From Algibacter sp. L1A34 (GTDB taxonomy: Bacteria; Bacteroidota; Bacteroidia; Flavobacteriales; Flavobacteriaceae): DNA of 64,000 bases. The stretch spans positions 3,114,001 through 3,178,000 of the forward strand of contig NZ_CP047029.1 in assembly GCF_009796805.1 (NCBI RefSeq), written 5' to 3'. Positions 1 through 64,000 of this stretch are shown here, piece after piece; positions within the stretch are counted from its first letter, which is position 1, and every line of letters starts with the position of its first letter. The translations under genes and the position numbers were made by a program. The notes under the pieces were generated by a model. The model did not search any database. It saw nothing but the letters and a program-made list of their open reading frames with translations, and was not told the origin of the DNA.

Positions 1-919
1 TTGAAATAGGGAAAATAAAACCAGACAATAAAATTACAGGAAGCATGAGCCCCATTAAAGAAATCATCATGGCTGTTTGTTGAGTTGCCGAAATAGTTGA
101 TATTAAAATACCTAAGGCTAATGCAGTGATGATGAATAAAACACTTTCTATACCTAGTAAAAAGAAACTACCTTGAACTGGCATTTTAAAAATAAAAATA
201 CTCAGCATAACAATGACTATTGCGTTAATAATGGATAGAAAAATATACGGAAATACTTTGCCAATAATGACCTGAATTGGTTTTATTGGGGATACTAAAA
301 GGATTTCCATAGTGCCTAATTCTTTTTCTTTTGTAATAGAAATTGAAGTCATCATTGCGGAAACCAACATTAAAATAATTGTCATAACACCAGGGACAAA
401 CATATACACACTTTTTAATTCTGGGTTATAAACCATGCGTGTTCTTGGTATTATTTGGTATGCAATTGTGATGTTTTTATTCAATCCTTTTTGATATTGC
501 TGAAGAATTGCATTTACATAATTACTTATTGTATTTGCGGTATTTGGGTCTGTAGCATCCGTAATAATCTGTATGGTTGCTTTATTATCTTTGATTAGAT
601 TTTTACTGAAATCTTTTTCGAAATTTAAAATAGCTTTTACTTTTCCCTTTTTAAAAATAGTTTCAATATCCGACTCTTTGTCAATAAATTGATTAATGCT
701 AAAATATTTTGAAGCTGAAATTTTATTAATAATCTCTTCTGTTGTCGCATCTTTAGAATGATCTAAAACGGCAATATCTACATTGTTGATTTCGTTTGTT
801 ATAGCGAAACCGAATAGCATAATTTGAGCAATTGGCATACCAAAGAGAATAAACAACGAGCGTCTATCCCTAAAAATATGGTAGAATTCCTTTTTTATGA
901 AGCCTATAAATCTTTTCAT
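1..919 (-). CDS. ABC-2 type efflux permease, partial (C-terminus outside window)
   Basis: Membrane subunit of an ABC exporter of the YbhS/YbhR (YhhJ) type. Its reading frame is open from the ATG at 919 to the window edge, about 306 codons. It begins MKRFIGFIKKEFYHIFRDRR, then a first membrane segment, a long extracytoplasmic stretch (about residues 45-190) and several C-terminal membrane segments. The motif KEKELGTMEILLVSP, typical of ABC-2 permeases, is at about residue 215. The ATG overlaps the stop of the preceding ATPase gene (ATGA), so the two are translationally coupled. A second permease probably follows outside the window, as in ybhFSR operons. The family assignment is secure, the substrate unknown. 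Confidence 0.88.
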   Translation of the reverse strand, partial: MKRFIGFIKKEFYHIFRDRRSLFILFGMPIAQIMLFGFAITNEINNVDIAVLDHSKDATTEEIINKISASKYFSINQFIDKESDIETIFKKGKVKAILNFEKDFSKNLIKDNKATIQIITDATDPNTANTISNYVNAILQQYQKGLNKNITIAYQIIPRTRMVYNPELKSVYMFVPGVMTIILMLVSAMMTSISITKEKELGTMEILLVSPIKPIQVIIGKVFPYIFLSIINAIVIVMLSIFIFKMPVQGSFFLLGIESVLFIITALALGILISTISATQQTAMMISLMGLMLPVILLSGFIFPIS

Positions 920-1644
920 CCTCTTGCTAGTTTTAGAAACACATCGTTCATATTATCCACTTTAAACTGCTTTTTGAGTTTCTTAGGTGTATCTAAAGCT
1001 TCAATTTTACCGTTAACCATGATGGAAACTCTGTCGCAATATTCTGCTTCATCCATATAGTGTGTCGTTACAAAAACAGTTGTGCCTTCACTTGAGGCTT
1101 TGTAAATCATTTCCCAAAATTGACGTCTAGTTATAGGATCTACTCCTCCTGTTGGCTCATCTAAAAACACAATTTTTGGATCATGAATTAAAGACACAGA
1201 AAAGGATAATTTTTGTTTCCATCCTAATGGTAAAGAACCTACTAACTGGTTTTTTACTTCTTCCAATCCCAATTCTTCAATTAATAGCTCTGATTTTTCT
1301 TTTATTTTTTTTCTTGATAGGCCATAAATCCCTCCAAAAAAAGTGATGTTTTCTTTAACCGTTAAATCGTCATATAAAGCAAATTTCTGACTCATATAAC
1401 CAATATTTTTTTTGATATTTTCAGCTTGTTTGTACACATCAAACCCTGCAACATTTGCTTTTCCAGAAGAGGGTTTAGAAATACCAATCAACATTTTCAT
1501 GGCTGTTGTTTTTCCTGCTCCATTAGCTCCTAGAAACCCAAATATTTCACCTTTATTAACCTCAAAAGTAATCGCGTTTACTGCTGTAAAATCTCCAAAC
1601 ATTTTGGTTAGTCCTTCTACTTGTATAACTTTATTATTTTCCAT
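916..1644 (-). CDS. ABC transporter ATP-binding protein (exporter), second ATPase
   Basis: Cytoplasmic ATPase that should energise the adjacent ABC-2 permease. Walker A is GANGAGKTT (residues 39-47), Walker B is IVFLDEPTGG, and the switch histidine is in VTTHYMDEAE. The ABC signature is degenerate: LPLGWKQ stands where LSGGQ is expected. The neighbouring ATPase has a good signature, so the two probably act together as a heterodimer with one degenerate site. In Escherichia coli YbhF both ATPase domains are in one chain. Here they are two genes 21 bp apart. It overlaps the permease start by 4 bp. Confidence 0.92.
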   Translation of the reverse strand: MENNKVIQVEGLTKMFGDFTAVNAITFEVNKGEIFGFLGANGAGKTTAMKMLIGISKPSSGKANVAGFDVYKQAENIKKNIGYMSQKFALYDDLTVKENITFFGGIYGLSRKKIKEKSELLIEELGLEEVKNQLVGSLPLGWKQKLSFSVSLIHDPKIVFLDEPTGGVDPITRRQFWEMIYKASSEGTTVFVTTHYMDEAEYCDRVSIMVNGKIEALDTPKKLKKQFKVDNMNDVFLKLARG

Positions 1645-1665
1645 TTTTATTTAAACCTTATAGGG

Positions 1666-2568
1666 CTATTTTGCTAATTCCATAAAGGTGTCTTCAATAG
1701 TTGGTTGTGTCTTTTCTATTTCTATATTAGATAGGTTTTTTGATCCTAAATAGGTTACTAAATCTTCTGGATTAAAATCTGTTCTACTATCCGAATAATG
1801 TACAAATTCTCCAAAAGGGTAGACGCTATGGTTGTATTCATAATCCTTTAAAGCATTTATGAGTTGATACGTATTATTAGCCCTTACATTATAAATTTGT
1901 TTGGGATAATGTTTTACAATAGCTTTAGGCGTGTCAATCTGTAAAATTTTACCATCTTGTATTAAAGCAATTCTATCGCACAAAGCAGCTTCGTCCATGT
2001 AAGGTGTAGATACCAAAATAGTAATCCCCTTTTGTTGTAAACGCTTTAACATTTCCCAAAATTCTTTTCTGGAAACAGGATCAACACCTGTGGTTGGCTC
2101 GTCTAAAAACAGTACTTTAGGTTTGTGGATTAGTGCACAACATAAAGCAAGTTTTTGCTTCATTCCTCCAGATAATTTTCCTGCTCTACGGTCTTTAAAA
2201 GGTTTTATTTGAACGTAAATCTCTTTTATTAAATCGTAATTTTCTTCTATAGTTGTTCCGAAGATAGTGGCGAAAAAATCAAGATTTTCTTCAACAGTTA
2301 AGTCTTGATAGAGTGAAAATTTCCCTGGCATATAGCCAACACTATTTCTAATTTTTTTATAATCTAAAACCACATCGAAATTGGCAACCGTGGCCGTACC
2401 TTCATTTGCAATTAAAAGTGTTGTTAGAATTCTAAACAACGTTGTTTTTCCTGCTCCATCAGGACCAATAAGTCCAAAAAGTTCACCTTCCTTAACTTCA
2501 AAAGAAATATCTTCTAAGGCTTTTACGTTTTTGTACGATTTGCTAATATGGTTAACAGATATACTCAC
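1666..2568 (-). CDS. ABC transporter ATP-binding protein (exporter), first ATPase
   Basis: Cytoplasmic ATPase of the same efflux system. Walker A is GPDGAGKTT (residues 35-43), the signature is LSGGMKQKLA, and Walker B is VLFLDEPTTGVDP. A C-terminal extension of about 80 residues after the switch region is usual for drug-exporter ATPases of this type. It starts 6 bp after the OsmC gene and is followed by the degenerate-signature ATPase, so it is likely the catalytically competent half of the pair. The D in GPDGAGKTT replaces the more common N, as in the N-terminal half of YbhF. Confidence 0.92.
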   Translation of the reverse strand: MSISVNHISKSYKNVKALEDISFEVKEGELFGLIGPDGAGKTTLFRILTTLLIANEGTATVANFDVVLDYKKIRNSVGYMPGKFSLYQDLTVEENLDFFATIFGTTIEENYDLIKEIYVQIKPFKDRRAGKLSGGMKQKLALCCALIHKPKVLFLDEPTTGVDPVSRKEFWEMLKRLQQKGITILVSTPYMDEAALCDRIALIQDGKILQIDTPKAIVKHYPKQIYNVRANNTYQLINALKDYEYNHSVYPFGEFVHYSDSRTDFNPEDLVTYLGSKNLSNIEIEKTQPTIEDTFMELAK

Positions 2569-2574
2569 TTAGTT

Positions 2575-3033
2575 TTAATTTTGAACAATAATTTTAGTTT
2601 CCATAGTAATTTTAGAGGTAATGGAATTTGAAATTAAACAGGCTTTTTCCGATTTTTCTAAAATACGTTCTGTTCGCTCTTTTTTAGATTCGTCTGTAAT
2701 TACAACTTCCGGAAACAATAATACTTCGCTAATTACAAACTTGCCATCTACTTTTTCTAAAACCCCTTTAGATTCACATTTAAAACTCACAAATTCTAAT
2801 TTTGAATATTCAGAAATCGCTAAAAAAGTGGTCATTAAGCAGCTACTTATCGCTGCTGTAAATAAATGTTCTGGCGACCAAATATTGGGCATTCCTCCGG
2901 GAAATTCTGGTGGTGTTGCAACTTCAATGCAATTAGTTTCGTTGGTTGCATTATTTTTTAATTCTGGGGAACACATGGTTCCTTTTCTGTCTTTTGTCCA
3001 ATTTACATTAACGTTATAAGTATGTTTTTCCAT
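2575..3033 (-). CDS. OsmC/Ohr family peroxide-protection protein
   Basis: 152-residue OsmC-family protein. Family members reduce organic hydroperoxides with two cysteines, visible here as C65 (SSCLMT) and C132 (KACLIS). The motif GMPNIWSPEHLF and the long central helix fit the family. It sits inside the efflux operon, between a lipoprotein gene and the ATPase genes, 6 bp before the latter. That position suggests the exporter is used under electrophile or lipid-peroxide stress, which is inference. The family call is firm, the substrate unknown. Confidence 0.88.
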   Translation of the reverse strand: MEKHTYNVNVNWTKDRKGTMCSPELKNNATNETNCIEVATPPEFPGGMPNIWSPEHLFTAAISSCLMTTFLAISEYSKLEFVSFKCESKGVLEKVDGKFVISEVLLFPEVVITDESKKERTERILEKSEKACLISNSITSKITMETKIIVQN

Positions 3034-3053
3034 GATATTGTATCTTATATTTA

Positions 3054-3551
3054 TTATTGAAAGTAGGTGTTGTATTTATAAATATTTTCCGCAGTACTCT
3101 TTTTTAATTTTGAAGCATCTTCAATAGTTTTAGCTTCAGAAAGTGCTTCAATTTTATCCATCAATGGTAAGAGCCAAACATGTAAATTATCATGAGGTTC
3201 ACCTTTCATAGTACAATTTTTAATAATATAATTTTTATTGATGTCTAATTGTTTTGCTAGAGTTTTATAATCCTCTAAAGTATTTGTTTTAATGGTTTCA
3301 AGGCTATTAAGCATGTTTTTTACACCTTCATTGGTTTCTTTGTTTGCTAACCATTTACCTTCTTTGTTCGTCTTTATTTCATTAGTCCATGAGTTTTTAT
3401 AAACTTCTAAAGTCTCTCTGTTTTCCTTTGTGTTATCTACTACAACGGGTGGGTTATTTGTTTGTATTCTATCTAAAGTATTTTGCTTTTCATTGTCTTT
3501 ACAACCAACAAAAACAATTAAGGTTATTACAAAAATTAAATATTTCATCAT
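3054..3551 (-). CDS. hypothetical lipoprotein in efflux operon
   Basis: 165 residues with a lipoprotein signal: a short hydrophobic leader ending FVGC at about residue 17, so the mature protein is probably anchored in the outer membrane. The rest is charged and helical with no catalytic motif that I recognise (NSWTNEIKTNKEGKW, then two helix-rich stretches). It begins 1 bp after the stop of the membrane-fusion gene and ends 20 bp before the OsmC gene, so it belongs to the operon. It may be an accessory periplasmic partner of the exporter, but nothing in the sequence shows this. Confidence 0.75.
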   Translation of the reverse strand: MMKYLIFVITLIVFVGCKDNEKQNTLDRIQTNNPPVVVDNTKENRETLEVYKNSWTNEIKTNKEGKWLANKETNEGVKNMLNSLETIKTNTLEDYKTLAKQLDINKNYIIKNCTMKGEPHDNLHVWLLPLMDKIEALSEAKTIEDASKLKKSTAENIYKYNTYFQ

Positions 3552-3552
3552 T

Positions 3553-4455
3553 TTAGTTATTATTTATATTGTTAATCCACATTTCAGCAGGCATTCCTAT
3601 TTTAAGGCTGCCATCATTTTTCACATCTACTTTTACTGCATAAACTAATACAACACGTTCTTCTTTAGTTTGAATTATTTTTGGTGTAAATTCTGCTTCC
3701 GAAGCAATCCAACTAATCGAACCTTTATAAGATTTCATTGTATCTACACCATCAATTTCCACAGTAACTTCTTGACCTATTTTAATATTGCCCAATTGCG
3801 TTTCGCTAATGTAGACGCGTAATTGCATCGTGTTTAAATTTGCTATTTTATATAAAGGTTTACCAAAAGCGGTAATTTCATTAGGCTCGGCATATTTAGT
3901 TAATACCGTTCCGTTTACAGGATTTATAATTTTACTTTTCTGAATCTGATCGTCAATTTGTTTTAATTGCACATCGATAGATTTAAGCTCGTTAACCACA
4001 GGTGCATTTTGTATTTCTACACTTCTAATTTGATTTCTTATAACATCAATTTCTCCAGAAACATCGTCTAATTGTTTTTGAGTTCCTGCGTTATCTTTTA
4101 TTAAATTTTCTGCTCGTGTTTTATTAATGTTGGCTGTTTTTAATCTAGAATTTAGTACACTTATTTGGGATAAAACTCCTTTAGATTTTGAGCCAATTAC
4201 AGCTTTAGACACTTCTAATTGTTCTTGTTTTAATGCTAACGGAATAGTATCGATATAACCAATGAATTGTTCTTTTTGAAGTACATCGCCTTCATTTAGA
4301 TCGAATTGCATTAATTTTCCGTTGTTTTCAGCTGAAATGGTTATTTCCGTAGCTTCAAAATTTCCATAGCCATCGGCCTTTTCATCGTTGTTTCCACAAG
4401 AAAACAAGCTTGTTGCTATTATGCTTAAACCCAATATATAGTTGTAATTTTTCAT
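3553..4455 (-). CDS. HlyD-family membrane fusion protein (lipoprotein)
   Basis: Periplasmic adaptor linking the inner-membrane ABC exporter to a TolC-type channel. It has a lipobox with Cys20 (LFSCGN), a biotinyl-lipoyl half-motif (ISAENNGKLMQFDLNEGDVL), a coiled-coil hairpin (about residues 75-170), then KIINPVNGTVLTKYAEPNEI and a beta-barrel domain. The length of 300 residues is normal for YbhG-type adaptors. It lies 10 bp downstream of the outer-membrane factor gene and 1 bp before the next gene. Confidence 0.92.
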   Translation of the reverse strand: MKNYNYILGLSIIATSLFSCGNNDEKADGYGNFEATEITISAENNGKLMQFDLNEGDVLQKEQFIGYIDTIPLALKQEQLEVSKAVIGSKSKGVLSQISVLNSRLKTANINKTRAENLIKDNAGTQKQLDDVSGEIDVIRNQIRSVEIQNAPVVNELKSIDVQLKQIDDQIQKSKIINPVNGTVLTKYAEPNEITAFGKPLYKIANLNTMQLRVYISETQLGNIKIGQEVTVEIDGVDTMKSYKGSISWIASEAEFTPKIIQTKEERVVLVYAVKVDVKNDGSLKIGMPAEMWINNINNN

Positions 4456-4465
4456 CTGTATATTT

Positions 4466-5716
4466 TTATTGTCCTTTAATGATATTGTAATTTGATTTTG
4501 CTAGTTGTAACTGAATTTTATGTTTTACTAACGTATTTTCGTCTTCGTATAAATTGGTGAGTTCTGTAATATATGCCGATGAGGTAATAACTCCGTTTTT
4601 AAGTTGAGAATCTGCCGATTTTAGTACCTCTTTTCTAAGATTTATAATCTCTAAATCTGATGTGATAAAGGCTTCTGTTTTATCGATTTCTTTTTGTTGT
4701 TTATTTAATTCAATGTTAGTGTTTAGTTTGAAAATTTCGGTTTCATTATCTATAATATCTTTATTAATTAATAAGGATTCACGTTGTTTTTTGTTCGAAT
4801 TCCAATCGAATACTTTCCAATTCAATTTAACTCCAACAGTATAAAATGTTTGAAATGAATTATCGAGCATATTTAGTCCTGGATTACCATATCCACCAGT
4901 TGCAAACCCTAGTAGTTTTGGTGCATTTTGTTTTGATAATACACTTTCCGAATTTTCAATTTCTTCTTTTTTAAGTTGAAATAATTCTAATTCTGGTCGG
5001 GTTAAATCCGTTTGTAATTGCGTTTCTACCAATGAATTTTGAAATAAAGTTGAAGAGTTTAATTGCAGGCTTATTAAACTAGAAAGAGATTGGATAAGTG
5101 TTAATTTATTACTTTCTAATTCTTTAAATTGTTGATCTATTTTTAATAATTCAGCTTGTAAAACTTTATCTGAAGATGGTAAAACAGCACCATATTTAAT
5201 TCCCGATTGTATTTCTTTTAGTTTTGCTTGTAGTTGCGTTTGTTTTGCGTTTAATAATAACTTTGATTCTTGTGCTAATAAAATGGAAAAATAGAGCTGA
5301 TTGATTTGTTGTTTTAATTGATACAAACTAACTTCTACTTGTTTCTGTTTGGTTTTTAATTGCGCCGATTTTAAATCTAAGGAAGCACCGGTTGCTCCTC
5401 CATTATAAATTAATTGATTTACGGAAACCGTAGCACGATATTGGTCGTTGTTTAGTGGCTCCACCGCAGACATTGTGGCAGGAAACTCAATAACATCCGA
5501 TAGGTAAGTGGCATAGGCATCTAAACTTATTTGCGGCAATTGTGAAGTAGAAATAACTGCAGCTTCTAGTTTGTTTTGGGTATTTAATAGTTTAGATTGT
5601 TTTGCTAAAGGGTAATTAGTAGTTACTAAATTGTAACATTCTTCTAGTGTAATGCTTTGTTGAGCAATACTTGGCAAGGCCGTTAGGAGGATTAAAATGA
5701 TTATTAATTGTTTCAT
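4466..5716 (-). CDS. TolC-family outer membrane efflux protein
   Basis: 416-residue outer-membrane channel subunit. A signal peptide (about residues 1-18, ending SIAQQ) is followed by SITLEECYNL, the usual start of TolC-like proteins in Bacteroidota, and two long alpha-helical repeats. It is the first structural gene after the TetR regulator, 1 bp downstream, so regulator and exporter are co-transcribed. The family is certain, the exported compound not known. Confidence 0.92.
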   Translation of the reverse strand: MKQLIIILILLTALPSIAQQSITLEECYNLVTTNYPLAKQSKLLNTQNKLEAAVISTSQLPQISLDAYATYLSDVIEFPATMSAVEPLNNDQYRATVSVNQLIYNGGATGASLDLKSAQLKTKQKQVEVSLYQLKQQINQLYFSILLAQESKLLLNAKQTQLQAKLKEIQSGIKYGAVLPSSDKVLQAELLKIDQQFKELESNKLTLIQSLSSLISLQLNSSTLFQNSLVETQLQTDLTRPELELFQLKKEEIENSESVLSKQNAPKLLGFATGGYGNPGLNMLDNSFQTFYTVGVKLNWKVFDWNSNKKQRESLLINKDIIDNETEIFKLNTNIELNKQQKEIDKTEAFITSDLEIINLRKEVLKSADSQLKNGVITSSAYITELTNLYEDENTLVKHKIQLQLAKSNYNIIKGQ

Positions 5717-5717
5717 T

Positions 5718-6332
5718 TTATATGTGCTTTATAGAATTAATAATAAAGTCGGCTACTTCTGTTTTTCGATCTTCAATTAGCTTTTTATAAGCGTCATCAT
5801 CTGTATTTGTAAATACCATGATTAGTGGTTTGGCTACAAATGGGAAAATATTTAAAGCCATAATATTTATGAATAATTGTTCTGCGCTAATGGGTAGAAT
5901 AATGTTGTTTTCAACTTCATATTGAACTTGTTTTTTAAATTTTTCAATATTAGGGAAACCATTTGTGCCTTTCATTTTAAGAATAAAATCTGGATTTCTA
6001 TTCAATTCTTGAATTATGAAATTTGGCAGATATGGATGTTTAACAATAAATGTTATATAATTTGAAGTAAAGTTTCTTACTTTTTCTTCAATTGAAGAAT
6101 CATCATTTAAAATAGTATTTAATTGAGGTGCTAATAATGAAAAGGCATTTTTAAAGACTGCTTCAAACAGCATTTGTTTACTTCTGTAATAGTAATGAAG
6201 CATCGCTTTGTTAATACCTGCTTTATCTGCTATTTCTTGCATACGAGCACCATCCATTCCTTTCGACTGAAATATGCTTTTTGCAGCGTCTAATATTTGT
6301 TCTTCCGTATTTTCGTCTTTTGTTTTTCTCAT
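5718..6332 (-). CDS. TetR/AcrR-family transcriptional repressor
   Basis: Local repressor of the efflux operon. The N-terminal helix-turn-helix is typical (TEEQILDAAKSIFQSKG, then MQEIADKAGINKAMLHYYYR). The C-terminal part should bind ligand. I chose the ATG at 6332 rather than the in-frame ATG at 6365, because the latter lies inside the inverted repeat and promoter box just upstream and would put non-family residues in front of the domain. It heads an eight-gene operon, comparable to CecR (YbiH) next to ybhGFSR in E. coli. Confidence 0.88.
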   Translation of the reverse strand: MRKTKDENTEEQILDAAKSIFQSKGMDGARMQEIADKAGINKAMLHYYYRSKQMLFEAVFKNAFSLLAPQLNTILNDDSSIEEKVRNFTSNYITFIVKHPYLPNFIIQELNRNPDFILKMKGTNGFPNIEKFKKQVQYEVENNIILPISAEQLFINIMALNIFPFVAKPLIMVFTNTDDDAYKKLIEDRKTEVADFIINSIKHI

Positions 6333-6346
6333 TTCAACTAAATGGT

Positions 6347-6370
6347 TTAACCAAATGGTTAACAAATTTA
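6347..6370 (-). promoter_or_regulatory. promoter and TetR-type operator of the efflux operon
   Basis: An inverted repeat TTAACCA-AA-TGGTTAA spans 6347-6362. A perfect -7 box TAAATTTG lies immediately upstream on the minus strand at 6370-6363, so the start of transcription (about 6357) falls inside the repeat. That is the layout expected for autorepression by the TetR protein. An extra copy of AAATGGTT (6340-6347) makes a direct repeat with the right arm. Confidence 0.7.
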
Positions 6371-6421
6371 CAAAAAATAATCAAACAGTATCCTATTTGA
6401 TTATTTTATTATAGTTTTAAT

Positions 6422-6733
6422 TTATTTTTTAGGAAGATCTTTATTCAATTTGCTCTCTATAAACTTAATGGCTATTAATCCGAGCACTCCACCTAAAATG
6501 GAAATAATACAATTAATGATAAATAATGAGATATGAAATGTTCCGTTTTGCATTATGGACCAAGGATCGAAACCTAATCTTCCAAAGGATTTAATAAAAA
6601 AGATACTACCAAAAACACCTATTAATGTATTTCCTGTGAAACCAAAAGAATATGTTTTTTTTAAATTCCCAAATACATTTGCAGCAATAATCCCTATGAA
6701 AATACTAATCAAGGAAATTAAAGTACCTGTCAT
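6422..6733 (-). CDS. small integral membrane protein, unknown function
   Basis: 103 residues with three hydrophobic segments (about 3-20, 35-52, 66-92) and a basic tail NKDLPKK. Gly-rich turns such as GNTLIGVFGS recall small GlsB/YeaQ-type stress membrane proteins, but I cannot assign it to that family. It is monocistronic: the TetR operon promoter starts beyond its end. It has its own GTAAC-type activator promoter, which it shares with the thiol-redox genes, so a role in that response is likely. Confidence 0.7.
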   Translation of the reverse strand: MTGTLISLISIFIGIIAANVFGNLKKTYSFGFTGNTLIGVFGSIFFIKSFGRLGFDPWSIMQNGTFHISLFIINCIISILGGVLGLIAIKFIESKLNKDLPKK

Positions 6734-6780
6734 GATTTAGACTGATTGTAATTATTAAAAATAGTTTTTTTTATAGACTA

Positions 6781-6824
6781 TAAAAGTACTAAGTATATAG
6801 TTAATACTACGTAACTTTGGTTAC
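6781..6824 (-). promoter_or_regulatory. GTAAC-class Crp-type site and -7 box for the small membrane protein
   Basis: Inverted repeat GTAAC-TTTG-GTTAC at 6811-6824 and -7 box TACTTTTA (minus strand, 6788-6781). The repeat centre is 36.5 bp from the box end. The start codon is at 6733, giving a leader of about 40 nt. Confidence 0.7.
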
Positions 6825-6856
6825 AAAAAAAAGCCTCAATTTGAGACTCTTTTTTA
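6825..6856 (-). terminator. terminator-like hairpin with a twin at 8447
   Basis: Stem built on CTCA-ATT-TGAG with flanking A and T tracts, so it could work in either direction. It lies about 115 bp after the stop of the persulfide dioxygenase gene. The core AGCCTCAATTTGAGACTC is identical to the hairpin after the peroxiredoxin gene. Confidence 0.55.
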
Positions 6857-6971
6857 ATTTAATATATATGCGCCAATGCGTGCAATTTAAATCTTTTATT
6901 AACGTTGATTTTTCTTCAGGAAAACTATAATATTTAATATTAAATAGCTTTGTTAATTTTGTAATGAGTAA

Positions 6972-8315
6972 TTAATTAAACTCGTTAATATCGTCGCTAA
7001 GATTATATACTGTAACATTATTTATTAAATTTGAAATAATACTACTACCTGCTGCACTTCTATATCCACCAGCACAATGCACTACAATTGGTTTATCTGT
7101 AGGGATTTTGTTTTTAGAAACTCTTAATTGATTTAGAGGAATTGGGATGGCGCTTTCAAAAACCTTACCTTCATCTACTTCACTTGTATTTCGGATATCA
7201 ATAATTGTATATTGATTTGGATACTTTTTAAAGTTTTCAAGGTCTAAAGATTTGAATGTTTCGAATTTATTAGAACCTAAAGTTATAATTGATTTTATTT
7301 GCTTTTCATAACCAATTTTGGCTATACGACTAAGAATTGTTTTTCTGTCATTAATAGAATTAATTACCAAATGAAACGCTTCATTAGGTTCTACAATAGA
7401 ACCCAACCACGTTTCTACTTTATCATCTTCTGTTTCTGCAATAATATTAATACTTCCTTTAAGATGATTATATTTAAAATGTGAAGCCCTTCTTACATCA
7501 ATAATCAAACTGTCGTAATTCCTGAACTCGGTTATTCCAAAGTTAAAAGGTACATCGCAGAATGTAGTTTCAAAATTATCTGCACCTTCTTTATTAATAG
7601 CCACATTAAATCCAAAATAAGCAGGGATAAAAGGTTGATCTTTTAAAATGTGATTCACAAACTGATCTTCGGTTAAATCCTTAAAAGCCCAATTTTCATT
7701 TCGTTCTCTTCCTAAAGTACTTGATGGATCTGTACTCATGTTTTTACCACATAAAGAACCTGCTCCATGCGCTGGATACACTTTTGTAGTATCTGGCAAA
7801 TGATTAAATTTATTATGTATGGTATGATACATGCTTTTAGCTAATTCTTCTCTTTTAGCTTTCATGTTACCCGCTTTTTCTCGCAAATCGGGTCTTCCAA
7901 CATCGCCTATAAATAAGGTGTCTCCCGAGAACATAGCATAATTATTATCTATATCATTAGCTATAATTGTAATACTATCTGGTGAGTGCCCTGGTGAGTT
8001 AATTGCAGAAAATGTAATCGCTCCCATTTTTAGTGTATCACCATCATCAAATGCTTGGTGTGGATAGTTAGCTCCAACCAATTTACTTACATAAATTTTT
8101 GCTTCCGTCTCTTTATGTATCTGAAAATGACTGCTCACAAAATCTGCATGGGGATGGGTTTCAAAAATAGCTTTAATTTTTGCGTTATGCTTTTCTGCTA
8201 ATTCATAATAAGGCTTTGCATCTCTTGATGGATCTACAATAGCCATTTCATTATTACTTATTATAACGTATGAATAATGCGCTAATGGTTTGTCTTCAAA
8301 TTGTATAATATTCAT
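6972..8315 (-). CDS. persulfide dioxygenase-rhodanese fusion (MBL fold plus two rhodanese domains)
   Basis: Cytoplasmic enzyme of the ETHE1/CstB type, which oxidises persulfides to sulfite or thiosulfate. The metallo-beta-lactamase domain (about 1-245) has THPHADF (residues 53-59), the HADF variant seen in the CstB-like branch, then SPGHSPDS, FSGDTLF and VYPAHGAGS. The first rhodanese domain (about 265-345) lacks an active-site Cys. The second (about 355-447) has VVHCAGGYRSA with the catalytic Cys near residue 413. It sits beside peroxiredoxin, rhodanese and thioredoxin genes, which supports sulfide or persulfide detoxification. No perfect activator site was found in front of it. Confidence 0.92.
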   Translation of the reverse strand: MNIIQFEDKPLAHYSYVIISNNEMAIVDPSRDAKPYYELAEKHNAKIKAIFETHPHADFVSSHFQIHKETEAKIYVSKLVGANYPHQAFDDGDTLKMGAITFSAINSPGHSPDSITIIANDIDNNYAMFSGDTLFIGDVGRPDLREKAGNMKAKREELAKSMYHTIHNKFNHLPDTTKVYPAHGAGSLCGKNMSTDPSSTLGRERNENWAFKDLTEDQFVNHILKDQPFIPAYFGFNVAINKEGADNFETTFCDVPFNFGITEFRNYDSLIIDVRRASHFKYNHLKGSINIIAETEDDKVETWLGSIVEPNEAFHLVINSINDRKTILSRIAKIGYEKQIKSIITLGSNKFETFKSLDLENFKKYPNQYTIIDIRNTSEVDEGKVFESAIPIPLNQLRVSKNKIPTDKPIVVHCAGGYRSAAGSSIISNLINNVTVYNLSDDINEFN

Positions 8316-8446
8316 AATTTTGTCTTTTTATGTTTATCTATATAATAGAAAAATTGGTCTCCTTTTAAATTTAAAACTAATATATTGAAGGAGCGTTGTG
8401 TTTATCAATTTTAGTTTAAAAAAATATACTAATTGAGTTAAATTAG

Positions 8447-8476
8447 AAAAAGAGCCTCAATTTGAGACTCTTTTTA
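8447..8476 (-). terminator. terminator after the peroxiredoxin gene
   Basis: A hairpin starting 15 bp beyond the stop codon: AAAGAG and CTCTTT arms around CTCA-ATT-TGAG with one mismatch, flanked by A and T tracts. It resembles the element at 6825-6856 closely enough to be a duplicated element. Confidence 0.7.
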
Positions 8477-8490
8477 ATTTAAAAATTATT

Positions 8491-9210
8491 TTACTTTTTA
8501 AGAATGCTGTCTAACACTAAATCTTTATCCAGTTTTTTAGTACAGAAAAACCAGTCTTTACAATCTAACTCTTCAGTAGAGGTCATTCTTTCTTCTGCAA
8601 CGCCACAAGATCCAGCTGGAGATACTATAACATCGTCACCAGGATTCCAATCTGCAGGAGTTGCTACATTAAATTTGTCTGATGTTTGCATGGCTATCAA
8701 TGCTCTGTATAACTCATCAAAATTACGGCCTAAGCTTAAAGGGTAATAAATTATAGCACGAACGGTTTCTTCTGGATCTACAAAAAAGACAGCTCTAACG
8801 GCTTGGGTTTTACTTTCTCCTGGTTGAACCATACCATATTTTTTAGCGATATCCATAGAAATATCTTCTATTAAAGGAAATTTAACTTCAACGTTTTTCA
8901 TTCCGTTAAATTCAATTTTCTCCTTAATAGTTCTTAACCATGCAATATGGCTGAATAAACCATCTATAGATAAACCAATAAGGCTACAATTTGCTTTATT
9001 AAATTTTTCTTCTAAATGTGCAAATGTCATAAATTCTGAAGTACAAACCGGCGTAAAATCTGCTGGATGACTAAATAATATAGACCATTTTCCTTTATAA
9101 TCCGAAGGGTAATTAATTTCTCCTTGTGTAGTTACTGCTGTAAATTCTGGTGCTTTATCACCAATTCTTGGCATGGTGAAAGTTTCTTGTTTTTCTAAAT
9201 TTGCTTCCAT
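8491..9210 (-). CDS. peroxiredoxin, Prx6-like (archaeal-type with CxxxxxC tail)
   Basis: Thiol peroxidase reducing hydrogen and organic peroxides. It has the signature HPADFTPVC with peroxidatic Cys56. A C-terminal Cys pair (CKDWFFC) resembles the extension of archaeal Prx6-type enzymes such as Aeropyrum TPx. The length of 239 residues fits that branch. It is monocistronic, with a GTAAC-type activator promoter upstream and a terminator just downstream. Its promoter matches that of the rhodanese operon in element and spacing, so the two are probably co-induced. Confidence 0.92.
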   Translation of the reverse strand: MEANLEKQETFTMPRIGDKAPEFTAVTTQGEINYPSDYKGKWSILFSHPADFTPVCTSEFMTFAHLEEKFNKANCSLIGLSIDGLFSHIAWLRTIKEKIEFNGMKNVEVKFPLIEDISMDIAKKYGMVQPGESKTQAVRAVFFVDPEETVRAIIYYPLSLGRNFDELYRALIAMQTSDKFNVATPADWNPGDDVIVSPAGSCGVAEERMTSTEELDCKDWFFCTKKLDKDLVLDSILKK

Positions 9211-9246
9211 AATTAATATATTGTATTATTGGTTTATTCTATGATG

Positions 9247-9290
9247 CAAATTTAAACCTATAGAGTAAGTCTATATATAACTTAAGTTAC
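9247..9290 (-). promoter_or_regulatory. GTAAC-class activator site and -7 box for peroxiredoxin
   Basis: Repeat ATAAC-TTAA-GTTAC at 9277-9290 (one base off the class consensus) and a perfect -7 box TAAATTTG (minus strand, 9254-9247). Spacing is 36.5 bp. Transcription should start near 9241 and the ATG is at 9210. Confidence 0.75.
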
Positions 9291-9371
9291 ATAAGTTGAG
9301 CAATTTTGAAAAAAAGAAGCATTATAAGGATGTGTTGCTCTAAATATATGGTGTAGTTTTCTGAATAATAT

Positions 9372-9388
9372 AAACCTGAATTAGGTTT
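9372..9388 (-). terminator. weak terminator hairpin after the thiol methyltransferase
   Basis: Stem AAACCT-GAATT-AGGTTT, 10 bp beyond the stop of the last gene of the rhodanese operon. The stem is only 6 bp and the T run on the minus strand is poor, so it may simply be a 3'-end structure. Confidence 0.4.
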
Positions 9389-9397
9389 TGATAGTTA

Positions 9398-9979
9398 TTA
9401 TTTCTTCTTAATTTTAATAAACAACTCTCTTCCTTTTCTTGAGTGATGAGAATTATGAGATTCATCCATTAACAGCACATCAAAATTTGGGTGAAAATAT
9501 TTTTTATATTCTGTTTTAGAACCTCCAAAAGGAGGGTGTGTTTTATTTAAAGGTGCGTTAAAAAGTAAACCTGCTATTTTACCGTTTGTATTTAACATTT
9601 TAAATGCTTTTTCTGCATAAGTAGTTCTTAAAATGGGGTTTATTGCACAGAAAAAGGTTTGTTCAATAATTAAGTCGAAAGTGATATTTATATCAAAAAA
9701 GTCGCCATGAATAAGATGATGTTCAGGAAAGGAAGGGACTCTTGTTTTTATGTTTAGGAGTGCAGTTTGAGATAAATCGATTACAAATACATTCTCAAAG
9801 CCTTTAAGGTGTAGATATTCTGCTTCATGAGAATTACCTCCACCAGGAATTAAAATTTTTAAGCTTTTGTTTGTTAACTGATCAAAATAAGCTTTTAATG
9901 GTGGTGAGACTTCGCCTAAATCCCAACCCGTATCACTTAATTTGTATCTATTATCCCAATAGCTTTCGTTTAAATCCAT
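9398..9979 (-). CDS. TPMT-family thiol S-methyltransferase
   Basis: 193-residue SAM-dependent methyltransferase of the thiopurine methyltransferase family. It has YWDNRYKLSDTGWDLGEVSPP at the start (a family hallmark), the SAM motif ILIPGGGNSHEAEYL, then VIDLSQTAL and HGDFFD. Bacterial relatives methylate thiols, including sulfide, or selenium and tellurium species. Its start overlaps the thioredoxin stop by 1 bp (TAATG), so it is the last gene of the rhodanese operon. In that context a role in removing toxic sulfur species is likely, which is inference. Confidence 0.88.
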   Translation of the reverse strand: MDLNESYWDNRYKLSDTGWDLGEVSPPLKAYFDQLTNKSLKILIPGGGNSHEAEYLHLKGFENVFVIDLSQTALLNIKTRVPSFPEHHLIHGDFFDINITFDLIIEQTFFCAINPILRTTYAEKAFKMLNTNGKIAGLLFNAPLNKTHPPFGGSKTEYKKYFHPNFDVLLMDESHNSHHSRKGRELFIKIKKK

Positions 9980-10275
9980 TAATAGGAATCTGTAATTACA
10001 TTAATTAATTCGTGCTTTTGAAGCATACCAGATTGTCTCCACACTTGTTTTCCTTTAATAAAAAGTAGCATAGTTGGTACACCTCTTACTTGGTATTTAG
10101 CGGCTATAGCTTTGTTTTTGTCAACATCTATTTTAATTATAGAAACTCTATCTTTTAATGTTTCTTTGACCTCTTTTAAAATGGGATTCATCATTTTACA
10201 AGGTCCACACCATTCTGCATAGAAATCTACTATTACGGGAGTATCTTTATCTATTAATTCTGAAAATTTGCTCAT
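9979..10275 (-). CDS. thioredoxin
   Basis: 98-residue thioredoxin with active site WCGPC (Cys23, Cys26) and the cis-Pro loop GVPTMLLF. It has no signal peptide, so it is cytoplasmic. It is the fourth gene of an operon with rhodanese, copper chaperone and cytochrome genes. It is probably a dedicated reductant for the sulfurtransferase or peroxiredoxin rather than the housekeeping copy. Confidence 0.93.
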   Translation of the reverse strand: MSKFSELIDKDTPVIVDFYAEWCGPCKMMNPILKEVKETLKDRVSIIKIDVDKNKAIAAKYQVRGVPTMLLFIKGKQVWRQSGMLQKHELINVITDSY

Positions 10276-10287
10276 AACTTATTTAAT

Positions 10288-11313
10288 TTATTTATCAAAA
10301 GTAATACTCCAAAGACCTCTAATTTCATTAATGTTATAACCTATTGCTTTATCTTGAGGGTATAAGCTTTCTAGTTTGCGTAATGTTAGTTTTTGAATGT
10401 CTTGGTTTATTTTTCCATGACATTGTAAACACATTGTATTTGTAGAAATAGGGTAGTAGACCTGAACTTTATTATCCAGTTGATCTACAATCGCCTTTGG
10501 TTCTATATTATTTTTAATATCGGTTTTAAAAGATTCAATATACGTTAATTCTTTTTTATTTGCTTGATTATTTTGGTTTCTAGGTTTGTCGGAAACTCTT
10601 TTAATAGTTGCGTTATGCACCACAGCCATACTATCTGTTAATGGGTAGGCTTTTATATTACAAAATGCTAAGGCTTGTAAAGTTCCTTTTTTTTGAATGG
10701 CTTTCATTAAATTTTTACCCAAAACGGCTTTTGTGGATAGGGCATATTTTAAGCCACGTTCACCATAAGATAAATCATCAGTACTCGCTTTTGTTTGTTG
10801 CATGCGCATACCTTGTCCGTTTCCTTTACCCAGGCCTTTTTTCATACCTTGACCATTGTTATTGCCTCTTTCTTGATTATAATGAGCTTCGAACCATTCG
10901 GGTTTATCAATCTCAAAATCGAACATATAATCTGCTATTTGGGTTATGGTTTCTTCTTCAAAAGGTAGTTTTGGCATCAAACCAAAACGGTTTACTGCTC
11001 CGTACATTTTGGCATTCTCTTCAGTTGGGTTTTTAATCCAAGCTAGCATATCTTTTGTAAAGTTGGCCTTTGTAGTTTTGTTATTTATATAACGTTTTTT
11101 TATAGCAATCATTGGTGGTCCAATTCGATCATCTTGATTTGCAGAAGGACTATGGCATGCATAGCAATTAGCTTCCATTAATTTTTTACCTGGATGGTTG
11201 TTTGCTTCCTTTTGATTTTCGAAAGCTGAATACTCTTTTTTCTTAGAATTATTACAACTAAAGATTAGAGCAGAAAAAATAAATATGACTATTAAATTTT
11301 TGATTTTAACCAT
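10288..11313 (-). CDS. c-type cytochrome lipoprotein with DUF3365 (Tll0287-like) domain
   Basis: 341 residues from the ATG at 11313. The in-frame ATG at 11349 is rejected because it overlaps the preceding gene and precedes the signal. A lipobox (ALIFSC) is followed by a monohaem cytochrome c domain with CYACH (about residue 48) and a Gly/Asn/Met-rich linker near 160-180. The DUF3365-like domain contains a second haem motif CLQCH (about residue 292). DUF3365 proteins are haem sensors or redox proteins. It is probably periplasmic, anchored by lipid, and may pass electrons during sulfur or copper stress. The fusion with a cytochrome c domain is notable. Confidence 0.85.
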   Translation of the reverse strand: MVKIKNLIVIFIFSALIFSCNNSKKKEYSAFENQKEANNHPGKKLMEANCYACHSPSANQDDRIGPPMIAIKKRYINNKTTKANFTKDMLAWIKNPTEENAKMYGAVNRFGLMPKLPFEEETITQIADYMFDFEIDKPEWFEAHYNQERGNNNGQGMKKGLGKGNGQGMRMQQTKASTDDLSYGERGLKYALSTKAVLGKNLMKAIQKKGTLQALAFCNIKAYPLTDSMAVVHNATIKRVSDKPRNQNNQANKKELTYIESFKTDIKNNIEPKAIVDQLDNKVQVYYPISTNTMCLQCHGKINQDIQKLTLRKLESLYPQDKAIGYNINEIRGLWSITFDK

Positions 11314-11314
11314 T

Positions 11315-11584
11315 TTATTTTGAAAATTTTCCTGTAGCACAACTAACAAAAGATTTAGCTTTTGAAACTAAATTATTATCGTCTTCTACCGAAGGATAAC
11401 CTATATTTTTTAATTTTTCTTTTACGGCAAGCGCATCGGCTTCATTTATGTAATTAAACGATACTTTACTTTCATCTACATGAACTTTAATATCCGAAAT
11501 ATTTTTAATATCCGATAGTTTAGTTGAAATTGTATTGGCACAACCACCACATTTTAGGTTTTGTACTATTATTGAAGTTTTCAT
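11315..11584 (-). CDS. heavy-metal-associated (HMA) domain protein, copper chaperone-like
   Basis: 89 residues, one ferredoxin-fold HMA domain with the metal site KCGGCAN (Cys12, Cys15). GGC instead of the usual xxC spacing residues is common in Bacteroidota. It has a short C-terminal tail with one more Cys. It is likely a cytosolic Cu(I) carrier. The next gene starts 1 bp after its stop. The mix of copper, sulfur and thiol genes suggests that the operon deals with Cu-thiol or sulfide toxicity. Confidence 0.85.
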   Translation of the reverse strand: MKTSIIVQNLKCGGCANTISTKLSDIKNISDIKVHVDESKVSFNYINEADALAVKEKLKNIGYPSVEDDNNLVSKAKSFVSCATGKFSK

Positions 11585-11636
11585 TTTTGAATGTTATTTT
11601 ATATGTTGGTAAAATGGGTTCGCCGTTAATTTTAGT

Positions 11637-11996
11637 TTATTTATAATTTAATATGCCTCCTTTTAAATCGTAGATTTCTGTAAAACCCATTGCAGCTAAT
11701 TTATTCGAGCATTGTCTGCTTCTAGCTCCGCTTCTGCAATACACATAAACAGCTTGATCTTTGTTTAATTTACTAAACTCGTCATTAAAATTACTAGAAG
11801 CCGAATCTATGTTTTTTGAGTTTTTTATATGTCCAGAGTTAAACTCATTTGGAGTTCTAACATCTATTAATTGTACGTTTTTGTTTTGTGTCTGTGCTTT
11901 AAATTCGAGAATATCTAAAACTTTTATTGCACTATTTTGAGGCGTTTTAGATCCAAATATTGTTGTGAATATTGACATGATTATGATGCTTTTCAT
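11637..11996 (-). CDS. rhodanese-like sulfurtransferase
   Basis: 119 residues, single rhodanese domain. The active-site loop is YCRSGARSRQC, with the catalytic Cys in the persulfide-carrying position. The N-terminal 15-20 residues are mildly hydrophobic (IIIMSIFTTIFGS), so export to the periplasm is possible. It is the first gene of the five-gene operon that runs down to 9398. It has a GTAAC-type activator promoter in front. Confidence 0.9.
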   Translation of the reverse strand: MKSIIIMSIFTTIFGSKTPQNSAIKVLDILEFKAQTQNKNVQLIDVRTPNEFNSGHIKNSKNIDSASSNFNDEFSKLNKDQAVYVYCRSGARSRQCSNKLAAMGFTEIYDLKGGILNYK

Positions 11997-12015
11997 TTTT
12001 GATTATTAATAAGCA

Positions 12016-12059
12016 TAAATTTAATCTAATTCCTACATTTTATATGTAACCTAAGTTAC
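12016..12059 (-). promoter_or_regulatory. GTAAC-class activator site and -7 box for the rhodanese operon
   Basis: Perfect inverted repeat GTAAC-CTAA-GTTAC at 12046-12059, extended to TGTAAC and GTTACA, with -7 box TAAATTTA at 12023-12016. Spacing is 36.5 bp, identical to the peroxiredoxin promoter. Confidence 0.78.
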
Positions 12060-12140
12060 ACAGATGTAATATCTAGTTTTTGCATTAATGGATATTTATT
12101 CTCTATAATTTAAAGGACTTTCAGTTTAAAAAATTAGCGT

Positions 12141-12773
12141 TTATAAATTTAAAATTTTCAAGTAATTTCTATGTAGCTCTATCTTGCCAAGCTGTTCCAG
12201 TTTTTTTAGTAGTCGTGATATTACAACTCTAGAGGTGTGGAGGTCGTAAGCAATTTCTTGATGTGTATATCTAATAATATTATCATTATTAACACTGGCT
12301 TTTTTCTTTAAGTATTGTACTAATCTCTCATCCATTTGATAAAAGGCAATACTATCCAAGGTTGCTAATAATTCGTTTATTCTATTATGGTAACTTTCAA
12401 AAACAAAATTTCTCCAAGATTTATATTTTGCCGTCCATTCTTCCATTTTACCTACAGGCACCATAATTAGTTCTGCATTGGTTTCGGCTATAGCTCTAAT
12501 TTCACTTTTTTTATGTCCTAAACAGCAGGTCATGGTCATGGAGCAGGTTTCACCTCGTTCTAAATAATAAAGTAATAGCTCGTCTCCATCATTATCTTCT
12601 CGTAAAACCTTAATAGCTCCAGAAATAAGCAATGGCATAGATTTTATGTAATCGCCTATTTCTAGCAACTTAAACCCTTCGGGTATTTCTTTATAAGTTC
12701 CAATCTGTGCTATTTCTTCAAGTAAGGCGTCTTCAAAAAGATGCCCATAACTATCGTTTAATTCATTTATCAT
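12141..12773 (-). CDS. Crp/Fnr-family regulator, Cys-rich (likely GTAAC regulator)
   Basis: 210 residues: cyclic-nucleotide-binding fold (about 15-125) and C-terminal Crp helix-turn-helix (YTHQEIAYDLHTSRVVISRLLKKL). Three cysteines, C77, C83 and C84 (TCSMTMTCC), sit where other family members sense ligands, so a thiol or persulfide switch is plausible. The recognition helix reads RVVISR: it lacks the Glu that CRP and FNR use to read TGA half-sites, in keeping with a non-TGA target. Its promoter carries a GTAAC-type site, as do three neighbouring promoters. I infer autoregulation and a local regulon. Confidence 0.88.
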   Translation of the reverse strand: MINELNDSYGHLFEDALLEEIAQIGTYKEIPEGFKLLEIGDYIKSMPLLISGAIKVLREDNDGDELLLYYLERGETCSMTMTCCLGHKKSEIRAIAETNAELIMVPVGKMEEWTAKYKSWRNFVFESYHNRINELLATLDSIAFYQMDERLVQYLKKKASVNNDNIIRYTHQEIAYDLHTSRVVISRLLKKLEQLGKIELHRNYLKILNL

Positions 12774-12796
12774 CTTAATTCCGCTTTAAGTTGTTT

Positions 12797-12839
12797 CAAA
12801 ATTACAATATCAGCATTTGAATAAGGTTACTTATGTTAC
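12797..12839 (-). promoter_or_regulatory. GTAAC-class site and -7 box of the Cys-rich regulator gene
   Basis: Minus strand reads GTAAC-ATAA-GTAAC (12839-12826), so the second half is one base from the inverted form. The -7 box TAATTTTG is at 12804-12797. Spacing is 35.5 bp, 1 bp shorter than at the other sites. The weaker site fits autoregulation. Confidence 0.65.
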
Positions 12840-12938
12840 ACACTCGATATGTTATTGTTCTATTCTAAAGTTGAAAAGATGCAACTTATAATAAGGATAA
12901 ATAAATGATTAAAAATTGTATTAAATATAGTGATGTCT

Positions 12939-13805
12939 TTATGCAGTAACAGCTTCTTTTAGCTTAGTATTATGTTTGTTAAAAGCTAGTATTGGTATGG
13001 TTACAATTTCTTCCATTTCTCTAACCAAATCTCTATGAAATAAATTATCAAGACTTAAGCTATGTTTACGTTCTAACATGGCTAACATACTTGCTTTTTC
13101 ATTATCTAAAACACTTACAAGACCAGATTTTATTTTAGTTGCAGCCATAGTTTTAAATGTGATTTCTTTATAAGAAATTTGCTCTAATAGTATAGATTTA
13201 AATCGTACCATTTTTTCTTTAGCAGTAGTTGTATCTGTTTTATAAATATGAACAACTTCTATAAGAGCTTCAAACGGGCTTACAATTTCAATAAGTTTTT
13301 TTATAGGTAGAATATCTTCCTTTTCAAAATCTGTTGCATATACTATAGTTGAAATGCTTTTATAAACCATACCATTTGGTATCATCATTACTGGAACTTC
13401 AATTTTATCTAACAATATATTTGCTATATTACTAGAGAAATACGTTCTGTGACTACGGGTATCTTTAATACCTAGAAGTACTAAATCTGGTGATAATTTT
13501 TTGGATATGTCGAGGATAGCATTTTCAACTGAAATGTTTTCGACAACATGAATTTTAATAGGGTTTTCTCTAAATTCGTTTTTAAGATGGGTTTCGCAGT
13601 ATTTTGTAACAATATCTTTTTGCTCTTGAATCATATTATTCTTCAATACGTCAGAACGTTTTATAACAGAAATAGAAACAGGAGGAACATCGTAAACGTG
13701 CATCACGTGTAAATTTGCTTTCATAATATAACTAAAACGATAAGCATATTTTAATGCTGAAGCATCGTTTTTAGTACAATCTGTTGCATATAGGATAGTT
13801 TTCAT
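12939..13805 (-). CDS. universal stress protein, tandem UspA domains
   Basis: 288 residues from the ATG at 13805, chosen because the family start MKTILYATDCT begins there and the promoter box lies between it and the upstream in-frame ATG. There are two Usp folds (about 1-145 and 150-288). The ATP-binding signature G-x2-G-x9-G-S/T is degraded in the first domain (LGIKDTRSHRTYFSSN), so it may not bind ATP like the Usp array at 24-29 kb. It is monocistronic, with a TGAC-type promoter. Confidence 0.88.
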   Translation of the reverse strand: MKTILYATDCTKNDASALKYAYRFSYIMKANLHVMHVYDVPPVSISVIKRSDVLKNNMIQEQKDIVTKYCETHLKNEFRENPIKIHVVENISVENAILDISKKLSPDLVLLGIKDTRSHRTYFSSNIANILLDKIEVPVMMIPNGMVYKSISTIVYATDFEKEDILPIKKLIEIVSPFEALIEVVHIYKTDTTTAKEKMVRFKSILLEQISYKEITFKTMAATKIKSGLVSVLDNEKASMLAMLERKHSLSLDNLFHRDLVREMEEIVTIPILAFNKHNTKLKEAVTA

Positions 13806-13825
13806 AACACTTAATTTTATCTGAT

Positions 13826-13869
13826 TAAAATTATGATTATACATCTTTCAAAAAAATGACATTCGTCAT
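13826..13869 (-). promoter_or_regulatory. TGAY-class activator site and -7 box for the tandem Usp
   Basis: Perfect inverted repeat ATGAC-ATTC-GTCAT at 13856-13869. The -7 box TAATTTTA is at 13833-13826. Spacing is 36.5 bp. The leader to the ATG at 13805 is about 15 nt. Confidence 0.75.
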
Positions 13870-13919
13870 AGAACCAAATTATTTTAGGACACTAAATTTT
13901 GAGTTTAATATTCCTGTTT

Positions 13920-14393
13920 TTAACTGCTTTTTCCTGAAAGATCTAATATTTTTATACGGTATACTACGGGGGCTTTGTAAGATTTTGTTTTGTTGGGGAA
14001 ATCGTTTATGAACTGAGGGTATTCATGATCCTTATTAGCTATTATTTTTTTTAGACCTAAAGTAAATTTGTGTAATTGATGTTGTGCAAACGTGCCATCC
14101 AGTTCTTCAAATTTACCATGCACAAGGATAGATTTCCATTTGTTTATGGATTCTATTTCGGTTATTGCTAGAGATGTTGCATTGTTTAATCTCATAGCAT
14201 CGATTTTATGACCTTCATCAGAATAACTAATAATACAATTATCTTCTTTATTATAATAATAAGTAATAGGAATTGAATAAGGTTTATTTTCCCATATAAA
14301 AGATAAGTAACCAATATAATTAGTCTCTAAAATATGCAAGCTTTCGCTTTTGGTTAAATCTTTCATGACGTTATATTTTAAACTAGTATTCAT
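13920..14393 (-). CDS. pyridoxamine 5'-phosphate oxidase-like FMN-binding protein
   Basis: 157 residues from the ATG at 14393 (or 148 from 14366). The split-barrel flavin-binding fold is recognised from LGYLSFIW-like and KPYSIPITYYY strands, then the strand ending GKFEELD. Family members bind FMN or F420 and include nitroreductase-like detoxifiers. The further upstream in-frame ATG (14468) lies above the promoter box and is rejected. The two candidate starts sit in a 27-bp tandem duplication. It has a TGAT-type activator promoter. Confidence 0.8.
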   Translation of the reverse strand: MNTSLKYNVMKDLTKSESLHILETNYIGYLSFIWENKPYSIPITYYYNKEDNCIISYSDEGHKIDAMRLNNATSLAITEIESINKWKSILVHGKFEELDGTFAQHQLHKFTLGLKKIIANKDHEYPQFINDFPNKTKSYKAPVVYRIKILDLSGKSS

Positions 14394-14416
14394 GATATTA
14401 TATTTTAAAGTATTAT
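14363..14416. repeat. 27-bp tandem duplication at the start of the FMN-binding protein gene
   Basis: Two copies of 27 bp (14363-14389 and 14390-14416), differing at 4 positions, each beginning TCATGA. On the minus strand this gives two in-frame ATG codons exactly 9 codons apart, with LKYN repeated in the product. It looks like a recent local duplication of a start region. Confidence 0.75.
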
Positions 14417-14420
14417 TTAC

Positions 14421-14463
14421 TAAAAATATAATTATAATAGGTAATCTACAATGATATATATCA
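14421..14463 (-). promoter_or_regulatory. TGAY-class activator site and -7 box for the FMN-binding protein
   Basis: TGAT-ATAT-ATCA at 14452-14463 and -7 box TATTTTTA at 14428-14421. Spacing is 36.5 bp. The predicted transcript start near 14415 fixes the start codon at 14393 or 14366. Confidence 0.72.
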
Positions 14464-14506
14464 ATCAACTATAATTTTATAGATTCGGAATTTTAAATGA
14501 ATGAAA

Positions 14507-14527
14507 TTTGGTAAGAAACTTACCGAA
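14507..14527 (-). terminator. hairpin beyond the MscS operon
   Basis: TTTGGTAAG-AAA-CTTACCGAA, a 9-bp stem with one G-T pair and a 3-nt loop. It lies 70 bp after the MscS stop. There is no good T run, so termination is uncertain. Confidence 0.35.
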
Positions 14528-14596
14528 TAGGCAAACTATATAGAAGTAGATTTTACTGTATTTATAGATATATAATGCTTTAGAAATTATTAAAAG

Positions 14597-15496
14597 CTAT
14601 TCTTTTACGTGTACTTTAACTTCAGGGATTTTAATTATTTCTATAGTTGTTGATGCTAATAAAACTTTGCCATTTGTTTTTTCAAGGGCTTTATATATAT
14701 CATTGTTTAAGATATGTTTTGTGATGCGTCTTTTTTTATAATCTACAATATATCTTAGGTTAAATTGAATCCAATTATCGTTTAGAGTAATTGCTAAAGT
14801 TGGGTCTACTACAGCGTCTTCAATGTAATATTTATTAACAACTTCATTCCATTTAGATTTTGAATTAATGGTGTGTTCAGAAAGAATTTCCGAAGCAATT
14901 TTAATAACTATAGATTTTGCTAATTCAATATCCGATCCATATTTAATGGGTAAATTAAACTCATCCCAAATAAAAGGAAAGTCTTGAGAATAGTTGTAAA
15001 TAGGGCCTTTAAAAACGAATGCATTGCTTAGTTTTACAATACGACCGCTATAATTATCACTGCTTACCCATTGGCCAATTTCCATCATGGTGGTATGCAT
15101 ACTGTTTACATCAATTACGTCGCCTTTAATACCATTAATTTCAATACGATCTCCAGGTTTGTATACTTTAACAATAAATATATATAATGAGCCAGCAACG
15201 CTTAAAATAAGTTCTTGTAACGTAAAAGCGATACCAGCAGTAAATAACCCAATAGCTAATGTGAAATCTTTAATATTGCCTGTGAAGTAGGAAAAGGATA
15301 GAATGATTAGAACTATGTATCCAATAATTTCTATACCTTTTTGAGACTTATATCTAGCATCTGTATCGGTAACTTTTTTTCTTAAATAACGCCGAAATAA
15401 TTGAATTAAAATAAGAACAAAAATGACAAGAATAACATATTTAAAAACACTAAATATTGTTGGGTTTTTGTCGAGCCAGTTTATTAATTGTTCCAT
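14597..15496 (-). CDS. MscS-family mechanosensitive channel
   Basis: 299 residues. Three membrane segments (about 15-35, 55-75, 80-115) are followed by the MscS beta domain (KPGDRIEINGIKGDVIDVNSMHTTMMEI) and a soluble C-terminal domain. The pore helix region is FTAGIAFTLQELILSVAGS. It protects against osmotic shock by opening at high membrane tension. It is the last gene of a five-gene operon with DnaJ-type chaperone genes, an unusual partnership that suggests a general envelope/protein stress operon. Confidence 0.9.
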   Translation of the reverse strand: MEQLINWLDKNPTIFSVFKYVILVIFVLILIQLFRRYLRKKVTDTDARYKSQKGIEIIGYIVLIILSFSYFTGNIKDFTLAIGLFTAGIAFTLQELILSVAGSLYIFIVKVYKPGDRIEINGIKGDVIDVNSMHTTMMEIGQWVSSDNYSGRIVKLSNAFVFKGPIYNYSQDFPFIWDEFNLPIKYGSDIELAKSIVIKIASEILSEHTINSKSKWNEVVNKYYIEDAVVDPTLAITLNDNWIQFNLRYIVDYKKRRITKHILNNDIYKALEKTNGKVLLASTTIEIIKIPEVKVHVKE

Positions 15497-15505
15497 TTTA
15501 ATTAG

Positions 15506-15802
15506 TTATATATCTTCATAAAGGCTTAGCCTATTATTTAAAGTTTTTATTTCTTCTTGTAGCGATTCAACTTGTTTTAGTAAATTATAAATAACATCTA
15601 CACCTTCTAAATTAATATCTAGATCGTAGTGTAAGCGTATCATTTTTTCAACTTTTTTTATCTGTTTGGTATGGATATAAAAGTCATTATTTTTAGCAAT
15701 AACCTCTACCAGTTGAAATTCCTGTAATGTATTTATAAAGGAAACCGGAACATTATAGCGATTGCATAGAATTGGTACAGGTATTAAATCTTGTATTTCC
15801 AT
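15506..15802 (-). CDS. CbpM-like chaperone modulator (MerR-fold)
   Basis: 98 residues with a MerR-like helix-turn-helix start (ILCNRYNVPVSFINTLQEF) and a C-terminal coiled coil (YNLLKQVESLQEEIKTLNNRL). CbpM binds the J domain of CbpA and blocks its activity. The gene overlaps the preceding CbpA gene by 1 bp, the same order as cbpA-cbpM in E. coli. The family call rests on size, fold and context. Confidence 0.8.
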   Translation of the reverse strand: MEIQDLIPVPILCNRYNVPVSFINTLQEFQLVEVIAKNNDFYIHTKQIKKVEKMIRLHYDLDINLEGVDVIYNLLKQVESLQEEIKTLNNRLSLYEDI

Positions 15803-16692
15803 TATTGACGTAGTTTTTGTAACTCTTTTATTAATGTTTTTTCTTTTTCTGTAAGGGCAGTCGGTATTTTTATTTGATAGGTAATATATAAGTCTCCAAA
15901 CTGACCGTCTTTTTTATACTTAGGAAACCCTTTTCCTTTTAGTTTTACTTGAGCTCCATTTTGGGTTTCTGGTTTTATATTTAGTTTAACTTTCCCGTTA
16001 AAGGTATCCACCATAATTTCACCACCCAATAATGCATTATATAAATCTAAATCTATGGTTGTATAGAGGTTATCTTTGTCTCTTTTAAATTTTGTATTGT
16101 TTGAAATAGAAAACTGAATATACAAATCGCCATTTGGACCACCATTAACACCTTTGCCACCGTGGCCTTTTATTTTTATGTTTTGTCCATTTTCTATACC
16201 TGCCGGAATGGTTATTCTAATGTTTTTATTATTAACGGTTAAGGTACGTTTGTGTGCTGTATAAACATCTTTTAAGTCTAGTTGCATTTCCGCATTAAAA
16301 TCTTGGCCTCTAAATTTTACAGATCGACCACCGCCTCCTCCTGAAGCTCTACCACCAAACATATCCTCGAAAAAAGAAGAATAACCTTGATCGGCATATC
16401 CACTAGGACCACCTTGAGAACTTTGATTATATTGTCCTTGTTGTTTTGCTTTTTCATACTCTTCAGCATGTTGCCAATTCTCACCGTATTGGTCGTATTT
16501 TTTTCTGTTTTCAGGGTGGCTTAAAACTTCATTAGCTTCATTTATTTGCTTAAATTTTTTCTCTGAAACTTTATCATTCGGATTTAAGTCTGGGTGATAT
16601 TTACGAGCCAATTTGCGATATGCTTTTTTAATATCGGCTTCTGAGGCTGTTTTTGAAAGCCCTAATAATTTATAATAATCTATGTAAGCCAT
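15802..16692 (-). CDS. cbpA: CbpA-like DnaJ-family co-chaperone
   Basis: 296 residues: J domain at residues 1-70 with the HPD motif (KYHPDLNPND), a Gly/Ser/Gln-rich linker including SGGGGGR, and two C-terminal substrate-binding barrels. There are no zinc-finger cysteines, so it is a type II (CbpA) rather than a true DnaJ protein. It stimulates DnaK under stress. It is preceded by a 70-residue gene (3 bp gap) and followed by the CbpM gene. Confidence 0.92.
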   Translation of the reverse strand: MAYIDYYKLLGLSKTASEADIKKAYRKLARKYHPDLNPNDKVSEKKFKQINEANEVLSHPENRKKYDQYGENWQHAEEYEKAKQQGQYNQSSQGGPSGYADQGYSSFFEDMFGGRASGGGGGRSVKFRGQDFNAEMQLDLKDVYTAHKRTLTVNNKNIRITIPAGIENGQNIKIKGHGGKGVNGGPNGDLYIQFSISNNTKFKRDKDNLYTTIDLDLYNALLGGEIMVDTFNGKVKLNIKPETQNGAQVKLKGKGFPKYKKDGQFGDLYITYQIKIPTALTEKEKTLIKELQKLRQ

Positions 16693-16695
16693 TAT

Positions 16696-16908
16696 CTACT
16701 TATTTTTATGGGTTTCGATATGATGTTTTAATAACAGGTTTAAACTTTCTAAATAATCGCCCATTACCTTCGTGTTTATATGTGGTTTGTTTTTGGAAGG
16801 CACAGTCATTGGTGTTTCGTCTAAAAAGGGATATAGTTCGGGGTAATCCGTTTCTATTAAGTTTGTTAGCTTAACGATTTTGTTCTCTATAATTTGTAAT
16901 TTATCCAT
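16696..16908 (-). CDS. hypothetical protein, 70 residues, in chaperone operon
   Basis: Small helical protein, no recognised domain. Features are an N-terminal amphipathic helix, a central segment YPELYPFLDETP, and a basic helix with LLLKHHIETHKNK at the end. It is a real gene by position: 6 bp after the first operon gene and 3 bp before the CbpA gene, in the same direction. Function unknown. Confidence 0.7.
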   Translation of the reverse strand: MDKLQIIENKIVKLTNLIETDYPELYPFLDETPMTVPSKNKPHINTKVMGDYLESLNLLLKHHIETHKNK

Positions 16909-16914
16909 GATTTT

Positions 16915-17367
16915 TTAATTAAACATCCAAGTTTTTTTCGATTTTTCATTTTCTAAGATTTCTTTAATCATCCTAAAAACAACATTTTTAACTTCTCTTT
17001 CATTATTTATTAATGAAATAATATCATCTTCAAGTTGTTCGTTTTCAATTCTAAATTCGGCAGTATTATGTTTGTATGTCTTATCGATTATTTTAACAAT
17101 ATTGTCTAAATTTAATTGTATCCGTTGCTGTATGTATTCGCACTGGTTTTTTAACTCAAAAATTTCAAGTTGTAATTCTCTTAATTCGTCCAGATTTTCG
17201 TATTCTAATAGTTCAGAAAAGTGCGACTCTATAAGAGTTTCTAAAAATTTTATGTCGAATAAATAAAACGCTATATCATTTTTCCAATGCTCTATTAAAA
17301 TATAAAGTTCGTCCCAATTAGCTTCTTTAATATAATTTGCGGTTGGTTTTATTCGGTAATTTTTCAT
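16915..17367 (-). CDS. hypothetical helical protein, first gene of the chaperone-MscS operon
   Basis: 150 residues, almost entirely helical and acidic, with heptad-like stretches (LRELQLEIFELKNQ). It has no known domain. Its N-terminal pattern W-x-N-D-I-A-F-x-x-x-D-x-x-F-L-x-x-L-I-x-S resembles the protein at 33087 (W-x-x-E-L-R-F-x-x-D-E-x-x-F-x-D-x-L-I-x-S), which follows Hsp20. I therefore see two paralogues, both next to chaperone genes. It has a TGAT-type activator promoter. Confidence 0.72.
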   Translation of the reverse strand: MKNYRIKPTANYIKEANWDELYILIEHWKNDIAFYLFDIKFLETLIESHFSELLEYENLDELRELQLEIFELKNQCEYIQQRIQLNLDNIVKIIDKTYKHNTAEFRIENEQLEDDIISLINNEREVKNVVFRMIKEILENEKSKKTWMFN

Positions 17368-17394
17368 CGCATTAATTTTAAGAAGGTTAAAACT

Positions 17395-17437
17395 TAAAAG
17401 TACTTTTAAAATGGCTCATTATAAATGATAAATATCA
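17395..17437 (-). promoter_or_regulatory. TGAY-class activator site and -7 box for the chaperone-MscS operon
   Basis: TGAT-AAAT-ATCA at 17426-17437, -7 box TACTTTTA at 17402-17395. Spacing is 36.5 bp. GGTAACC lies a little further upstream (17443-17449), reminiscent of the other half-site class but not palindromic with 4-bp spacing. Confidence 0.72.
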
Positions 17438-17497
17438 GTTAAGGTAACCTAGTTTTAGTAACTAGTTTTGGCTTTTGATTTTAAGATATATAAATTT

Positions 17498-18172
17498 CTA
17501 AACTATAATTTTACCATCTTCCATAGTAATAATTCTATCTGTTTTTTTAGCGAAATCTTCGTCGTGAGTTACAATAAGAAGCGATAAATCTTGTTCTTCA
17601 CTGAGTTGTTTAAAAATATTGAAGACGTTTTTAGAATTATGACTATCTAAGTTACCAGTAGGTTCGTCTCCCATAATAATGGAAGGGTTATTAATTAAAG
17701 CTCTCGCAATGGCAACGCGTTGTTTTTCTCCTCCAGAAATTTGAGAGGCTTTCTTTTTTGAAAGCTGTTCTATATTTAAAATTTTGAGTTTTTGCATGGC
17801 ATCGTGCTCAATTTCTAAATTCGATTTTTCACCTAATTTTTTAGCAGGAAGCATTACGTTTTCTAAAACTGTAAATTCTGAAAGTAGATAGTGAAATTGA
17901 AAAACAAAACCGATATGCTTGTTTCTTATGTATGATAATTGGTCGTTATTGTTGCCTGTTATTAATTTATTATTTAAAAATAGTTCACCTTGATAATTGG
18001 TGTCCATGGTAGATAGTATGTAGAGTAATGTGGATTTTCCACAACCAGATTTCCCCATAATAGAAACAAATTCTCCTTTTTTTATTTTAAAACTGATATC
18101 CTTTAAAACGTGAAAAGGCATAGGCTTTTTAAAGTATTTATTAATGTTTTTAGCTTCTAGTACAGTGCGCAT
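17498..18172 (-). CDS. ABC transporter ATP-binding protein, LolD/MacB-type
   Basis: 224 residues, standalone ATPase. Walker A is GKSGCGKST (residues 40-48), the signature ISGGEKQRVA, Walker B SIIMGDEPTGNLD. It powers the FtsX-like permease encoded 2 bp upstream. LolD-like ATPases serve lipoprotein release or MacAB-type efflux. The HlyD-like partner in this operon favours MacAB-like efflux. Confidence 0.92.
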   Translation of the reverse strand: MRTVLEAKNINKYFKKPMPFHVLKDISFKIKKGEFVSIMGKSGCGKSTLLYILSTMDTNYQGELFLNNKLITGNNNDQLSYIRNKHIGFVFQFHYLLSEFTVLENVMLPAKKLGEKSNLEIEHDAMQKLKILNIEQLSKKKASQISGGEKQRVAIARALINNPSIIMGDEPTGNLDSHNSKNVFNIFKQLSEEQDLSLLIVTHDEDFAKKTDRIITMEDGKIIV

Positions 18173-18174
18173 AA

Positions 18175-19437
18175 TTATTGACCTCTTATAATGGTTACAG
18201 GATCTATTTTTTTAGCTTTTCGTGATGGTAAATAACCTGCGAAAAAAGTGGATATCATAGCGAATAACATGCCTATAAAATAAAACCATGGATTAAAATT
18301 TATAGGGTACGTTTTTACTCTTGGTAATGCCTGAGTTTGAAAAGGAATTGTGCTAATAATATTTGTAAAAATGAAACCAACAAGTAGACCTAAAATTCCG
18401 CCAATAAACCCAATTATCATGGCTTGACTCATAAAAATAAGCTGCACATCTTTGCCAGAAAACCCTATGGCTTTTAGAATGGCGATATCGTTCATTTTTT
18501 CATAAATAAACATATTTAAAATGTTGTAAATACCAAAACCAGCAACAATGAGCAAAGTTATAGATACGGCATAGGTTATCATATTTCTAACATTTGTGCC
18601 TGTTTCAAATTGGGCATTGGCGGTATTGATATCTATGGCTTTTAAATTGAACTCTTGTTCTAGTTTTTTTGATAAAGGAAGTGCATCATCAATGTTATTA
18701 AGTTTTACATTAATATCTGTAACATAATTATCTGCTTCACCAAGAATGCGTTGTACTGTTTTTAAATTTGCAAAGCTTTGTATAGCATCAATATTTGTAA
18801 CACCACTTTGGTATAACCCAACTATTTTTAACGGGAAAATCTCGCCAGTTGTTGTGTTTATTTGAATGCGATCTCCAACATCTAAAGCCATTTTTTTTGC
18901 AATACCTATACCGAGTAAAATACCATTTTCGGTATGATCTAAAGCTTCTGGAGAACCTCTAACTATATAATCATTAAGGTTGAATAATTTAGCTTCATCT
19001 AGCACATTAATGCCTGTTAAATTCCCACTAATATCTATAGAACCTGCAATGTAAAATATATTAGCTTTTATTTGGGGGAGCGCACCACGAACAATGTTTT
19101 TGTTTTCTAAATATTTAATTATAGGTAATGCGTTGTGTATTTTTTTTTGACTTAATTTAGGTTTAATGGAATGCACTACATTCATACTGTTTTTAAACTC
19201 ATCATATAACGCGATTGGTTGTTTTTTTGAAGGTTCTATTTCATTATAAATATGAATATGCGGTGTTTGATTTAGAATTAAATCGTCTAATATGGTGTTT
19301 AAACCCGTCATAAAACTTACCAAAGTAATGTAAGCTCCAATTCCAAAAGTAACACCTAATGCCGCAACCGCAGTTTGCTTAAATTTAGTTAGCAAGTGCA
19401 TTTTTGCAATGTTTAGTATAACCTTCCAGTTCGTCAT
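18175..19437 (-). CDS. FtsX/LolC-MacB-family permease
   Basis: 420 residues: an N-terminal membrane segment (about 22-45), a large periplasmic MacB-core domain (about 48-280), then three C-terminal membrane segments of the FtsX domain (about 285-405) and the common ending PVTIIRGQ. With the ATPase and the fusion protein it forms a tripartite exporter. It starts on the last base of the fusion gene and runs into the ATPase gene with 2 bp between. Confidence 0.9.
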   Translation of the reverse strand: MTNWKVILNIAKMHLLTKFKQTAVAALGVTFGIGAYITLVSFMTGLNTILDDLILNQTPHIHIYNEIEPSKKQPIALYDEFKNSMNVVHSIKPKLSQKKIHNALPIIKYLENKNIVRGALPQIKANIFYIAGSIDISGNLTGINVLDEAKLFNLNDYIVRGSPEALDHTENGILLGIGIAKKMALDVGDRIQINTTTGEIFPLKIVGLYQSGVTNIDAIQSFANLKTVQRILGEADNYVTDINVKLNNIDDALPLSKKLEQEFNLKAIDINTANAQFETGTNVRNMITYAVSITLLIVAGFGIYNILNMFIYEKMNDIAILKAIGFSGKDVQLIFMSQAMIIGFIGGILGLLVGFIFTNIISTIPFQTQALPRVKTYPINFNPWFYFIGMLFAMISTFFAGYLPSRKAKKIDPVTIIRGQ

Positions 19438-20516
19438 TATTCGGGTTTATAAATACTTGTGTTTTCGCTAATTCCAGAAGTTATTTCTATGAATTCCATA
19501 TTTTGTAAACCAGTAGTAATGGTTATTAGTCCATCATCGGTTTTTACTGTATTGTCCTTTATAAGATATTCTTTTGGAATAGTAAGCGCATTTTCTTTAT
19601 TTGAAATAATAATATTAGCTTCTCCAGAAAGTCCAGGATATAAGGTTTTTGGAGCTTCATCAAATAGAGCTTCTACTGTAAATGTTTGGTTTCTTTCATC
19701 TTTTTTTGGATATATTTTGGATACTTTTCCTGTAAAAATAGAGCCATTGTATGCATCTAGACTAATAATGACTTTTTGATTTTTTATTATTTTTACAATA
19801 TCCACCTCATCTACTAGCATTTTAATAATAAATTTGGTTGCACTGCCTATTGTAGCCAGAGGTTCTGTGGTAGCAACAATTTCGCCGGGTTCTTTATATA
19901 AGGCATATATTTTACCATTTATTGTGCTTTTTATGGTGAAATCTTTAGTGTTTATTAATGAAGATTGATAGTTGTTACGCGCCTGTTTTACGGTTGTCTG
20001 TAATTCGTTTTTAGTTCTGTTATATTTACTTTGTAGTAGTTGTAAATTATTTGATGATAATTGATAATTAAGTTGTTTTGTATCATATTCTACTTTAGAA
20101 CCAATATTTTTATTCCATAGATTTTTTTGTCTGAAATAATTAACCGAATCATTTTTGTATGTTAAGTTAGCCGCAATTATTTCATCTTTTATACCTCTTA
20201 AAACGGCTGCATTTCCGTTATAATTTTCTTGAGCCAATTCTAAAGATAGTTTGGCATTTTCAGTATTTAGTTTAGGTGTGTTATTCTCAATTTGTAATAA
20301 GGCATCACCTTTTAAGATAATATCTCCTTCTTCAACTAAGTTTTTGTATAAAATACCGGCAACAATGGCATGCACTTGGTAAAGGCTATCTGGCTGTATG
20401 GTTACAGAAGTGTATACAGATTCTGTTAGATTTTGTTTTTCTGGGTGTATTTTATCTGTGTTTTTAGAACAAGACACCATGAGTAAAAACAGACTTGTTA
20501 ATTGTATTATCTTCAT
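19437..20516 (-). CDS. HlyD-family membrane fusion lipoprotein (MacA-like)
   Basis: 359 residues from the ATG at 20516, chosen because a lipoprotein signal (LFLLMVSCSK, Cys15 or nearby) begins there. The in-frame ATG at 20573 would add 19 unlike residues. It has a lipoyl half-motif near 65-80, a coiled-coil hairpin about 90-200, then the second half-motif (TIKSTINGKIYALYKEPGE) and a beta-barrel domain. It is first in a three-gene operon. I saw no site of the 4-bp-spaced type in front of it. Confidence 0.88.
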   Translation of the reverse strand: MKIIQLTSLFLLMVSCSKNTDKIHPEKQNLTESVYTSVTIQPDSLYQVHAIVAGILYKNLVEEGDIILKGDALLQIENNTPKLNTENAKLSLELAQENYNGNAAVLRGIKDEIIAANLTYKNDSVNYFRQKNLWNKNIGSKVEYDTKQLNYQLSSNNLQLLQSKYNRTKNELQTTVKQARNNYQSSLINTKDFTIKSTINGKIYALYKEPGEIVATTEPLATIGSATKFIIKMLVDEVDIVKIIKNQKVIISLDAYNGSIFTGKVSKIYPKKDERNQTFTVEALFDEAPKTLYPGLSGEANIIISNKENALTIPKEYLIKDNTVKTDDGLITITTGLQNMEFIEITSGISENTSIYKPE

Positions 20517-20777
20517 GTTTAATTTAACTTTTAATAAAATAGATATACCTAGGCTTATTTTTATTAATAACAACTATTACTAAACGGTTGGATAAAATGG
20601 TTTTTATATACAAAGAGTGTTTAACGCTATTTCAATTATGATGCTAAATAGTTTTCTCTATCAATTACAGTAAAAACTTTTGTTGAGATAAATGAATAGG
20701 AAAACAAAAAGAATAAATATTTCCTTTTTTTGCTTCTATATGGATGCTTTTAGTATGCCTTTATAATAATAAAATAC

Positions 20778-21200
20778 TTATGCTTTTTCGCAAGTATTAG
20801 ATTTTAGTTCCATCTCTAATTTTGCTAGCATGATGAGTTCAGATTTATTTAACCCAGAAAAAGAAGAAGCAATAGCATTAGCCGTTTTCATGATTAGTTT
20901 TTTAATAACTTTCGTAAATAGCTCTGGGTTTTCATTTTTGTAATTTACAAAATCATGAAAGCAAGTTTCGGCTTCATAGGCTCCGTTATTTAGCCAATCG
21001 AAAACAATTTCTATATGGTAAGCAGCATTTGTATGATAATGGTCTTCAGCAAGATCAAGGTGTAACCATTTTAGTTTAACAAGCTCTTTTAATTTGTTAA
21101 ACTCATCTGGATGTACTTTTTTATCGGCTGCAGCAATAGCATAGAACAGCTTACCAAGGTGTTGATAGAACTCTAGGGTTAACTTTGTTTTAGTTTCCAT
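20778..21200 (-). CDS. TerB-like helical protein
   Basis: 140 residues (ATG at 21200; 21209 is also possible). The N-terminal part LGKLFYAIAAADKKVHPDEFNKLKELVK, seen in shorter pieces, matches the TerB/tellurite-resistance-like fold with its AAAD motif, which binds metal in TerB. The C-terminus is helical and ends in a Cys-containing tail. It is transcribed divergently from the sensor kinase gene and shares one TGAT-type palindrome with it. Function uncertain. Confidence 0.65.
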   Translation of the reverse strand: METKTKLTLEFYQHLGKLFYAIAAADKKVHPDEFNKLKELVKLKWLHLDLAEDHYHTNAAYHIEIVFDWLNNGAYEAETCFHDFVNYKNENPELFTKVIKKLIMKTANAIASSFSGLNKSELIMLAKLEMELKSNTCEKA

Positions 21201-21222
21201 GTTTAGCAACGTTTAATTTTAC

Positions 21223-21296
21223 TAAAAATAAAGATAAAATATTGATTTAATCATGATATAAATCAGTCGTTCTTAATTATAAATCGTGCATTTTTA
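21223..21296. promoter_or_regulatory. shared divergent TGAY-class site between TerB-like gene and sensor kinase gene
   Basis: TGAT-ATAA-ATCA at 21254-21265. On the minus strand the -7 box TATTTTTA lies at 21230-21223. On the plus strand CATTTTTA (one mismatch) lies at 21289-21296. Both are exactly 36.5 bp from the centre, so one dimer could activate both genes. A second repeat TGAT-TTA-ATCA with a 3-bp spacer overlaps at 21243-21253. Confidence 0.68.
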
Positions 21297-21335
21297 CCTA
21301 TTTTTAGGGGACTATCCATTAACGCATCGTTATTT

Positions 21336-23216
21336 ATGTTTAGACAAGATCAAGAAATATTTAATATTCTATTAGAAACGGTTTCCGAGGGTGTTATTAT
21401 TGTTGATAATCTCCAAAAAATAGTTGAAGTCAATGCATCGGTAGAATTTATTTTTGGATACACAAAAAAAGAAATTTTTGGCAAGGAGCTAAACGTATTA
21501 ATTCCGTCTAATTATCATCATAGTCACTCTAAGTATTTTAAAGCGTTTCTTAAGGCAAGTAAACGTATAAAAATGGGTGACGTTAGAGATATTTTTGCCT
21601 TAAAAAAAGATGGAACTATTTTTCCGGTAGAAGTAGAATTAAACCCTTTTCAAATTTATAACAAAACTTATGTTATGGCTTTGATTAAAGATGTTTCAGA
21701 AAAAAAGGAAATTGAAAAAAACTTAATGCTGCGTACCAAAGCATTACAATCTGCTAATAATGGCATAGTGATTACCGATGCTTTAAAAGATGATAATCCT
21801 ATCATTTATTTCAATTCGGCTTTTCAAAACCTTACGGGTTATTCCGAGGTAGAAATACTTAACCATAATTGTAGATTTTTGCAAGCTCAAGATAGAAATC
21901 AAGAACCTCTTAAAAAACTTCGAACTGCAATAAAAAACGGGGAAAGCTGCCAAGCAACGCTTCGTAATTATAAAAAAGATGGTAGCTTATTTTGGAATGA
22001 TTTGTACATTTTTCCGATAACGAATTCTAAAGGTATTGTTACAAATTTTATTGGTATTCAGAATGATGTTACACTAAGAAAAAAAGTAGAAGAAGAACGT
22101 CATCATTTAGCGTCTATTTTTGACGAGTCTTTAAATGAAATTTATGTTTTTGATGCTGAAACATTAAAGTTTATAAATGTTAATTATGGTGCGCAAATTA
22201 ATATAGGCTATAGTTTAGATGAATTAAAACACATGACGCCTTTAGATATTAAAAAAAATGATACCGAAATTGAATTTAGAAATACCATAGACGTTTTATT
22301 AAAAAAGAAAGTAAATAAGATTGAGTTTGAAACGTTGCATAAGCGTAAAAATGGATCAGAATATCCTGTTGAAGTTCATTTGCAATTATCAAACCTAAAC
22401 AACAAAGAAGTTTTTGTAGCTATTATTTTAGACATTACAGAACGTAAAAGTTATACTAATAAATTAGAAAATAAAGTAGAAGAACGAACCAAACAACTGG
22501 AGATGGCATTGGTTAAAGAAAAAGATATAAATGAATTGAAAACTAATTTTTTATCATTAGTATCTCACGAATTTAAAACACCTTTAAGTGGTATCTTATC
22601 TTCTAGCGAGTTACTTAGCAGATACCAATTAACCGAGCACCAAGAAAAACGAAATGAGTATATAAAAAATATCACGGATAAAGTGTATTATTTAAATAAC
22701 ATCTTGAACGACTTTTTATCGGTAGATAAGCTGGAGCGTGGAAAAGTGAATTATAGATTTAACCATTTTAAACTTAGTAAAGTAATTAACGAGGTTGTTT
22801 ATAATGCTAACATGCTTTTAAAAGATGGTCAGAATATAAAGTATCCCGAAAACATAGACGATTTATCTATATATCAAGATGAAAAAATTATTCAGTTAAT
22901 TTTCACCAATCTTTTGCACAACGCTATAAAATATTCCCCAGAAGGATCCATTATAGATATGCATATTGAACAGGATGATAAATTTATAACAGCAACTATT
23001 ACCGATCAAGGAATGGGTATTCCTGAGAAAGACCAAAAAAATATTTTTGAACGTTATTTTAGAGCACAAAATGCAATAAATATTCAAGGCACGGGCATAG
23101 GTTTAAATATCGTTAAAAATCATATAAATAATATAGGTGGTACTATTTTTTTTAAAAGTGAAGAAAATAAAGGATCCACTTTTACAATAACATTTCCGAA
23201 TATAGGGTTAGAATAA
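21336..23216 (+). CDS. sensor histidine kinase: FixL-like PAS, LOV domain, third PAS
   Basis: 626 residues, no membrane segment, so cytoplasmic. PAS1 (about 8-128) has His64 in HSKYF and Arg84 in DVRD, the same 20-residue spacing as the haem His200 and distal Arg220 of Bradyrhizobium FixL. PAS2 (about 135-250) has the blue-light LOV signature NCRFLQ with the photoactive Cys179, and the FMN-contacting NYKKDG, FWND and GIQNDVT. PAS3 is about 260-380. A coiled coil leads to the kinase core: H-box SHEFKTPL (His411), N-box NLLHNAIKYS, then DQGMGI and GTGIGL. It lies 27 bp before a receiver-Crp hybrid gene, its obvious partner. LOV is a firm call, haem binding a reasonable inference. Confidence 0.9.
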   Translation: MFRQDQEIFNILLETVSEGVIIVDNLQKIVEVNASVEFIFGYTKKEIFGKELNVLIPSNYHHSHSKYFKAFLKASKRIKMGDVRDIFALKKDGTIFPVEVELNPFQIYNKTYVMALIKDVSEKKEIEKNLMLRTKALQSANNGIVITDALKDDNPIIYFNSAFQNLTGYSEVEILNHNCRFLQAQDRNQEPLKKLRTAIKNGESCQATLRNYKKDGSLFWNDLYIFPITNSKGIVTNFIGIQNDVTLRKKVEEERHHLASIFDESLNEIYVFDAETLKFINVNYGAQINIGYSLDELKHMTPLDIKKNDTEIEFRNTIDVLLKKKVNKIEFETLHKRKNGSEYPVEVHLQLSNLNNKEVFVAIILDITERKSYTNKLENKVEERTKQLEMALVKEKDINELKTNFLSLVSHEFKTPLSGILSSSELLSRYQLTEHQEKRNEYIKNITDKVYYLNNILNDFLSVDKLERGKVNYRFNHFKLSKVINEVVYNANMLLKDGQNIKYPENIDDLSIYQDEKIIQLIFTNLLHNAIKYSPEGSIIDMHIEQDDKFITATITDQGMGIPEKDQKNIFERYFRAQNAINIQGTGIGLNIVKNHINNIGGTIFFKSEENKGSTFTITFPNIGLE

Positions 23217-23243
23217 AATAGCAAAAACTAAAAAAAAATACTC

Positions 23244-24299
23244 ATGAAAACAATTTTACTTATTGAAGATGATGTGGTTTTAAGAGATTGTACAACAGAA
23301 CTTTTAGAGCTATCTAACTACACGGTGGTAAAAGCTTCTAATGGAAAAATAGGAGTAGAGTTGGCAAAGTTAAAAAGGCCAGATATTATAGTTTGCGATA
23401 TAATGATGCCAGAACTCGATGGGTACGGTGTTATTAAAATGCTTTCAAAAAATAAAAACACCAAGTCTATTCCTTTTATATTTTTATCTGCTAAAACAGA
23501 GGTTTGTGATGTTAGAAAAGGTATGAATTTAGGCGCAGACGATTATATTAGCAAACCCTTTGCTATTAACGATCTTATTAACGCTATAGAAAGTCGTTTA
23601 GCTAAAGTCGCTATTTTACAAGATTTAGCTACAAAATCGAATACTACTAAAAGTGTAGATATTGAAGATGAAATAAAAACCATTAACGATTTAAAAAACT
23701 ATTTTGACGATTATGGTTCCATATTTAGATATAGTAAAGACCAGGTTATTTACAATGAAGGCGACCATACCAATTATATTTATTTAATTAACAAAGGCGC
23801 TGTAAAATGCCACCAAATACAGGAGCAGGGCAAAGAACTTGTAACGGCTCTTTATAAAGAAGACGATTTGTTTGGTTACACATCTTTTACGCAAAACATA
23901 CCACACAAAGAAACCGTTACCGCTATCGACGATACCGAGTTAACCGGTGTTTCTGTTATTGAATTTAATCAAATTCTTAACAATAATCATAAATTAACTA
24001 TCGAGCTTATGCAGTTATTATCTGATAACCTTATAGAAATAAAAAAGCAATTATTAGAAAAAGCTTATGCCTCGGTAAATAAAAAAACAGCAACTACTAT
24101 TTTAAAATTTGCCGAAAAAATAAATAGAAAGCCAGACGATCCAATAAAAATTTCTAGAAGCGATTTAGCAAGTGTTGCCGGAATTGCAACCGAAACATTG
24201 ATTAGAGCTTTAACGGAATTTAAAAAACTAGGTATTATAAAATCTGAAGGTAGAAATATAAAAGTAGTCGATATTGAAAAACTAAAGCAGATCTATTAG
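23244..24299 (+). CDS. response regulator with Crp/Fnr output (receiver + cNMP-fold + HTH)
   Basis: 351 residues. The receiver domain (1-120) has acidic pair E8-D9-D10, phosphoacceptor Asp52 (VCDIMMP) and KPF near 104. A cyclic-nucleotide-binding fold (about 155-270) and Crp-type helix-turn-helix (SRSDLASVAGIATETLIRAL) follow. The recognition helix TETLIR keeps the Glu and Arg that FNR (VETISR) and CRP (RETVGR) use on TGA half-sites, so it is the best candidate to bind the TGAC/TGAT palindromes in this window. It is co-transcribed with the kinase. The fusion brings FixJ and FixK functions into one protein. Confidence 0.9.
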   Translation: MKTILLIEDDVVLRDCTTELLELSNYTVVKASNGKIGVELAKLKRPDIIVCDIMMPELDGYGVIKMLSKNKNTKSIPFIFLSAKTEVCDVRKGMNLGADDYISKPFAINDLINAIESRLAKVAILQDLATKSNTTKSVDIEDEIKTINDLKNYFDDYGSIFRYSKDQVIYNEGDHTNYIYLINKGAVKCHQIQEQGKELVTALYKEDDLFGYTSFTQNIPHKETVTAIDDTELTGVSVIEFNQILNNNHKLTIELMQLLSDNLIEIKKQLLEKAYASVNKKTATTILKFAEKINRKPDDPIKISRSDLASVAGIATETLIRALTEFKKLGIIKSEGRNIKVVDIEKLKQIY

Positions 24300-24322
24300 C
24301 TCTATTTTTAATCTTCTCTAAA

Positions 24323-24365
24323 TGATTAATATCATTTTGGTTTATGTGTATACCACTTAAATTAG
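24323..24365 (+). promoter_or_regulatory. TGAY-class activator site and -7 box for the first Usp of the array
   Basis: ATGAT-TAAT-ATCAT at 24322-24335, -7 box TAAATTAG at 24358-24365. Spacing is 36.5 bp. Leader about 16 nt. Confidence 0.7.
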
Positions 24366-24386
24366 TGGTTGTAAATATGCTGTTAG

Positions 24387-25241
24387 ATGAAAAATATATT
24401 ATTACCCACCGATTTTTCAAAAAACTCATGGAATGCTATTAAATATGCGGTAGCTTTTTTCGAAAAAGAAACTTGCAACTTTTATTTACTCCATGTAAAT
24501 ATGCTTAGTGATGTTTTGGAAAGTAACTCTTCATATAAAAATATTAGTAATTCTGATGTTATTGAAGATGTTTATACTAAACCTGCCATGCAAAAGTTAC
24601 GTAAGGTTTTAACGCGTATTTCAAAACATATTGTACCAAATAAAAATCATCGATTTTATTCTCTTTTGGATTACGATTTTTTTATAGAATCTATAAGAAA
24701 ACATGTAGAAGAAAAAAAAATAGATATGATAGTTATGGGGACCAAAGGCGCCTCTGGTTTAGCCGAAATTATATTAGGTAGCAATACAGGTGATGTTATT
24801 ACTAAAGTGAAATGCTCGACTTTGGCAGTTCCAGAAGAAGCTCAATTTACGGAGTTAAAAGAACTCGCATTTCCAACAGACTTTTCTTTAAATTATGATA
24901 TGCAAATACTGCAACCCTTATTTGATGTTTTGGAAAACCATAAGCCCGCTTTACATATAGTACATGTAAGTAAAAATAAAACAGATTTAAATATAGAACA
25001 AAAAAGAAACAGAGAATTATTGGATGATTATTTTAGTTATACAAACCATAGTTTTCATTATTTAAGAAATAAAAAAACAGAGGTTGCCATACAGTCTTTT
25101 ATTAAAAATGAAAAAATAAATATGATATGTATGGTGGCAAAAAATCTTAATTATTTTCAGCAAATTTTATTTCATTCAAATGTTGAAGAAATAAGTTATC
25201 ACACAAAAATTCCGTTTTTAGTATTACACGACAAAAATTAA
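24387..25241 (+). CDS. universal stress protein, tandem UspA (array member 1)
   Basis: 284 residues, two Usp folds. The first keeps the ATP-binding signature (MGTKGASGLAEIILGSNT). The second has lost it (MVAKNLNYFQQILFHSN). The start MKNILLPTDFSKNSWNAIKY matches the other array members. It begins 87 bp after the regulator gene, with its own promoter, and is followed 6 bp later by a small membrane-protein gene. Confidence 0.92.
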   Translation: MKNILLPTDFSKNSWNAIKYAVAFFEKETCNFYLLHVNMLSDVLESNSSYKNISNSDVIEDVYTKPAMQKLRKVLTRISKHIVPNKNHRFYSLLDYDFFIESIRKHVEEKKIDMIVMGTKGASGLAEIILGSNTGDVITKVKCSTLAVPEEAQFTELKELAFPTDFSLNYDMQILQPLFDVLENHKPALHIVHVSKNKTDLNIEQKRNRELLDDYFSYTNHSFHYLRNKKTEVAIQSFIKNEKINMICMVAKNLNYFQQILFHSNVEEISYHTKIPFLVLHDKN

Positions 25242-25247
25242 TATATC

Positions 25248-25634
25248 ATGGATAATTCAATATTTTTAGCAAAGTTTTGGGGTTGGTACCTCATTATATT
25301 TTTCTTTATCTTAAGTTTAAATCCAAAACGTATAAAGCAAGTATTCACAGATTTAAAGGGTGAGCAATTTCTAATTGTGTCATCTTTTTTAGCCATTATT
25401 ATTGGTTTACTAAATATTTTATTTCATAATATATGGGAACCAAACTGGAAGCTTATTATTACCCTAATAGGCTGGAGCTCTTTGTTTATAGGCTTAGCAC
25501 TTTTTATATTCCCTAAACGTGCGGTTTCCATTTTAGAGTTTCTTAATATAAAATTCGTCCAGCTTATTTATACCATGTTATTTTTTACTGGTTTATTTTT
25601 ATTAAATGTGGTTTACAATATTGTACCGATGTAA
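25248..25634 (+). CDS. hypothetical membrane protein, four segments
   Basis: 128 residues with four hydrophobic segments (about 10-27, 44-62, 70-90, 103-123) and almost no loops. No catalytic motif and no family that I recognise. It starts 6 bp after the Usp gene, so the two are an operon. It may be a membrane partner for the Usp protein, as seen for some Usp-linked channels, but this is a guess. Confidence 0.75.
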   Translation: MDNSIFLAKFWGWYLIIFFFILSLNPKRIKQVFTDLKGEQFLIVSSFLAIIIGLLNILFHNIWEPNWKLIITLIGWSSLFIGLALFIFPKRAVSILEFLNIKFVQLIYTMLFFTGLFLLNVVYNIVPM

Positions 25635-25648
25635 TTTTTTTTAAAACG

Positions 25649-25691
25649 TGACATTTATCATGTTTTAACATGGGTTTCTACTGTAAATTTG
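25649..25691 (+). promoter_or_regulatory. TGAY-class activator site and perfect -7 box in front of a non-coding stretch
   Basis: TGAC-ATTT-ATCA at 25649-25660 and perfect -7 box TAAATTTG at 25684-25691. Spacing is 36.5 bp. No start codon follows for about 380 bp. The repeat also forms arms AAAAC and GTTTT and could act as a 3'-end hairpin for the gene before it. Confidence 0.78.
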
Positions 25692-25696
25692 CAGTA

Positions 25697-25968
25697 TAAT
25701 TGTAAGTTCTTTAAAAATTAACAGGTTATTAAACGTTTAACGCTGTTAAGGATTGTTTGAAGGTATTTAATATCTGAAATTTAATATAGCTTTTAAGGGG
25801 GGTATATTAAATTTTCAAAAAGGTAGTTAGCACCATCAAACATTTCAATACTGGAGATAGAAAGCTCTTGCTTTTTGTCTTTTAGTAAAGTTATAGTTGG
25901 TTAGTTCACATTATCTCAGTAATGTGAATAAAAAGGGAGTGTTAATTTTAACGTTCCCTTTTTTATTT
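25697..25968 (+). ncRNA. probable small regulatory RNA (about 270 nt)
   Basis: The stretch has its own promoter and terminator and no usable reading frame: the only ATG (25922-25924) is followed at once by TGA. Its predicted start is about 25697. Visible structure: an early hairpin CAG-GTTA...TAAC-CTG (about 25720-25745), an unpaired purine-rich GGGGGG tract near 25797-25802, and a perfect hairpin TTCACATTA-TCTCAG-TAATGTGAA at 25905-25928 just before the terminator. The next gene has a separate promoter at 26012-26054, so this is unlikely to be only its leader. Not matched to a known RNA family by eye; 6S RNA was considered, but length and promoter do not fit well. Confidence 0.6.
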
Positions 25969-25970
25969 TA
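25931..25970 (+). terminator. strong intrinsic terminator of the small RNA
   Basis: GGGAGTGTTA and TAACGTTCCC arms (two G-T pairs) with a short loop, followed by TTTTTTATTTT. A back-up element follows at 25989-26009: ACGAGT-ATAT-ACTCGT then TTTTT. Confidence 0.75.
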
Positions 25971-26011
25971 CAAAAACAACCAATCTTCACGAGTATATAC
26001 TCGTTTTTAGC

Positions 26012-26054
26012 TGATAAATATCATTGTTGTTTTGTTGTTAAGTGTTTAAATTTA
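26012..26054 (+). promoter_or_regulatory. TGAY-class activator site and -7 box for Usp array members 2-3
   Basis: TGAT-AAAT-ATCA at 26012-26023, -7 box TAAATTTA at 26047-26054. Spacing is 36.5 bp. Leader about 13 nt. Confidence 0.74.
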
Positions 26055-26072
26055 AGCTAAATACTTTACGTC

Positions 26073-26930
26073 ATGAGAAAGATATTGATTCCCACCGATT
26101 TTTCAGAAAATGCCAATAACGCTATAGAATTTGCTGTAAACTTATTTAAGTATGATATTAGTGAGTTTTATATTATGCATGCTTATCAAGACGATATTTA
26201 TGCTAATGAGTCTGCATTAACCAAAGCTAACTTAGCTGATGTGAAATCTGAGATGCGTAAAAAATCTCAGAAAGAATTAGAAAATACTATAAGAGAAATT
26301 GAAAATATTTCTCCTAATCCAAGACATACTTTTTATCCCATTTCGGCCAATAATTTACTTATTGAAGAGGCCGATATTGTTGTTGATGATCAAAATATCG
26401 ACATTATAATTATGGGTACTAAAGGGAAAACGAATGATAAAAAAATAACTTTTGGGAGCCATACATTACAAGTTTTAAAATATGTGCAATGCCCTGTGCT
26501 TGCTATTCCAGAGAATTATAAATACACCCAACCAAGACACATTCTTTTTCCTACCGATTACATGATTCCTTATAAAAGAAGAGAACTTAAGCTGCTATGC
26601 GAAATGGCTTCTCCATATAGAGCTGTAATAGATGTGCTTTACATATCTAAAATAGAAAAGTTGTCTATGAGACAGTTGGATAACCAAAAATTTATAGATG
26701 AGGAGTTATGCAAAAACACCGTTAATTTTAAAGTAGAAAAAAGCAAACACATCATTAATACAATATATAAATATCTTAAAGAAAACCATGTAGATATGCT
26801 TGTTATGGTTAATACAAGACATTCATTTTTAGAAAATATTTTGTTTCAATCTACAACTATAGATGAATTGAGCTTAAATCTTGATATTCCGTTTTTAGCA
26901 TTACAAAACATGAAACGTAAAAACATATAA
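26073..26930 (+). CDS. universal stress protein, tandem UspA (array member 2)
   Basis: 285 residues. The first domain has an intact nucleotide motif (MGTKGKTNDKKITFGSHT). The second is degenerate (MVNTRHSFLENILFQST). It begins RKILIPTDFSENANNAIEF. A Cys pair (KYVQCPV) is near the domain boundary, as in members 3 to 5. It has its own promoter and member 3 follows 16 bp later. Confidence 0.92.
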   Translation: MRKILIPTDFSENANNAIEFAVNLFKYDISEFYIMHAYQDDIYANESALTKANLADVKSEMRKKSQKELENTIREIENISPNPRHTFYPISANNLLIEEADIVVDDQNIDIIIMGTKGKTNDKKITFGSHTLQVLKYVQCPVLAIPENYKYTQPRHILFPTDYMIPYKRRELKLLCEMASPYRAVIDVLYISKIEKLSMRQLDNQKFIDEELCKNTVNFKVEKSKHIINTIYKYLKENHVDMLVMVNTRHSFLENILFQSTTIDELSLNLDIPFLALQNMKRKNI

Positions 26931-26946
26931 ACTAAATTTTATCATC

Positions 26947-27801
26947 ATGAAAAAGATACTTCTTCCTACCGATTTTTCCGAAAATTCTTGGAATGCTATA
27001 AAATATGCATTGCAACTTTTTAAAAACGAAACTTGTAAATTTTATTTACTAAACACTTACACACCTGTAATATACCATGCTGAATATGTATTGGTAGAAC
27101 CTGCTCAATTGGGCATGATAGATAGCGTTAGAGATGAGGTTTTAAAAAACTTAGAAGATTATAAAACGCGTATTAAAAACGAGTTTAAGAACCCTAAGCA
27201 TACTATAGAAACCATAGGGGCCTTTAACATGCTTATTGCAGAAATTACAGAAATTGTTGAAGATAAAGCTATCGATTATGTTGTAATGGGTACAAAAGGT
27301 GCTACTGGTGCGAAAGAAATTTTATTTGGATCGAATACAGTACATGTATTTAAAAATGTGAAGTGCCCAATACTTGCTGTTCCTAGCGGATTTGAGTTTG
27401 AAACACCACACGAAATTTTATTTCCAACAGATTATTCCATAAAGTATACGGAGCAACAATTAAAACCAATTAAATTTATGGTTGAGAATAATAATACCTC
27501 CAGAGTTAATATACTTTACCTTACTTATGGTTATGATTTATCTGAAGCACAGAAAGAAAATAAAAATATCTTAGAAAAATCCTTTAAAAAAATAGCACAT
27601 TTATTTCATGAAGAGAGTAACCAAACCGTAGAAGTAGGTATCACTAATTTTCAGCAAAAAACAAAAGTTAATTTGTTGATTATGATTAATAATAAACACT
27701 CATTTTTTGAAAACTTATTTTTCAAATCTACAATAAAGCATATTGGTTTTCATTTAAACATTCCATTCTTAGTTATTCCTTCAAAGGGTATTAAAGCCTA
27801 A
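26947..27801 (+). CDS. universal stress protein, tandem UspA (array member 3)
   Basis: 284 residues. First-domain motif MGTKGATGAKEILFGSNT, second domain degenerate (MINNKHSFFENLFFKST). KNVKCPILAVPS closes the first domain. It lies 16 bp after member 2, so the two are co-transcribed. A gap of 97 bp before member 4 holds no obvious 4-bp-spaced palindrome. Confidence 0.92.
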   Translation: MKKILLPTDFSENSWNAIKYALQLFKNETCKFYLLNTYTPVIYHAEYVLVEPAQLGMIDSVRDEVLKNLEDYKTRIKNEFKNPKHTIETIGAFNMLIAEITEIVEDKAIDYVVMGTKGATGAKEILFGSNTVHVFKNVKCPILAVPSGFEFETPHEILFPTDYSIKYTEQQLKPIKFMVENNNTSRVNILYLTYGYDLSEAQKENKNILEKSFKKIAHLFHEESNQTVEVGITNFQQKTKVNLLIMINNKHSFFENLFFKSTIKHIGFHLNIPFLVIPSKGIKA

Positions 27802-27898
27802 GTTTTTTATAGATAAATAATGTGGCAGCCTATACTAAACGCAAATATTTAAAGACGAATTGTAATAGGTTATTAAATAATGATAAAACAATAAAGAA

Positions 27899-28741
27899 AT
27901 GAAGCGTAAAATTTTATTGCCAACCGATTTTTCGGATAATGCATGGAGCGCTACGGTTTATGCCCTAAAACTTTTTGCAGAACAAGAGTGTACTTTTTAT
28001 TTTTTAAACTCAATAGTGGTTAAGGTAAACATGCTTTCTAATGTTTCCAATAAATTAATTACAACAATGAGAGAAAATGCTATGGTAGAGCTTTTAGATT
28101 TAAAAGAACTAGTACAAAGTAGTGATCCAAACCCAAAACATGATTTTGATATTATTTTAAGTTCAGATGATTTAAATAAGGCAGTGAAAAATGCTGTTGA
28201 AAAACATGACATTAGTCTTATAATAATGGGGACAAAAGGTGCCACTGGAGCAAAAGAGCTTTTCTTCGGAAGTAATACTGTAAGCCTTATTATGAAGATT
28301 AAAAACTGTCCTGTTTTAATGATACCAGAGGAATTTGATTTTATAAAACCTAAGCAAATTGCTTTTCCAACAGATTACAATCATTTTTATCACGCTAATG
28401 AAATTAAATCTTTAAGAGAATTAGCCGATTTATATAGCTCAGAAATTAGAATTGTACATATTGATGTTGAGGAAGAGCTCTCCGATAAGCAAAGTGATAA
28501 CTTAATAGTGTTGGAGAGTTATTTAAAAAATAATAACTTCAGTTTACATTGGATGCCAAATTATGCTGAAAAGGTTGAAGAAATCAATGATTTTATAGAA
28601 GAATTGGATATTGATATTCTAGCTATGGTAAAGTACAATCATAATTTTTTTCAAAAAATATTAAACGAACCTGTTATAAAAGATCTAGGTTTTCATGCTA
28701 AAATTCCATTTTTAGTAATACCAGAATCAGTAGATATTTAG
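27899..28741 (+). CDS. universal stress protein, tandem UspA (array member 4)
   Basis: 280 residues. First-domain motif MGTKGATGAKELFFGSNT, second-domain counterpart MVKYNHNFFQKILNEPV, so again only one nucleotide site. Less alike to members 2 and 3 in the first 60 residues. I saw no dedicated activator site in front, so it may be read through from member 3. Confidence 0.9.
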   Translation: MKRKILLPTDFSDNAWSATVYALKLFAEQECTFYFLNSIVVKVNMLSNVSNKLITTMRENAMVELLDLKELVQSSDPNPKHDFDIILSSDDLNKAVKNAVEKHDISLIIMGTKGATGAKELFFGSNTVSLIMKIKNCPVLMIPEEFDFIKPKQIAFPTDYNHFYHANEIKSLRELADLYSSEIRIVHIDVEEELSDKQSDNLIVLESYLKNNNFSLHWMPNYAEKVEEINDFIEELDIDILAMVKYNHNFFQKILNEPVIKDLGFHAKIPFLVIPESVDI

Positions 28742-28798
28742 CTTGTCCGTTCACTATTATTCAGTCAGGAATTATATAATAACCTAAAAAATAATATT

Positions 28799-29653
28799 AT
28801 GAAACGTAAAATATTATTGCCTACAGATTTTTCTAAGAATGCATGGCATGCCATATGTTATGCAATAGAGTTATATAAAAGAGATCACTGTGATTTCTAT
28901 CTTTTAAACGTGTATTCCTCTACCGGTAATATTATCGATAGTTTAATAAATGCGGAACCTGGCAGTGAACTGTATGAAACAGCAAAACTAAATTCGGAAA
29001 ACGGACTCGCCAAGGTTTTAGATATGTTGGCATTTAAAGATTTTGATAATCCAAAACATCATTTTAAAACTATTTCAACTTTTAACAATGCTGTAGAAGC
29101 TATTAAAGGCTTAGTTGAAGAAAAGGATATAGAAATGATAGTTATGGGCACCAAGGGTAAAACAAGTTCACGAGGTGTTGCTTATGGTAGTACAGCTATT
29201 AATGTTATGGAGAAAGTACGTAACTGTCCTGTAATTGTAGTGCCAGAATTAGCACTTCGCATATTACCTAAAGAAATTGTTTTTCCTACTAGTTTTAAAA
29301 CCCATTTAAAAAGAAGAGAACTAAACTACTTAATAGATATTGCTAAAAAATGTAACGCATCTATTAAAATTCTTCATATTTCTGAAGAAGCCGAACTAAA
29401 CAAACATCAAGCAAATAATAAAAAAATTTTAGAAGAGTATTTTGAAGATGTAGATTATTCTTTTCATACCCTAAGCCATGCAGATATACCAATGGCTATT
29501 AACTGTTTTGTTGAAAGTAGAGAGAGTGATATGGTTGCTTTTATCAATAAAAAACATGTATTTTTTGGAAGTATGTTAACCCATCCTTTAGTGAAAGATA
29601 TAGGTAGGAACTCTAAAGTACCCATATTGGTTATGCACGATTTAAGAAATTAA
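28799..29653 (+). CDS. universal stress protein, tandem UspA (array member 5)
   Basis: 284 residues. First-domain motif MGTKGKTSSRGVAYGSTA, second-domain counterpart FINKKHVFFGSMLTHPL. It lies 57 bp after member 4. The start MKRKILLPTDFSKNAWHAI is nearly the same as member 4, indicating a relatively recent duplication of the pair. Confidence 0.91.
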   Translation: MKRKILLPTDFSKNAWHAICYAIELYKRDHCDFYLLNVYSSTGNIIDSLINAEPGSELYETAKLNSENGLAKVLDMLAFKDFDNPKHHFKTISTFNNAVEAIKGLVEEKDIEMIVMGTKGKTSSRGVAYGSTAINVMEKVRNCPVIVVPELALRILPKEIVFPTSFKTHLKRRELNYLIDIAKKCNASIKILHISEEAELNKHQANNKKILEEYFEDVDYSFHTLSHADIPMAINCFVESRESDMVAFINKKHVFFGSMLTHPLVKDIGRNSKVPILVMHDLRN

Positions 29654-29709
29654 AACCTGTCAAAGCAAAAAGACTTTCGAAAGAAATATTAAGGTTAAAA
29701 TAAAATAAG

Positions 29710-30126
29710 ATGAAACGAGCAGGAATTTGGTTAGACAAAGAAAGAGCCATTATTGTAACGCTTTATAATGGAGATATAAGTGTAAACACACTATTATCGA
29801 ATATGGAGTATTTTCATGTTCATGGTGGTTCCGGATCACGATTAAAAGGCGGTCCACAAGATGTTGTTCATGATAGTAAATATTTAGAACGTGAAAAACA
29901 TCAACTAAAAAAATATTTTAATGATATAGCTTCAGAAATTAAAGATGACGATGTTATTGTGTTGTTTGGTCCTGCTGAAACCAAAATTAAGTTCAATAAA
30001 GAATTAGCAACATATCATAAAGATTTAAGCGCTAAAGTTAAAGATGTAGTAAAAACTGATAAAATGACCAAAAGACAAGTGAAAGCTTGGGTAAAAGCTT
30101 TTTATAAAACTCCTAATCCAAATTAG
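29710..30126 (+). CDS. BaeRF/eRF1-like small protein (host-attachment-protein type)
   Basis: 138 residues. Starts KRAGIWLDKERAIIV, the usual strand of the bacterial eRF1 domain-1-like (BaeRF) families, followed by HGGSGSRLKGGPQDVVHD and LFGPAETKIKF, which fit the same fold. Such proteins are predicted to act on ribosomes or RNA, but few have been studied. It lies 56 bp after the last Usp gene and 43 bp before a nuclease-like gene. The family call is moderately sure, the function unknown. Confidence 0.65.
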   Translation: MKRAGIWLDKERAIIVTLYNGDISVNTLLSNMEYFHVHGGSGSRLKGGPQDVVHDSKYLEREKHQLKKYFNDIASEIKDDDVIVLFGPAETKIKFNKELATYHKDLSAKVKDVVKTDKMTKRQVKAWVKAFYKTPNPN

Positions 30127-30169
30127 TCGATTATAATTGGTTTTTGGTAGTTTTAATAAAAACGCAAAT

Positions 30170-31012
30170 ATGGAAACAGATACTATAGATATTATTAAAT
30201 CTTCTGGAGAAAAGGTTAAATTTTCCATAGAGAAACTACGGACTTCATTAAGGCGTATTGGCGCAGATGAGCAAACGGTTAATCAAACTATTAATAGAGT
30301 TAGAGACGAGCTATATCAAGGTATTTCAACAAAAGAAATTTATAATCGAGCATTTGCTTTATTGAAAAAAAAGGATAGCCATTTAGCTTCTAAATACAAG
30401 CTTAAAAAAGCGATTTACGAATTGGGACCAACAGGTTTTCCTTTTGAACGTTTTATAAGTGCAATTTTAGAGTATTCGGGATATAAAACAGAAGTAGGTA
30501 CCATTCTACAAGGCCTATGCGTTACGCACGAAATTGATATTATAGCAAATAAAAACAACGAAAGCACAGTTGTAGAATGTAAATTCCATAATGAAGAAGG
30601 ACTTAATTGTAACGTGAAAATTCCACTTTATATAAATTCGCGATATAATGATGTTAGGGCAAATTGGGATGCTAATTCAAAAAACAAAACGGAACTCACT
30701 AATGGTTGGGTAGTTACTAATACTCGTTTTACAGAAGATGCCATTAAATATGGTAATTGTGTTAATCTTTATTTGTTAAGTTGGGATTATCCCAAAAATG
30801 AAGGTCTAAAAGATAGAATAGATCGTTTAGGTTTATATCCCATTACGGTATCTACATTATTAACTAATAGAGAAAAACAGTTTTTATTAAGCAGAGATGT
30901 TGTGCTTTGTAGAGAGTTAATTGGCGACGCGTTTTATTTAGATCATTTAGGGATCTCGGAAATACGGAAGGAAAAAATAATGAAAGAAATAAGTATGTTA
31001 TGTAATAATTAA
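30170..31012 (+). CDS. ATP-cone domain fused to Mrr/RecB-like nuclease domain
   Basis: 280 residues from the ATG at 30170 (the in-frame ATG at 30137 adds 11 unlike residues). The N-terminal ATP-cone (about 5-90, KSSGEKVKFSIEKLRTSLRR) is the domain that senses ATP/dATP in ribonucleotide reductases and NrdR. The C-terminal half has a PD-(D/E)xK-like pattern: FPFERFISAIL, then HEIDIIA and VVECKFHNEEG. It could be a nucleotide-controlled nuclease. It is followed 5 bp later by a beta-CASP RNase gene, so an RNA or DNA processing role is plausible. Confidence 0.8.
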   Translation: METDTIDIIKSSGEKVKFSIEKLRTSLRRIGADEQTVNQTINRVRDELYQGISTKEIYNRAFALLKKKDSHLASKYKLKKAIYELGPTGFPFERFISAILEYSGYKTEVGTILQGLCVTHEIDIIANKNNESTVVECKFHNEEGLNCNVKIPLYINSRYNDVRANWDANSKNKTELTNGWVVTNTRFTEDAIKYGNCVNLYLLSWDYPKNEGLKDRIDRLGLYPITVSTLLTNREKQFLLSRDVVLCRELIGDAFYLDHLGISEIRKEKIMKEISMLCNN

Positions 31013-31017
31013 AAGCT

Positions 31018-32391
31018 ATGGATAAGTTTGTTAAAGTACATTTTTTAGGAGCAGCTGGCGTTGTTACCGGTTCTAAGTTTCTGTTAGAAACCTCGGAGCA
31101 AAATATATTGATAGATTGTGGTATGTTTCAAGGGCTAAAAGAATTACGAATGCTTAATTGGACAAATCTATCTGTAGATGTTAAAGCTATTGATGTGGTC
31201 TTGTTAACGCATGGCCATTTAGATCACGTTGGCTATCTGCCAAGGTTATTAAAACAAGGGTTTAAAGGCAGAATCGTAGGAACCGCACCTACTTTGGCTA
31301 TAGCCGAAATTATATTAAGAGATAGCGCTAAAATACACGAAGAAGACGCCAAAGAAGCAAATAAAGAAAACTACACAAAACATAAACCTGCATTGCCTTT
31401 TTATACCAAGGTTGATGCCGAAAAAACCATAGTATTATTTAAAGCAGAAAAGCCAGATAATTGGATTGCGTTAACTAAAAATATATCATATCGTTTTCAA
31501 TATAACGGCCATATTATTGGAGCTACTTTTATTGAACTGGATATTTTTGGAAAACGATTTGTGTTTTCTGGAGATATAGGTCGCGTAAATGATTATTTAC
31601 TAGAAAAACCTAAAAAACCAGAACTTGCCGATTATTTATTTATGGAAAGTACTTATGGTAATAAACTACATCCGGTAGAAAACATAGAGGAAATTTTATC
31701 AGAAATTATTAAAGAAACTATTCATAAAAAAGGAAATTTAATCATCCCAAGTTTTGCTGTAGAACGTTTGCAAACACTTATGTATTTACTATGGGAACTT
31801 TACAAAAAGAATAAAATACCAAATATTCCAATTTTTATAGATAGCCCTATGGGGAATAATGTTTTAGAAGTTTTTAAACGTTTTCCTGAGTGGCATAAAT
31901 TATCGATGGAAGATTATAATGCCATGTGTGAGCATGTAAATATTATAGAATCTTACAAGGATACCTGGAAAACTATAGACGATAAACGGTCTAAAATAAT
32001 TATTGCAGGTAGCGGTATGGTAACTGGCGGTCGAGTGCTTACTTATTTGCAACAACTTATAGATGAGTCTTCTACAACGGTATTATTAGTGGGTTATCAA
32101 GCCGAAGGGACTCGAGGGCGACAATTAAAAGAAGGCGCTCATGAAATTCGCTTTCGTGGAAAATATTATCCTGTAAAAGCCGAAATTAAATGCATAGATA
32201 GTTTATCGGCACATGGCGACCAAAACGATTTGTTAGACTGGATGAGTGCTATAAAAAATATGCCTGAAAACGTGTTTTTAATTCACGGCGAACCTAATGC
32301 GGCAGATGCATTTCGTGTAAAAATAAAAGACACATACCATTGGCATGTTACAATTCCTAAGCTTACAGATGTAGAAAAATTAGTTTTGTAA
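31018..32391 (+). CDS. metallo-beta-lactamase beta-CASP ribonuclease (YSH1/CPSF-73-like)
   Basis: 457 residues. Zinc motif THGHLDHVG (His65, His67, Asp69, His70), GHIIGAT, FSGDIG, the beta-CASP region with GSGMVTGGRVL, and the closing LSAHGDQNDLLDWM and LIHGEPNA motifs. The family comprises RNA endo- and exonucleases, so this is probably a cytoplasmic RNase. It sits with the ATP-cone nuclease and the eRF1-like protein downstream of the Usp array. Confidence 0.92.
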   Translation: MDKFVKVHFLGAAGVVTGSKFLLETSEQNILIDCGMFQGLKELRMLNWTNLSVDVKAIDVVLLTHGHLDHVGYLPRLLKQGFKGRIVGTAPTLAIAEIILRDSAKIHEEDAKEANKENYTKHKPALPFYTKVDAEKTIVLFKAEKPDNWIALTKNISYRFQYNGHIIGATFIELDIFGKRFVFSGDIGRVNDYLLEKPKKPELADYLFMESTYGNKLHPVENIEEILSEIIKETIHKKGNLIIPSFAVERLQTLMYLLWELYKKNKIPNIPIFIDSPMGNNVLEVFKRFPEWHKLSMEDYNAMCEHVNIIESYKDTWKTIDDKRSKIIIAGSGMVTGGRVLTYLQQLIDESSTTVLLVGYQAEGTRGRQLKEGAHEIRFRGKYYPVKAEIKCIDSLSAHGDQNDLLDWMSAIKNMPENVFLIHGEPNAADAFRVKIKDTYHWHVTIPKLTDVEKLVL

Positions 32392-32425
32392 ATTCCATTT
32401 GGTTAACAAATAGACATAAGCTAAC

Positions 32426-32468
32426 TGATATATATCATTGTGAAAATATGAATATCGAAATACATTAG
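32426..32468 (+). promoter_or_regulatory. TGAY-class activator site and -7 box for Hsp20
   Basis: TGAT-ATAT-ATCA at 32426-32437, -7 box TACATTAG at 32461-32468. Spacing is 36.5 bp. Leader about 30 nt. Confidence 0.7.
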
Positions 32469-32503
32469 TATAGTAATATAAGTTTAATTTAAATAATAAT
32501 GTC

Positions 32504-33013
32504 ATGACTACATTAATGAAACGTAGAAAAAGACGAAATGGATTATCTCCATTAGAAAGCCAATTATTAACCCCTTGGAACAACAATTTAGTACAGCCTT
32601 GGGGCGGTAGATTATTCCCATCTAATTTAAACAATCTGTCAGGGATAGATGATGATTTCTTTGAAAAAGATAGCTTAATGCCAGCAATGAACGTTACAGA
32701 GCATAAAAAAGATTTTGAAATTGAATTTGCTATTCCTGGATTCGATAAAAAAGATTTTGAAGTTTCAATTGAAGAAGATGTACTTCATGTTTCTGGTGAA
32801 AAAAAATTAGAAGAAGAGCAAAAAGAAGATGATTTTTCTCGTAAAGAATTTAGTTATAAATCTTTTAAACGATCAATGATGCTTCCATCGTCTATTGATT
32901 TTGATCAAGAAGTAAAAGCATCTTACAAAAATGGTATTTTAAATTTAAAATTATTGAAACAACAAGATGTTAAAGAGAAACAAGCTCCGAAAAAAATGAT
33001 TGAGGTGAATTAA
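32504..33013 (+). CDS. Hsp20/alpha-crystallin small heat-shock protein
   Basis: 169 residues. The alpha-crystallin domain (about 60-150) begins MNVTEHKKDFEIEFAIPGF and includes the conserved turn ASYKNGILNLKL. The N-terminal arm is unusually basic at its start (MKRRKRRNG) and then rich in Asn, Trp and Pro. The C-terminus lacks a clear IxI motif (PKKMIEVN ends it). A holdase chaperone, with a TGAT-type promoter and its own terminator. Confidence 0.92.
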   Translation: MTTLMKRRKRRNGLSPLESQLLTPWNNNLVQPWGGRLFPSNLNNLSGIDDDFFEKDSLMPAMNVTEHKKDFEIEFAIPGFDKKDFEVSIEEDVLHVSGEKKLEEEQKEDDFSRKEFSYKSFKRSMMLPSSIDFDQEVKASYKNGILNLKLLKQQDVKEKQAPKKMIEVN

Positions 33014-33027
33014 ATTCTCCTCTAAAT

Positions 33028-33067
33028 AGAAAGCAATATCTCATTAAAATATTGCTTTCTGTTTTTT
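33028..33067 (+). terminator. intrinsic terminator after Hsp20
   Basis: Stem AGAAAGCAATAT and ATATTGCTTTCT (12 bp, perfect), 9-nt loop, then GTTTTTT. Confidence 0.85.
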
Positions 33068-33086
33068 AATTCTTAAACTAAACAAA

Positions 33087-33530
33087 ATGAAAACTACAGC
33101 AGTAAAAGCAAAATATAGTGCATGGTTAAGTCCTGAGATTATGCATAAAGATTCTCTAAAATGGTTATCTGAATTAAGATTTGTAAAAGATGAAGAACTG
33201 TTTTTTGATGATTTAATAAAGTCCTACACAATTCAGCTTATCGATTCAAAGTATTTTGAAGTAAGTAAAAACCTTGTGGTTAAATTAAGTGCTATACAAA
33301 GGGAAACTAGCTCATTAATTGATACTATTATAAATCATGAAAATGGACTAAAAATTATGGTCGATGGTGTAAATGAGTTTGAAAAAGAAAATGCTTATAA
33401 AATAGAGCATGGCAAACTAATTGTTGTTGTGTGCGAATTTTTAGATAATTACAGATCATTAAAAACCGAACTATTTACACTTATTAAAGGGGTAATCAAA
33501 GAGGGGAAACAAAAAAGGTTAACTCCTTAA
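33087..33530 (+). CDS. hypothetical helical protein, paralogue of the protein at 16915-17367
   Basis: 147 residues, helical, no known domain. The pattern LKWLSELRFVKDEELFFDDLIKS resembles, in shorter pieces, the start of the first protein of the chaperone-MscS operon; both have alternating charged helices to the end. It lies 73 bp after Hsp20, beyond a terminator. A role near chaperones is only suggested by the two contexts. Confidence 0.72.
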   Translation: MKTTAVKAKYSAWLSPEIMHKDSLKWLSELRFVKDEELFFDDLIKSYTIQLIDSKYFEVSKNLVVKLSAIQRETSSLIDTIINHENGLKIMVDGVNEFEKENAYKIEHGKLIVVVCEFLDNYRSLKTELFTLIKGVIKEGKQKRLTP

Positions 33531-33655
33531 AAATAAGCTATGCTGTAATTATAAATAAAGAGAATTGTTATGCGGATAGGTGCTTAATTTCACCATCACT
33601 AACAACAGGTAATTAATTTTGCTTGTAACTAAAAATAAGTTGTTATTTTTGAGGA

Positions 33656-35341
33656 ATGAAAGTCAATAAAACTTCATTCCTTTTTTTTTGGTTTATTGTT
33701 ATAAATACGTTTTGTATTGTAAGCCATAATTTAGTATCACAAAATAAAAGGGATAGCACATTATTTTACTACAAAGCTATTACAGAATTAAAAGATGTAA
33801 AATCTATAAGTAAATCTTTTGAGTTTTTTAAAAAGAAAGCAGACCAAGCTTTGTTAAATAATAATACCGAAAGAGCGGCATATTATTTAGAGTTAATAGC
33901 ATTAGGTCAATTGAAAATGGGTTTCTCTTACGAAAGTGAAGCCAATAGTATTAAAGCTTTAAAATTATTAAATAAAAGCAATTCGAAATCTAAAAAAGAT
34001 GCTGAAGAAAGATTATCTAATCATTTAGGTATGATTTACAGAAGGCTTGAAGATTTTGAAAATGCACGCAGATATTATAACCAGGCCTTAGAATTAAATA
34101 CAAAATTAGAAGATAAAATTGCGATTATCACCAACATTGCAAACACTTATGCAGATCAAAAAAAATACGATAAAGCCATAGAAACTTTGTCGAAATCTTA
34201 TGATGACGCCGTTACTTTAGATAATTCAGAAATTAAAGCAACCTATTTTGATAATTTTGGTTTTTTTAGTTTTAAAACTAAACGCAGTCGAGCCTTAAAA
34301 GAAATGGAGGGCGCCTTAAAGATGAGGTTGGAACTTCAAGATTTATCTGGATTGTTTTCTAGTTATAGGCATTTATCTTTATTTTTTTCAGAAAAAGGAA
34401 ACAAAATAAAAGCTCTTTATTATGCCGATAAGGTAACAGAGTTATCCAATAATATTCAAGCACCTGCTTATCAAATTGAGGCTTTAGCTTTAAAGTTGAA
34501 TCTTGAAAATAATTCCGATTTCCATAAATATGTAGCATTAAATAAGCAAGTTAAAAGTAAGAGTAAGCTTTGGGAAAATAAGTTTGCAGCTATTAAATAT
34601 AATGTTGCTTTAAAAGAAAAATTATTAGAAGAAAACCAAACCAAGCTATTAGTTAGTGAGTTTGAAAAAGAAAAGGAAAGAACCTATAAATGGTTATATC
34701 TAACTCTTTGGATTCTAATTGTTTTATTATCAATTTTAATTTTCTTTACATTAAATGCAAAACATAGAAAAGATAGAGTTCAGGAAGTTTATGTTACTGA
34801 AAAAAGAATTTCTAAAAGAATACATGATGAGGTTGCTAATGATGTATACCAAGTTATGACCAAGCTACAATACGAGCAGGTTGGAGAGAATGAAGTGTTA
34901 CTAGACGAATTGGAGCATATCTATAATAAAACTCGAGATATATCGAGAGAGAGCGGTACTATCGATTTAGAGACTGACTTTGGTGTTATTTTAAATGACT
35001 TATTACTTATTTATGAAACTGAAGGTCTCGTAATTATTACAAGGGGTTTAAAAGATATTAATTGGCAAACGATCTCTAAATTAAAAAGAACTACTATTTA
35101 CCGTGTGTTGCAAGAGCTTATGACGAATATGAAAAAGCATAGTAAGGCCACATTAGTATCGGTTTCATTTAATAAAAACAAAAATGTTTTAGAGATGAAT
35201 TATGCTGATAACGGTGTCGGGGCCGAGCTAAAAAGACTAAATGGTCTTGGAAATGTGGAAACCCGTATTCATGCATTAAGAGGAAGTGTTATCTTTAGCA
35301 CAAAAATAGGTGAAGGTTTTAAAGTTAAAGCAAAAATATAA
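33656..35341 (+). CDS. TPR sensor histidine kinase (HisKA_3-like)
   Basis: 561 residues. A signal or anchor segment (about 8-28), TPR repeats (about 75-290, such as ENARRYYNQALELN), one membrane segment (about 345-367), then a dimerisation box with KRIHDEVANDVYQ carrying the phosphate-accepting His. A HATPase domain (YRVLQELMTNMKKHSK, NYADNGVG, GLGNVETR) completes it. This architecture is common in Bacteroidota: periplasmic TPR domain sensing, LuxR-type partner. The partner is encoded right after it. A TAATTTTG box at 33614-33621 may be its promoter. Confidence 0.9.
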   Translation: MKVNKTSFLFFWFIVINTFCIVSHNLVSQNKRDSTLFYYKAITELKDVKSISKSFEFFKKKADQALLNNNTERAAYYLELIALGQLKMGFSYESEANSIKALKLLNKSNSKSKKDAEERLSNHLGMIYRRLEDFENARRYYNQALELNTKLEDKIAIITNIANTYADQKKYDKAIETLSKSYDDAVTLDNSEIKATYFDNFGFFSFKTKRSRALKEMEGALKMRLELQDLSGLFSSYRHLSLFFSEKGNKIKALYYADKVTELSNNIQAPAYQIEALALKLNLENNSDFHKYVALNKQVKSKSKLWENKFAAIKYNVALKEKLLEENQTKLLVSEFEKEKERTYKWLYLTLWILIVLLSILIFFTLNAKHRKDRVQEVYVTEKRISKRIHDEVANDVYQVMTKLQYEQVGENEVLLDELEHIYNKTRDISRESGTIDLETDFGVILNDLLLIYETEGLVIITRGLKDINWQTISKLKRTTIYRVLQELMTNMKKHSKATLVSVSFNKNKNVLEMNYADNGVGAELKRLNGLGNVETRIHALRGSVIFSTKIGEGFKVKAKI

Positions 35342-35342
35342 T

Positions 35343-36005
35343 ATGTTTAAAAAAGTTTTAATTTCTGATGATTTAGGGAGCATCAATCAAGGTGTATCTA
35401 CTGTTTTGAAAGATTTGAATATAAAAAATGTTTCAAAAGTTCAATATTGCGATGATGCTTATCTAAAAATTAAAAAAGCATTTTTTGATAATGAACCATA
35501 CGATTTGCTTATTACCGATTTATCATTTCAATCCGATCATAGAGAGCAAACTTTAATTTCTGGTGAAGATTTAATTTCGGTTTTAAAAAAAGAACATCCA
35601 GAAGTAAATATAATAGCTTATTCTATTGACGATAGATTAGAAAGGGTTCGACGTTTAGTTAAATTAGGTGTTAATGGCTATGTATGTAAAGGAAGAAAGG
35701 GTTTAGTTGAATTGGCGGAAGGTGTAATAGCTGTTTCTGAGGGTGGTAATTATTTTTCACCTAAAATAGCTAAAGCATTAGGAGATAAAACCAATTTAGA
35801 GATAGATGACTATGATGTTAAATTACTCGAGAATGTCTCTAAAGGCCTATCAAAAGATCAAATTAGTGTGCTTTTTAGAAATAAAGGCATATCGCCATCG
35901 AGTTTAAGTTCCATCGAGAAGAGATTAAATAAACTTAAAATCCAGTTATGTTCAAAAAATACGATTCATTTAATCGCAATAGCTAAAGATTTGGGTTTAA
36001 TTTGA
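35343..36005 (+). CDS. LuxR/FixJ-type response regulator
   Basis: 220 residues from the ATG at 35343, 1 bp after the kinase stop. The receiver has phosphoacceptor Asp59 (LLITDLSF) and a conserved Lys near GYVCKGRKG. The C-terminal helix-turn-helix (LLENVSKGLSKDQISVLF, SSIEKRLNKLKIQL) is a divergent LuxR domain: the usual TGLSNKEIA and TVKTH motifs are altered. It is the partner of the TPR kinase. Confidence 0.88.
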   Translation: MFKKVLISDDLGSINQGVSTVLKDLNIKNVSKVQYCDDAYLKIKKAFFDNEPYDLLITDLSFQSDHREQTLISGEDLISVLKKEHPEVNIIAYSIDDRLERVRRLVKLGVNGYVCKGRKGLVELAEGVIAVSEGGNYFSPKIAKALGDKTNLEIDDYDVKLLENVSKGLSKDQISVLFRNKGISPSSLSSIEKRLNKLKIQLCSKNTIHLIAIAKDLGLI

Positions 36006-36019
36006 AAAAAAAATGTGTG

Positions 36020-36132
36020 TTTACGGAAAACCGTAAAGATTAATCCTACAGTTGTTGTAATCTTGTATAAGCTATTAATAAAGGCTGTAGGGAGCTTTTA
36101 AACTCTGTGTTGTAATGATGCAGAGTTTTTTT
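36020..36132 (+). terminator. structured 3' region with terminator after the response regulator
   Basis: Hairpin TTTACGG-AAAA-CCGTAAA at 36020-36037, long-range arms CCTACAG (36045-36051) and CTGTAGG (36085-36091), and a terminator AAACTCTG...CAGAGTTT (36100-36128) followed by a T run. The first parts are more structured than an ordinary 3' end needs. Confidence 0.6.
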
Positions 36133-36210
36133 ATGACTAATTCTAAATATTTTTTAGATTTAAGCCTAAAATTTAAAATAAAAAGCGAATTCAACTTAAA
36201 TAAATATGTT

Positions 36211-37398
36211 TTAACCATTTTCATTTAAATGCTTTGCTAAAAATGCTCCAGTGCTTGCGCAAGCTTGCAACAAATATCCTCCAGTAGGAGCATCCCAATC
36301 TACCATTTCGCCAATACAAAATTGATTGGGCATTTTTTTAAGTTCATAATTTTTAGAAATAGCATTTAAACCAATACCTCCAACGGTAGAAATTGCTTTG
36401 TCAATTGCTGCCGTATTTATTATTTCTAAAGGAAATTTTTTGATGTGTTTGGCTAATAATTCCGCGTTTAAATAAACATCTTTGGATAAATATATTTTTA
36501 ATAGGTTAATTTGCGAGGTACTTAGCTTTAATTCTTTTTTTAAAATTTCCGAAGTATTTCTGAATTTAGAAGTTGTTATTTTAGAATGAATATTATCTAA
36601 TGTTAGTAAAGGTTTAAAATCTATAAAAATGGTTGCTTTAGAGTTTGAAGATAACTGTCCTCTAATTTGAGGGCTTAACCCGTAAATAGCATTTCCTTCT
36701 AGTCCAAATTTAGTAATAACGGCTTCTCCTTTTTGAATAACATCATTACATGAAATAGCAATGTTTTTTAAAGGTGTTCCTTCGTTATTTTGTATAAAAT
36801 CTGGGTGCCAATCAATTTGATAGGCACAGTTAGACGCTTGAAAAGGTTTAGTTTCTATTTCTTTTTTAGCAAAAGTTTTAAGCCAGCTTCCATCCGATCC
36901 TGTAATCTTCCAACTTCCTCCTCCTAAAGCAAAAGCGGTGTAATCTGTTTGTATACTTTTGTCATTAATAACAGGACTACTAGTATCATCCCAACCAGAA
37001 AAAGTATGTTGATATTTAATAATAACACCTTTTTCGTTAAGAAGTTGTAGAATAGCATTTAGTACTTCAATAGGTTTAATCCCTTCTTCCGGAAATACTC
37101 TTTTACTACTTCCTACGTAAGTTGGAATACCTATTGTATCGAGCCAATTTCTAAAATCGTTATTAGTGAAACTTAATAGCGCTTCTTCTAAAAAATATTT
37201 AGGAGTATAACGTTTAATAAATTGATTAATATCTTCCGAATGCGTTAAGTTAAAACCGCCTTTACCAGCCACTAAAAATTTACGTCCAGAGGTTTTGTTT
37301 TTTTCGTAAATAGTAACAGTAAATTTTTGGGGATCTAAAAAGGCCGCCAATAATAAAGCTGCTGGTCCGCTACCTATAATCGCTATTCTTTTTTTCAT
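36211..37398 (-). CDS. HI0933-like NAD(P)/FAD-dependent flavoprotein
   Basis: 395 residues. Rossmann FAD-binding motif (AIIGSGPAALLLAAFL) near residue 5-20, then SGRKFLVAGKGGFNLTHSED, ALGGGSWKITGSDG and a closing GGYLLQACASTGAFLAKHL. This is the HI0933/YhiN family (TIGR03862-type), whose substrate is unknown. It stands alone, convergent with the response regulator, and its start is divergent from the ThrE gene. Confidence 0.88.
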   Translation of the reverse strand: MKKRIAIIGSGPAALLLAAFLDPQKFTVTIYEKNKTSGRKFLVAGKGGFNLTHSEDINQFIKRYTPKYFLEEALLSFTNNDFRNWLDTIGIPTYVGSSKRVFPEEGIKPIEVLNAILQLLNEKGVIIKYQHTFSGWDDTSSPVINDKSIQTDYTAFALGGGSWKITGSDGSWLKTFAKKEIETKPFQASNCAYQIDWHPDFIQNNEGTPLKNIAISCNDVIQKGEAVITKFGLEGNAIYGLSPQIRGQLSSNSKATIFIDFKPLLTLDNIHSKITTSKFRNTSEILKKELKLSTSQINLLKIYLSKDVYLNAELLAKHIKKFPLEIINTAAIDKAISTVGGIGLNAISKNYELKKMPNQFCIGEMVDWDAPTGGYLLQACASTGAFLAKHLNENG

Positions 37399-37481
37399 AT
37401 AACAAAAATAGTTATTATTAGGAGGTAAATGAATTTTCTAGAGCTAAATCAAAATGAGAAGTGAGTTTGGTTAAGTTTAAC

Positions 37482-37524
37482 TGATTCATATCAGTTAAAC
37501 TTAAAAATTGTAATTATAAATTTG
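37482..37524 (+). promoter_or_regulatory. TGAY-class activator site and perfect -7 box for the ThrE-type exporter
   Basis: CTGAT-TCAT-ATCAG at 37481-37494, -7 box TAAATTTG at 37517-37524. Spacing is 36.5 bp. Leader about 20 nt. It points only toward the plus-strand gene. Confidence 0.76.
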
Positions 37525-37550
37525 CGAAAACAAACTATTTTAATATATAA

Positions 37551-38324
37551 ATGTCTGATTCTAAAAAGTTTCAACAAACAGCAGATTTGCTTTTTGAAAT
37601 TTCATCACTTTTGATGGTTTCGGGAGCAAATACTAGTAGAATTAATATTAGCATAGATCGATTTGCTTCAGTTTTAAATTTTGATGTTCAAAGTTGGATT
37701 AGTCAAAAAACGATTATAATGACATTAACAGATGAAGTAACTAAACAGAGTACTACAAAAGTTTATAATTTGCCACCTCATGCTTTAAGTTATCTTATCA
37801 TTTCTGAAATTAGTAAGTCCAGTTGGACGGCTATTCATGAAAATTGGTCTTTAGAAGAAATTGAAGCAGAAATTAAACGGATTAAAGAACTTGAAAAGTA
37901 CCCTAAAATAGTTGTGCTATTTGCTGTTAGTTTTGCTATTGCTGGGTTTTGTAACCTTTTTAAAGGGGATTATCTAAACATGTTAGTTGCTTTTATAAGT
38001 GCATTTGTAGGGTTGTTTGTTGCTCAGCAAGCACATAGGTTAAAGTACAATATGTATATACGGATTTTCTTGGCGTCCTTAGTTGCTTCTTTAATAGCTT
38101 CTATAGGTATGGTGTTTAATATAGGAGCAAACCCTCAAACGGCGGTAGCGACTTCCATACTCTTTCTTGTACCTGGAGTAACACTTATTAACTCCTTTAC
38201 AGATTTACTTGAAGGGAATATTTTAAACGGTGTTGTTAGATTTGCGATGGGAGCAATGACTGTTTTGGCCATTGCTACTGGGCTTTTTATTGCTATGTAT
38301 GTTTTTTCAATTAATAAAATATGA
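37551..38324 (+). CDS. ThrE-family threonine/serine exporter, large subunit (DUF1212)
   Basis: 257 residues. A cytoplasmic N-terminal part with LLMVSGANTSRINISI (the family start) and five membrane segments (about 122-250). In most bacteria the ThrE function is split in two subunits like this. It should export Thr, Ser or small acids across the inner membrane. The stop overlaps the start of the small subunit gene (ATGA). Confidence 0.9.
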   Translation: MSDSKKFQQTADLLFEISSLLMVSGANTSRINISIDRFASVLNFDVQSWISQKTIIMTLTDEVTKQSTTKVYNLPPHALSYLIISEISKSSWTAIHENWSLEEIEAEIKRIKELEKYPKIVVLFAVSFAIAGFCNLFKGDYLNMLVAFISAFVGLFVAQQAHRLKYNMYIRIFLASLVASLIASIGMVFNIGANPQTAVATSILFLVPGVTLINSFTDLLEGNILNGVVRFAMGAMTVLAIATGLFIAMYVFSINKI

Positions 38325-38809
38325 TAGATTTGATATTACATTTGTTAGAAGTTTCCTTTTGGTCTGGTATTGCTGCAGTTGGATTTGGAGTGCTTTTTAA
38401 TGTGCCTAAGAACACTATATTCACCATATTCTTATTAGGATTTTCATCTGGTTTTATAAAGTTTTTACTTTTACATTTTAATTTCCATATAGCTCTTGTT
38501 AGTCTATTTGCTGCTTGTTATGTAGGTTTAATAAGTATTCCTATTGCACATAAAATCCATAATCCCCCAGTTGTTTTTTCTGTTCCAGGCGTGATACCTA
38601 TGATTCCGGGTTATTATGCCTACGAAACTATATTATCAATAATGAATTTTGTTTTTATTGAATCTAACAGTGATAAGCGTTTAGCCTTAATAGATTCTAT
38701 TTTTTCTAATGGTTTTACTATGGTTTATATATTGATAGCATTAACGCTTGGCGTATCATTACCGTTGCTTTTTTTGAATAAAAAGACTGTGAAACGTATT
38801 AAAAATTAG
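38321..38809 (+). CDS. ThrE-family exporter, small subunit (DUF3815)
   Basis: 162 residues, five membrane segments, with the family motif VFSVPGVIPMIPGYYAYETI at about 85-105. It overlaps the large subunit by 4 bp, so both are made together. It is followed by a bidirectional terminator. Confidence 0.9.
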   Translation: MIDLILHLLEVSFWSGIAAVGFGVLFNVPKNTIFTIFLLGFSSGFIKFLLLHFNFHIALVSLFAACYVGLISIPIAHKIHNPPVVFSVPGVIPMIPGYYAYETILSIMNFVFIESNSDKRLALIDSIFSNGFTMVYILIALTLGVSLPLLFLNKKTVKRIKN

Positions 38810-38846
38810 TATAACTTAAAGTTGATTATATTATTAACTGTAAGAA

Positions 38847-38878
38847 AAGCCTCTTTTTAAATTACTAAAAAGAGGCTT
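38847..38878. terminator. bidirectional terminator between convergent genes
   Basis: Perfect 13-bp stem AAGCCTCTTTTTA and TAAAAAGAGGCTT, loop AATTAC. It lies between the ThrE small subunit and the glycosyltransferase fusion. Confidence 0.8.
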
Positions 38879-38941
38879 AAAAATTTCAACTGAATTAAGT
38901 TTTAATAGAATAATATCTTACTTCAGAATAAAGTAAAGAAC

Positions 38942-41900
38942 TTATTCTTCAATCCAACCCATAATAGCATTAGCTACAAATCGTGGTTCTGGAGGTAATG
39001 AGTAAATGTCTTTCTCGTAATTTTTATTGTATGGTGAAATATTCATGATTTCTCCATCAACAACTAAGGTGCTACTTCCTCCTGGATCAAAGCCCATAGC
39101 TTTTTCCATTCCATATTTTAAAAGAATATCAACCATATCAAAATGAGTTGCTCCAACGGATTCTCGAATTCTACCATTCACCATAAGTACCATTAGTTTA
39201 CCTTCTTTGGTAATACCTACAGCAATTTTTGGTCCGCGCATATCTGTGAAATCTAACCGTGCAGCTTGTGTTTTAATAGAGTTAGAGGTTTTCCAACCTT
39301 CATCTTCCATATTTAATATTTGCTTTCCGCCATCAATCAGCATAGGTCCAGCTTCAATAGCATAAGATATCTCGTCCCATTTATAAGGATTAGTCTCTGG
39401 TTCTAATAATTGAATATCTAGCGGCATACCTTCTTTAAAGATAGTATCGGAAAATATTTTAGAAGGAATAGATAGGGTGATACCAACGGGAATGGATGCT
39501 ACAGATTCTTTTTCTTTCGTTTTAATTATTTGTTTCACTGTGTTTCCTGCGATTCTGATAATGACATTACCATCTCCTTTTAAAGTATCTTCGGAATAGG
39601 ATAAATCATAAAAACAAGGTTCAGTATTACTATGTTTGTTATAGTTGTTCGCGCTAAAAACGATGTCTTTTTGCTTGCCTTTTATGATAAAGCCAGCTTC
39701 ACTGTTTACCTTTCTAATATCTACATCACCATTTTTATAAATAATAAAGGCTGGTTTATTAAATAAAGGTGGGCAAAACACCTTATTATTCATAATTAAT
39801 AAACCTAAAGGCGAGCCAATATAGGTTTCTGGTAATCCCAGTTTTCCAACTAATTCAGGATTTAAAATATAACCGCCATTCCAGGCGAGTTCTATTTTAT
39901 TTGGGTTTTTACTTTTCTTTTTATATTCCTTGACTAATGCAGGAACATTTTTAGGCGTTTTATTCGCAATATGTGCTGCAAATTTCCAATTGTGCTTTTT
40001 AGTATCAATTTCAGCTAATACACCACTCCATGGTAAACCATCATCATAGACACCTCCTGCAAAAGATGATTTTACTTTTTCAATAGTTTTAGACTTTTTC
40101 AAACTCGCCTTTATTTGTTCTAGTAGCTTAACAATAGGCGTTCCGTTTTCGATAGCATCGGTAGAAATCAATTGGAATAATTCCTTTTCACCAATTGTAT
40201 TTTTTAAATCATTGAAAATTTCACTTTTTAAAGCTAAATCAAAATCTTTGGCCGTTTGTATTGGAGTAGGGTAGGCTAAAGTAGTACGAACAGCTGCTGG
40301 CACAAATTGAATAAAGCCACTATCTTTAGGGATTCCCATAATTTTGGCCGTCATTTCATATAGCACTTTTCCAATATGAAAATGATCTATTTCGATAATA
40401 TCCGTCATCATGGCAGAATATTCACCATTTGTAATTATAAACCCATTGGCTTCTTTTATGTCTCGTAAAATTTTAATGGCTTTCGGACCCATTTGAGGGA
40501 AATGAACACCTTCTGACCATTGTTTGGTTTCTACTATTTGAACCACTCCAGCTTTGTAAAGCAAGCCTAACTCTGGTTCTTTACCACTTTCTAAATACTC
40601 TTTAATGTTTGCACTAGAAAACCATTTTGTTATTCTTGGCTCATGTATAAAAATATATACTTTTTCTAATGTATCTAGGCTAGATTGGAGTACTTCTGTA
40701 GTAAGTTCTTCTTGTATGGTAAGTTTTAGTTGTGCGCGAATAGGTTGTAAAACAAAATATTCTAACTCGTGTTTTATGTAACGCCCAGGGAAGTAACCTT
40801 TAGGCACATTTTTCTTTAAATTGGTTGTTAATATTTTTCTATCATCAATACCTAAAAACTTACTATTGGTTAATTGAAATAAAGCCAATTCCCAATCAGC
40901 AAAAAATTGTGGAGCTAATGTTAAATCTGTTAAGTTTTCTGGCTTAAAAATATCGTTATAAATCATGTTAACCAAACCAGTTACTTCTTGGTAGGTAAAA
41001 GCTTGATAGGCATAAGATTTTTTATTTCTATGTCTGTATGTAAGTGCGTGATCGTGTCTGGTTGTAATTTCTCCATCCACATATTTAAAAATATCATCAA
41101 TGGCATTGTAATAAGTATGAATGCGTTCTAAATTGGTATTTACTAAATCTGGAATATCATTTTCCATCATTCTAGCATAACGCATTACTTTACCTTTTAC
41201 AAGTTGCTCTTCAACTCTAAAAAAACTAGGGTCTATTAAAGATTTCAAGTACAACATAAATGATAAACGGCCATATCCTGGTAAATAATGTCTTGTTTTC
41301 TTATTCAGAATAGCATTTAAATCATCGTTTTCAAAGTTAACAGATGTTTTGTATTGTTTTAGTAAATTAACCACTTGTATATTCTCTTCAATACCCGAAG
41401 AATCTAGCTGTAAACACATGCGTTCTAAAATATATCGCATGTTTTTTTCTAAAGATTCTATGCTGTAACGTTTATTAATAACACTTCGGTTGTGTGTTAC
41501 ATCTACCATTCGGTTTTGCGGATAAAATACGTGGTCGCATATCTTTTCTGCCAATATTTTAGGAATTTTAGAGCCTTTAAATTCTAACACTTTTAAACGT
41601 AAGGACTCATCTAAATGACGCCCGATAACTTGATCGTAAACCTCTCTTGGTTCGTATTGTCTACAAAATATAGGTGTTCCGCAAGCTGCAGCTTCTATAA
41701 TAGGCAGGCCTCGTCCTTCGGTTTGACTTGGTAATAAAATTAGAGAAGCAACATCATAAAGCTGTTCAATATTTAATGGTTTTTTATATTTTTTCTTGAA
41801 CTCATTTTTATCAAATTCACTAAATAAAAAACCTAGAAGCACTCTTGATTTAAATTCCTTTGGAAGCTCTTTAAGGAAGTTTGTAAAGTCCTTTTTTAAA

Positions 41901-43135
41901 TCTCTATAATAATTCTGTTGGCCATGAGGTATGGGGCCAGAAACAATGAGCGATAATTTTAATTGTGGATTAGTAGAAAATTTTTCAGCAAATGAATCGT
42001 ATGAAAATAATCGTTTTATAAGCTTAAAGTTAAGCTCAATAGATTTTCTACTAATAACCCGAGTGGGTTGCAGAAAAACAATATTATTGTTTACAAAATC
42101 GAATTTTTCAATTTTTTTATGTCCTAATAATATAGGTTTTAAAGAACGTTTACTGTCTTTATGGTTGGCGGCGGTGTGTACTGTAATGGTTTCTTTTTTA
42201 TTAGAAAAAATAGTAGACACTTGCATAAACGCTTTTATAATATCACGTTTACTCATTTGGTGCATTTGGGTATCTACGGCAGTACCTAATAAAGCTACAT
42301 TTGCTGGATTATGACCATTAATATTTATAAGATGCTCTTGTTGCATTTTATTAATATTTACGTTCATCCAAGAACGACTTTCCCATGGATATACCATTTC
42401 TATAACAGAGAAAAATTCGCCAATATGCGCATTATGAAAAAAGAAATCTCTTGGTCCCTTTTTTAAGCCTTTCTTTTTAATATCTTCCTTTTTATTACCA
42501 CCTTCCCAGTAAAAATCATGATTATTATTTATAACAGGAATTCCTAAATATTCTGAAATTAAAACTGTAGCCAAGGCCAATGAAACATTGCCAGGATTGG
42601 AGCAAACATTGATGAGATACAACAGCGAAATATCGTTTTCTTCAATATAGCTTCCTAGTTTCTCGACGAGTACAAGAACCTCTTTCCAAAACTTTCCGAT
42701 AAGATCGTTATAGGCCTCGCTTCCGCGCTCCATTTTAACGCTAAAGAAGTCTTTATATAATGGCCAAGCATCAAAAGCTTCCATTTCTGGAATCACTTTT
42801 TTAAAGGCATCTTTGGGGATTAACTCATCGGCTTCTTCTTTAATATCTCCTGCTACAAAGTGTATAGGAATGTTTGGATAGATGTTTTTAAAAATTTTGG
42901 CATACTTTTCAGTTTCCACTGTAATACCATCTATAGTAAAATAGAATGTAAGGAAAGCTATACCTCCTTTTTCTATTTGTTTATCAAAAGATTGTGCATC
43001 ACCTTTAAATGCTAAGGGTGATTTTTGCTCTTTGAACTTATCAATAAATAAACCGAGGTCGAACCAAGTGTTTATCTTTTCATTTTTTAAATTTTTTAAA
43101 ATGTTATGGATTTTCGCTGCTTCCTGTTTAATCAT
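38942..43135 (-). CDS. giant glycosyltransferase (GT4) fused to phosphodiester glycosidase (NAGPA) domain
   Basis: 1397 residues, no signal peptide. The N-terminal part (about 1-620) is a GT4-type glycosyltransferase with NNHDFYWEGG and EGRGLPIIEAAACGTPIF (about 470-487). The middle (about 620-1040) is helical and unassigned. The C-terminal part (about 1050-1397) is a phosphodiester glycosidase/NAGPA domain with AGPMLIDGGK, TQAARLDFTD and GFDPGGSSTLVVDG (near 1350). The glycosidase family normally works outside the cytoplasm, so the fusion is unusual. The next gene is a related GT4 that shares the HDHDFHWERG-like segment, 9 bp away. They could act together on a glycan or on a polyphosphate-linked sugar. 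Confidence 0.85.
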   Translation of the reverse strand: MIKQEAAKIHNILKNLKNEKINTWFDLGLFIDKFKEQKSPLAFKGDAQSFDKQIEKGGIAFLTFYFTIDGITVETEKYAKIFKNIYPNIPIHFVAGDIKEEADELIPKDAFKKVIPEMEAFDAWPLYKDFFSVKMERGSEAYNDLIGKFWKEVLVLVEKLGSYIEENDISLLYLINVCSNPGNVSLALATVLISEYLGIPVINNNHDFYWEGGNKKEDIKKKGLKKGPRDFFFHNAHIGEFFSVIEMVYPWESRSWMNVNINKMQQEHLININGHNPANVALLGTAVDTQMHQMSKRDIIKAFMQVSTIFSNKKETITVHTAANHKDSKRSLKPILLGHKKIEKFDFVNNNIVFLQPTRVISRKSIELNFKLIKRLFSYDSFAEKFSTNPQLKLSLIVSGPIPHGQQNYYRDLKKDFTNFLKELPKEFKSRVLLGFLFSEFDKNEFKKKYKKPLNIEQLYDVASLILLPSQTEGRGLPIIEAAACGTPIFCRQYEPREVYDQVIGRHLDESLRLKVLEFKGSKIPKILAEKICDHVFYPQNRMVDVTHNRSVINKRYSIESLEKNMRYILERMCLQLDSSGIEENIQVVNLLKQYKTSVNFENDDLNAILNKKTRHYLPGYGRLSFMLYLKSLIDPSFFRVEEQLVKGKVMRYARMMENDIPDLVNTNLERIHTYYNAIDDIFKYVDGEITTRHDHALTYRHRNKKSYAYQAFTYQEVTGLVNMIYNDIFKPENLTDLTLAPQFFADWELALFQLTNSKFLGIDDRKILTTNLKKNVPKGYFPGRYIKHELEYFVLQPIRAQLKLTIQEELTTEVLQSSLDTLEKVYIFIHEPRITKWFSSANIKEYLESGKEPELGLLYKAGVVQIVETKQWSEGVHFPQMGPKAIKILRDIKEANGFIITNGEYSAMMTDIIEIDHFHIGKVLYEMTAKIMGIPKDSGFIQFVPAAVRTTLAYPTPIQTAKDFDLALKSEIFNDLKNTIGEKELFQLISTDAIENGTPIVKLLEQIKASLKKSKTIEKVKSSFAGGVYDDGLPWSGVLAEIDTKKHNWKFAAHIANKTPKNVPALVKEYKKKSKNPNKIELAWNGGYILNPELVGKLGLPETYIGSPLGLLIMNNKVFCPPLFNKPAFIIYKNGDVDIRKVNSEAGFIIKGKQKDIVFSANNYNKHSNTEPCFYDLSYSEDTLKGDGNVIIRIAGNTVKQIIKTKEKESVASIPVGITLSIPSKIFSDTIFKEGMPLDIQLLEPETNPYKWDEISYAIEAGPMLIDGGKQILNMEDEGWKTSNSIKTQAARLDFTDMRGPKIAVGITKEGKLMVLMVNGRIRESVGATHFDMVDILLKYGMEKAMGFDPGGSSTLVVDGEIMNISPYNKNYEKDIYSLPPEPRFVANAIMGWIEE

Positions 43136-43144
43136 TATTTGTTT

Positions 43145-44389
43145 TTAAAATTTAAATAGACTACTTAATTTTTCTTCTAGAACTTCATAAGAGAAATGTT
43201 TTTTTCCAAGATTAAAGTTGAATTCACCAATTTCTTTACATCGTTCGGGGTTGTATATAATATCAGACATTTGTTGAACACTTTCAGGTGTTAAATTGCC
43301 ATCTTCTATCATAACGGTTTCAAAACCTTTACAGCCAATATCCTGCATGTATACAGGTTTGTAGTTATTAACAAAAATTGGTTTTTTTGCAAGTACTGTT
43401 TCTACAAAAGCATTTCCGAAACCTTCATAAGTACTAAAGTAAGTTGCAGCCCGACCGTGTGCATAAACATCAGATAAATCTTTATGGTCTAAAACTTTAT
43501 CTGCAGCAAATATAATTTGGCTAGATATATTAAGTTGATGTATTTGGTCTATTAATTCGTTGTAATATTCTTTGTTTTCATCATCATTATTATTTCCAGT
43601 AATTACGAGTTTTAATTTTTTATCATCTAGCTTATCAATTAAAGAAATGGCAGTTTCAATACCTTTTCGTCTTACAATACGTGTTACTTGTAATAAGGCA
43701 ATTTCGTCTTCTTTAATACCAAGATCTCTAAGAAAAAACTGGTTTTCTGGGGTTGGAACACCGTAGATTCGATTAAAGTCCATAACATTAGGAACTAAGG
43801 TGGCGTCTATATCAAATCTGTTTTTAAATGTTTCTACTCCAAAAGTGTTAATTACCGCATGTTTCACATCGGGTAGTAATAATGGGAAATTATCATCCAC
43901 ATATTGGTTAACTTCTGGGTGTGTAGAAACATAGCGCTGACCACGTTCCCAATGAAAATCATGATCATGAGTTACAATAGGTAATCCTGTAGTTTTAATT
44001 AGTTTTTTTATAGCTACACCCATAGATAAATGGCAGGGTAGTGCCGAAGCATTTTCGGAAAGTAGAACATCTATTTTTTTGTTAGTTACCCATTTCACCA
44101 TGGCATCATGAATCATGTTAGATGCTTTTTCAACATGTTCAAGTAATGGACCTGGATCTTTATCGGGTTCGTAAAAGGCTTTACGTTGTCCCCATTCGGC
44201 TTCTACCGAAAAAAAAGATAAAGCAGGATATAAATAGTCGTGTTCATAATCCATATTCCAAGATTCAAACTCTCCAGACATGATAAATACCTCATGGCCT
44301 AATTTTTTTAAGACATCTATCCATTTTTCGGTTTCAAGAGCTACACCGTCCACTCCACCAATTCTACCAATGATAATACCAATTCGCAT
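43145..44389 (-). CDS. GT4-family glycosyltransferase
   Basis: 414 residues, GT-B fold. N-terminal GRIGGVDGVALETEKW, middle THDHDFHWERG, then TRIVRRKGIETAI and the donor-binding FSTYEGFGNAFVE. First gene of the two-gene operon with the giant fusion. Its N-terminal GVDGVALETEKW resembles IDGITVETEKY in the fusion, so the two genes probably arose by duplication. Target glycan unknown. Confidence 0.9.
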   Translation of the reverse strand: MRIGIIIGRIGGVDGVALETEKWIDVLKKLGHEVFIMSGEFESWNMDYEHDYLYPALSFFSVEAEWGQRKAFYEPDKDPGPLLEHVEKASNMIHDAMVKWVTNKKIDVLLSENASALPCHLSMGVAIKKLIKTTGLPIVTHDHDFHWERGQRYVSTHPEVNQYVDDNFPLLLPDVKHAVINTFGVETFKNRFDIDATLVPNVMDFNRIYGVPTPENQFFLRDLGIKEDEIALLQVTRIVRRKGIETAISLIDKLDDKKLKLVITGNNNDDENKEYYNELIDQIHQLNISSQIIFAADKVLDHKDLSDVYAHGRAATYFSTYEGFGNAFVETVLAKKPIFVNNYKPVYMQDIGCKGFETVMIEDGNLTPESVQQMSDIIYNPERCKEIGEFNFNLGKKHFSYEVLEEKLSSLFKF

Positions 44390-44765
44390 GTTTTATATAT
44401 AAAGATTCATATCCTTTAAATATACATTATTGGTAGCAACTTTGAAAGGTTTAGGAAGACTGTGTTTAATAAATTGTCACTTCAAAAATTTTAACAAGAA
44501 TAAATTATGTGTTATTAAATTTATTGCTTTAATCTAGGTAAAATGATAATTATATATTTTCAGAATTATTATAAAATGAGTTAATTTCATACTTATATAC
44601 TGTCTATTAAAAAAATATACCCTAGAAAGACGGAAGTATTTTATATGGTTGAATGAAGAGGTGTTTTATTTTTTTTAAGAACCCAAAAATAGATTTGTAT
44701 TCACGCTTTGACGCCTTTATTATTCGGCCTTTTATATTTAGATACTTCTTGAAATTTAAATACAC
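44390..44765. other. long intergenic region between the glycosyltransferase operon and the third Crp gene
   Basis: About 380 bp, very AT-rich. On the minus strand a possible -7 box TATATTTA is at 44424-44417 for the glycosyltransferase operon, with no clear partner element. No open frame or RNA structure was seen. The part nearest the Crp gene is described separately. Confidence 0.5.
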
Positions 44766-44859
44766 TGATGTATGTCAGTTTCTTTTTAAATTTTTTCTAA
44801 TTTTTTTTTATAGGACTGACTTAAGTCTTTAAATAGGTTAGTAATCTGCTTTACTTTAG
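44766..44859 (+). promoter_or_regulatory. tandem TGAY-class sites and -7 box of the third Crp-type regulator
   Basis: Site 1 TGAT-GTAT-GTCA at 44766-44777 and site 2 TGAC-TTAA-GTCT at 44817-44828, centres 51 bp apart (close to five helical turns). The -7 box TACTTTAG at 44852-44859 is 36.5 bp from site 2. Leader about 15 nt. Confidence 0.7.
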
Positions 44860-44880
44860 CACCAATTGAAGGCTATAATT

Positions 44881-45600
44881 ATGAAAACTACAAATATAAA
44901 TTATTCAGCTTGCCGAGTTGAATTAGAAGAGCATGAGTTATTTAAGCATTTAAATGAAGGCGCAATAACCTCTTTATTAGATAATTTTAAATATACCATA
45001 TGGGAAAAAGGCACAGAATTTTTTGCAGGTGATAACAATTCAAATAACTTTTGTATCATTTTATCAGGACGTTTAAAAACCTGTAAATCTAATTATGATA
45101 CAGATAGAAATTATACACTGTCATTATTAGAAAAAGGGGATGTTTTGGATATTATGTCACTTATAGATGGGCATAGACATGATATTAACTTTACAACAAT
45201 TGATGAGGTAGAAGTGCTCTTAACTTCAATGACTAAAATGAGAGCTTGGATGGAAGTCAATCCAGCCATATATAAAACATTTATGCCTTATATGGCATGC
45301 CGAATGCGTGAAATGGAAGCTAACCTTACCGATAATGTATTAGCTGATATCCCTACACGTTTAGCTCGTTTGTTTATGTCTAATTGTAATGAAACTAAAC
45401 ATTTGGAGAGAATAAATGATCTCTCGCATAATGAGATTGCTTATATGATAGGTAGTACAAGAGCAGTAGTAAACCGTTATATCCAACAATTTAAAAAAGA
45501 CGGTATTATTAGCGTACAGCGTAAACATACAGATGTGGTTAATTATCAACTGTTGTCGCAACGTGTTCATAATCAAAATTATATGTTAAAAAACTCATAA
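44881..45600 (+). CDS. Crp/Fnr-family regulator (likely GCTAC regulator)
   Basis: 239 residues from the ATG at 44881, rather than an upstream TTG. Cyclic-nucleotide-binding fold (about 15-140), then a long dimer helix and the helix-turn-helix (LSHNEIAYMIGSTRAVVNRYIQQFKK). Recognition helix RAVVNR lacks the Glu of CRP/FNR. The C-terminus is extended by about 20 residues. Three promoters just downstream (45722, 47215, 48511) carry GCTAC-type sites found nowhere else in the window, so this protein is the best candidate to bind them. It is itself under TGAY-type sites, which would make a cascade. Confidence 0.87.
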   Translation: MKTTNINYSACRVELEEHELFKHLNEGAITSLLDNFKYTIWEKGTEFFAGDNNSNNFCIILSGRLKTCKSNYDTDRNYTLSLLEKGDVLDIMSLIDGHRHDINFTTIDEVEVLLTSMTKMRAWMEVNPAIYKTFMPYMACRMREMEANLTDNVLADIPTRLARLFMSNCNETKHLERINDLSHNEIAYMIGSTRAVVNRYIQQFKKDGIISVQRKHTDVVNYQLLSQRVHNQNYMLKNS

Positions 45601-45612
45601 AAATATAGAAGT

Positions 45613-45656
45613 GCTACTTAAGTAGTATAAAGAGGTTTTAAGTGATAATATCTTTA
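45613..45656 (+). promoter_or_regulatory. GCTAC-class activator site and -7 box for the PepSY-like gene
   Basis: GCTAC-TTAA-GTAGT at 45613-45626, one base off symmetric. -7 box TATCTTTA at 45649-45656. Spacing is 36.5 bp. Confidence 0.7.
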
Positions 45657-45721
45657 CATAGTAATTCTTCATATATAGGATTATATCAACCAGGATTTAT
45701 TATTAATTAAATTTTATTATA

Positions 45722-46252
45722 ATGAAAAAGTTTTTAATTGGTTTATGTTTTATGGGCCTAACCAGCTCAATGTTTGGACAAGAAGGAGTCTTGTATTCAG
45801 CAAAAATTTTAAAAGAAAAGGTACCTGTAGAAGTAGTGTCTTCAGTAGAAAATGATTTTAATGATTATAGCGTTATAGAGTATGAGGCGGTACCTATAAC
45901 TATGATAGAAGATCAGGTAATTGTTACTAAAAATGAAGATTTTAACCCTAATTATTATGATACTTATGAAGTAAGACTTTCTGGAAAAGATGCAAAAATA
46001 AGTGCTTATTATAATGCCGATGGCACATTAGAGAGTACTTATGAAAGTATTAAAAATATAGCATTACCAAGTGCTATAGACAGAGCGGTTTTTAAAAAGT
46101 ATCCTAAAGCTAAATTGTTGTCAGATAGATATGTGTCTACACACTACGCAAGGGATGGTAAAACTTCGGTGTATTACCATGTTAAAATTATGAATAACGG
46201 TAAAACACACCGTATGTACATAGATGGTAATGGAAACATACTTAGAGGGTAG
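45722..46252 (+). CDS. periplasmic PepSY-like protein
   Basis: 176 residues. Signal peptide (about 1-19, ending SMFGQEG). The rest has strands such as TYEVRLSGKDAKISAYYNADG and repeats the same pattern, ending MYIDGNGNILRG, as in PepSY-like proteins of Bacteroidota. Periplasmic, function unknown. GCTAC-type promoter. The next gene follows 72 bp later and may be in the same transcript. Confidence 0.75.
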   Translation: MKKFLIGLCFMGLTSSMFGQEGVLYSAKILKEKVPVEVVSSVENDFNDYSVIEYEAVPITMIEDQVIVTKNEDFNPNYYDTYEVRLSGKDAKISAYYNADGTLESTYESIKNIALPSAIDRAVFKKYPKAKLLSDRYVSTHYARDGKTSVYYHVKIMNNGKTHRMYIDGNGNILRG

Positions 46253-46324
46253 TTTAATTGTATTTACTATTACGGCGTACTTAATTGTATGGCATAAAGG
46301 TAAATACCAATAATGTTTATTAAA

Positions 46325-47017
46325 ATGAAAAATCTAAAAAATATAAGATTGTTATTCGTATTAGTTGCATCTGGAATGGTTGTGAGCTCTTGCGGTAATA
46401 AGGAAAAAAAAGAAGCAGAAGAAGTGACAGATGTTGTAGAGAATGAGGTATCTATGGAATTGCCTAATAAATCTGATATTGCATTTGAAAAAGCGTTAAT
46501 GGCTCTAGATAAAAATGAATACAAATCGGCAGCAGAACACATAAATTATGGTGCTAAGGAATTAAAAACAGAAGCTAAGAATAAAGGCTCTGAGTTTATA
46601 GAAAGTGTAGATGTCAGTATTAATCAGCTTACAGAGTTTTCTAAACTATTAGAAAAAGAAAAAAAGGTAGATATAGATGCATTACGTAGTGTGATGGCCA
46701 ACGCAGAGATTAATGTGGGGCATGATTATTTGGTTACCGATGATACCTATATTCTCACAGAACCTGAAAAAGTTAACGATTCGCAATTAGAGAAGGTATT
46801 AGATCATAATATGAAAAGTCTTAAGGCTGGAAAATCCAAACTAACAGGTGCTACCAAAAAAGAAGGAGAAAAGTTGGAAGCTCAAGGTGAAAAACTAAAA
46901 GAGGATTATATTGCTTGGAAAAAAAGAGCTAAAGCGCATGCAAAAGAAACAGAAGCATATTTTAAAGAACATCAACCAGAAAATGTATACCCTGTAGGAG
47001 TTTTTCCTTTATTTTAA
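46325..47017 (+). CDS. YfdX-like lipoprotein
   Basis: 230 residues from the ATG at 46325 (46313 is less likely since the signal starts at the second Met). Lipobox VVSSCGNK. The helical body with ALMALDKNEYKSAAEHINYGAKEL and NAEINVGHDYLVTDDTYIL resembles the YfdX family, periplasmic proteins induced by acid or anaerobiosis in enterobacteria. The Lys-rich C-terminal helix ends PVGVFPLF. The family call is moderately sure. Confidence 0.68.
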   Translation: MKNLKNIRLLFVLVASGMVVSSCGNKEKKEAEEVTDVVENEVSMELPNKSDIAFEKALMALDKNEYKSAAEHINYGAKELKTEAKNKGSEFIESVDVSINQLTEFSKLLEKEKKVDIDALRSVMANAEINVGHDYLVTDDTYILTEPEKVNDSQLEKVLDHNMKSLKAGKSKLTGATKKEGEKLEAQGEKLKEDYIAWKKRAKAHAKETEAYFKEHQPENVYPVGVFPLF

Positions 47018-47057
47018 GGAGAAAATGAAAGTTTCATTTTATTTATTGGTTAGAGTT

Positions 47058-47095
47058 AAGAGAGGTTGTTTTAAAAGATAATCTCTCTTTTTATT
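47058..47095 (+). terminator. intrinsic terminator after the YfdX-like gene
   Basis: Stem AAGAGAGGTT and AATCTCTCTT with one G-T pair, loop of 12 nt, then TTTATT. Confidence 0.75.
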
Positions 47096-47096
47096 A

Positions 47097-47155
47097 AGAA
47101 GAACTAGAACTGCTACTTAAGTAGCAGTTCTAGTTCTTCTATGGTGTTATATTTA
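47097..47155 (+). promoter_or_regulatory. 44-bp perfect palindrome holding a GCTAC-class site, and -7 box for the single-domain Usp
   Basis: The palindrome spans 47097-47140 without a single mismatch. Its centre is GCTAC-TTAA-GTAGC (47112-47125). The outer arms repeat GAACTAGAACT. -7 box TATATTTA at 47148-47155. Spacing is 36.5 bp. The outer arms could fold as a cruciform or add a second binding element. Confidence 0.78.
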
Positions 47156-47214
47156 CATTATAGTGCAATTAATTTTACTAGCGTAGTGGAATAATAAATC
47201 AAAAAAATCTAAAA

Positions 47215-47685
47215 ATGAAAAGGATATGTATTGCTTTGGACACTAGTCCTTCCGCAGAAAAAATAGCAACTTTAGGTTTCGAGTATGCAAAAGCATTGAA
47301 GGCCAAATTAGTTTTAGTTCATGTAGTTTCAGATGCAGCAGAATATGCTATAGATTTTGATCCTATCATGGACTATAGTGGTAGTTTAATTCAACAAAAT
47401 ATTGGTCTTGTTGATGATTTTAAAACTGAAGCAGGAAAATTTCTTAAATCAACGGCTAACTTTTTAGGTGAGCCAGAAATAGAGATTAAAGTATTAGAAG
47501 GCGAGCCAGATTATGAGATTTTGAAATTCTTAAAAGAATGGAAAGCCGATTTATTAATAATGGGCACGCACAGTCACAGCATTATAGAAAATGTATTAAT
47601 GGGTAATACTGCGGTGAGAATAGTGAAACATTCTACAACGCCTATATTGATAGTGCCTATAAAAAAAGCAGAAAAAACTTCTTAA
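47215..47685 (+). CDS. universal stress protein, single UspA domain
   Basis: 156 residues, one Usp fold (KRICIALDTSPSAEKIATLGFEYAK). The nucleotide motif is altered: MGTHSHSIIENVLMGNTA has Ser for the second Gly and Asn for the Ser/Thr. Closer to the periplasmic-stress UspA of other phyla than to the tandem Usp array. GCTAC-type promoter. Convergent with the MtfA gene. Confidence 0.9.
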   Translation: MKRICIALDTSPSAEKIATLGFEYAKALKAKLVLVHVVSDAAEYAIDFDPIMDYSGSLIQQNIGLVDDFKTEAGKFLKSTANFLGEPEIEIKVLEGEPDYEILKFLKEWKADLLIMGTHSHSIIENVLMGNTAVRIVKHSTTPILIVPIKKAEKTS

Positions 47686-47700
47686 GTTTAAATATTATAA

Positions 47701-47740
47701 AAAAGTATCTAAAGTGAATTTAGATGCTTTTTTAAATTTT
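47701..47740 (+). terminator. terminator of the single-domain Usp gene
   Basis: Stem AAAAGTATCTAAA and TTTAGATGCTTTT (13 bp, one T-G pair), loop GTGAA, then T run. It overlaps the stop codon of the convergent MtfA gene (47732-47734). Confidence 0.75.
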
Positions 47741-48511
47741 AGATTTATCTTTTGTACGAAAACAAACTTTAAGCATTTGGTATAGGTCTGGATGGTTTTT
47801 CTTCATTTTTTTAGGTTGTTCAAAAAAATATTCTGAAGCTACTGCTAAAAACTCGGCTTCATTGGTACCTCCATAATTTCTAATATCAGATTTATTATTA
47901 TTTATGGCTTCCATTTCTTTATGAATAATTTTTAACCAAGGAATAACGTAGGGTTGTTGTATTAAAGTTTCTGGTACGCCATCTGTTAAGCCATCTAGTT
48001 TGTCTATTAAATGAACAAATTCATGAATACCAGTATTGTGAATGTGAGATTTTTTCTGAAAACCTCCATGCAGTGCTTTTCGTGATAAAATCATTTGATG
48101 TTCAAATTGTCCGGTACCAACCATACCTGCAATTTGTCGATTTTCATCGGTTTGAGCAAAACCTAAATCTTCATTAAAATGGTCTGGATAAACCAACACA
48201 GTACTTAAATTTTTATAATGCCATTCAGAAAAATTAAAAACGGGTATAACAGCGCTACATGCAATTAATATTTTATCAAGATCTTCTAGGTCAAAACCAA
48301 CACTTTCTATGTTTATTTCGCTTAAAAACACCATTATACGCTTCTGGAATCGTTTTTGTTCGGTAGTCGGTAAACTTTTGTAAAAGTTAACATGTTGTAT
48401 TATTAAGGTATGCCAATTAGTCGGGAATTTTTCAGCTTTCTTCTTTTTGGTAACATAAAGCGTGTAAATAGCAAAAGCTACTAAAAATATAAAAGCAATA
48501 ATAAATGCCAT
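47732..48511 (-). CDS. MtfA-like M90 family metallopeptidase
   Basis: 259 residues. A membrane anchor (about 2-20) and then the MtfA domain with HEFVHLIDKLDG (zinc-binding HExxH) and the later NEAEFLAVASEYFFEQP. E. coli MtfA is an aminopeptidase linked to the regulation of glucose transport via Mlc. The N-terminal anchor is common in Bacteroidota. A GCTAC-type site lies in front. Confidence 0.88.
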   Translation of the reverse strand: MAFIIAFIFLVAFAIYTLYVTKKKKAEKFPTNWHTLIIQHVNFYKSLPTTEQKRFQKRIMVFLSEINIESVGFDLEDLDKILIACSAVIPVFNFSEWHYKNLSTVLVYPDHFNEDLGFAQTDENRQIAGMVGTGQFEHQMILSRKALHGGFQKKSHIHNTGIHEFVHLIDKLDGLTDGVPETLIQQPYVIPWLKIIHKEMEAINNNKSDIRNYGGTNEAEFLAVASEYFFEQPKKMKKNHPDLYQMLKVCFRTKDKSKI

Positions 48512-48533
48512 AAAAGGATGTTTTTATTTTTTG

Positions 48534-48580
48534 TAAAAGTATTCTATTTTTTAAAGAAAAGAAATTGCTACTTAGGTAGC
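48534..48580 (-). promoter_or_regulatory. GCTAC-class site with looser spacing, near the MtfA gene
   Basis: GCTAC-TTAG-GTAGC at 48567-48580, perfect arms. For the minus-strand gene a TACTTTTA box lies at 48541-48534, 39.5 bp from the centre, 3 bp longer than the rule. For the plus strand only TTCCTTTA (48603-48610) is at 36.5 bp, without a gene directly after. Direction uncertain. Confidence 0.5.
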
Positions 48581-48800
48581 ATTGCCTTTTGCTTTTATTT
48601 AGTTCCTTTACACATAAATTAAATTTTTTGGGTGAATATTAAAGCCTAATGGAGATATGCGGAATTATATTTAACTTGGAGATTAATTGAGACAAACATA
48701 GAAATAAAACATGATTTAGAGGTGGTAGATTATTTCTATTATCCAGAAACTCTTGCTGTATTTGTTTTAGCTCAAAAAACGATTAAACACCTAATAAATC

Positions 48801-49175
48801 ATGAAAACAATTTTTAAAAATTATGTTTTAATAGTAGCGATGTTATTGCTTGCAAGTTGCTCTAAACCTTATAAATTATCCGACAGTGGATCTAGAGTAA
48901 CCTTATCTGAAGATGATCCATTTGAAATTATTCTTGAAGGCGAAGTCAATTCGGGATATACATGGCGGTTAGATGCTAATCCACAATTTACGGAACTTGA
49001 AAAACCTGTAGTAATAATCAAAAATGAAACTACAGAAACTTACACCTTCAATTTCAAGACTGTATCGGAAGGGGTGGATGTTATTCGAATAATTTATACG
49101 GATGGGAATAATATAGCAAATACGTTTGAACTTAAGGTAATTGTTGGAGAAATGGGACTTATTGAGGGAGAATAA
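48801..49175 (+). CDS. chagasin-like (I42) cysteine protease inhibitor, lipoprotein
   Basis: 124 residues. Lipobox LLLASCSK. The inhibitor motif is visible: GEVNSGYTWRL, corresponding to the NPTTGY-W loop of chagasin. The middle and final strands (TEKPV, ELKVIVGE) fit the fold. Bacterial I42 proteins inhibit papain-like proteases. The region just upstream (48650-48799) has an open frame without a start codon. Downstream it runs into gene debris. Confidence 0.8.
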   Translation: MKTIFKNYVLIVAMLLLASCSKPYKLSDSGSRVTLSEDDPFEIILEGEVNSGYTWRLDANPQFTELEKPVVIIKNETTETYTFNFKTVSEGVDVIRIIYTDGNNIANTFELKVIVGEMGLIEGE

Positions 49176-49560
49176 TTGAATAACCTAGGTAGCTTAATTA
49201 TTTTTAAAAAAACATCAAAAGATACTTATACTAACGCGTCTGGCTATTTCGAGTTAGATGATGTTTCAGTGAATGATATCGTTTAATTTTATCAGTTAGG
49301 GTATGAAAACCAAGAACTTCTAATTGTAGAGAAACATCTAAATAATAAAATAGACATTAAATTAAAAATATCTTCAGCATCTTTAGATTAAGTACTAATT
49401 GTTTCAAAAGTAAACGTAATGAGCAATTTTGTTAATGTAGATTTAAAAACAAGTCCTGTAAAATCATCGCAAGAAATGCACCGATGGTAATAGGTTAGAA
49501 TCCGTAAGGCGTTGCAAAAAATGTTTATACTGTAATGGCAAAAGTGAAGTTTAATTTACT
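49176..49560 (+). pseudogene. remnant of a TonB-dependent receptor (carboxypeptidase-regulatory-like and plug start)
   Basis: In the frame of 49176 the translation has TNASGYFELDDVSVNDIV, then a stop at 49285, then FYQLGYENQELLIV, a second stop, and VLIVSK and NVDLKTSPVKSSQEM. These match in order the carboxypeptidase-regulatory-like domain and plug start of Bacteroidota TonB-dependent receptors (for example, PVNSSQE before the plug). The barrel is missing. After 49490 a short open piece GVAKNVYTVMAKVKF may be the last strand, which would mean a large internal deletion. It is plainly non-functional. Confidence 0.75.
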
Positions 49561-49769
49561 ACTTTTTCTTGTTTTTTTCTTCTTAAATGTTCATTAATGA
49601 CGTTAATAGAGATTTTTTTACGAAACGACGTAGGAAAGAAGTTTTACTTCGCCCAAAATTTAGTAAATTTACACACAAAATAATGGATTTTCTTTTTGCG
49701 AAAGTAGGGGAGCAATGTTTTTAGATTAATTTAACGTCCCAATGCTTGGGATTGTTCTATTAAATAATT

Positions 49770-49798
49770 TTGTGAATGTTATTAGAAGCATATCTTTG
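49770..49798 (+). promoter_or_regulatory. vegetative flavobacterial promoter of the NAD-dependent dehydrogenase
   Basis: -33 element TTG (49770-49772), 18 bp, -7 box TATCTTTG (49791-49798), start about 49804. No 4-bp-spaced palindrome: this gene is not in the same regulon. The rest of 49561-49769 has no feature that I recognise. Confidence 0.65.
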
Positions 49799-49829
49799 TG
49801 CTAACAATTATAATTAAAATAAGTTAAAT

Positions 49830-50711
49830 ATGAAAAAACCCACTATCGGATTTATCGGACTAGGCCTTATGGGAGGTAACATGGTTGAAAATCTGCAAAA
49901 AAGAGGATATGAGCTAACAGTAATGGATCTTAATAAGGACGAAGTTGCAAAAGTTATCGCTCGAGGTAATGCTACAGAAGCTAGCTCACCAAAAGAATTG
50001 GCTGAAAAGAGCGATATCGTAATGTTCTGTCTTACCACTTCTGCTGTTGTTGAAAAGGTTGTTTATGGCGAAAAAGGTATTTTAGCGGGTATTAGAGAAG
50101 GTGCTGTTTTGATTGATTTCGGAACGTCTATTCCTGCTTCTACTATCAAAATTGGAAAAGATCTTGCTAGTAAAGGTGCAGGTATGATTGATGCGCCGCT
50201 TGGTCGTACACCAGCTCATGCTAAAGACGGACTGCTTAACATTATGGCAGCAGGAGATAAAGATACCTTTGCAAAGGTAAAGCCGGTTCTTGATGAGCAA
50301 GGTGAGAACGTATTTTATTTAGGCGCTCTTGGTGCTGGTCATACAACTAAATTGATAAACAATTTTATGGGTATGACTACTGTAGTTGCTATGTCTCAAG
50401 CTTTCGCTGCAGCGAAATTAGCTGGAGTAGATGGGCAACAATTGTTTGATATCATGTCAGCTGGACCATCGAATTCACCGTTCATGAAATTCACTAAAAA
50501 CTACGCTGTAGATAATGTAAGTGATCTAGGTTTCTCTATTGCCAATGCTAATAAGGATTTGGGTTATTTCGTACAGATGATACAAGATCTTGGTTCAGTT
50601 TCTACAATAGCCGAAGCTACTTCAGGCAACCTTCAGGCTGCTTTAGATGCAGGCATGGGAAGTGGCAATGTTCCTGAAATATTCGATTATTTCAAGACGT
50701 TAAAGAAATAA
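49830..50711 (+). CDS. 3-hydroxyisobutyrate dehydrogenase-family NAD(P)-dependent oxidoreductase
   Basis: 293 residues. Rossmann motif GFIGLGLMGGNMVENL at the start, DAPLGRTPAHAKDG, and the catalytic Lys in GHTTKLINNFM. The family reduces or oxidises beta-hydroxyacids; the exact substrate cannot be told. It is visibly richer in G+C than its surroundings (for example, 30 of 60 bases in the line at 50161), has its own promoter and terminator and lies between decayed genes, so it may be a recent import. Confidence 0.9.
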   Translation: MKKPTIGFIGLGLMGGNMVENLQKRGYELTVMDLNKDEVAKVIARGNATEASSPKELAEKSDIVMFCLTTSAVVEKVVYGEKGILAGIREGAVLIDFGTSIPASTIKIGKDLASKGAGMIDAPLGRTPAHAKDGLLNIMAAGDKDTFAKVKPVLDEQGENVFYLGALGAGHTTKLINNFMGMTTVVAMSQAFAAAKLAGVDGQQLFDIMSAGPSNSPFMKFTKNYAVDNVSDLGFSIANANKDLGYFVQMIQDLGSVSTIAEATSGNLQAALDAGMGSGNVPEIFDYFKTLKK

Positions 50712-50771
50712 TTCATCGGAAATTACTTCCGGAGATTATTTTGAAAAACGATTTTATATTATAGTCTTAAA

Positions 50772-50811
50772 AGAGGACGACGGGAAACAATCCGCCGTTC
50801 TCTTTTTTTTT
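50772..50811 (+). terminator. intrinsic terminator after the dehydrogenase
   Basis: Stem AGAGGACGACGG and CCGCCGTTCTCT with one G-T pair and one mismatch, 8-nt loop, then eight or more T. Confidence 0.8.
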
Positions 50812-51120
50812 GAATGGCATAAAGATGAAACTCATTTCCTCATAATATTGCGCTGTTGTTTGTTGACCTTGACTTACTAATTTTAAAAAAATATATACTG
50901 AATTTAATTTTTTGGATCGTAGCACAAAACAAAATAGCGTTCGATGACATGTCAATATTATAATTGTACACCATTTTTTTAATCCGTCAGTTACAGCGTT
51001 ATTTCTAAAATTTGAGTTGTTGTCAAAATTAATATTATGTTTTTCAGTATTGATATTTTTTCCGTTACTACTTTTTCTTCAAACTTGTATTTTATGTTCT
51101 TTTTCAACCTTAAATAGGGT
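50812..51120. other. gene-free stretch, nothing recognised
   Basis: About 310 bp of AT-rich sequence without promoter-like palindrome, structured RNA or coding similarity that I can see. It probably is worn-down coding sequence, since decayed genes follow directly. Confidence 0.5.
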
Positions 51121-51622
51121 TATATTAATTATTGTTCCTTTTAGGAACAATTCTAATTGGAGAACTTGTAAAAAAATAAAGACAAAGGCTTAAATGCTTT
51201 TTTTAAAAGTGAAAATAACCTGCCATGGTGGGTGGTTTCTTTATCTTTAATAGTAACAAAAACAAGTGTTGCTACATTTATAGTAGTTCCTGTTTTTATA
51301 CTTTTCATGAATAGAAATTTAACCTATTTGCAAATGACTATTGGTTTTGCTTTATGTGTTATTAAAAGAATATTATGAAGAAGGCATTTTTAGTTCATAC
51401 AATTTTATTCAAAATAGATTAGGTATAAAAACAAGTCAATTAGCACGAACCTTTTTATGATTGGTAAAACTATGAGTTAAGGTGTACAATTATTAAGTAG
51501 AGTTTTTGTGCTTAGTATTATTACAGGGCAAAGTACAATTTCATGAATTTGCATTATTTGCTATTGTATGGTCTTATATTGGAGGCATAACAACTGTAGT
51601 TTGCACAGATACTATTCAACAA
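51121..51622 (+). pseudogene. remnant of a sodium:solute symporter (SSS family)
   Basis: After frame shifts the translation reads GTILIGELVKK, KDKGLNAFFKSENNLPWW, LTYLQMTIGFALC, FSSYNFIQNRLGIKTSQLA and FALFAIVWSYIGGITTVV, the order of the first seven helices of SSS transporters (compare LPWW, TVVW). A frame shift falls in the A run at 51171-51177 and several stops follow. The C-terminal half is missing. Confidence 0.8.
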
Positions 51623-51629
51623 CTAATAT

Positions 51630-52025
51630 TAAAGTTGGAAATGAGGATACAGTAAAGTTAAGAGAATATATGGTTAACAATTGGGATCAATTTGATGCTG
51701 AGGAAATAGCGAATGATAAAGCTGATGTTTTAGAGCGTAGCAAGCGCATTTCTACATGGGGCTTTTACGATTTATGGAATGTCGCAACAGCAAAGTAAAA
51801 GTAACTATTCCTAGAGAAAATGTATTGTCTTTTGAAACGAATATCTAAGTTGAATTTACATTTAATACATCTAGTGTGTTAGTTTTCAATCCTTTAAACC
51901 CGTTCGATTTAAGTAACGCGAAAACTATGGAGCGTAGACAATGTATGGAAATATATAAGTTTCTTAGAAAACATGTTACAGGTTTTGAAAAACGCAACAT
52001 TTGTAAGTACTCCACCGCATATTAG
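51630..52025 (+). pseudogene. remnant of an FAD-dependent oxidoreductase (PF12831-like) and adjoining debris
   Basis: First an open piece NWDQFDAEEIANDKADVLER (to 51798), then in another frame NVLSFETNI, a stop, and FNPLNPFDLSNAKTMERRQ, MEIYKFLRKHVTGFEKRNI. The latter matches the middle of FAD-dependent oxidoreductases that accompany polysaccharide utilisation genes (DLT.AE.EGRRQ..E..RFLRK.VPGFE). Stops and a frame change show that it is dead. 52026-52173 shows nothing further. Confidence 0.65.
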
Positions 52026-52173
52026 TTATCGGCAATTTTTTTAAATATTTGACTAGTAAAATTAATTTTCAGGTTTTTTCTACCAGTATTGAATTAAATA
52101 ACATCCTGATTTACTTATTGTTTTATGAGTTTTAATCAATAGTTTTTTTTAAGTAGGCAGGATATATAGTGGT

Positions 52174-53070
52174 TTATTTTAAAAAATCTGGGTTATTAAA
52201 ACTCGGATTTGGATATTTATAAAATCCTTCTCCAGTAGAAACACCTAATTTGTTTTTATCTATATAATTCTCTTTTAAGTATTTTACTGTTTTTATTTTT
52301 AATTCATTTTTGGTCTTTTCCGCAGAAATTTTACCAATATTATAAGCCGAAGTGATACCAACAACATCAAGAATACCAAAAGGGCCTAAGGGTGCGCTAG
52401 TTGCTTTCATCCATGTTTTATCTATAGTTTCTTGGTCTGCAACGTCACCTACTAATAAATCTAGTGCAGAACTAAGCAATGGCACTAATAATGAATTTAG
52501 AATGTATCCTGGTTGCTCTTTATGTAAAGGTAAAGTTAGCATGCCAATGGCTTTAGCAAAGGCCACTACATCCTTAAAAACTTGTGGGTCTGTTGTTGTA
52601 TGTTCCATGATTTCTGCCGTGTTATGGAGCCATATTTTATTCGCAAAATGCAAAGCTAAAAATTTAGAAGGTCTTCCTGTTATTTTAGCAAATTGACTAG
52701 GTAAAAGTGTTGAAGAGTTGGTTGTGAAAACAGTTTTTTTAGGAGCAACTTTTGCTAATTTTTTGTAAAATTCTGTTTTTATTTTTGGGTCTTCTGGTAC
52801 TGCTTCAATTAGTAAATCTGCATTTTTAACCGCTTCGGCTAAATCGGAAGTGTAGCTTAGGTCTTGGAAGGTTCGATCTAGCTGTTGTTGGGTTGCATTT
52901 AAATCTGTTTTATAGGCGTCGCTCAAACCATTAAATTTTGTTTTTGCTTTTTCCAAAACTTCATCATTAATGTCATAAACGGTAACATTGAATCCATGAA
53001 AAGCGGTTTGAAATGCAATTTGATATCCTAAAACACCACTTCCCGCGATGGTTATATTTTTGTAGCTCAT
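52174..53070 (-). CDS. 3-hydroxyacyl-CoA dehydrogenase
   Basis: 298 residues: NAD-binding domain with ITIAGSGVLGYQIAFQ (residues 6-21), catalytic HFANKIW region (His about 145), and the C-terminal helical domain. It oxidises 3-hydroxyacyl-CoA in fatty-acid breakdown or runs in reverse during butanoyl-type synthesis. It is monocistronic, with a TGAC-type activator promoter, a link between lipid or redox metabolism and the stress regulon. Confidence 0.9.
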   Translation of the reverse strand: MSYKNITIAGSGVLGYQIAFQTAFHGFNVTVYDINDEVLEKAKTKFNGLSDAYKTDLNATQQQLDRTFQDLSYTSDLAEAVKNADLLIEAVPEDPKIKTEFYKKLAKVAPKKTVFTTNSSTLLPSQFAKITGRPSKFLALHFANKIWLHNTAEIMEHTTTDPQVFKDVVAFAKAIGMLTLPLHKEQPGYILNSLLVPLLSSALDLLVGDVADQETIDKTWMKATSAPLGPFGILDVVGITSAYNIGKISAEKTKNELKIKTVKYLKENYIDKNKLGVSTGEGFYKYPNPSFNNPDFLK

Positions 53071-53125
53071 TTCAATAGTTTTATGTTTAACTTTTTTGTT
53101 TTACTGTTCTAGTAGTACTCTAATA

Positions 53126-53168
53126 CAAAGTTAATATATCCTATTAAGCCCAGTAATGACCTAAGTCA
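53126..53168 (-). promoter_or_regulatory. TGAY-class activator site and perfect -7 box for hydroxyacyl-CoA dehydrogenase
   Basis: ATGAC-CTAA-GTCAT at 53156-53169, -7 box TAACTTTG at 53133-53126. Spacing is 36.5 bp. Confidence 0.76.
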
Positions 53169-53172
53169 TTAT

Positions 53173-53220
53173 AATAAAAACAACCCTAATTTATAGCTAT
53201 AAATTAGGGTTGTTTTTATT
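53173..53220. terminator. 48-bp perfect palindrome, bidirectional terminator
   Basis: Arms of 24 bp with no mismatch (53173-53196 and 53197-53220), core CCCTAATTTATAG, ending in A/T tracts. It lies 95 bp after the BON-protein stop and just upstream of the dehydrogenase activator site, so it insulates the two. Confidence 0.82.
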
Positions 53221-53314
53221 CAATTATTTTTAAGAAATTATACCCAATCTATTTTCTATTCTAATTGCGTATAGAGAGAAATAAGTTGTTTTTTTTTAGT
53301 GCTTTTTTTCTTAT

Positions 53315-53812
53315 TTATTTTTCTTCTAACTCAAGGAGGTTGCTTTTTCCTTTAATAGTTTCGGGGTTTACAGTTGGTTTTATCACAATTGCATTATTTA
53401 TTCCTTTAACTCCGAGAATTATTTCTGTTGCTTTTTTTGCGGCTTCTTTTTCATAAGGAAATGTTACTTCTCCAGAGAGGTTAACCCAACCATCACTAAC
53501 TTCAATCTCTATTTTTGTTTCTGGTATAGCTGTATTCTCTTTAAAAGCATATACTATTGCTTTTGCAATTTCTAAATCTGTTTTTTGATAATCTGTACCA
53601 TATTTTATTTCTATATCTTCTGCTACTGCTCTTACGCCTTTTACCTTTCTAACTGCTTTTTTTGCGGCTACTTTTATAGAAAAATCATCAACAACTCCAG
53701 TTAGCATTACTACGCCGTCTTCTACTACCACACCAATTTGGTTTTCTTCGATGTTAGGTTGAAATACCAACTCATCTAATATGTCTTGTTTAATTTGACA
53801 ATCAGTTTTCAT
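53315..53812 (-). CDS. BON-domain protein (OsmY-like, two domains)
   Basis: 165 residues with two BON domains (about 1-70 and 75-147): VVVEDGVVMLTGVVDDF and IEVSDGWVNLSGEVTFPYE. No signal peptide. Most Bacteroidota relatives have three BON domains; here the chain ends soon after VNPETIKGKSNL, where a third would begin, so it may be truncated. TGAC-type promoter. Confidence 0.88.
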   Translation of the reverse strand: MKTDCQIKQDILDELVFQPNIEENQIGVVVEDGVVMLTGVVDDFSIKVAAKKAVRKVKGVRAVAEDIEIKYGTDYQKTDLEIAKAIVYAFKENTAIPETKIEIEVSDGWVNLSGEVTFPYEKEAAKKATEIILGVKGINNAIVIKPTVNPETIKGKSNLLELEEK

Positions 53813-53850
53813 GTCTATTTATTTTTGATGAAACAATAATTTATTAGAAG

Positions 53851-53893
53851 TAAAGATATGCTGTTGAAGTAGTATTTAAAATGACTTATGTCA
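53851..53893 (-). promoter_or_regulatory. TGAY-class activator site and -7 box for the BON protein
   Basis: ATGAC-TTAT-GTCAG at 53881-53894, -7 box TATCTTTA at 53858-53851. Spacing is 36.5 bp. Confidence 0.74.
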
Positions 53894-54012
53894 GTCTTTT
53901 AGAAAATAAAAATGCATTAATATTGTTATAATATAGTAAGGTTTTTATAAAAGAAAACCCTACAGTTAAGACTATAAGGAGTTCTAATACTATGTTAATA
54001 TAAATTCTAGAT

Positions 54013-54264
54013 TCATTCATCCATAAGTAATAACGTTTTAATTACCATTAGAATCGTTTGGTCTCTAGCTTCATCAAGACCGTCTGTTTTTTTGAGTATT
54101 TTATTTATATTTTTAAGTGCGGATGAAGTATAGCCTGCCCAAGTGTTTTTATTACTAACGCATACTAAAAAGCTCTTGATGAAACCTGTTAGATGGTAGT
54201 CCGTTTTTAAATAAGTCTTTTTGTAAGTCTTTACCAAATCCAATAGGCCCGCAGAACCACACAC
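54013..54264 (-). CDS. small open frame overlapping the ferric reductase 3' end, doubtful
   Basis: The frame is open for 83 codons, but the first 36 lie in another frame of the reductase gene. Only the rest (NKNTWAGYTSSALKNINKIL, DEARDQTILMVIKTLLLMDE) looks like protein. There is no start codon in the non-overlapping part. It may be the tail of an older gene that was cut when the reductase gene arrived, or chance. Confidence 0.25.
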   Translation of the reverse strand: MCGSAGLLDLVKTYKKTYLKTDYHLTGFIKSFLVCVSNKNTWAGYTSSALKNINKILKKTDGLDEARDQTILMVIKTLLLMDE

Positions 54265-55504
54265 TAGCCGATTTCCATTCGGGAACTATTTCGCGCAATT
54301 TCCCCCCGTTTAGGTGGCCATCACGCTTATCAAGTATCACATGCAACGTAATATTAGCAGCGGCAGCATCGACAGTTAGTTTATTCAATACCTCAGGTTC
54401 TAGTTCGCTCGCACAATGGAATAAATCGATAACTTGAGAGCTTGGGTTGTGGGCAAGATGTTTCATTCTCGCAATAAAAGGCGTTATACCAATTCCACCA
54501 CCAATCCATATTTGACGTTTGGCCGAATCGTTGAAAGTGAAGCAACCATAAGGGCCTTCTATAATTACTTTATCTCCAATATTTAATTTTTCTGGTAAAA
54601 AATTGGTGTAATCGCCAAGTGCTTTGGTGATAAACATGATACGAGGATTGTTTGCATCCCAGTCTGAGGCGATAGTAAATGGATGCTGTCCTTCTTTCTT
54701 ATCAAAGCTAACAAAAGCGAACTGACCACTCTTGTGGCCTTTCCATCCATCCTTTAGTAAGATCAAGGTTTCTAGCACCTTCATTTTTGGAAAATAGTGT
54801 TGTGTTTCTATAGCGCCTTCAACCTTACGTCGTTTACCGAGTTGTCCAGTTAGCACAATTACAGCCGATATTGTACCTACAATTAACAAAAGCCCCATTA
54901 CAATTCCCAATGGTTGGCTCCATGAGGCAAAATCTAATAAAGCCACAGCATGGAATACCAAAGCTAGATAAACCACCGCGATTAGTGAATGTGTCTTTAC
55001 GAAAATTTTATAGGGAAAGCGCTTAATTAACGCTATCGCAATAAGTATAATTAGTGCATAAAAGGCCCATTCACCAATTAACTTGGCAGGACCGTGCAGA
55101 CCATCAAGGAATGCTTGAACCTGATTAAGCGAGTCGGATTCTGAATGTGAACCAGCACCACGACGATGACCACCTTCTATTAAACCTAGTTTGGTAAGCC
55201 AATGTGGAGCTTCTTTAGCAACCCAATGCAATACCACAGCAATTAGCCCAGTAATTCCTAACCATTTGTGAAGTCTATAAGATTTATCTAACCCGCCAAG
55301 TAAGGACTCAAGCCAAACTAGGCGAAGTGCAAGCACCATAGATATACTCATTACCCCAATGCCTATAACTCCAGAATATTGAATGAATAAATTACGAACA
55401 GTAATAAAATTAAGTGTACTAGGTAAAGGTAAACTTGCCAATACCCATAAACTTGTTAAGACTAAGAGTACGATCCAAAGCGATATTTTGACGTTCCTAA
55501 GCAT
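54155..55504 (-). CDS. ferric reductase-like membrane flavoprotein
   Basis: 449 residues. N-terminal ferric-reductase-like membrane domain (about 1-215, with haem-type histidines in YRLHKWLGITG, VVLHW and KTHSLIAVVYLALVFH), an FAD-binding domain (about 225-330, HPFTIAS) and an NAD(P)-binding domain (GGGIGITPFIARM, FCGPIGFG). It should pass electrons from NAD(P)H across the membrane to iron or other acceptors. More G+C than neighbours (30 of 60 bases in the line at 54241), suggesting transfer, perhaps from a gammaproteobacterium. No TGAY site in front. Confidence 0.88.
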   Translation of the reverse strand: MLRNVKISLWIVLLVLTSLWVLASLPLPSTLNFITVRNLFIQYSGVIGIGVMSISMVLALRLVWLESLLGGLDKSYRLHKWLGITGLIAVVLHWVAKEAPHWLTKLGLIEGGHRRGAGSHSESDSLNQVQAFLDGLHGPAKLIGEWAFYALIILIAIALIKRFPYKIFVKTHSLIAVVYLALVFHAVALLDFASWSQPLGIVMGLLLIVGTISAVIVLTGQLGKRRKVEGAIETQHYFPKMKVLETLILLKDGWKGHKSGQFAFVSFDKKEGQHPFTIASDWDANNPRIMFITKALGDYTNFLPEKLNIGDKVIIEGPYGCFTFNDSAKRQIWIGGGIGITPFIARMKHLAHNPSSQVIDLFHCASELEPEVLNKLTVDAAAANITLHVILDKRDGHLNGGKLREIVPEWKSASVWFCGPIGFGKDLQKDLFKNGLPSNRFHQELFSMR

Positions 55505-55517
55505 GATGATGTAAATT

Positions 55518-55533
55518 TTGTTCTAACGAACAA
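55518..55533 (-). promoter_or_regulatory. inverted repeat just upstream of the ferric reductase start
   Basis: TTGTTC-TAAC-GAACAA, 6-4-6, perfect, 14 bp before the ATG. Too near the start for the class II arrangement, so more like a repressor operator. No other copy in front of a gene was seen. Confidence 0.45.
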
Positions 55534-55663
55534 TTTTCTAGAGGAGTTAGCAAATAATTGTAGTGTTTTTTGCTAAATGCTATTGGTTTAAAAGCTGCTT
55601 CCATTGGTATAAATATTAATTATCCCCAATTAATTATAATAAATAAGGTTATTATAACTTGTG

Positions 55664-56140
55664 CTATTTTAGATGTGATCTTAACATCCAAGCTGTTTTC
55701 TCGTGTTGTTCCATAAGTCCAGTTAGATAATCGCTAATACCATCAGCTTTCCATTTATCTGCAATAGGTTTTATTTCTTCTCTTAGAAAAATAATAATAC
55801 TTTCATGGTCTTCTAATAATTCGGCAAATATACTTTGGCTATCATTTTTACCTTTTGTTTTTTCGGTAAGGTGTGTTAATTCAGAATATTTTTCTAAGCT
55901 TGCAGATACATAATGACCTATCATACGTATTTTTTCTGCTACAGTATCAACAACTTCTTGTTGTTCATTGTATAAGGTTTCAAGATAAAGGTGTACAGAG
56001 TGAAAATCTGGGCCTTCAATATTCCAATGGAAATTTAATGTTTTTGAATATAAAACAAATTCATCTGCTAATACTATTGACAATTGATCTGCAATAGCTT
56101 GTCTGTTTTCATCTGAAATTCCGATGTTAGGAGTTTTCAT
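55664..56140 (-). CDS. dps: Dps-type ferritin-like DNA-protection protein
   Basis: 158 residues. The ferroxidase motif is clear: LNFHWNIEGPDFHSVH (ligand His and Asp), then LYNEQQEVVDTVAEKI. Twelve subunits form a shell that oxidises iron with peroxide and protects DNA. No signal peptide. TGAC-type activator promoter. It lies between the reductase gene and the second ABC-2 exporter operon. Confidence 0.93.
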   Translation of the reverse strand: MKTPNIGISDENRQAIADQLSIVLADEFVLYSKTLNFHWNIEGPDFHSVHLYLETLYNEQQEVVDTVAEKIRMIGHYVSASLEKYSELTHLTEKTKGKNDSQSIFAELLEDHESIIIFLREEIKPIADKWKADGISDYLTGLMEQHEKTAWMLRSHLK

Positions 56141-56169
56141 TTTTTTCTAATTTTGAATTAATAATAATC

Positions 56170-56212
56170 CAAAGGTATTATAAGCCTAAAGTAATTACAC
56201 TGACCTATATCA
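56170..56212 (-). promoter_or_regulatory. TGAY-class activator site and perfect -7 box for dps
   Basis: ACTGAC-CTAT-ATCAGT at 56199-56214, -7 box TACCTTTG at 56177-56170. Spacing is 36.5 bp. Confidence 0.76.
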
Positions 56213-56303
56213 GTATGGGCTATCTTTTTAAATTTTAGTAAAAACTAATAAGTCGTAACGATATTTATAAACATTATTTAAGGAATTTTCTTCGGAAAAG
56301 CTT

Positions 56304-57503
56304 TTAATTTTTAGCTGAAGATATTGGTAAGGAAGTCTCTATTATGTTTCTTCTTTTCTGTAAATAGCGGTATCTTAAATAAGCCCCCACATAGGCTATA
56401 AATAATAAAATTAAGAGGTGTATGATGTCATTAAAATAAAACGGACTATCAACACCCATTATTGTAAGTTTCTTCAGAAAAACAAAAAAGGGTCTTAAAG
56501 GAATAAGGTTTGAAATATATTGTATTAATAACGGCATTTCATTGATAGACCATGTAACACCTGTAATTAAAAAAACAGGGTAAGAGGTAAAGGCTATGAC
56601 TTCCATAGCTCCTGTTTCGGTAGTAAAAAAAGAGGCAAAGAACCAACCGTACAATAATGTAGTTAAAATAAATAGGCATGATACTCCTAATAGTATAAAT
56701 AAGTTACCATGAATAGGTAAATCGAAAAAAGGAAAAATAACTAAAAGTACTAATAGGGTATAGGCTAGAAAAATTAAGAAATGAATCCCGATTTTTCCGA
56801 ATATATAATTTAGAAAGTTGTTTTTACTTTCTTCAAAACCAACTTGCATGAGTCCTTTTTCACGATCGGATGCTACACTTTCAGCCAAACCCATTAATAG
56901 TGTTTGGTGTAGAATTAGAAATAGCACGAACGGTAGTAAAAAATCACCATAATTATTAGTTGAGTTGTATACTGCATTTACCTTTATGGATACAGGATTT
57001 GCATATTCGTGAGCCAATTCTGGAGCAATTTTTTTGGATTTAAAAAAATCTTCTCGTGATTTAACTGCATAATCTAGAGCTACTAAATTAACCGCTTTGT
57101 TAATATCGTTAGAGGGTAGAAATCGTGTGTTATTCAGTACCAATGCAATAGGTGAACTTTCTTTTAAAAGTAGCTTTTTTTCAAAACCTTTTGGAATATG
57201 CACATAACCTTGCACTTCAAAACTGGAGAGTCCATTTTTAGCTTCGAGCAAATTTGTGTAAGTATGGGTGAGCGCTACTTTTTGAGTTGTATTTAGTTTA
57301 TTTAAAAATGATTTACTACTTTTTGTGTGGTCCATGTCTACCACACCAACGCTTACCTTTTCTTCATCTTTTTTTATATAAGTAGTACCAATTAAAAACA
57401 AGTATAGAAATGGAGCGGCAAATAAAACCAGAAGAATACTCTTATCATTAAGTATAAGGAGCGCTTCTTTTTTTATTAGTTTCCATATAATTTTTAGATT
57501 CAT
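56304..57503 (-). CDS. ABC-2 type permease, second of a pair
   Basis: 399 residues. Membrane anchor (about 22-42), long periplasmic part (about 45-185) and five C-terminal segments, with ASDREKGLMQVGFEESKNN in the coupling region. It overlaps the previous permease gene by 4 bp. No ATPase gene lies in this operon, so either a remote ATPase serves it or the operon works without one. Confidence 0.88.
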   Translation of the reverse strand: MNLKIIWKLIKKEALLILNDKSILLVLFAAPFLYLFLIGTTYIKKDEEKVSVGVVDMDHTKSSKSFLNKLNTTQKVALTHTYTNLLEAKNGLSSFEVQGYVHIPKGFEKKLLLKESSPIALVLNNTRFLPSNDINKAVNLVALDYAVKSREDFFKSKKIAPELAHEYANPVSIKVNAVYNSTNNYGDFLLPFVLFLILHQTLLMGLAESVASDREKGLMQVGFEESKNNFLNYIFGKIGIHFLIFLAYTLLVLLVIFPFFDLPIHGNLFILLGVSCLFILTTLLYGWFFASFFTTETGAMEVIAFTSYPVFLITGVTWSINEMPLLIQYISNLIPLRPFFVFLKKLTIMGVDSPFYFNDIIHLLILLFIAYVGAYLRYRYLQKRRNIIETSLPISSAKN

Positions 57504-58687
57504 ATCGCAGCTGTTTTTTTAACAGGAAAAATGAGTTTTCTGTTAATGGTTAATCCTGCTAAAATCAATACAAATGCCACCAATAGAAATACAAGTAATT
57601 TCCATATTTCTGGCCATATAAAATGGATAGGTGTATCTAATTGATAAATTTTAAGAAAACCCGTTAAAAAGTGGGTAAAAGGGATAATTTGAGCATATGC
57701 TGAATTTAACCACGGCATAGCCCAAATAGGAAAGGTAAACCCACTAAAAACAAAGGCTGGCGAATTATAAAATATAGCTAAGTCGAGAGCTATGAGTTCC
57801 TTTTTAAATATGAGTGAAATTCCAAATCCGAGAAATATATTTACAGTAATTAGAAGAAAAATTAATAGTAATAAACTACCTATATTTCCATAAATGGGAA
57901 TGTCAAAAAAAGGAAACAATATGGCTAAAACAATACCGCATAATCCTAAACTATAAATAGAATATGCAAAATATTTTCCGAAGAGCATGGATAATATATT
58001 TCCTTTTGAAATGGTATATAAATCTTGAAATGTTTCCATTTTCCATTCATTATTAAAAGCTCTTGAGGCCGCGATAAAAACAATCATTTGTAATAGAACA
58101 ATTGCTAAACCCGGAATTAAATAATAACTGTAATTATATTGCGGATTACCTATAACTCTTGAGTTTACTGGTATTGGTAGAACTGTTCCCGATATTTTAC
58201 TAGGATTTATTCCTAAAGGAGCAATTCGTTTTATAACAACCGAAGCGCTTACTAATTGTGTAATTTGAAGTGCCGATCTGTAAATTAGGTTTCCAAAAAC
58301 AATGTTTGTGGAATTGGTATAAACCTTTATCTGTACGGGTGTTTTTTTTAATACGTTTTTATAAAAATCCTTCGGAATATAGAATATACCTTCAACACCA
58401 TTTTTTACAAAGGTGTTTTCAATGTTTTCGTCAGAGGTTATGTAATGTGTTACTTTAAAAGTGGGTGAAGCTTCTAAGGATCTAATATAAGTTCGGCTTA
58501 AAGAGCTGTTGTCATTATCATAAACAGCAATAGGAACTTCTCTTAATGCGCCCTTAGAATAAATAGCACCAAGTATAAAAAACGCAACAAATGGAATTAC
58601 AATAAATAAATTTCGTGCAGATTTCTGCCGTGCCAATCGCAGCATTTCTCGCTTAAAAACTAGATATACACTCCAATTACTTAACAT
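57500..58687 (-). CDS. ABC-2 type permease, first of a pair
   Basis: 395 residues with the same layout: anchor (about 25-45), periplasmic domain, then five or six segments. Coupling region NNEWKMETFQDLYTISKGN. It starts 4 bp after the fusion gene's stop. Related to the YhhJ/YbhR type. Confidence 0.88.
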   Translation of the reverse strand: MLSNWSVYLVFKREMLRLARQKSARNLFIVIPFVAFFILGAIYSKGALREVPIAVYDNDNSSLSRTYIRSLEASPTFKVTHYITSDENIENTFVKNGVEGIFYIPKDFYKNVLKKTPVQIKVYTNSTNIVFGNLIYRSALQITQLVSASVVIKRIAPLGINPSKISGTVLPIPVNSRVIGNPQYNYSYYLIPGLAIVLLQMIVFIAASRAFNNEWKMETFQDLYTISKGNILSMLFGKYFAYSIYSLGLCGIVLAILFPFFDIPIYGNIGSLLLLIFLLITVNIFLGFGISLIFKKELIALDLAIFYNSPAFVFSGFTFPIWAMPWLNSAYAQIIPFTHFLTGFLKIYQLDTPIHFIWPEIWKLLVFLLVAFVLILAGLTINRKLIFPVKKTAAI

Positions 58688-58691
58688 AATT

Positions 58692-59666
58692 CTATTTGTA
58701 AATTTGAATAGACATACCTGGTCTTAACTCCGTAATGCGGCTTTGAGGTTTTAAGTGAATTTCAAAAGTTTTTAGATCGTATTCTCCTTTAGCTTTTACA
58801 GGAACCCATGTAGCAAAATCTGCCATTGGCGAAATGTAACTCACTTTGAATTCAACTTCTTCATTACTTAAACCTGGTACTTTTGCTTTATAGATTTGAT
58901 CCATTTTAAAATCCGCAAGATGATCTTCTCTCACATTGAATATAGCATAAATTTTTTCAGGAATTTGTATTGTTACAATAGGGTAGCCGGCAGCCATAAC
59001 TTCACCAACTTCGGCAACTTGATTACTTATAATACCAGCGGTAGGAGCAACAATTTTTAACTCATCATAAAAAGCTTCTACTTCATTATAGGCACTTTGC
59101 GCAGATTCATAACTGCCATAGGCCGCACTAATATCTTCTTTTCTAGCTCCTTTTTTTGCCATTTCCCAAACCGATTTAGCAGCATTCATTTGCTCTTTAG
59201 CAGCATCGTATTTAAACTGAATTTCGTCCATTTCTTGTTTAGAAATAATGCTATCGGCATAAAGAGCTTGAAACCTTTTATATGTTTTTTCAGCGAAATC
59301 AAATTGACTTTTTGCCATTTGATATTGGTTTTGTAACGCATTTATTTCTTCTTTTCTAGCGCCGTATTCCGCTTTGTTAAATAAAGATTTGGCGGCATTA
59401 ACCATACCTTGGGCTTGGCCTTTTTTTGCATTTAGAATATCGGGTTCTAGTGTTGCTAATAGTTGTCCTTCTTTTACAGTTGTCCCTTTTTCAACGAGAA
59501 GGGTGTGTACTCTTCCTGAAATTTCTGATGCTACATTAACTTCTGTAGTTTCTAGCATACCCGAATATATGGTCTGTTCTTCACTATTCGCTTTAAAGAA
59601 AAAGAAAACGATTGCAAAAACAATGATTATTATAGGTATGATTAATGTTATATATGCTTTTTTCAT
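58692..59666 (-). CDS. HlyD-family membrane fusion protein
   Basis: 324 residues. A membrane anchor (about 5-24), lipoyl half-motif (VNVASEISGRVHTLLVEKG), a long coiled coil containing the internal repeat KKGARKEDI (and YGARKEEI), second half-motif KIVAPTAGIISNQVAEVGE, and a final beta domain. It lies 8 bp after the TolC gene. Confidence 0.9.
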   Translation of the reverse strand: MKKAYITLIIPIIIIVFAIVFFFFKANSEEQTIYSGMLETTEVNVASEISGRVHTLLVEKGTTVKEGQLLATLEPDILNAKKGQAQGMVNAAKSLFNKAEYGARKEEINALQNQYQMAKSQFDFAEKTYKRFQALYADSIISKQEMDEIQFKYDAAKEQMNAAKSVWEMAKKGARKEDISAAYGSYESAQSAYNEVEAFYDELKIVAPTAGIISNQVAEVGEVMAAGYPIVTIQIPEKIYAIFNVREDHLADFKMDQIYKAKVPGLSNEEVEFKVSYISPMADFATWVPVKAKGEYDLKTFEIHLKPQSRITELRPGMSIQIYK

Positions 59667-59674
59667 AATGAAGC

Positions 59675-61153
59675 TTATTTATTGATAAACGGTATTATTT
59701 TTTCTGGTTCTCCTGTAGAGGTGTAAAGGTTGGCAATAGCTTGGTAGTATTCATTAAGTGCTACCAATTGTTCTATTTTCGATTTTTTGTATAAGAGCGT
59801 GGCATCAATAACATCTATAGATTTTCCTAAACCTTCTTCAAATCGTCTCGTATTAATTCTTAAATTTTCTTTAGCCAATGCAACTGTTGCAGATAAGCTA
59901 TTGTAAAGCTTTTGTTGATTTAGCGCATTCACGTAGTTAGATTGAACAAGTAAGTGAATTTGTTGTAAAGCATATTCCTTCGCATTTTTAACTTCTTTTT
60001 GTAAATGTTTTTTAGCTTTAAATTGGTGAATATCTTTAAACCCGTTAAAGATATTTATTTGGGCTTGCACCCCTACAATAAATTTAGGAGGAATAATCGA
60101 GAGCTCATCACGTACAATATTGTAACTACCAAAAGCAGCTATGTTGGGCATAAATTTAGATTTTTCTAAAGCAAGGGCTTGTTTTGCCATTTCTTCTTTT
60201 TGCCCAATTAAACCTAAAATTGGTTGTTTTTCATAAGCTGTATTCAATAACGCTTCAAAATCTAAATAAAGATCTCTATAAGCAATGCTGTCCATAACCT
60301 TAAACTGAAAATCATCAGGAACGTTCATTGTAGAGCGGAGAGCCATGATGGCTAAAGTCTCTTTATTAAGGTCGTTGTTTAAATCCTTTTGAGCGTTTGC
60401 TACAGCAACTTGCGCTCTTAATAATTCGTGTTTGGGAAGAATTTCTAACTGAACAGCACGTTCAGCTTGTTCTTTATGTTTCAACATACCATTATAAACG
60501 GCTTCACGAGTTTGTACAACTTGTTTTATAAGAACTAGGTTTAAATAGCGCTCAATAAGCTCATTCGCAATGTCATCTTTTACTTGTGTAAATTCAATGT
60601 TTGCCGAATTTAGCTCTGCTTTTGCGTATTTTTTAGCTGCAATTATTTTTCCGCCTGTAAATAAAGGTTGGGTTGCTACTAAAGCTGCTGTTGGGAATTG
60701 TTGGTTGTCTACCTCCATATTTGGGTAGTCTGGAAATTGGCCTAAAACACTAGATAGTGTACTAAAAGCACTTTCCGTACTAACACCAGAAAGACCTATT
60801 TCATCGCCATAGGCTGTTACAAATGCGGCACCATATTTAGCTCCTAGTTCATCTAAAGAACTCGAAATTTGGGAGGTGTTTACTTCTATGTTCTCGCTGA
60901 GGTAAGTATAACCACCCAACAAATTAATTGAAGGTAAAAAGTTGCCTTTAGCCGCCTTGTCTTCATTTACTTTTTGTTGTATGCGCTCGTTATATTGTTT
61001 AATTTTACTGTTGTTGGAGTAACTTAGTTCTAAGGCTTCAGAAATACTTATTACTTTCTCTTGTGCTTTCGCATAAGATGTGAGTATCATCATAAGTAGA
61101 AAAGTCATCTTTGCGAATCCTGCTTTACGTTTTGTTCTTACTCGATCTTTCAT
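59675..61153 (-). CDS. TolC-family outer membrane efflux protein
   Basis: 492 residues. Signal peptide (about 10-30, ending YAKAQEK) after a basic start MKDRVRTKRKAG. SISEALELSYSNNSKIKQYN begins the mature channel; two helical repeats; the C-terminal YYQAIANLYTSTG. First gene of a four-gene export operon with a TGAT-type promoter. Confidence 0.92.
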   Translation of the reverse strand: MKDRVRTKRKAGFAKMTFLLMMILTSYAKAQEKVISISEALELSYSNNSKIKQYNERIQQKVNEDKAAKGNFLPSINLLGGYTYLSENIEVNTSQISSSLDELGAKYGAAFVTAYGDEIGLSGVSTESAFSTLSSVLGQFPDYPNMEVDNQQFPTAALVATQPLFTGGKIIAAKKYAKAELNSANIEFTQVKDDIANELIERYLNLVLIKQVVQTREAVYNGMLKHKEQAERAVQLEILPKHELLRAQVAVANAQKDLNNDLNKETLAIMALRSTMNVPDDFQFKVMDSIAYRDLYLDFEALLNTAYEKQPILGLIGQKEEMAKQALALEKSKFMPNIAAFGSYNIVRDELSIIPPKFIVGVQAQINIFNGFKDIHQFKAKKHLQKEVKNAKEYALQQIHLLVQSNYVNALNQQKLYNSLSATVALAKENLRINTRRFEEGLGKSIDVIDATLLYKKSKIEQLVALNEYYQAIANLYTSTGEPEKIIPFINK

Positions 61154-61184
61154 CTATTTATAAAAGTTTTATCTAATGTCTTGG

Positions 61185-61227
61185 CAAAGGTTTAATTCTT
61201 TAGAATGAATAAGTATGATTTAAATCA
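61185..61227 (-). promoter_or_regulatory. TGAY-class activator site and -7 box for the second efflux operon
   Basis: ATGAT-TTAA-ATCAT at 61215-61228. -7 box AACCTTTG (one mismatch) at 61192-61185. Spacing is 36.5 bp. Confidence 0.66.
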
Positions 61228-61228
61228 T

Positions 61229-61485
61229 TATAACGAAATAATTTTACTTTTTTTTAATTTGAAATGTTTCTTAACCATAGACTTATACATCGTTTAAGGT
61301 GACTTTTTATAAAAAAAAATAATTTATAAGAAGCTTTTATTATAAGAGTAAGAGAATTCTGTTATGAATGGCAATATGTAGAAAACTATAAGTTTTGTTA
61401 ATTATCCTGAAGTTAAACTTTATACTTTATAGCACTTTTTTTAAATACTGAAAAGGTATCCCGATGGTAAGTTTATAAGTTGTTT
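61229..61485. other. intergenic stretch, nothing further recognised
   Basis: About 255 bp between the efflux promoter and the 3' end of the glycolytic operon. AT-rich with a run of nine A on the plus strand. No clear terminator for the glucokinase gene, no coding piece or palindrome. Confidence 0.5.
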
Positions 61486-62565
61486 TTATTTTTGTTTAAG
61501 AGACATTGCTGCATAATAAGCTGCTCCGAGTAAAGCTGTATTATCGTTAAGAATAACATTTATAGGAACCATTTGTAAAAGAGAATTCATACGTCCAGAT
61601 TGCATAAAATTATCAGTAAATACTTCACGATTTATTCCTTTTATAATTTTAGGCATAATACCTCCACCAATATAAATACCTCCAGTAGCTTTGAATTTTA
61701 AAGCAAGTTGGGCAGATTCTATAGCTAAAAACCGAACAAAAAGATCTAAGGTTTCTCCGCAAATAGTATCCGCTCCTTCTAAAGCCGTTTTTGTAATTAC
61801 AGCTGCAGGGTCTTCTTTAGCCATTTTCGCTTTAAAAGCATCAGTTTCTTTTTCTCCACTAATATTACGTAATAGCTGATAGGTGTCGCGTATGCCTTGG
61901 CCAGAAAGTAGACGCTCCCAACTTACGTGTCCATATTTTTGTTGAAAATATTTCCAGACTTCAATATCAAAATCATTTCTTGGGCTAAAATCACAATGGC
62001 CTCCTTCGGTAGCGAAAGGATGATAAGCCTCACCATCCCAATACATACCAGCTTCACCCAAACCAGTGCCTGGAGAAATAATTACAGCATTGCCTTCTAT
62101 TTTTGAACCATATTTTAAAGGATCTAAATCTTTTTCTTTTAACGAGGCCAATCCATAGGCATTAGCTTGCATATCATTTATTAAAAAAATGGATTCTAAA
62201 TTTAGTGCACTAATAAGTTCTTCAGTATCAATTTTCCAAGGGAAGTTGGTACCATGTACTTTGCCATTAGTTATAGGGCCTGCAACACCAAAACAAATAC
62301 TATCTATTTGATCCATTTCTGCAACTTCAAAATCTTTTATAATTTCTAATAGTGAAGTATAAGTTTTTGTTTTATATGAATTTTGTTTAATTAGATATAG
62401 GTTGCCATCCTTGAACTCAAAAAGGGCGAGATTTGTTTTTGTACCGCCTATATCGCCAGCGAGGATGTTTCCTTTTTTATGACTTAAATTCGTTTTAGAC
62501 CCTACAGCTAAAGGAATCAAAGGTTCATGAAGTATGGATAATGGGTGGTTTTCCGGAATTTTCAT
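61486..62565 (-). CDS. glk: glucokinase (Glk family)
   Basis: 359 residues. Phosphate-binding GDIGGTKTNLALFE at about 38-51, sugar-binding ATEGGHCDFSPRND and GTGLGEAG. It phosphorylates glucose with ATP in the cytoplasm. An N-terminal extension of about 35 residues precedes the usual family start, with MKIPENHPLSILHEPLIPLA. Last gene of the operon, 12 bp after the aldolase gene. Confidence 0.9.
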   Translation of the reverse strand: MKIPENHPLSILHEPLIPLAVGSKTNLSHKKGNILAGDIGGTKTNLALFEFKDGNLYLIKQNSYKTKTYTSLLEIIKDFEVAEMDQIDSICFGVAGPITNGKVHGTNFPWKIDTEELISALNLESIFLINDMQANAYGLASLKEKDLDPLKYGSKIEGNAVIISPGTGLGEAGMYWDGEAYHPFATEGGHCDFSPRNDFDIEVWKYFQQKYGHVSWERLLSGQGIRDTYQLLRNISGEKETDAFKAKMAKEDPAAVITKTALEGADTICGETLDLFVRFLAIESAQLALKFKATGGIYIGGGIMPKIIKGINREVFTDNFMQSGRMNSLLQMVPINVILNDNTALLGAAYYAAMSLKQK

Positions 62566-62577
62566 GATGTTGTGTTT

Positions 62578-63624
62578 TTAAGCTATGGTTATCGATGGAT
62601 CTAAATAAATATCTTGAATAAGGTTAAGTAGTTTAACACCTTCTTTCATAGGTCTTTGAAATGCTTTTCTACCTGAAATTAATCCCATACCACCAGCTCT
62701 TTTGTTAATAACGGCCGTACGCACTGCAGCAGCAAAATCATCCTTACCAGAAGCGCCACCAGAGTTAATAAGTCCTGCTCGTCCCATATAGCAATTCGCG
62801 ACTTGGTATCTCGTTAAATCAATAGGGTGATCGGTAGTTAATTTGTTATAAACAAGGTCGCTAGTTTTTCCAAAGTTTTTTAAAGAAAGAAAACCACCAT
62901 TATTACTTGGTTGTTTTTGTTTAATAATATCCGCCTCAATGGTTACACCAAGGTGATTGGCTTGGCCAGTTAAATCGGCACTAACGGAATAATCTTTATC
63001 TGTTTTAAAGGCATCATTACGTAGGTAACACCAAAGTACTGTGGCCATACCTAACTCATGTGCACGTTTAAATGCTTTGCTAGTTTCTTGTATTTGTCTA
63101 TCAGATTCTGGAGAACCAAAGTAAATGGTGGCTCCTACAGCTACAGCTCCCATGTTCCAAGCTTGTTCTACTTCGGCAAAATAGATTTGATCAAAAGTGT
63201 TTGGATACGTAAGTAGTTCGTTATGATTCAATTTTACTAAAAAAGGAATTTTATGGGCGTATTTTCTAGAAACTGCACCAAGTACTCCAAGTGTTGAAGC
63301 TACGGCATTACAACCGCCTTCAATAGCTAGTTTTACTATGTTTTCTGGGTCGAAATACTCAGGGTTTGGTGCGAAACTAGCCCCTGCGGAATGTTCTACG
63401 CCTTGATCTACTGGTAAAAGCGAAAGATGTCCTGTTCCAGCAAGTCTTCCGTTATCAAATAGCTGTTGTAAGCTTCCTAAAACACGGTTTGATCTATCAG
63501 TTGATGCCATAATCCGATCATTGAAATCAGGGCCTGGTAGGTTAATCTTATCTTTAGAAATGGTTGTACATTCATGATCTAGTAGATATGATGTTTCTTC
63601 TTTTAAATATTTTTCAAGTTCCAT
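62578..63624 (-). CDS. class I fructose-bisphosphate aldolase (DhnA/FbaB type)
   Basis: 348 residues from the ATG at 63624. The upstream in-frame ATG (63666) overlaps the PfkB gene and adds nothing recognisable. The motifs [30 protein letters not shown] and [12 protein letters not shown] (the last carries the Schiff-base Lys region) mark the DhnA-type enzyme. It cleaves fructose 1,6-bisphosphate without metal. Operon with glucokinase and PfkB kinase. Confidence 0.9.
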
Positions 63625-63634
63625 AACTTTTGTT

Positions 63635-64000
63635 TTAATTTGTTTTTGTAATTGGTTTTTGTTCATTTATCCAATCGTAGAGTTTATCTGCATCTTCTTT
63701 ATTGCAAAGTTGTGTGCCGTGATGCATTGTAGCAGCAGTACCACATGCTACGCCGTACCTTACCATATCTCCTAAAGTTCTGCCCCATATTAAGCTCATA
63801 ACCATACCAGCAACCATACTGTCGCCTGCGCCAATAGTACTTTTTTGGTGAACTACAGGAGCTGGAACATGAACTATTTCATTTTTAGTGGCTAGTAAGG
63901 CTCCTTTTGGACCAAGGGATACTACAATAATTTCGCAATCATGATTTTCTAAAAACTGTTTAGCTAAGGGTTTCAAGTCTAAGTGAGTTATAGAGGGAAC
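63635..64000 (-). CDS. PfkB-family sugar kinase, partial (N-terminus outside window)
   Basis: The C-terminal 122 residues are present; the frame stays open to the window edge. Anion-hole and catalytic [11 protein letters not shown], preceded by [15 protein letters not shown]. Because it precedes aldolase and glucokinase, it is probably a 6-phosphofructokinase or 1-phosphofructokinase of the PfkB family. A gene for the start must lie beyond 64000. Confidence 0.88.

Follow-up and report, generated by a model that had tools for sequence, protein, structure and literature searches.

In class II promoters of E. coli, the dimer site of CRP or FNR is centred at −41.5 with a fixed spacing. The Fnr operator is TTGAT-N4-ATCAA, with T as the outer base, and the CRP operator is TGTGA-N6-TCACA, with an outer G. 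Crp/Fnr-type control can also lie downstream of a PAS histidine kinase, as in the FixL-FixJ-FixK cascade, which reaches cbb3 oxidase and stress genes. In LovK-LovR, a LOV sensor kinase is linked to a stress response (PMC4844311). The HcpR2 motif GTAACnnnnGTTAC is placed before hcp in Bacteroides and others by Rodionov 2005 (PMC1274295).

The window, that is, the whole 64-kb stretch of marine flavobacterial DNA analysed here, contains palindromes followed by a promoter box. They are very probably operators of Crp/Fnr dimers that would activate TAnnTTTG promoters from −41.5, in a geometry shared by three regulators. Twenty strict palindromes were identified (16 TGAY-N4-RTCA, two GTAAC-N4-GTTAC and two GCTAC-N4-GTAGC), and in 15 of these (12 TGAY, two GTAAC and one GCTAC) the distance from the centre to a TAnnTT(TG/TA/AG) box is exactly 36.5 bp. 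When one palindrome mismatch is tolerated, 18 pairs lie at 36.5 bp, whereas each of 12 other distances has 0 to 3. Two extra pairs at 36.5 bp have a box with one mismatch, at 61221.5 on the minus strand (AACCTTTG) and at 21259.5 on the plus strand (CATTTTTA), and with these the total reaches 19 palindromes, the same number as in an earlier note on this DNA. One pair at 35.5 bp was also counted, and palindrome 48573.5 has its box at 39.5 bp, again as the note had it. The strict palindromes 14214.5 and 32901.5, both within reading frames, are without a box at 36.5 bp, as is 44771.5, which is adjoined by an imperfect palindrome (44822.5) boxed at that distance. The note's claim that this architecture governs most of the window is not supported as worded. 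Directly behind boxes stand 18 genes; a rough count that includes presumed operons (same-strand neighbours within 100 bp) gives 38 out of 63 genes, the 63 being chosen from the 70 frames of the window.

The sharp peak at 36.5 that the note had expected from a genome-wide scan was found. A gapped search of the own genome for TGAY-N4-RTCA followed by TAnnTTTG gave 21 of 31 matches at 36.5, one of 31 allowed spacings (Poisson P ~1e-30), while the reversed control gave 8 matches in all. In 18 evenly picked 20-kb stretches of the same genome, none of 19 palindromes is boxed. This local background test is weak, since 16 of the 19 lie within frames, and it says more about the rarity of free-standing palindromes elsewhere (3 in 360 kb) than about an absence of boxes. 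The box at 36.5 was recovered de novo, unprompted, from 80 loci of relatives, where TAnnTTTG occurs at this distance in 108 cases and in no more than 5 at each of the remaining distances between 20 and 60. Boxes ending in TTTA (195 versus at most 9 elsewhere) and TTAG (73 versus at most 2) behave alike; the TTTC ending occurs at 36.5 in 10 cases, and TTTT is without a peak there (4 cases in the 80 loci). Among the six other genomes with full listings, five have 43 of 80 pairs at 36.5, and the sixth, G033, has 15 of 38, counted by hand. The exact spacing is real and not a product of chance.

In Flavobacterium psychrophilum, the box lies at −12 to −5 relative to mapped 5′ ends (PMC9723704). A distance of 36.5 bp to the box end then brings the palindrome centre to −41.5, the class II Crp/Fnr position, which bears out the note's placement near −41.5. 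No signal for a −33 element was seen in a small comparison set of 52 ordinary boxes. The sites are neither those of Fnr proper, as, of 366 halves on each side, 18 upstream and 2 downstream ones have T as the outer base, nor those of CRP proper, with an outer G in 7 and 2, respectively; five palindromes boxed on both strands were left out of this count. The idea that the downstream T reflects a general demand of the polymerase was rejected, because GTAAC and GCTAC sites carry C at that position.

Three proteins of the window, P0001 (12141–12773, minus strand), P0002 (23244–24299, plus) and P0003 (44866–45600, plus), belong to the Crp/Fnr superfamily, with cNMP_binding and HTH_Crp_2 domains above the Pfam cut-offs. 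NCBIfam names for the three were discarded, as none reached its cut-off (for P0002 among the best 25 of 105 matches); P0001 has no NCBIfam equivalog at cut-off. The pairing of P0001 and P0003 with operators was examined with no motif specified beforehand. Near the best 30 P0001 loci, taken from the 84 genomes out of 100 that gave a match, GTAAC makes up 33 of the 41 perfect 5-base palindromes at 36.5, and it is present there in 21 of the 30 loci. Near 12 P0003 loci, GCTAC accounts for 5 of 8 such palindromes and occurs in 5 loci; the other 7 have no such site, so that this pairing rests on few sites. At 16 other distances, used as control, there are 0 to 4 palindromes in the P0001 loci and 0 to 1 in the P0003 loci. 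The three regulators appear to pair by neighbourhood with three operators, an association rather than binding. The note had tied the sites into one logic; with three regulators and different half-sites, the geometry is common and the regulons look separate.

The GTAAC sites are all on the minus strand. A palindrome at 6811–6824 (box 6781–6788, TACTTTTA) precedes 6422–6733, for whose 103-aa product no family was found. Another with one mismatch at 9277–9290 (box 9247–9254, TAAATTTG) precedes a peroxiredoxin gene (Pfam; 8491–9210), and a third at 12046–12059 (box 12016–12023) a rhodanese gene (11637–11996). P0003 itself follows a plus-strand TGAY palindrome with one mismatch (44817–44828, box 44852–44859). 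Behind it, GCTAC palindromes lie at 45613–45626 (one mismatch; box 45649–45656, plus) before 45722–46252, whose homologues also come after GCTAC sites in relatives; at 47112–47125 (box 47148–47155, plus) before a Usp gene at 47215; and, with the box off-spacing at 39.5, at 48567–48580 (minus) before a peptidase M90 gene (47732–48511).

TGAY sites on the minus strand occur at 13857–13868 (box 13826–13833) before Usp 12939–13844, at 14452–14463 (box 14421–14428) before a pyridoxamine-oxidase-like gene (13920–14468), at 17426–17437 (box 17395–17402) before 16915–17367, at 53157–53168 (box 53126–53133) before a 3HCDH gene (52174–53070), at 53882–53893 (box 53851–53858) before a BON gene (53315–53812) and at 56201–56212 (box 56170–56177) before a ferritin-like, Dps-type gene (55664–56140). 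The last, at 61216–61227 with the box-like sequence at 61185–61192, precedes efflux genes, of which OEP (59675–61153, minus) is the first. The true starts of the Usp and pyridoxamine-oxidase-like frames at 12939–13844 and 13920–14468 must be downstream of their boxes. On the plus strand, sites lie at 24323–24334 (box 24358–24365, TAAATTAG) before Usp 24387, at 26012–26023 (box 26047–26054) before Usp 26073, at 32426–32437 (box 32461–32468) before Hsp20 32504 and at 37482–37493 (box 37517–37524) before ThrE 37551. A palindrome at 21254–21265 lies between divergent genes; its minus-strand box (21223–21230, TATTTTTA) faces 20778–21209, and a weak plus-strand box (21289–21296) is on the side of a histidine kinase gene.

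This PAS-LOV-PAS kinase, P0004 (21336–23216, plus), is followed by P0002, a response regulator in which a receiver is joined to the Crp domains (REC-Crp). The earlier note was silent on this pair (21336–24299). In 79 of the 80 relatives' loci the kinase gene immediately precedes REC-Crp, and 70 loci retain a boxed site in the 350 bp that follow REC-Crp. In Mariniflexile fucanivorans DSM 18792, which has this locus, REC-Crp identity is 83%. The receiver residues D9, D52 and K104 are intact in 83 of 83 sequences and S82 in 82, with Thr in the remaining one; E317 and R321 of the recognition helix are present in all 83. The LOV domain (approximately residues 131–258, Cys179) matches a sensory-box/FixL fusion (E 4e-37), 2pr5 'Blue-light photoreceptor' (7e-28) and 5dkk 'LOV domain' (6e-27). 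Among 32 LOV kinases the adduct Cys is found in 31, both flavin-contact Asn in all, Gln242 in 25 and Arg187 in 18. With the adduct Cys and flavin contacts that mark LOV photoreceptors, P0004 looks like a blue-light sensor, as judged from its residues. Autoregulation of the kinase as a general rule was rejected: in the 78 of 80 loci used for this count, a boxed site on either strand lies at the kinase side in 48 and is aimed at the kinase in just 7. Neither were separate operators for LOV-type and short-kinase loci upheld, the two showing no clear difference, nor a single clean clade of LOV kinases, since several changes are required on the tree (LOV group 12).

One site departs from the note's description of palindromes in front of genes. 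Palindrome 25649–25660 (centre 25654.5; box 25684–25691, TAAATTTG; plus) precedes a structured noncoding RNA, and no protein gene, and is likely the promoter of this RNA. The RNA is placed at 25697–25968 (plus; model unit 25747–25886, ends inferred), with a terminator-like hairpin at 25930–25963 and a T tail on its 3′ side. Rfam gave no matches at the gathering score, either in the window or in 7 RNA-holding loci. In relatives the RNA displays strong covariation and tandem copies. Of 60 family genomes, 8 were found to hold it, 7 of these within 2 kb of the receiver-Crp gene, and a search of 23 of 83 sources, picked for earlier matches, gave 34 matches from 22 sources. Fold z-scores were taken against single-base shuffles. 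By these sequence features it is a new family of folded RNA. Many of the weak matches on the minus strand coincide with matches on the plus strand and probably represent hairpins seen in mirror image.

Other readings of the palindromes differ in how well they fit. A single ordinary Fnr/Crp protein might bind all TGAY sites of the genome, with REC-Crp a bystander or acting elsewhere. The E..(I/G)R recognition helix is common to 6 of the 10 Crp/Fnr proteins of the genome, and TGAY sites precede genes that resemble, by eye, those for cbb3 oxidase, HemN, copper nitrite reductase and a ribosome hibernation factor. The REC-Crp gene is present in 25 of 60 family genomes, and sites persist above control in those without it (median 2.1 per Mb), so that other regulators use TGAY sites too. 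However, genomes with REC-Crp are richer (4.5 versus 2.1 sites per Mb over control; P 4e-4, kinship uncorrected), and sites cluster around REC-Crp genes, at distances of no more than a few kb. We regard the single reader as doubtful, though it is the strongest of these alternatives.

A site at −41.5 is also able to block RNA polymerase, and the palindromes could be repressor operators overlapping promoters; yet contact with RNA polymerase, unlike blocking, would be expected to fix the spacing to a single bp, as it is in hundreds of promoters, which makes repression improbable. Some intergenic repeats contain built-in promoters, and palindrome and box could be copied or mobilised as one element whose spacing has no function. 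This can hardly be the case, as the 20-nt spacer identity among the 70 sites after REC-Crp is 0.38 and three different palindromes have the same spacing.

In the preferred reading, dimers of the Crp/Fnr family would act from the class II position to activate Bacteroidota-type promoters of the primary sigma factor, the fixed geometry serving as a chassis for at least three regulators whose genes lie in the window. The LOV kinase most likely phosphorylates the adjoining REC-Crp, which would read (C/A)TGAY-N4-RTCAT and turn on Usp, Hsp20, Dps, BON and others together with the structured RNA. P0001 would read GTAAC-N4-GTTAC and control sulfur genes (rhodanese, persulfide-type), and P0003 would read GCTAC-N4-GTAGC. 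The TGAY sites are probably read as well by paralogous REC-Crp and Fnr-like proteins from other parts of the genome. More tentatively, and with somewhat less than an even chance, the pair may represent a new two-component type, in which a blue-light or flavin-redox kinase and a Crp-output regulator act from −41.5 on Usp-type genes and on a post-transcriptional arm of tandem RNAs, through sites with CTGAY upstream and ATGAY downstream. In the accessible open-licence literature (subscription papers were outside the scope), no description of the REC-Crp system, its operator or the RNA was found. Neighbourhood allows a half-site exactly 36.5 bp from the box to be matched to a regulator, so that regulons become predictable from sequence, and the Flavobacteriaceae, a major marine group, gain a readable regulatory grammar. 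A kinase resembling a light sensor is tied to a stress regulon, and a new RNA family comes to light, for whose control a hypothesis is at hand.

The −41.5 centre, fixed spacing and TGA...TCA core resemble the class II promoters of E. coli, whereas the box is the Bacteroidota TAnnTTTG, A or C stands outside TGA in place of the T of Fnr or the G of CRP, half-site polarity is strong, and other regulators use GTAAC and GCTAC. The GTAAC palindrome is the same as GTAACnnnnGTTAC of HcpR2 and is the one that makes up 33 of the 41 found around the P0001 orthologues; unlike the hcp sites, those here adjoin rhodanese, MBL-rhodanese, TauE-like and cytochrome genes. As in FixL-FixJ-FixK, a PAS histidine kinase stands upstream of Crp/Fnr-type control, but here the receiver is fused to the Crp output and many kinases carry LOV. 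The link of a LOV sensor kinase to a stress response is shared with LovK-LovR, while the partner of the kinase here is a DNA-binding REC-Crp protein.

Across bases 3114001–3178000 of the single-contig, 4.64 Mb Algibacter sp. L1A34 genome (window G+C, 30.7%), a scripted recount found a TAnnTT(TG/TA/AG) box at exactly 36.5 bp from the centre of 15 of the 20 strict palindromes. When one palindrome mismatch is permitted, 18 pairs fall at 36.5 bp against 0 to 3 at each of 12 other distances; the two boxes that the earlier note had described as carrying one mismatch agree with that description. The sharp genome-wide peak that it had predicted was also recovered. In a gapped search of the genome, 21 of 31 TGAY-N4-RTCA...TAnnTTTG pairs lie at a single one of 31 permitted spacings, 36.5 bp (Poisson P ~1e-30), and the strict fixed-spacing pattern occurs 21 times versus once in the reversed control. 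Background stretches elsewhere (18 of 20 kb) contain 19 palindromes, none with a box at 36.5; since 16 of these fall within frames at least 100 aa long, this control mainly shows the scarcity of free-standing palindromes. The sole clear off-spacing case in the window is the GCTAC palindrome at 48567–48580 before peptidase M90, at 39.5 bp. The listed starts of frames 12939–13844 and 13920–14468 overlap promoter boxes, and the true starts are therefore probably downstream.

The same spacing recurs around relatives of REC-Crp (P0002; 23244–24299, +), a response regulator with receiver, cNMP_binding and HTH_Crp_2 domains. A protein scan gave the 80 best loci, of up to 21 kb each and 1.6 Mb together, from flavobacteria and metagenome bins; nearly all are labelled Flavobacteriaceae or Flavobacteriales, the closest named relative being Mariniflexile fucanivorans (82–83% identity). 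Palindrome-box distances form a single spike at 36.5, with 108 TAnnTTTG, 195 TAnnTTTA and 73 TAnnTTAG boxes, against at most 9 of these at each other distance from 20 to 60. TAnnTTTC occurs there in 10 cases, and TAnnTTTT has no peak at 36.5 in the 80 loci. Stacking of 946 orientation-counted intergenic palindromes, with no box condition, makes TAnnTTT(A/G) emerge at +29.5 to +36.5; 137 palindromes inside frames, stacked likewise, give nothing there. Every locus (80/80) has at least one boxed site, that is, one with a box at 36.5 bp, and in 70 a site lies within 350 bp after the REC-Crp stop. The 20-nt spacers of these latter sites share only 38% identity: the sequence varies, the spacing stays constant. 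Mapped starts in F. psychrophilum (PMC9723704) place the box at −12 to −5, which would put the palindrome centre at −41.5.

Counts across relatives are raw tallies that include shared descent. The gapped pattern is matched in all 60 genomes of the Flavobacteriaceae panel (1098 versus 377 in control), exceeding its own control in 51. Among five fully listed family genomes 43 of 80 matches have the 36.5 spacing, as do 15 of 38 by hand count in another fully listed genome, G033. At phylum level the fixed-spacing pattern is present in 84 of 198 genomes. In 18 further genomes of the family it occurs 160 times versus 4 in control, in 30 belonging to the same order or class 107 times versus 7, and in the remaining 149, by hand count, 58 times versus 7.

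Close behind 347 of the 376 boxed sites in the REC-Crp loci lies a frame. By similarity to window proteins, 167 frames are Usp, 37 are related to window gene 20778, 17 are Hsp20, 13 pyridoxamine-oxidase-like and 11 DnaJ. The 80 without a window relative include a cluster of 23 with no family name, the largest, and others that by eye resemble cbb3 oxidase (11 frames) and ribosome hibernation factor (4 frames). All regulation by these regulators and sites we infer from sequence.

The gap behind the TGAY site centred at 25654.5, which has a strict TAAATTTG box, contains no frame above 37 aa before the next promoter. Instead, 25697–25985 folds at −85.8 versus −47.9 for shuffles (sd 4.3; z −8.8) and includes a terminator-like hairpin. 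A model of this RNA (25697–25968, +), built from seven homologues and applied to 83 sources, reveals tandem units about 180 nt apart, for instance at L107:12578–13420, with up to five, and L082:12581–13266. There are 34 strong matches in 22 sources, 31 of them in the gap that follows the orthologue of window gene 25248–25634; two others, in L051, lie outside that gap, and in L059 no such orthologue was found. Pairing cells amount to 93.8% in the 34 matches versus 81.5% when shuffled and at most 52.4% when slid, and 38 of 44 pairs have changes on both sides. Covariation is 0.480, compared with 0.246 after shuffling and no more than 0.146 after sliding; all these figures come from an alignment fitted to the model. 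In an independent fold both outer helices reappear along with the terminal hairpin, with 29 of 36 pairs compensatory; the small inner helices do not. No Rfam family reaches its gathering score in the window or in seven RNA-bearing loci. The own genome has one copy (E up to 0.001). Under strict filters 8 of 60 family genomes have a match, in 7 of them less than 2 kb from a REC-Crp gene and in 6 of these downstream on the same strand. The match in G037 is weak and on the opposite strand, that in G008 is weak in a genome without REC-Crp, and 18 of 25 REC-Crp genomes give no match under these filters. With its strong covariation and no Rfam match, the RNA forms a new structured family, and this family is linked to REC-Crp genes. 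A boxed site lies in the gap in 34 of the 39 loci with the flanking gene, and two or more in 17. The simplest reading would be a small RNA, or small-RNA array, under REC-Crp control and separate from the Usp transcript; alternatively, the RNA would be a leader or attenuator of Usp. Besides this small-RNA candidate, repeated TGAY sites with a terminator-like hairpin and without a frame, at L099:13069–13400, L053:12411–12830 and L064:12412–12810, are possibly further small RNAs.

A histidine kinase gene ends beside REC-Crp in 79 of 80 loci; in the exception, L075, the REC-Crp start is 152 bases from the contig end. Of these kinases 48 are under 520 aa without a LOV motif, 27 have the motif and 4 have variants, three of which keep the cysteine. 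The LOV domain of the window kinase (P0004, 21336–23216) hits chains of known structure annotated as blue-light photoreceptor, LOV domain and phototropin, with whole-protein E from 4e-37 (a fusion) to about 1e-22 among 60 matches listed. In the 32 long kinases the cysteine is kept in 31 and both asparagines in all, and Gln242 (25) and Arg187 (18) are variable; on this pattern the kinase likely senses light, and a flavin redox role is a possible alternative to light sensing. At 333000–352999 of the same genome, a short-kinase REC-Crp lies together with Usp, a CxxC Crp/Fnr protein and cbb3-like genes, with 3 of 4 palindromes boxed, one on both strands. The third REC-Crp locus has 1 of 3 boxed, on both strands. 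The LOV version thus belongs, as one branch, to a broader family with a probable link to oxygen.

TGAY operators are used asymmetrically. With half-sites read as xTGAY in 366 sites of L032–L111, base x is C 188, A 153, T 18 and G 7 in the upstream half and A 352, C 10, G 2 and T 2 in the downstream half. CTGAY is almost confined to the upstream half, with ATGAY in the downstream half, in these and in the window TGAY sites. A general RNA polymerase demand for the downstream T was rejected, since GTAAC and GCTAC sites carry C at the corresponding position. Two candidate explanations are that the class II dimer makes asymmetric contacts and that REC-Crp paralogues form heterodimers.

The genome encodes 10 HTH_Crp_2 proteins, 3 of them receiver-Crp fusions, and the window encodes 3 Crp/Fnr proteins. 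For the regulators P0001 (12141–12773, −) and P0003 (44866–45600, +), pairing was examined through perfect 5-base palindromes at 36.5 near their relatives, with no motif named beforehand. GTAAC accounts for 33 of 41 palindromes in 30 P0001 loci (21 loci have one), and GCTAC for 5 of 8 in 12 P0003 loci (5 have one); at 16 other distances such palindromes are almost absent. P0001 and its paralogue L031 share a C-x5-CC motif, which could be a thiol sensor. GTAAC sites surround P0001 in the window (6422–12773) and in L124–L153, among rhodanese, MBL-rhodanese, cytochrome c, TauE-like and SQR-like genes. Behind the GTAAC sites, comparison with window proteins identifies MBL-rhodanese, cytochrome-Tll0287, rhodanese and P0001-type genes; further genes there resemble, by eye, TauE-type exporters and a sulfide-quinone reductase. 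The GTAAC operator is not new, because GTAACnnnnGTTAC is already published as the HcpR2 motif (PMC1274295). The genes found beside the sites near P0001 and its relatives differ from those described with that motif.
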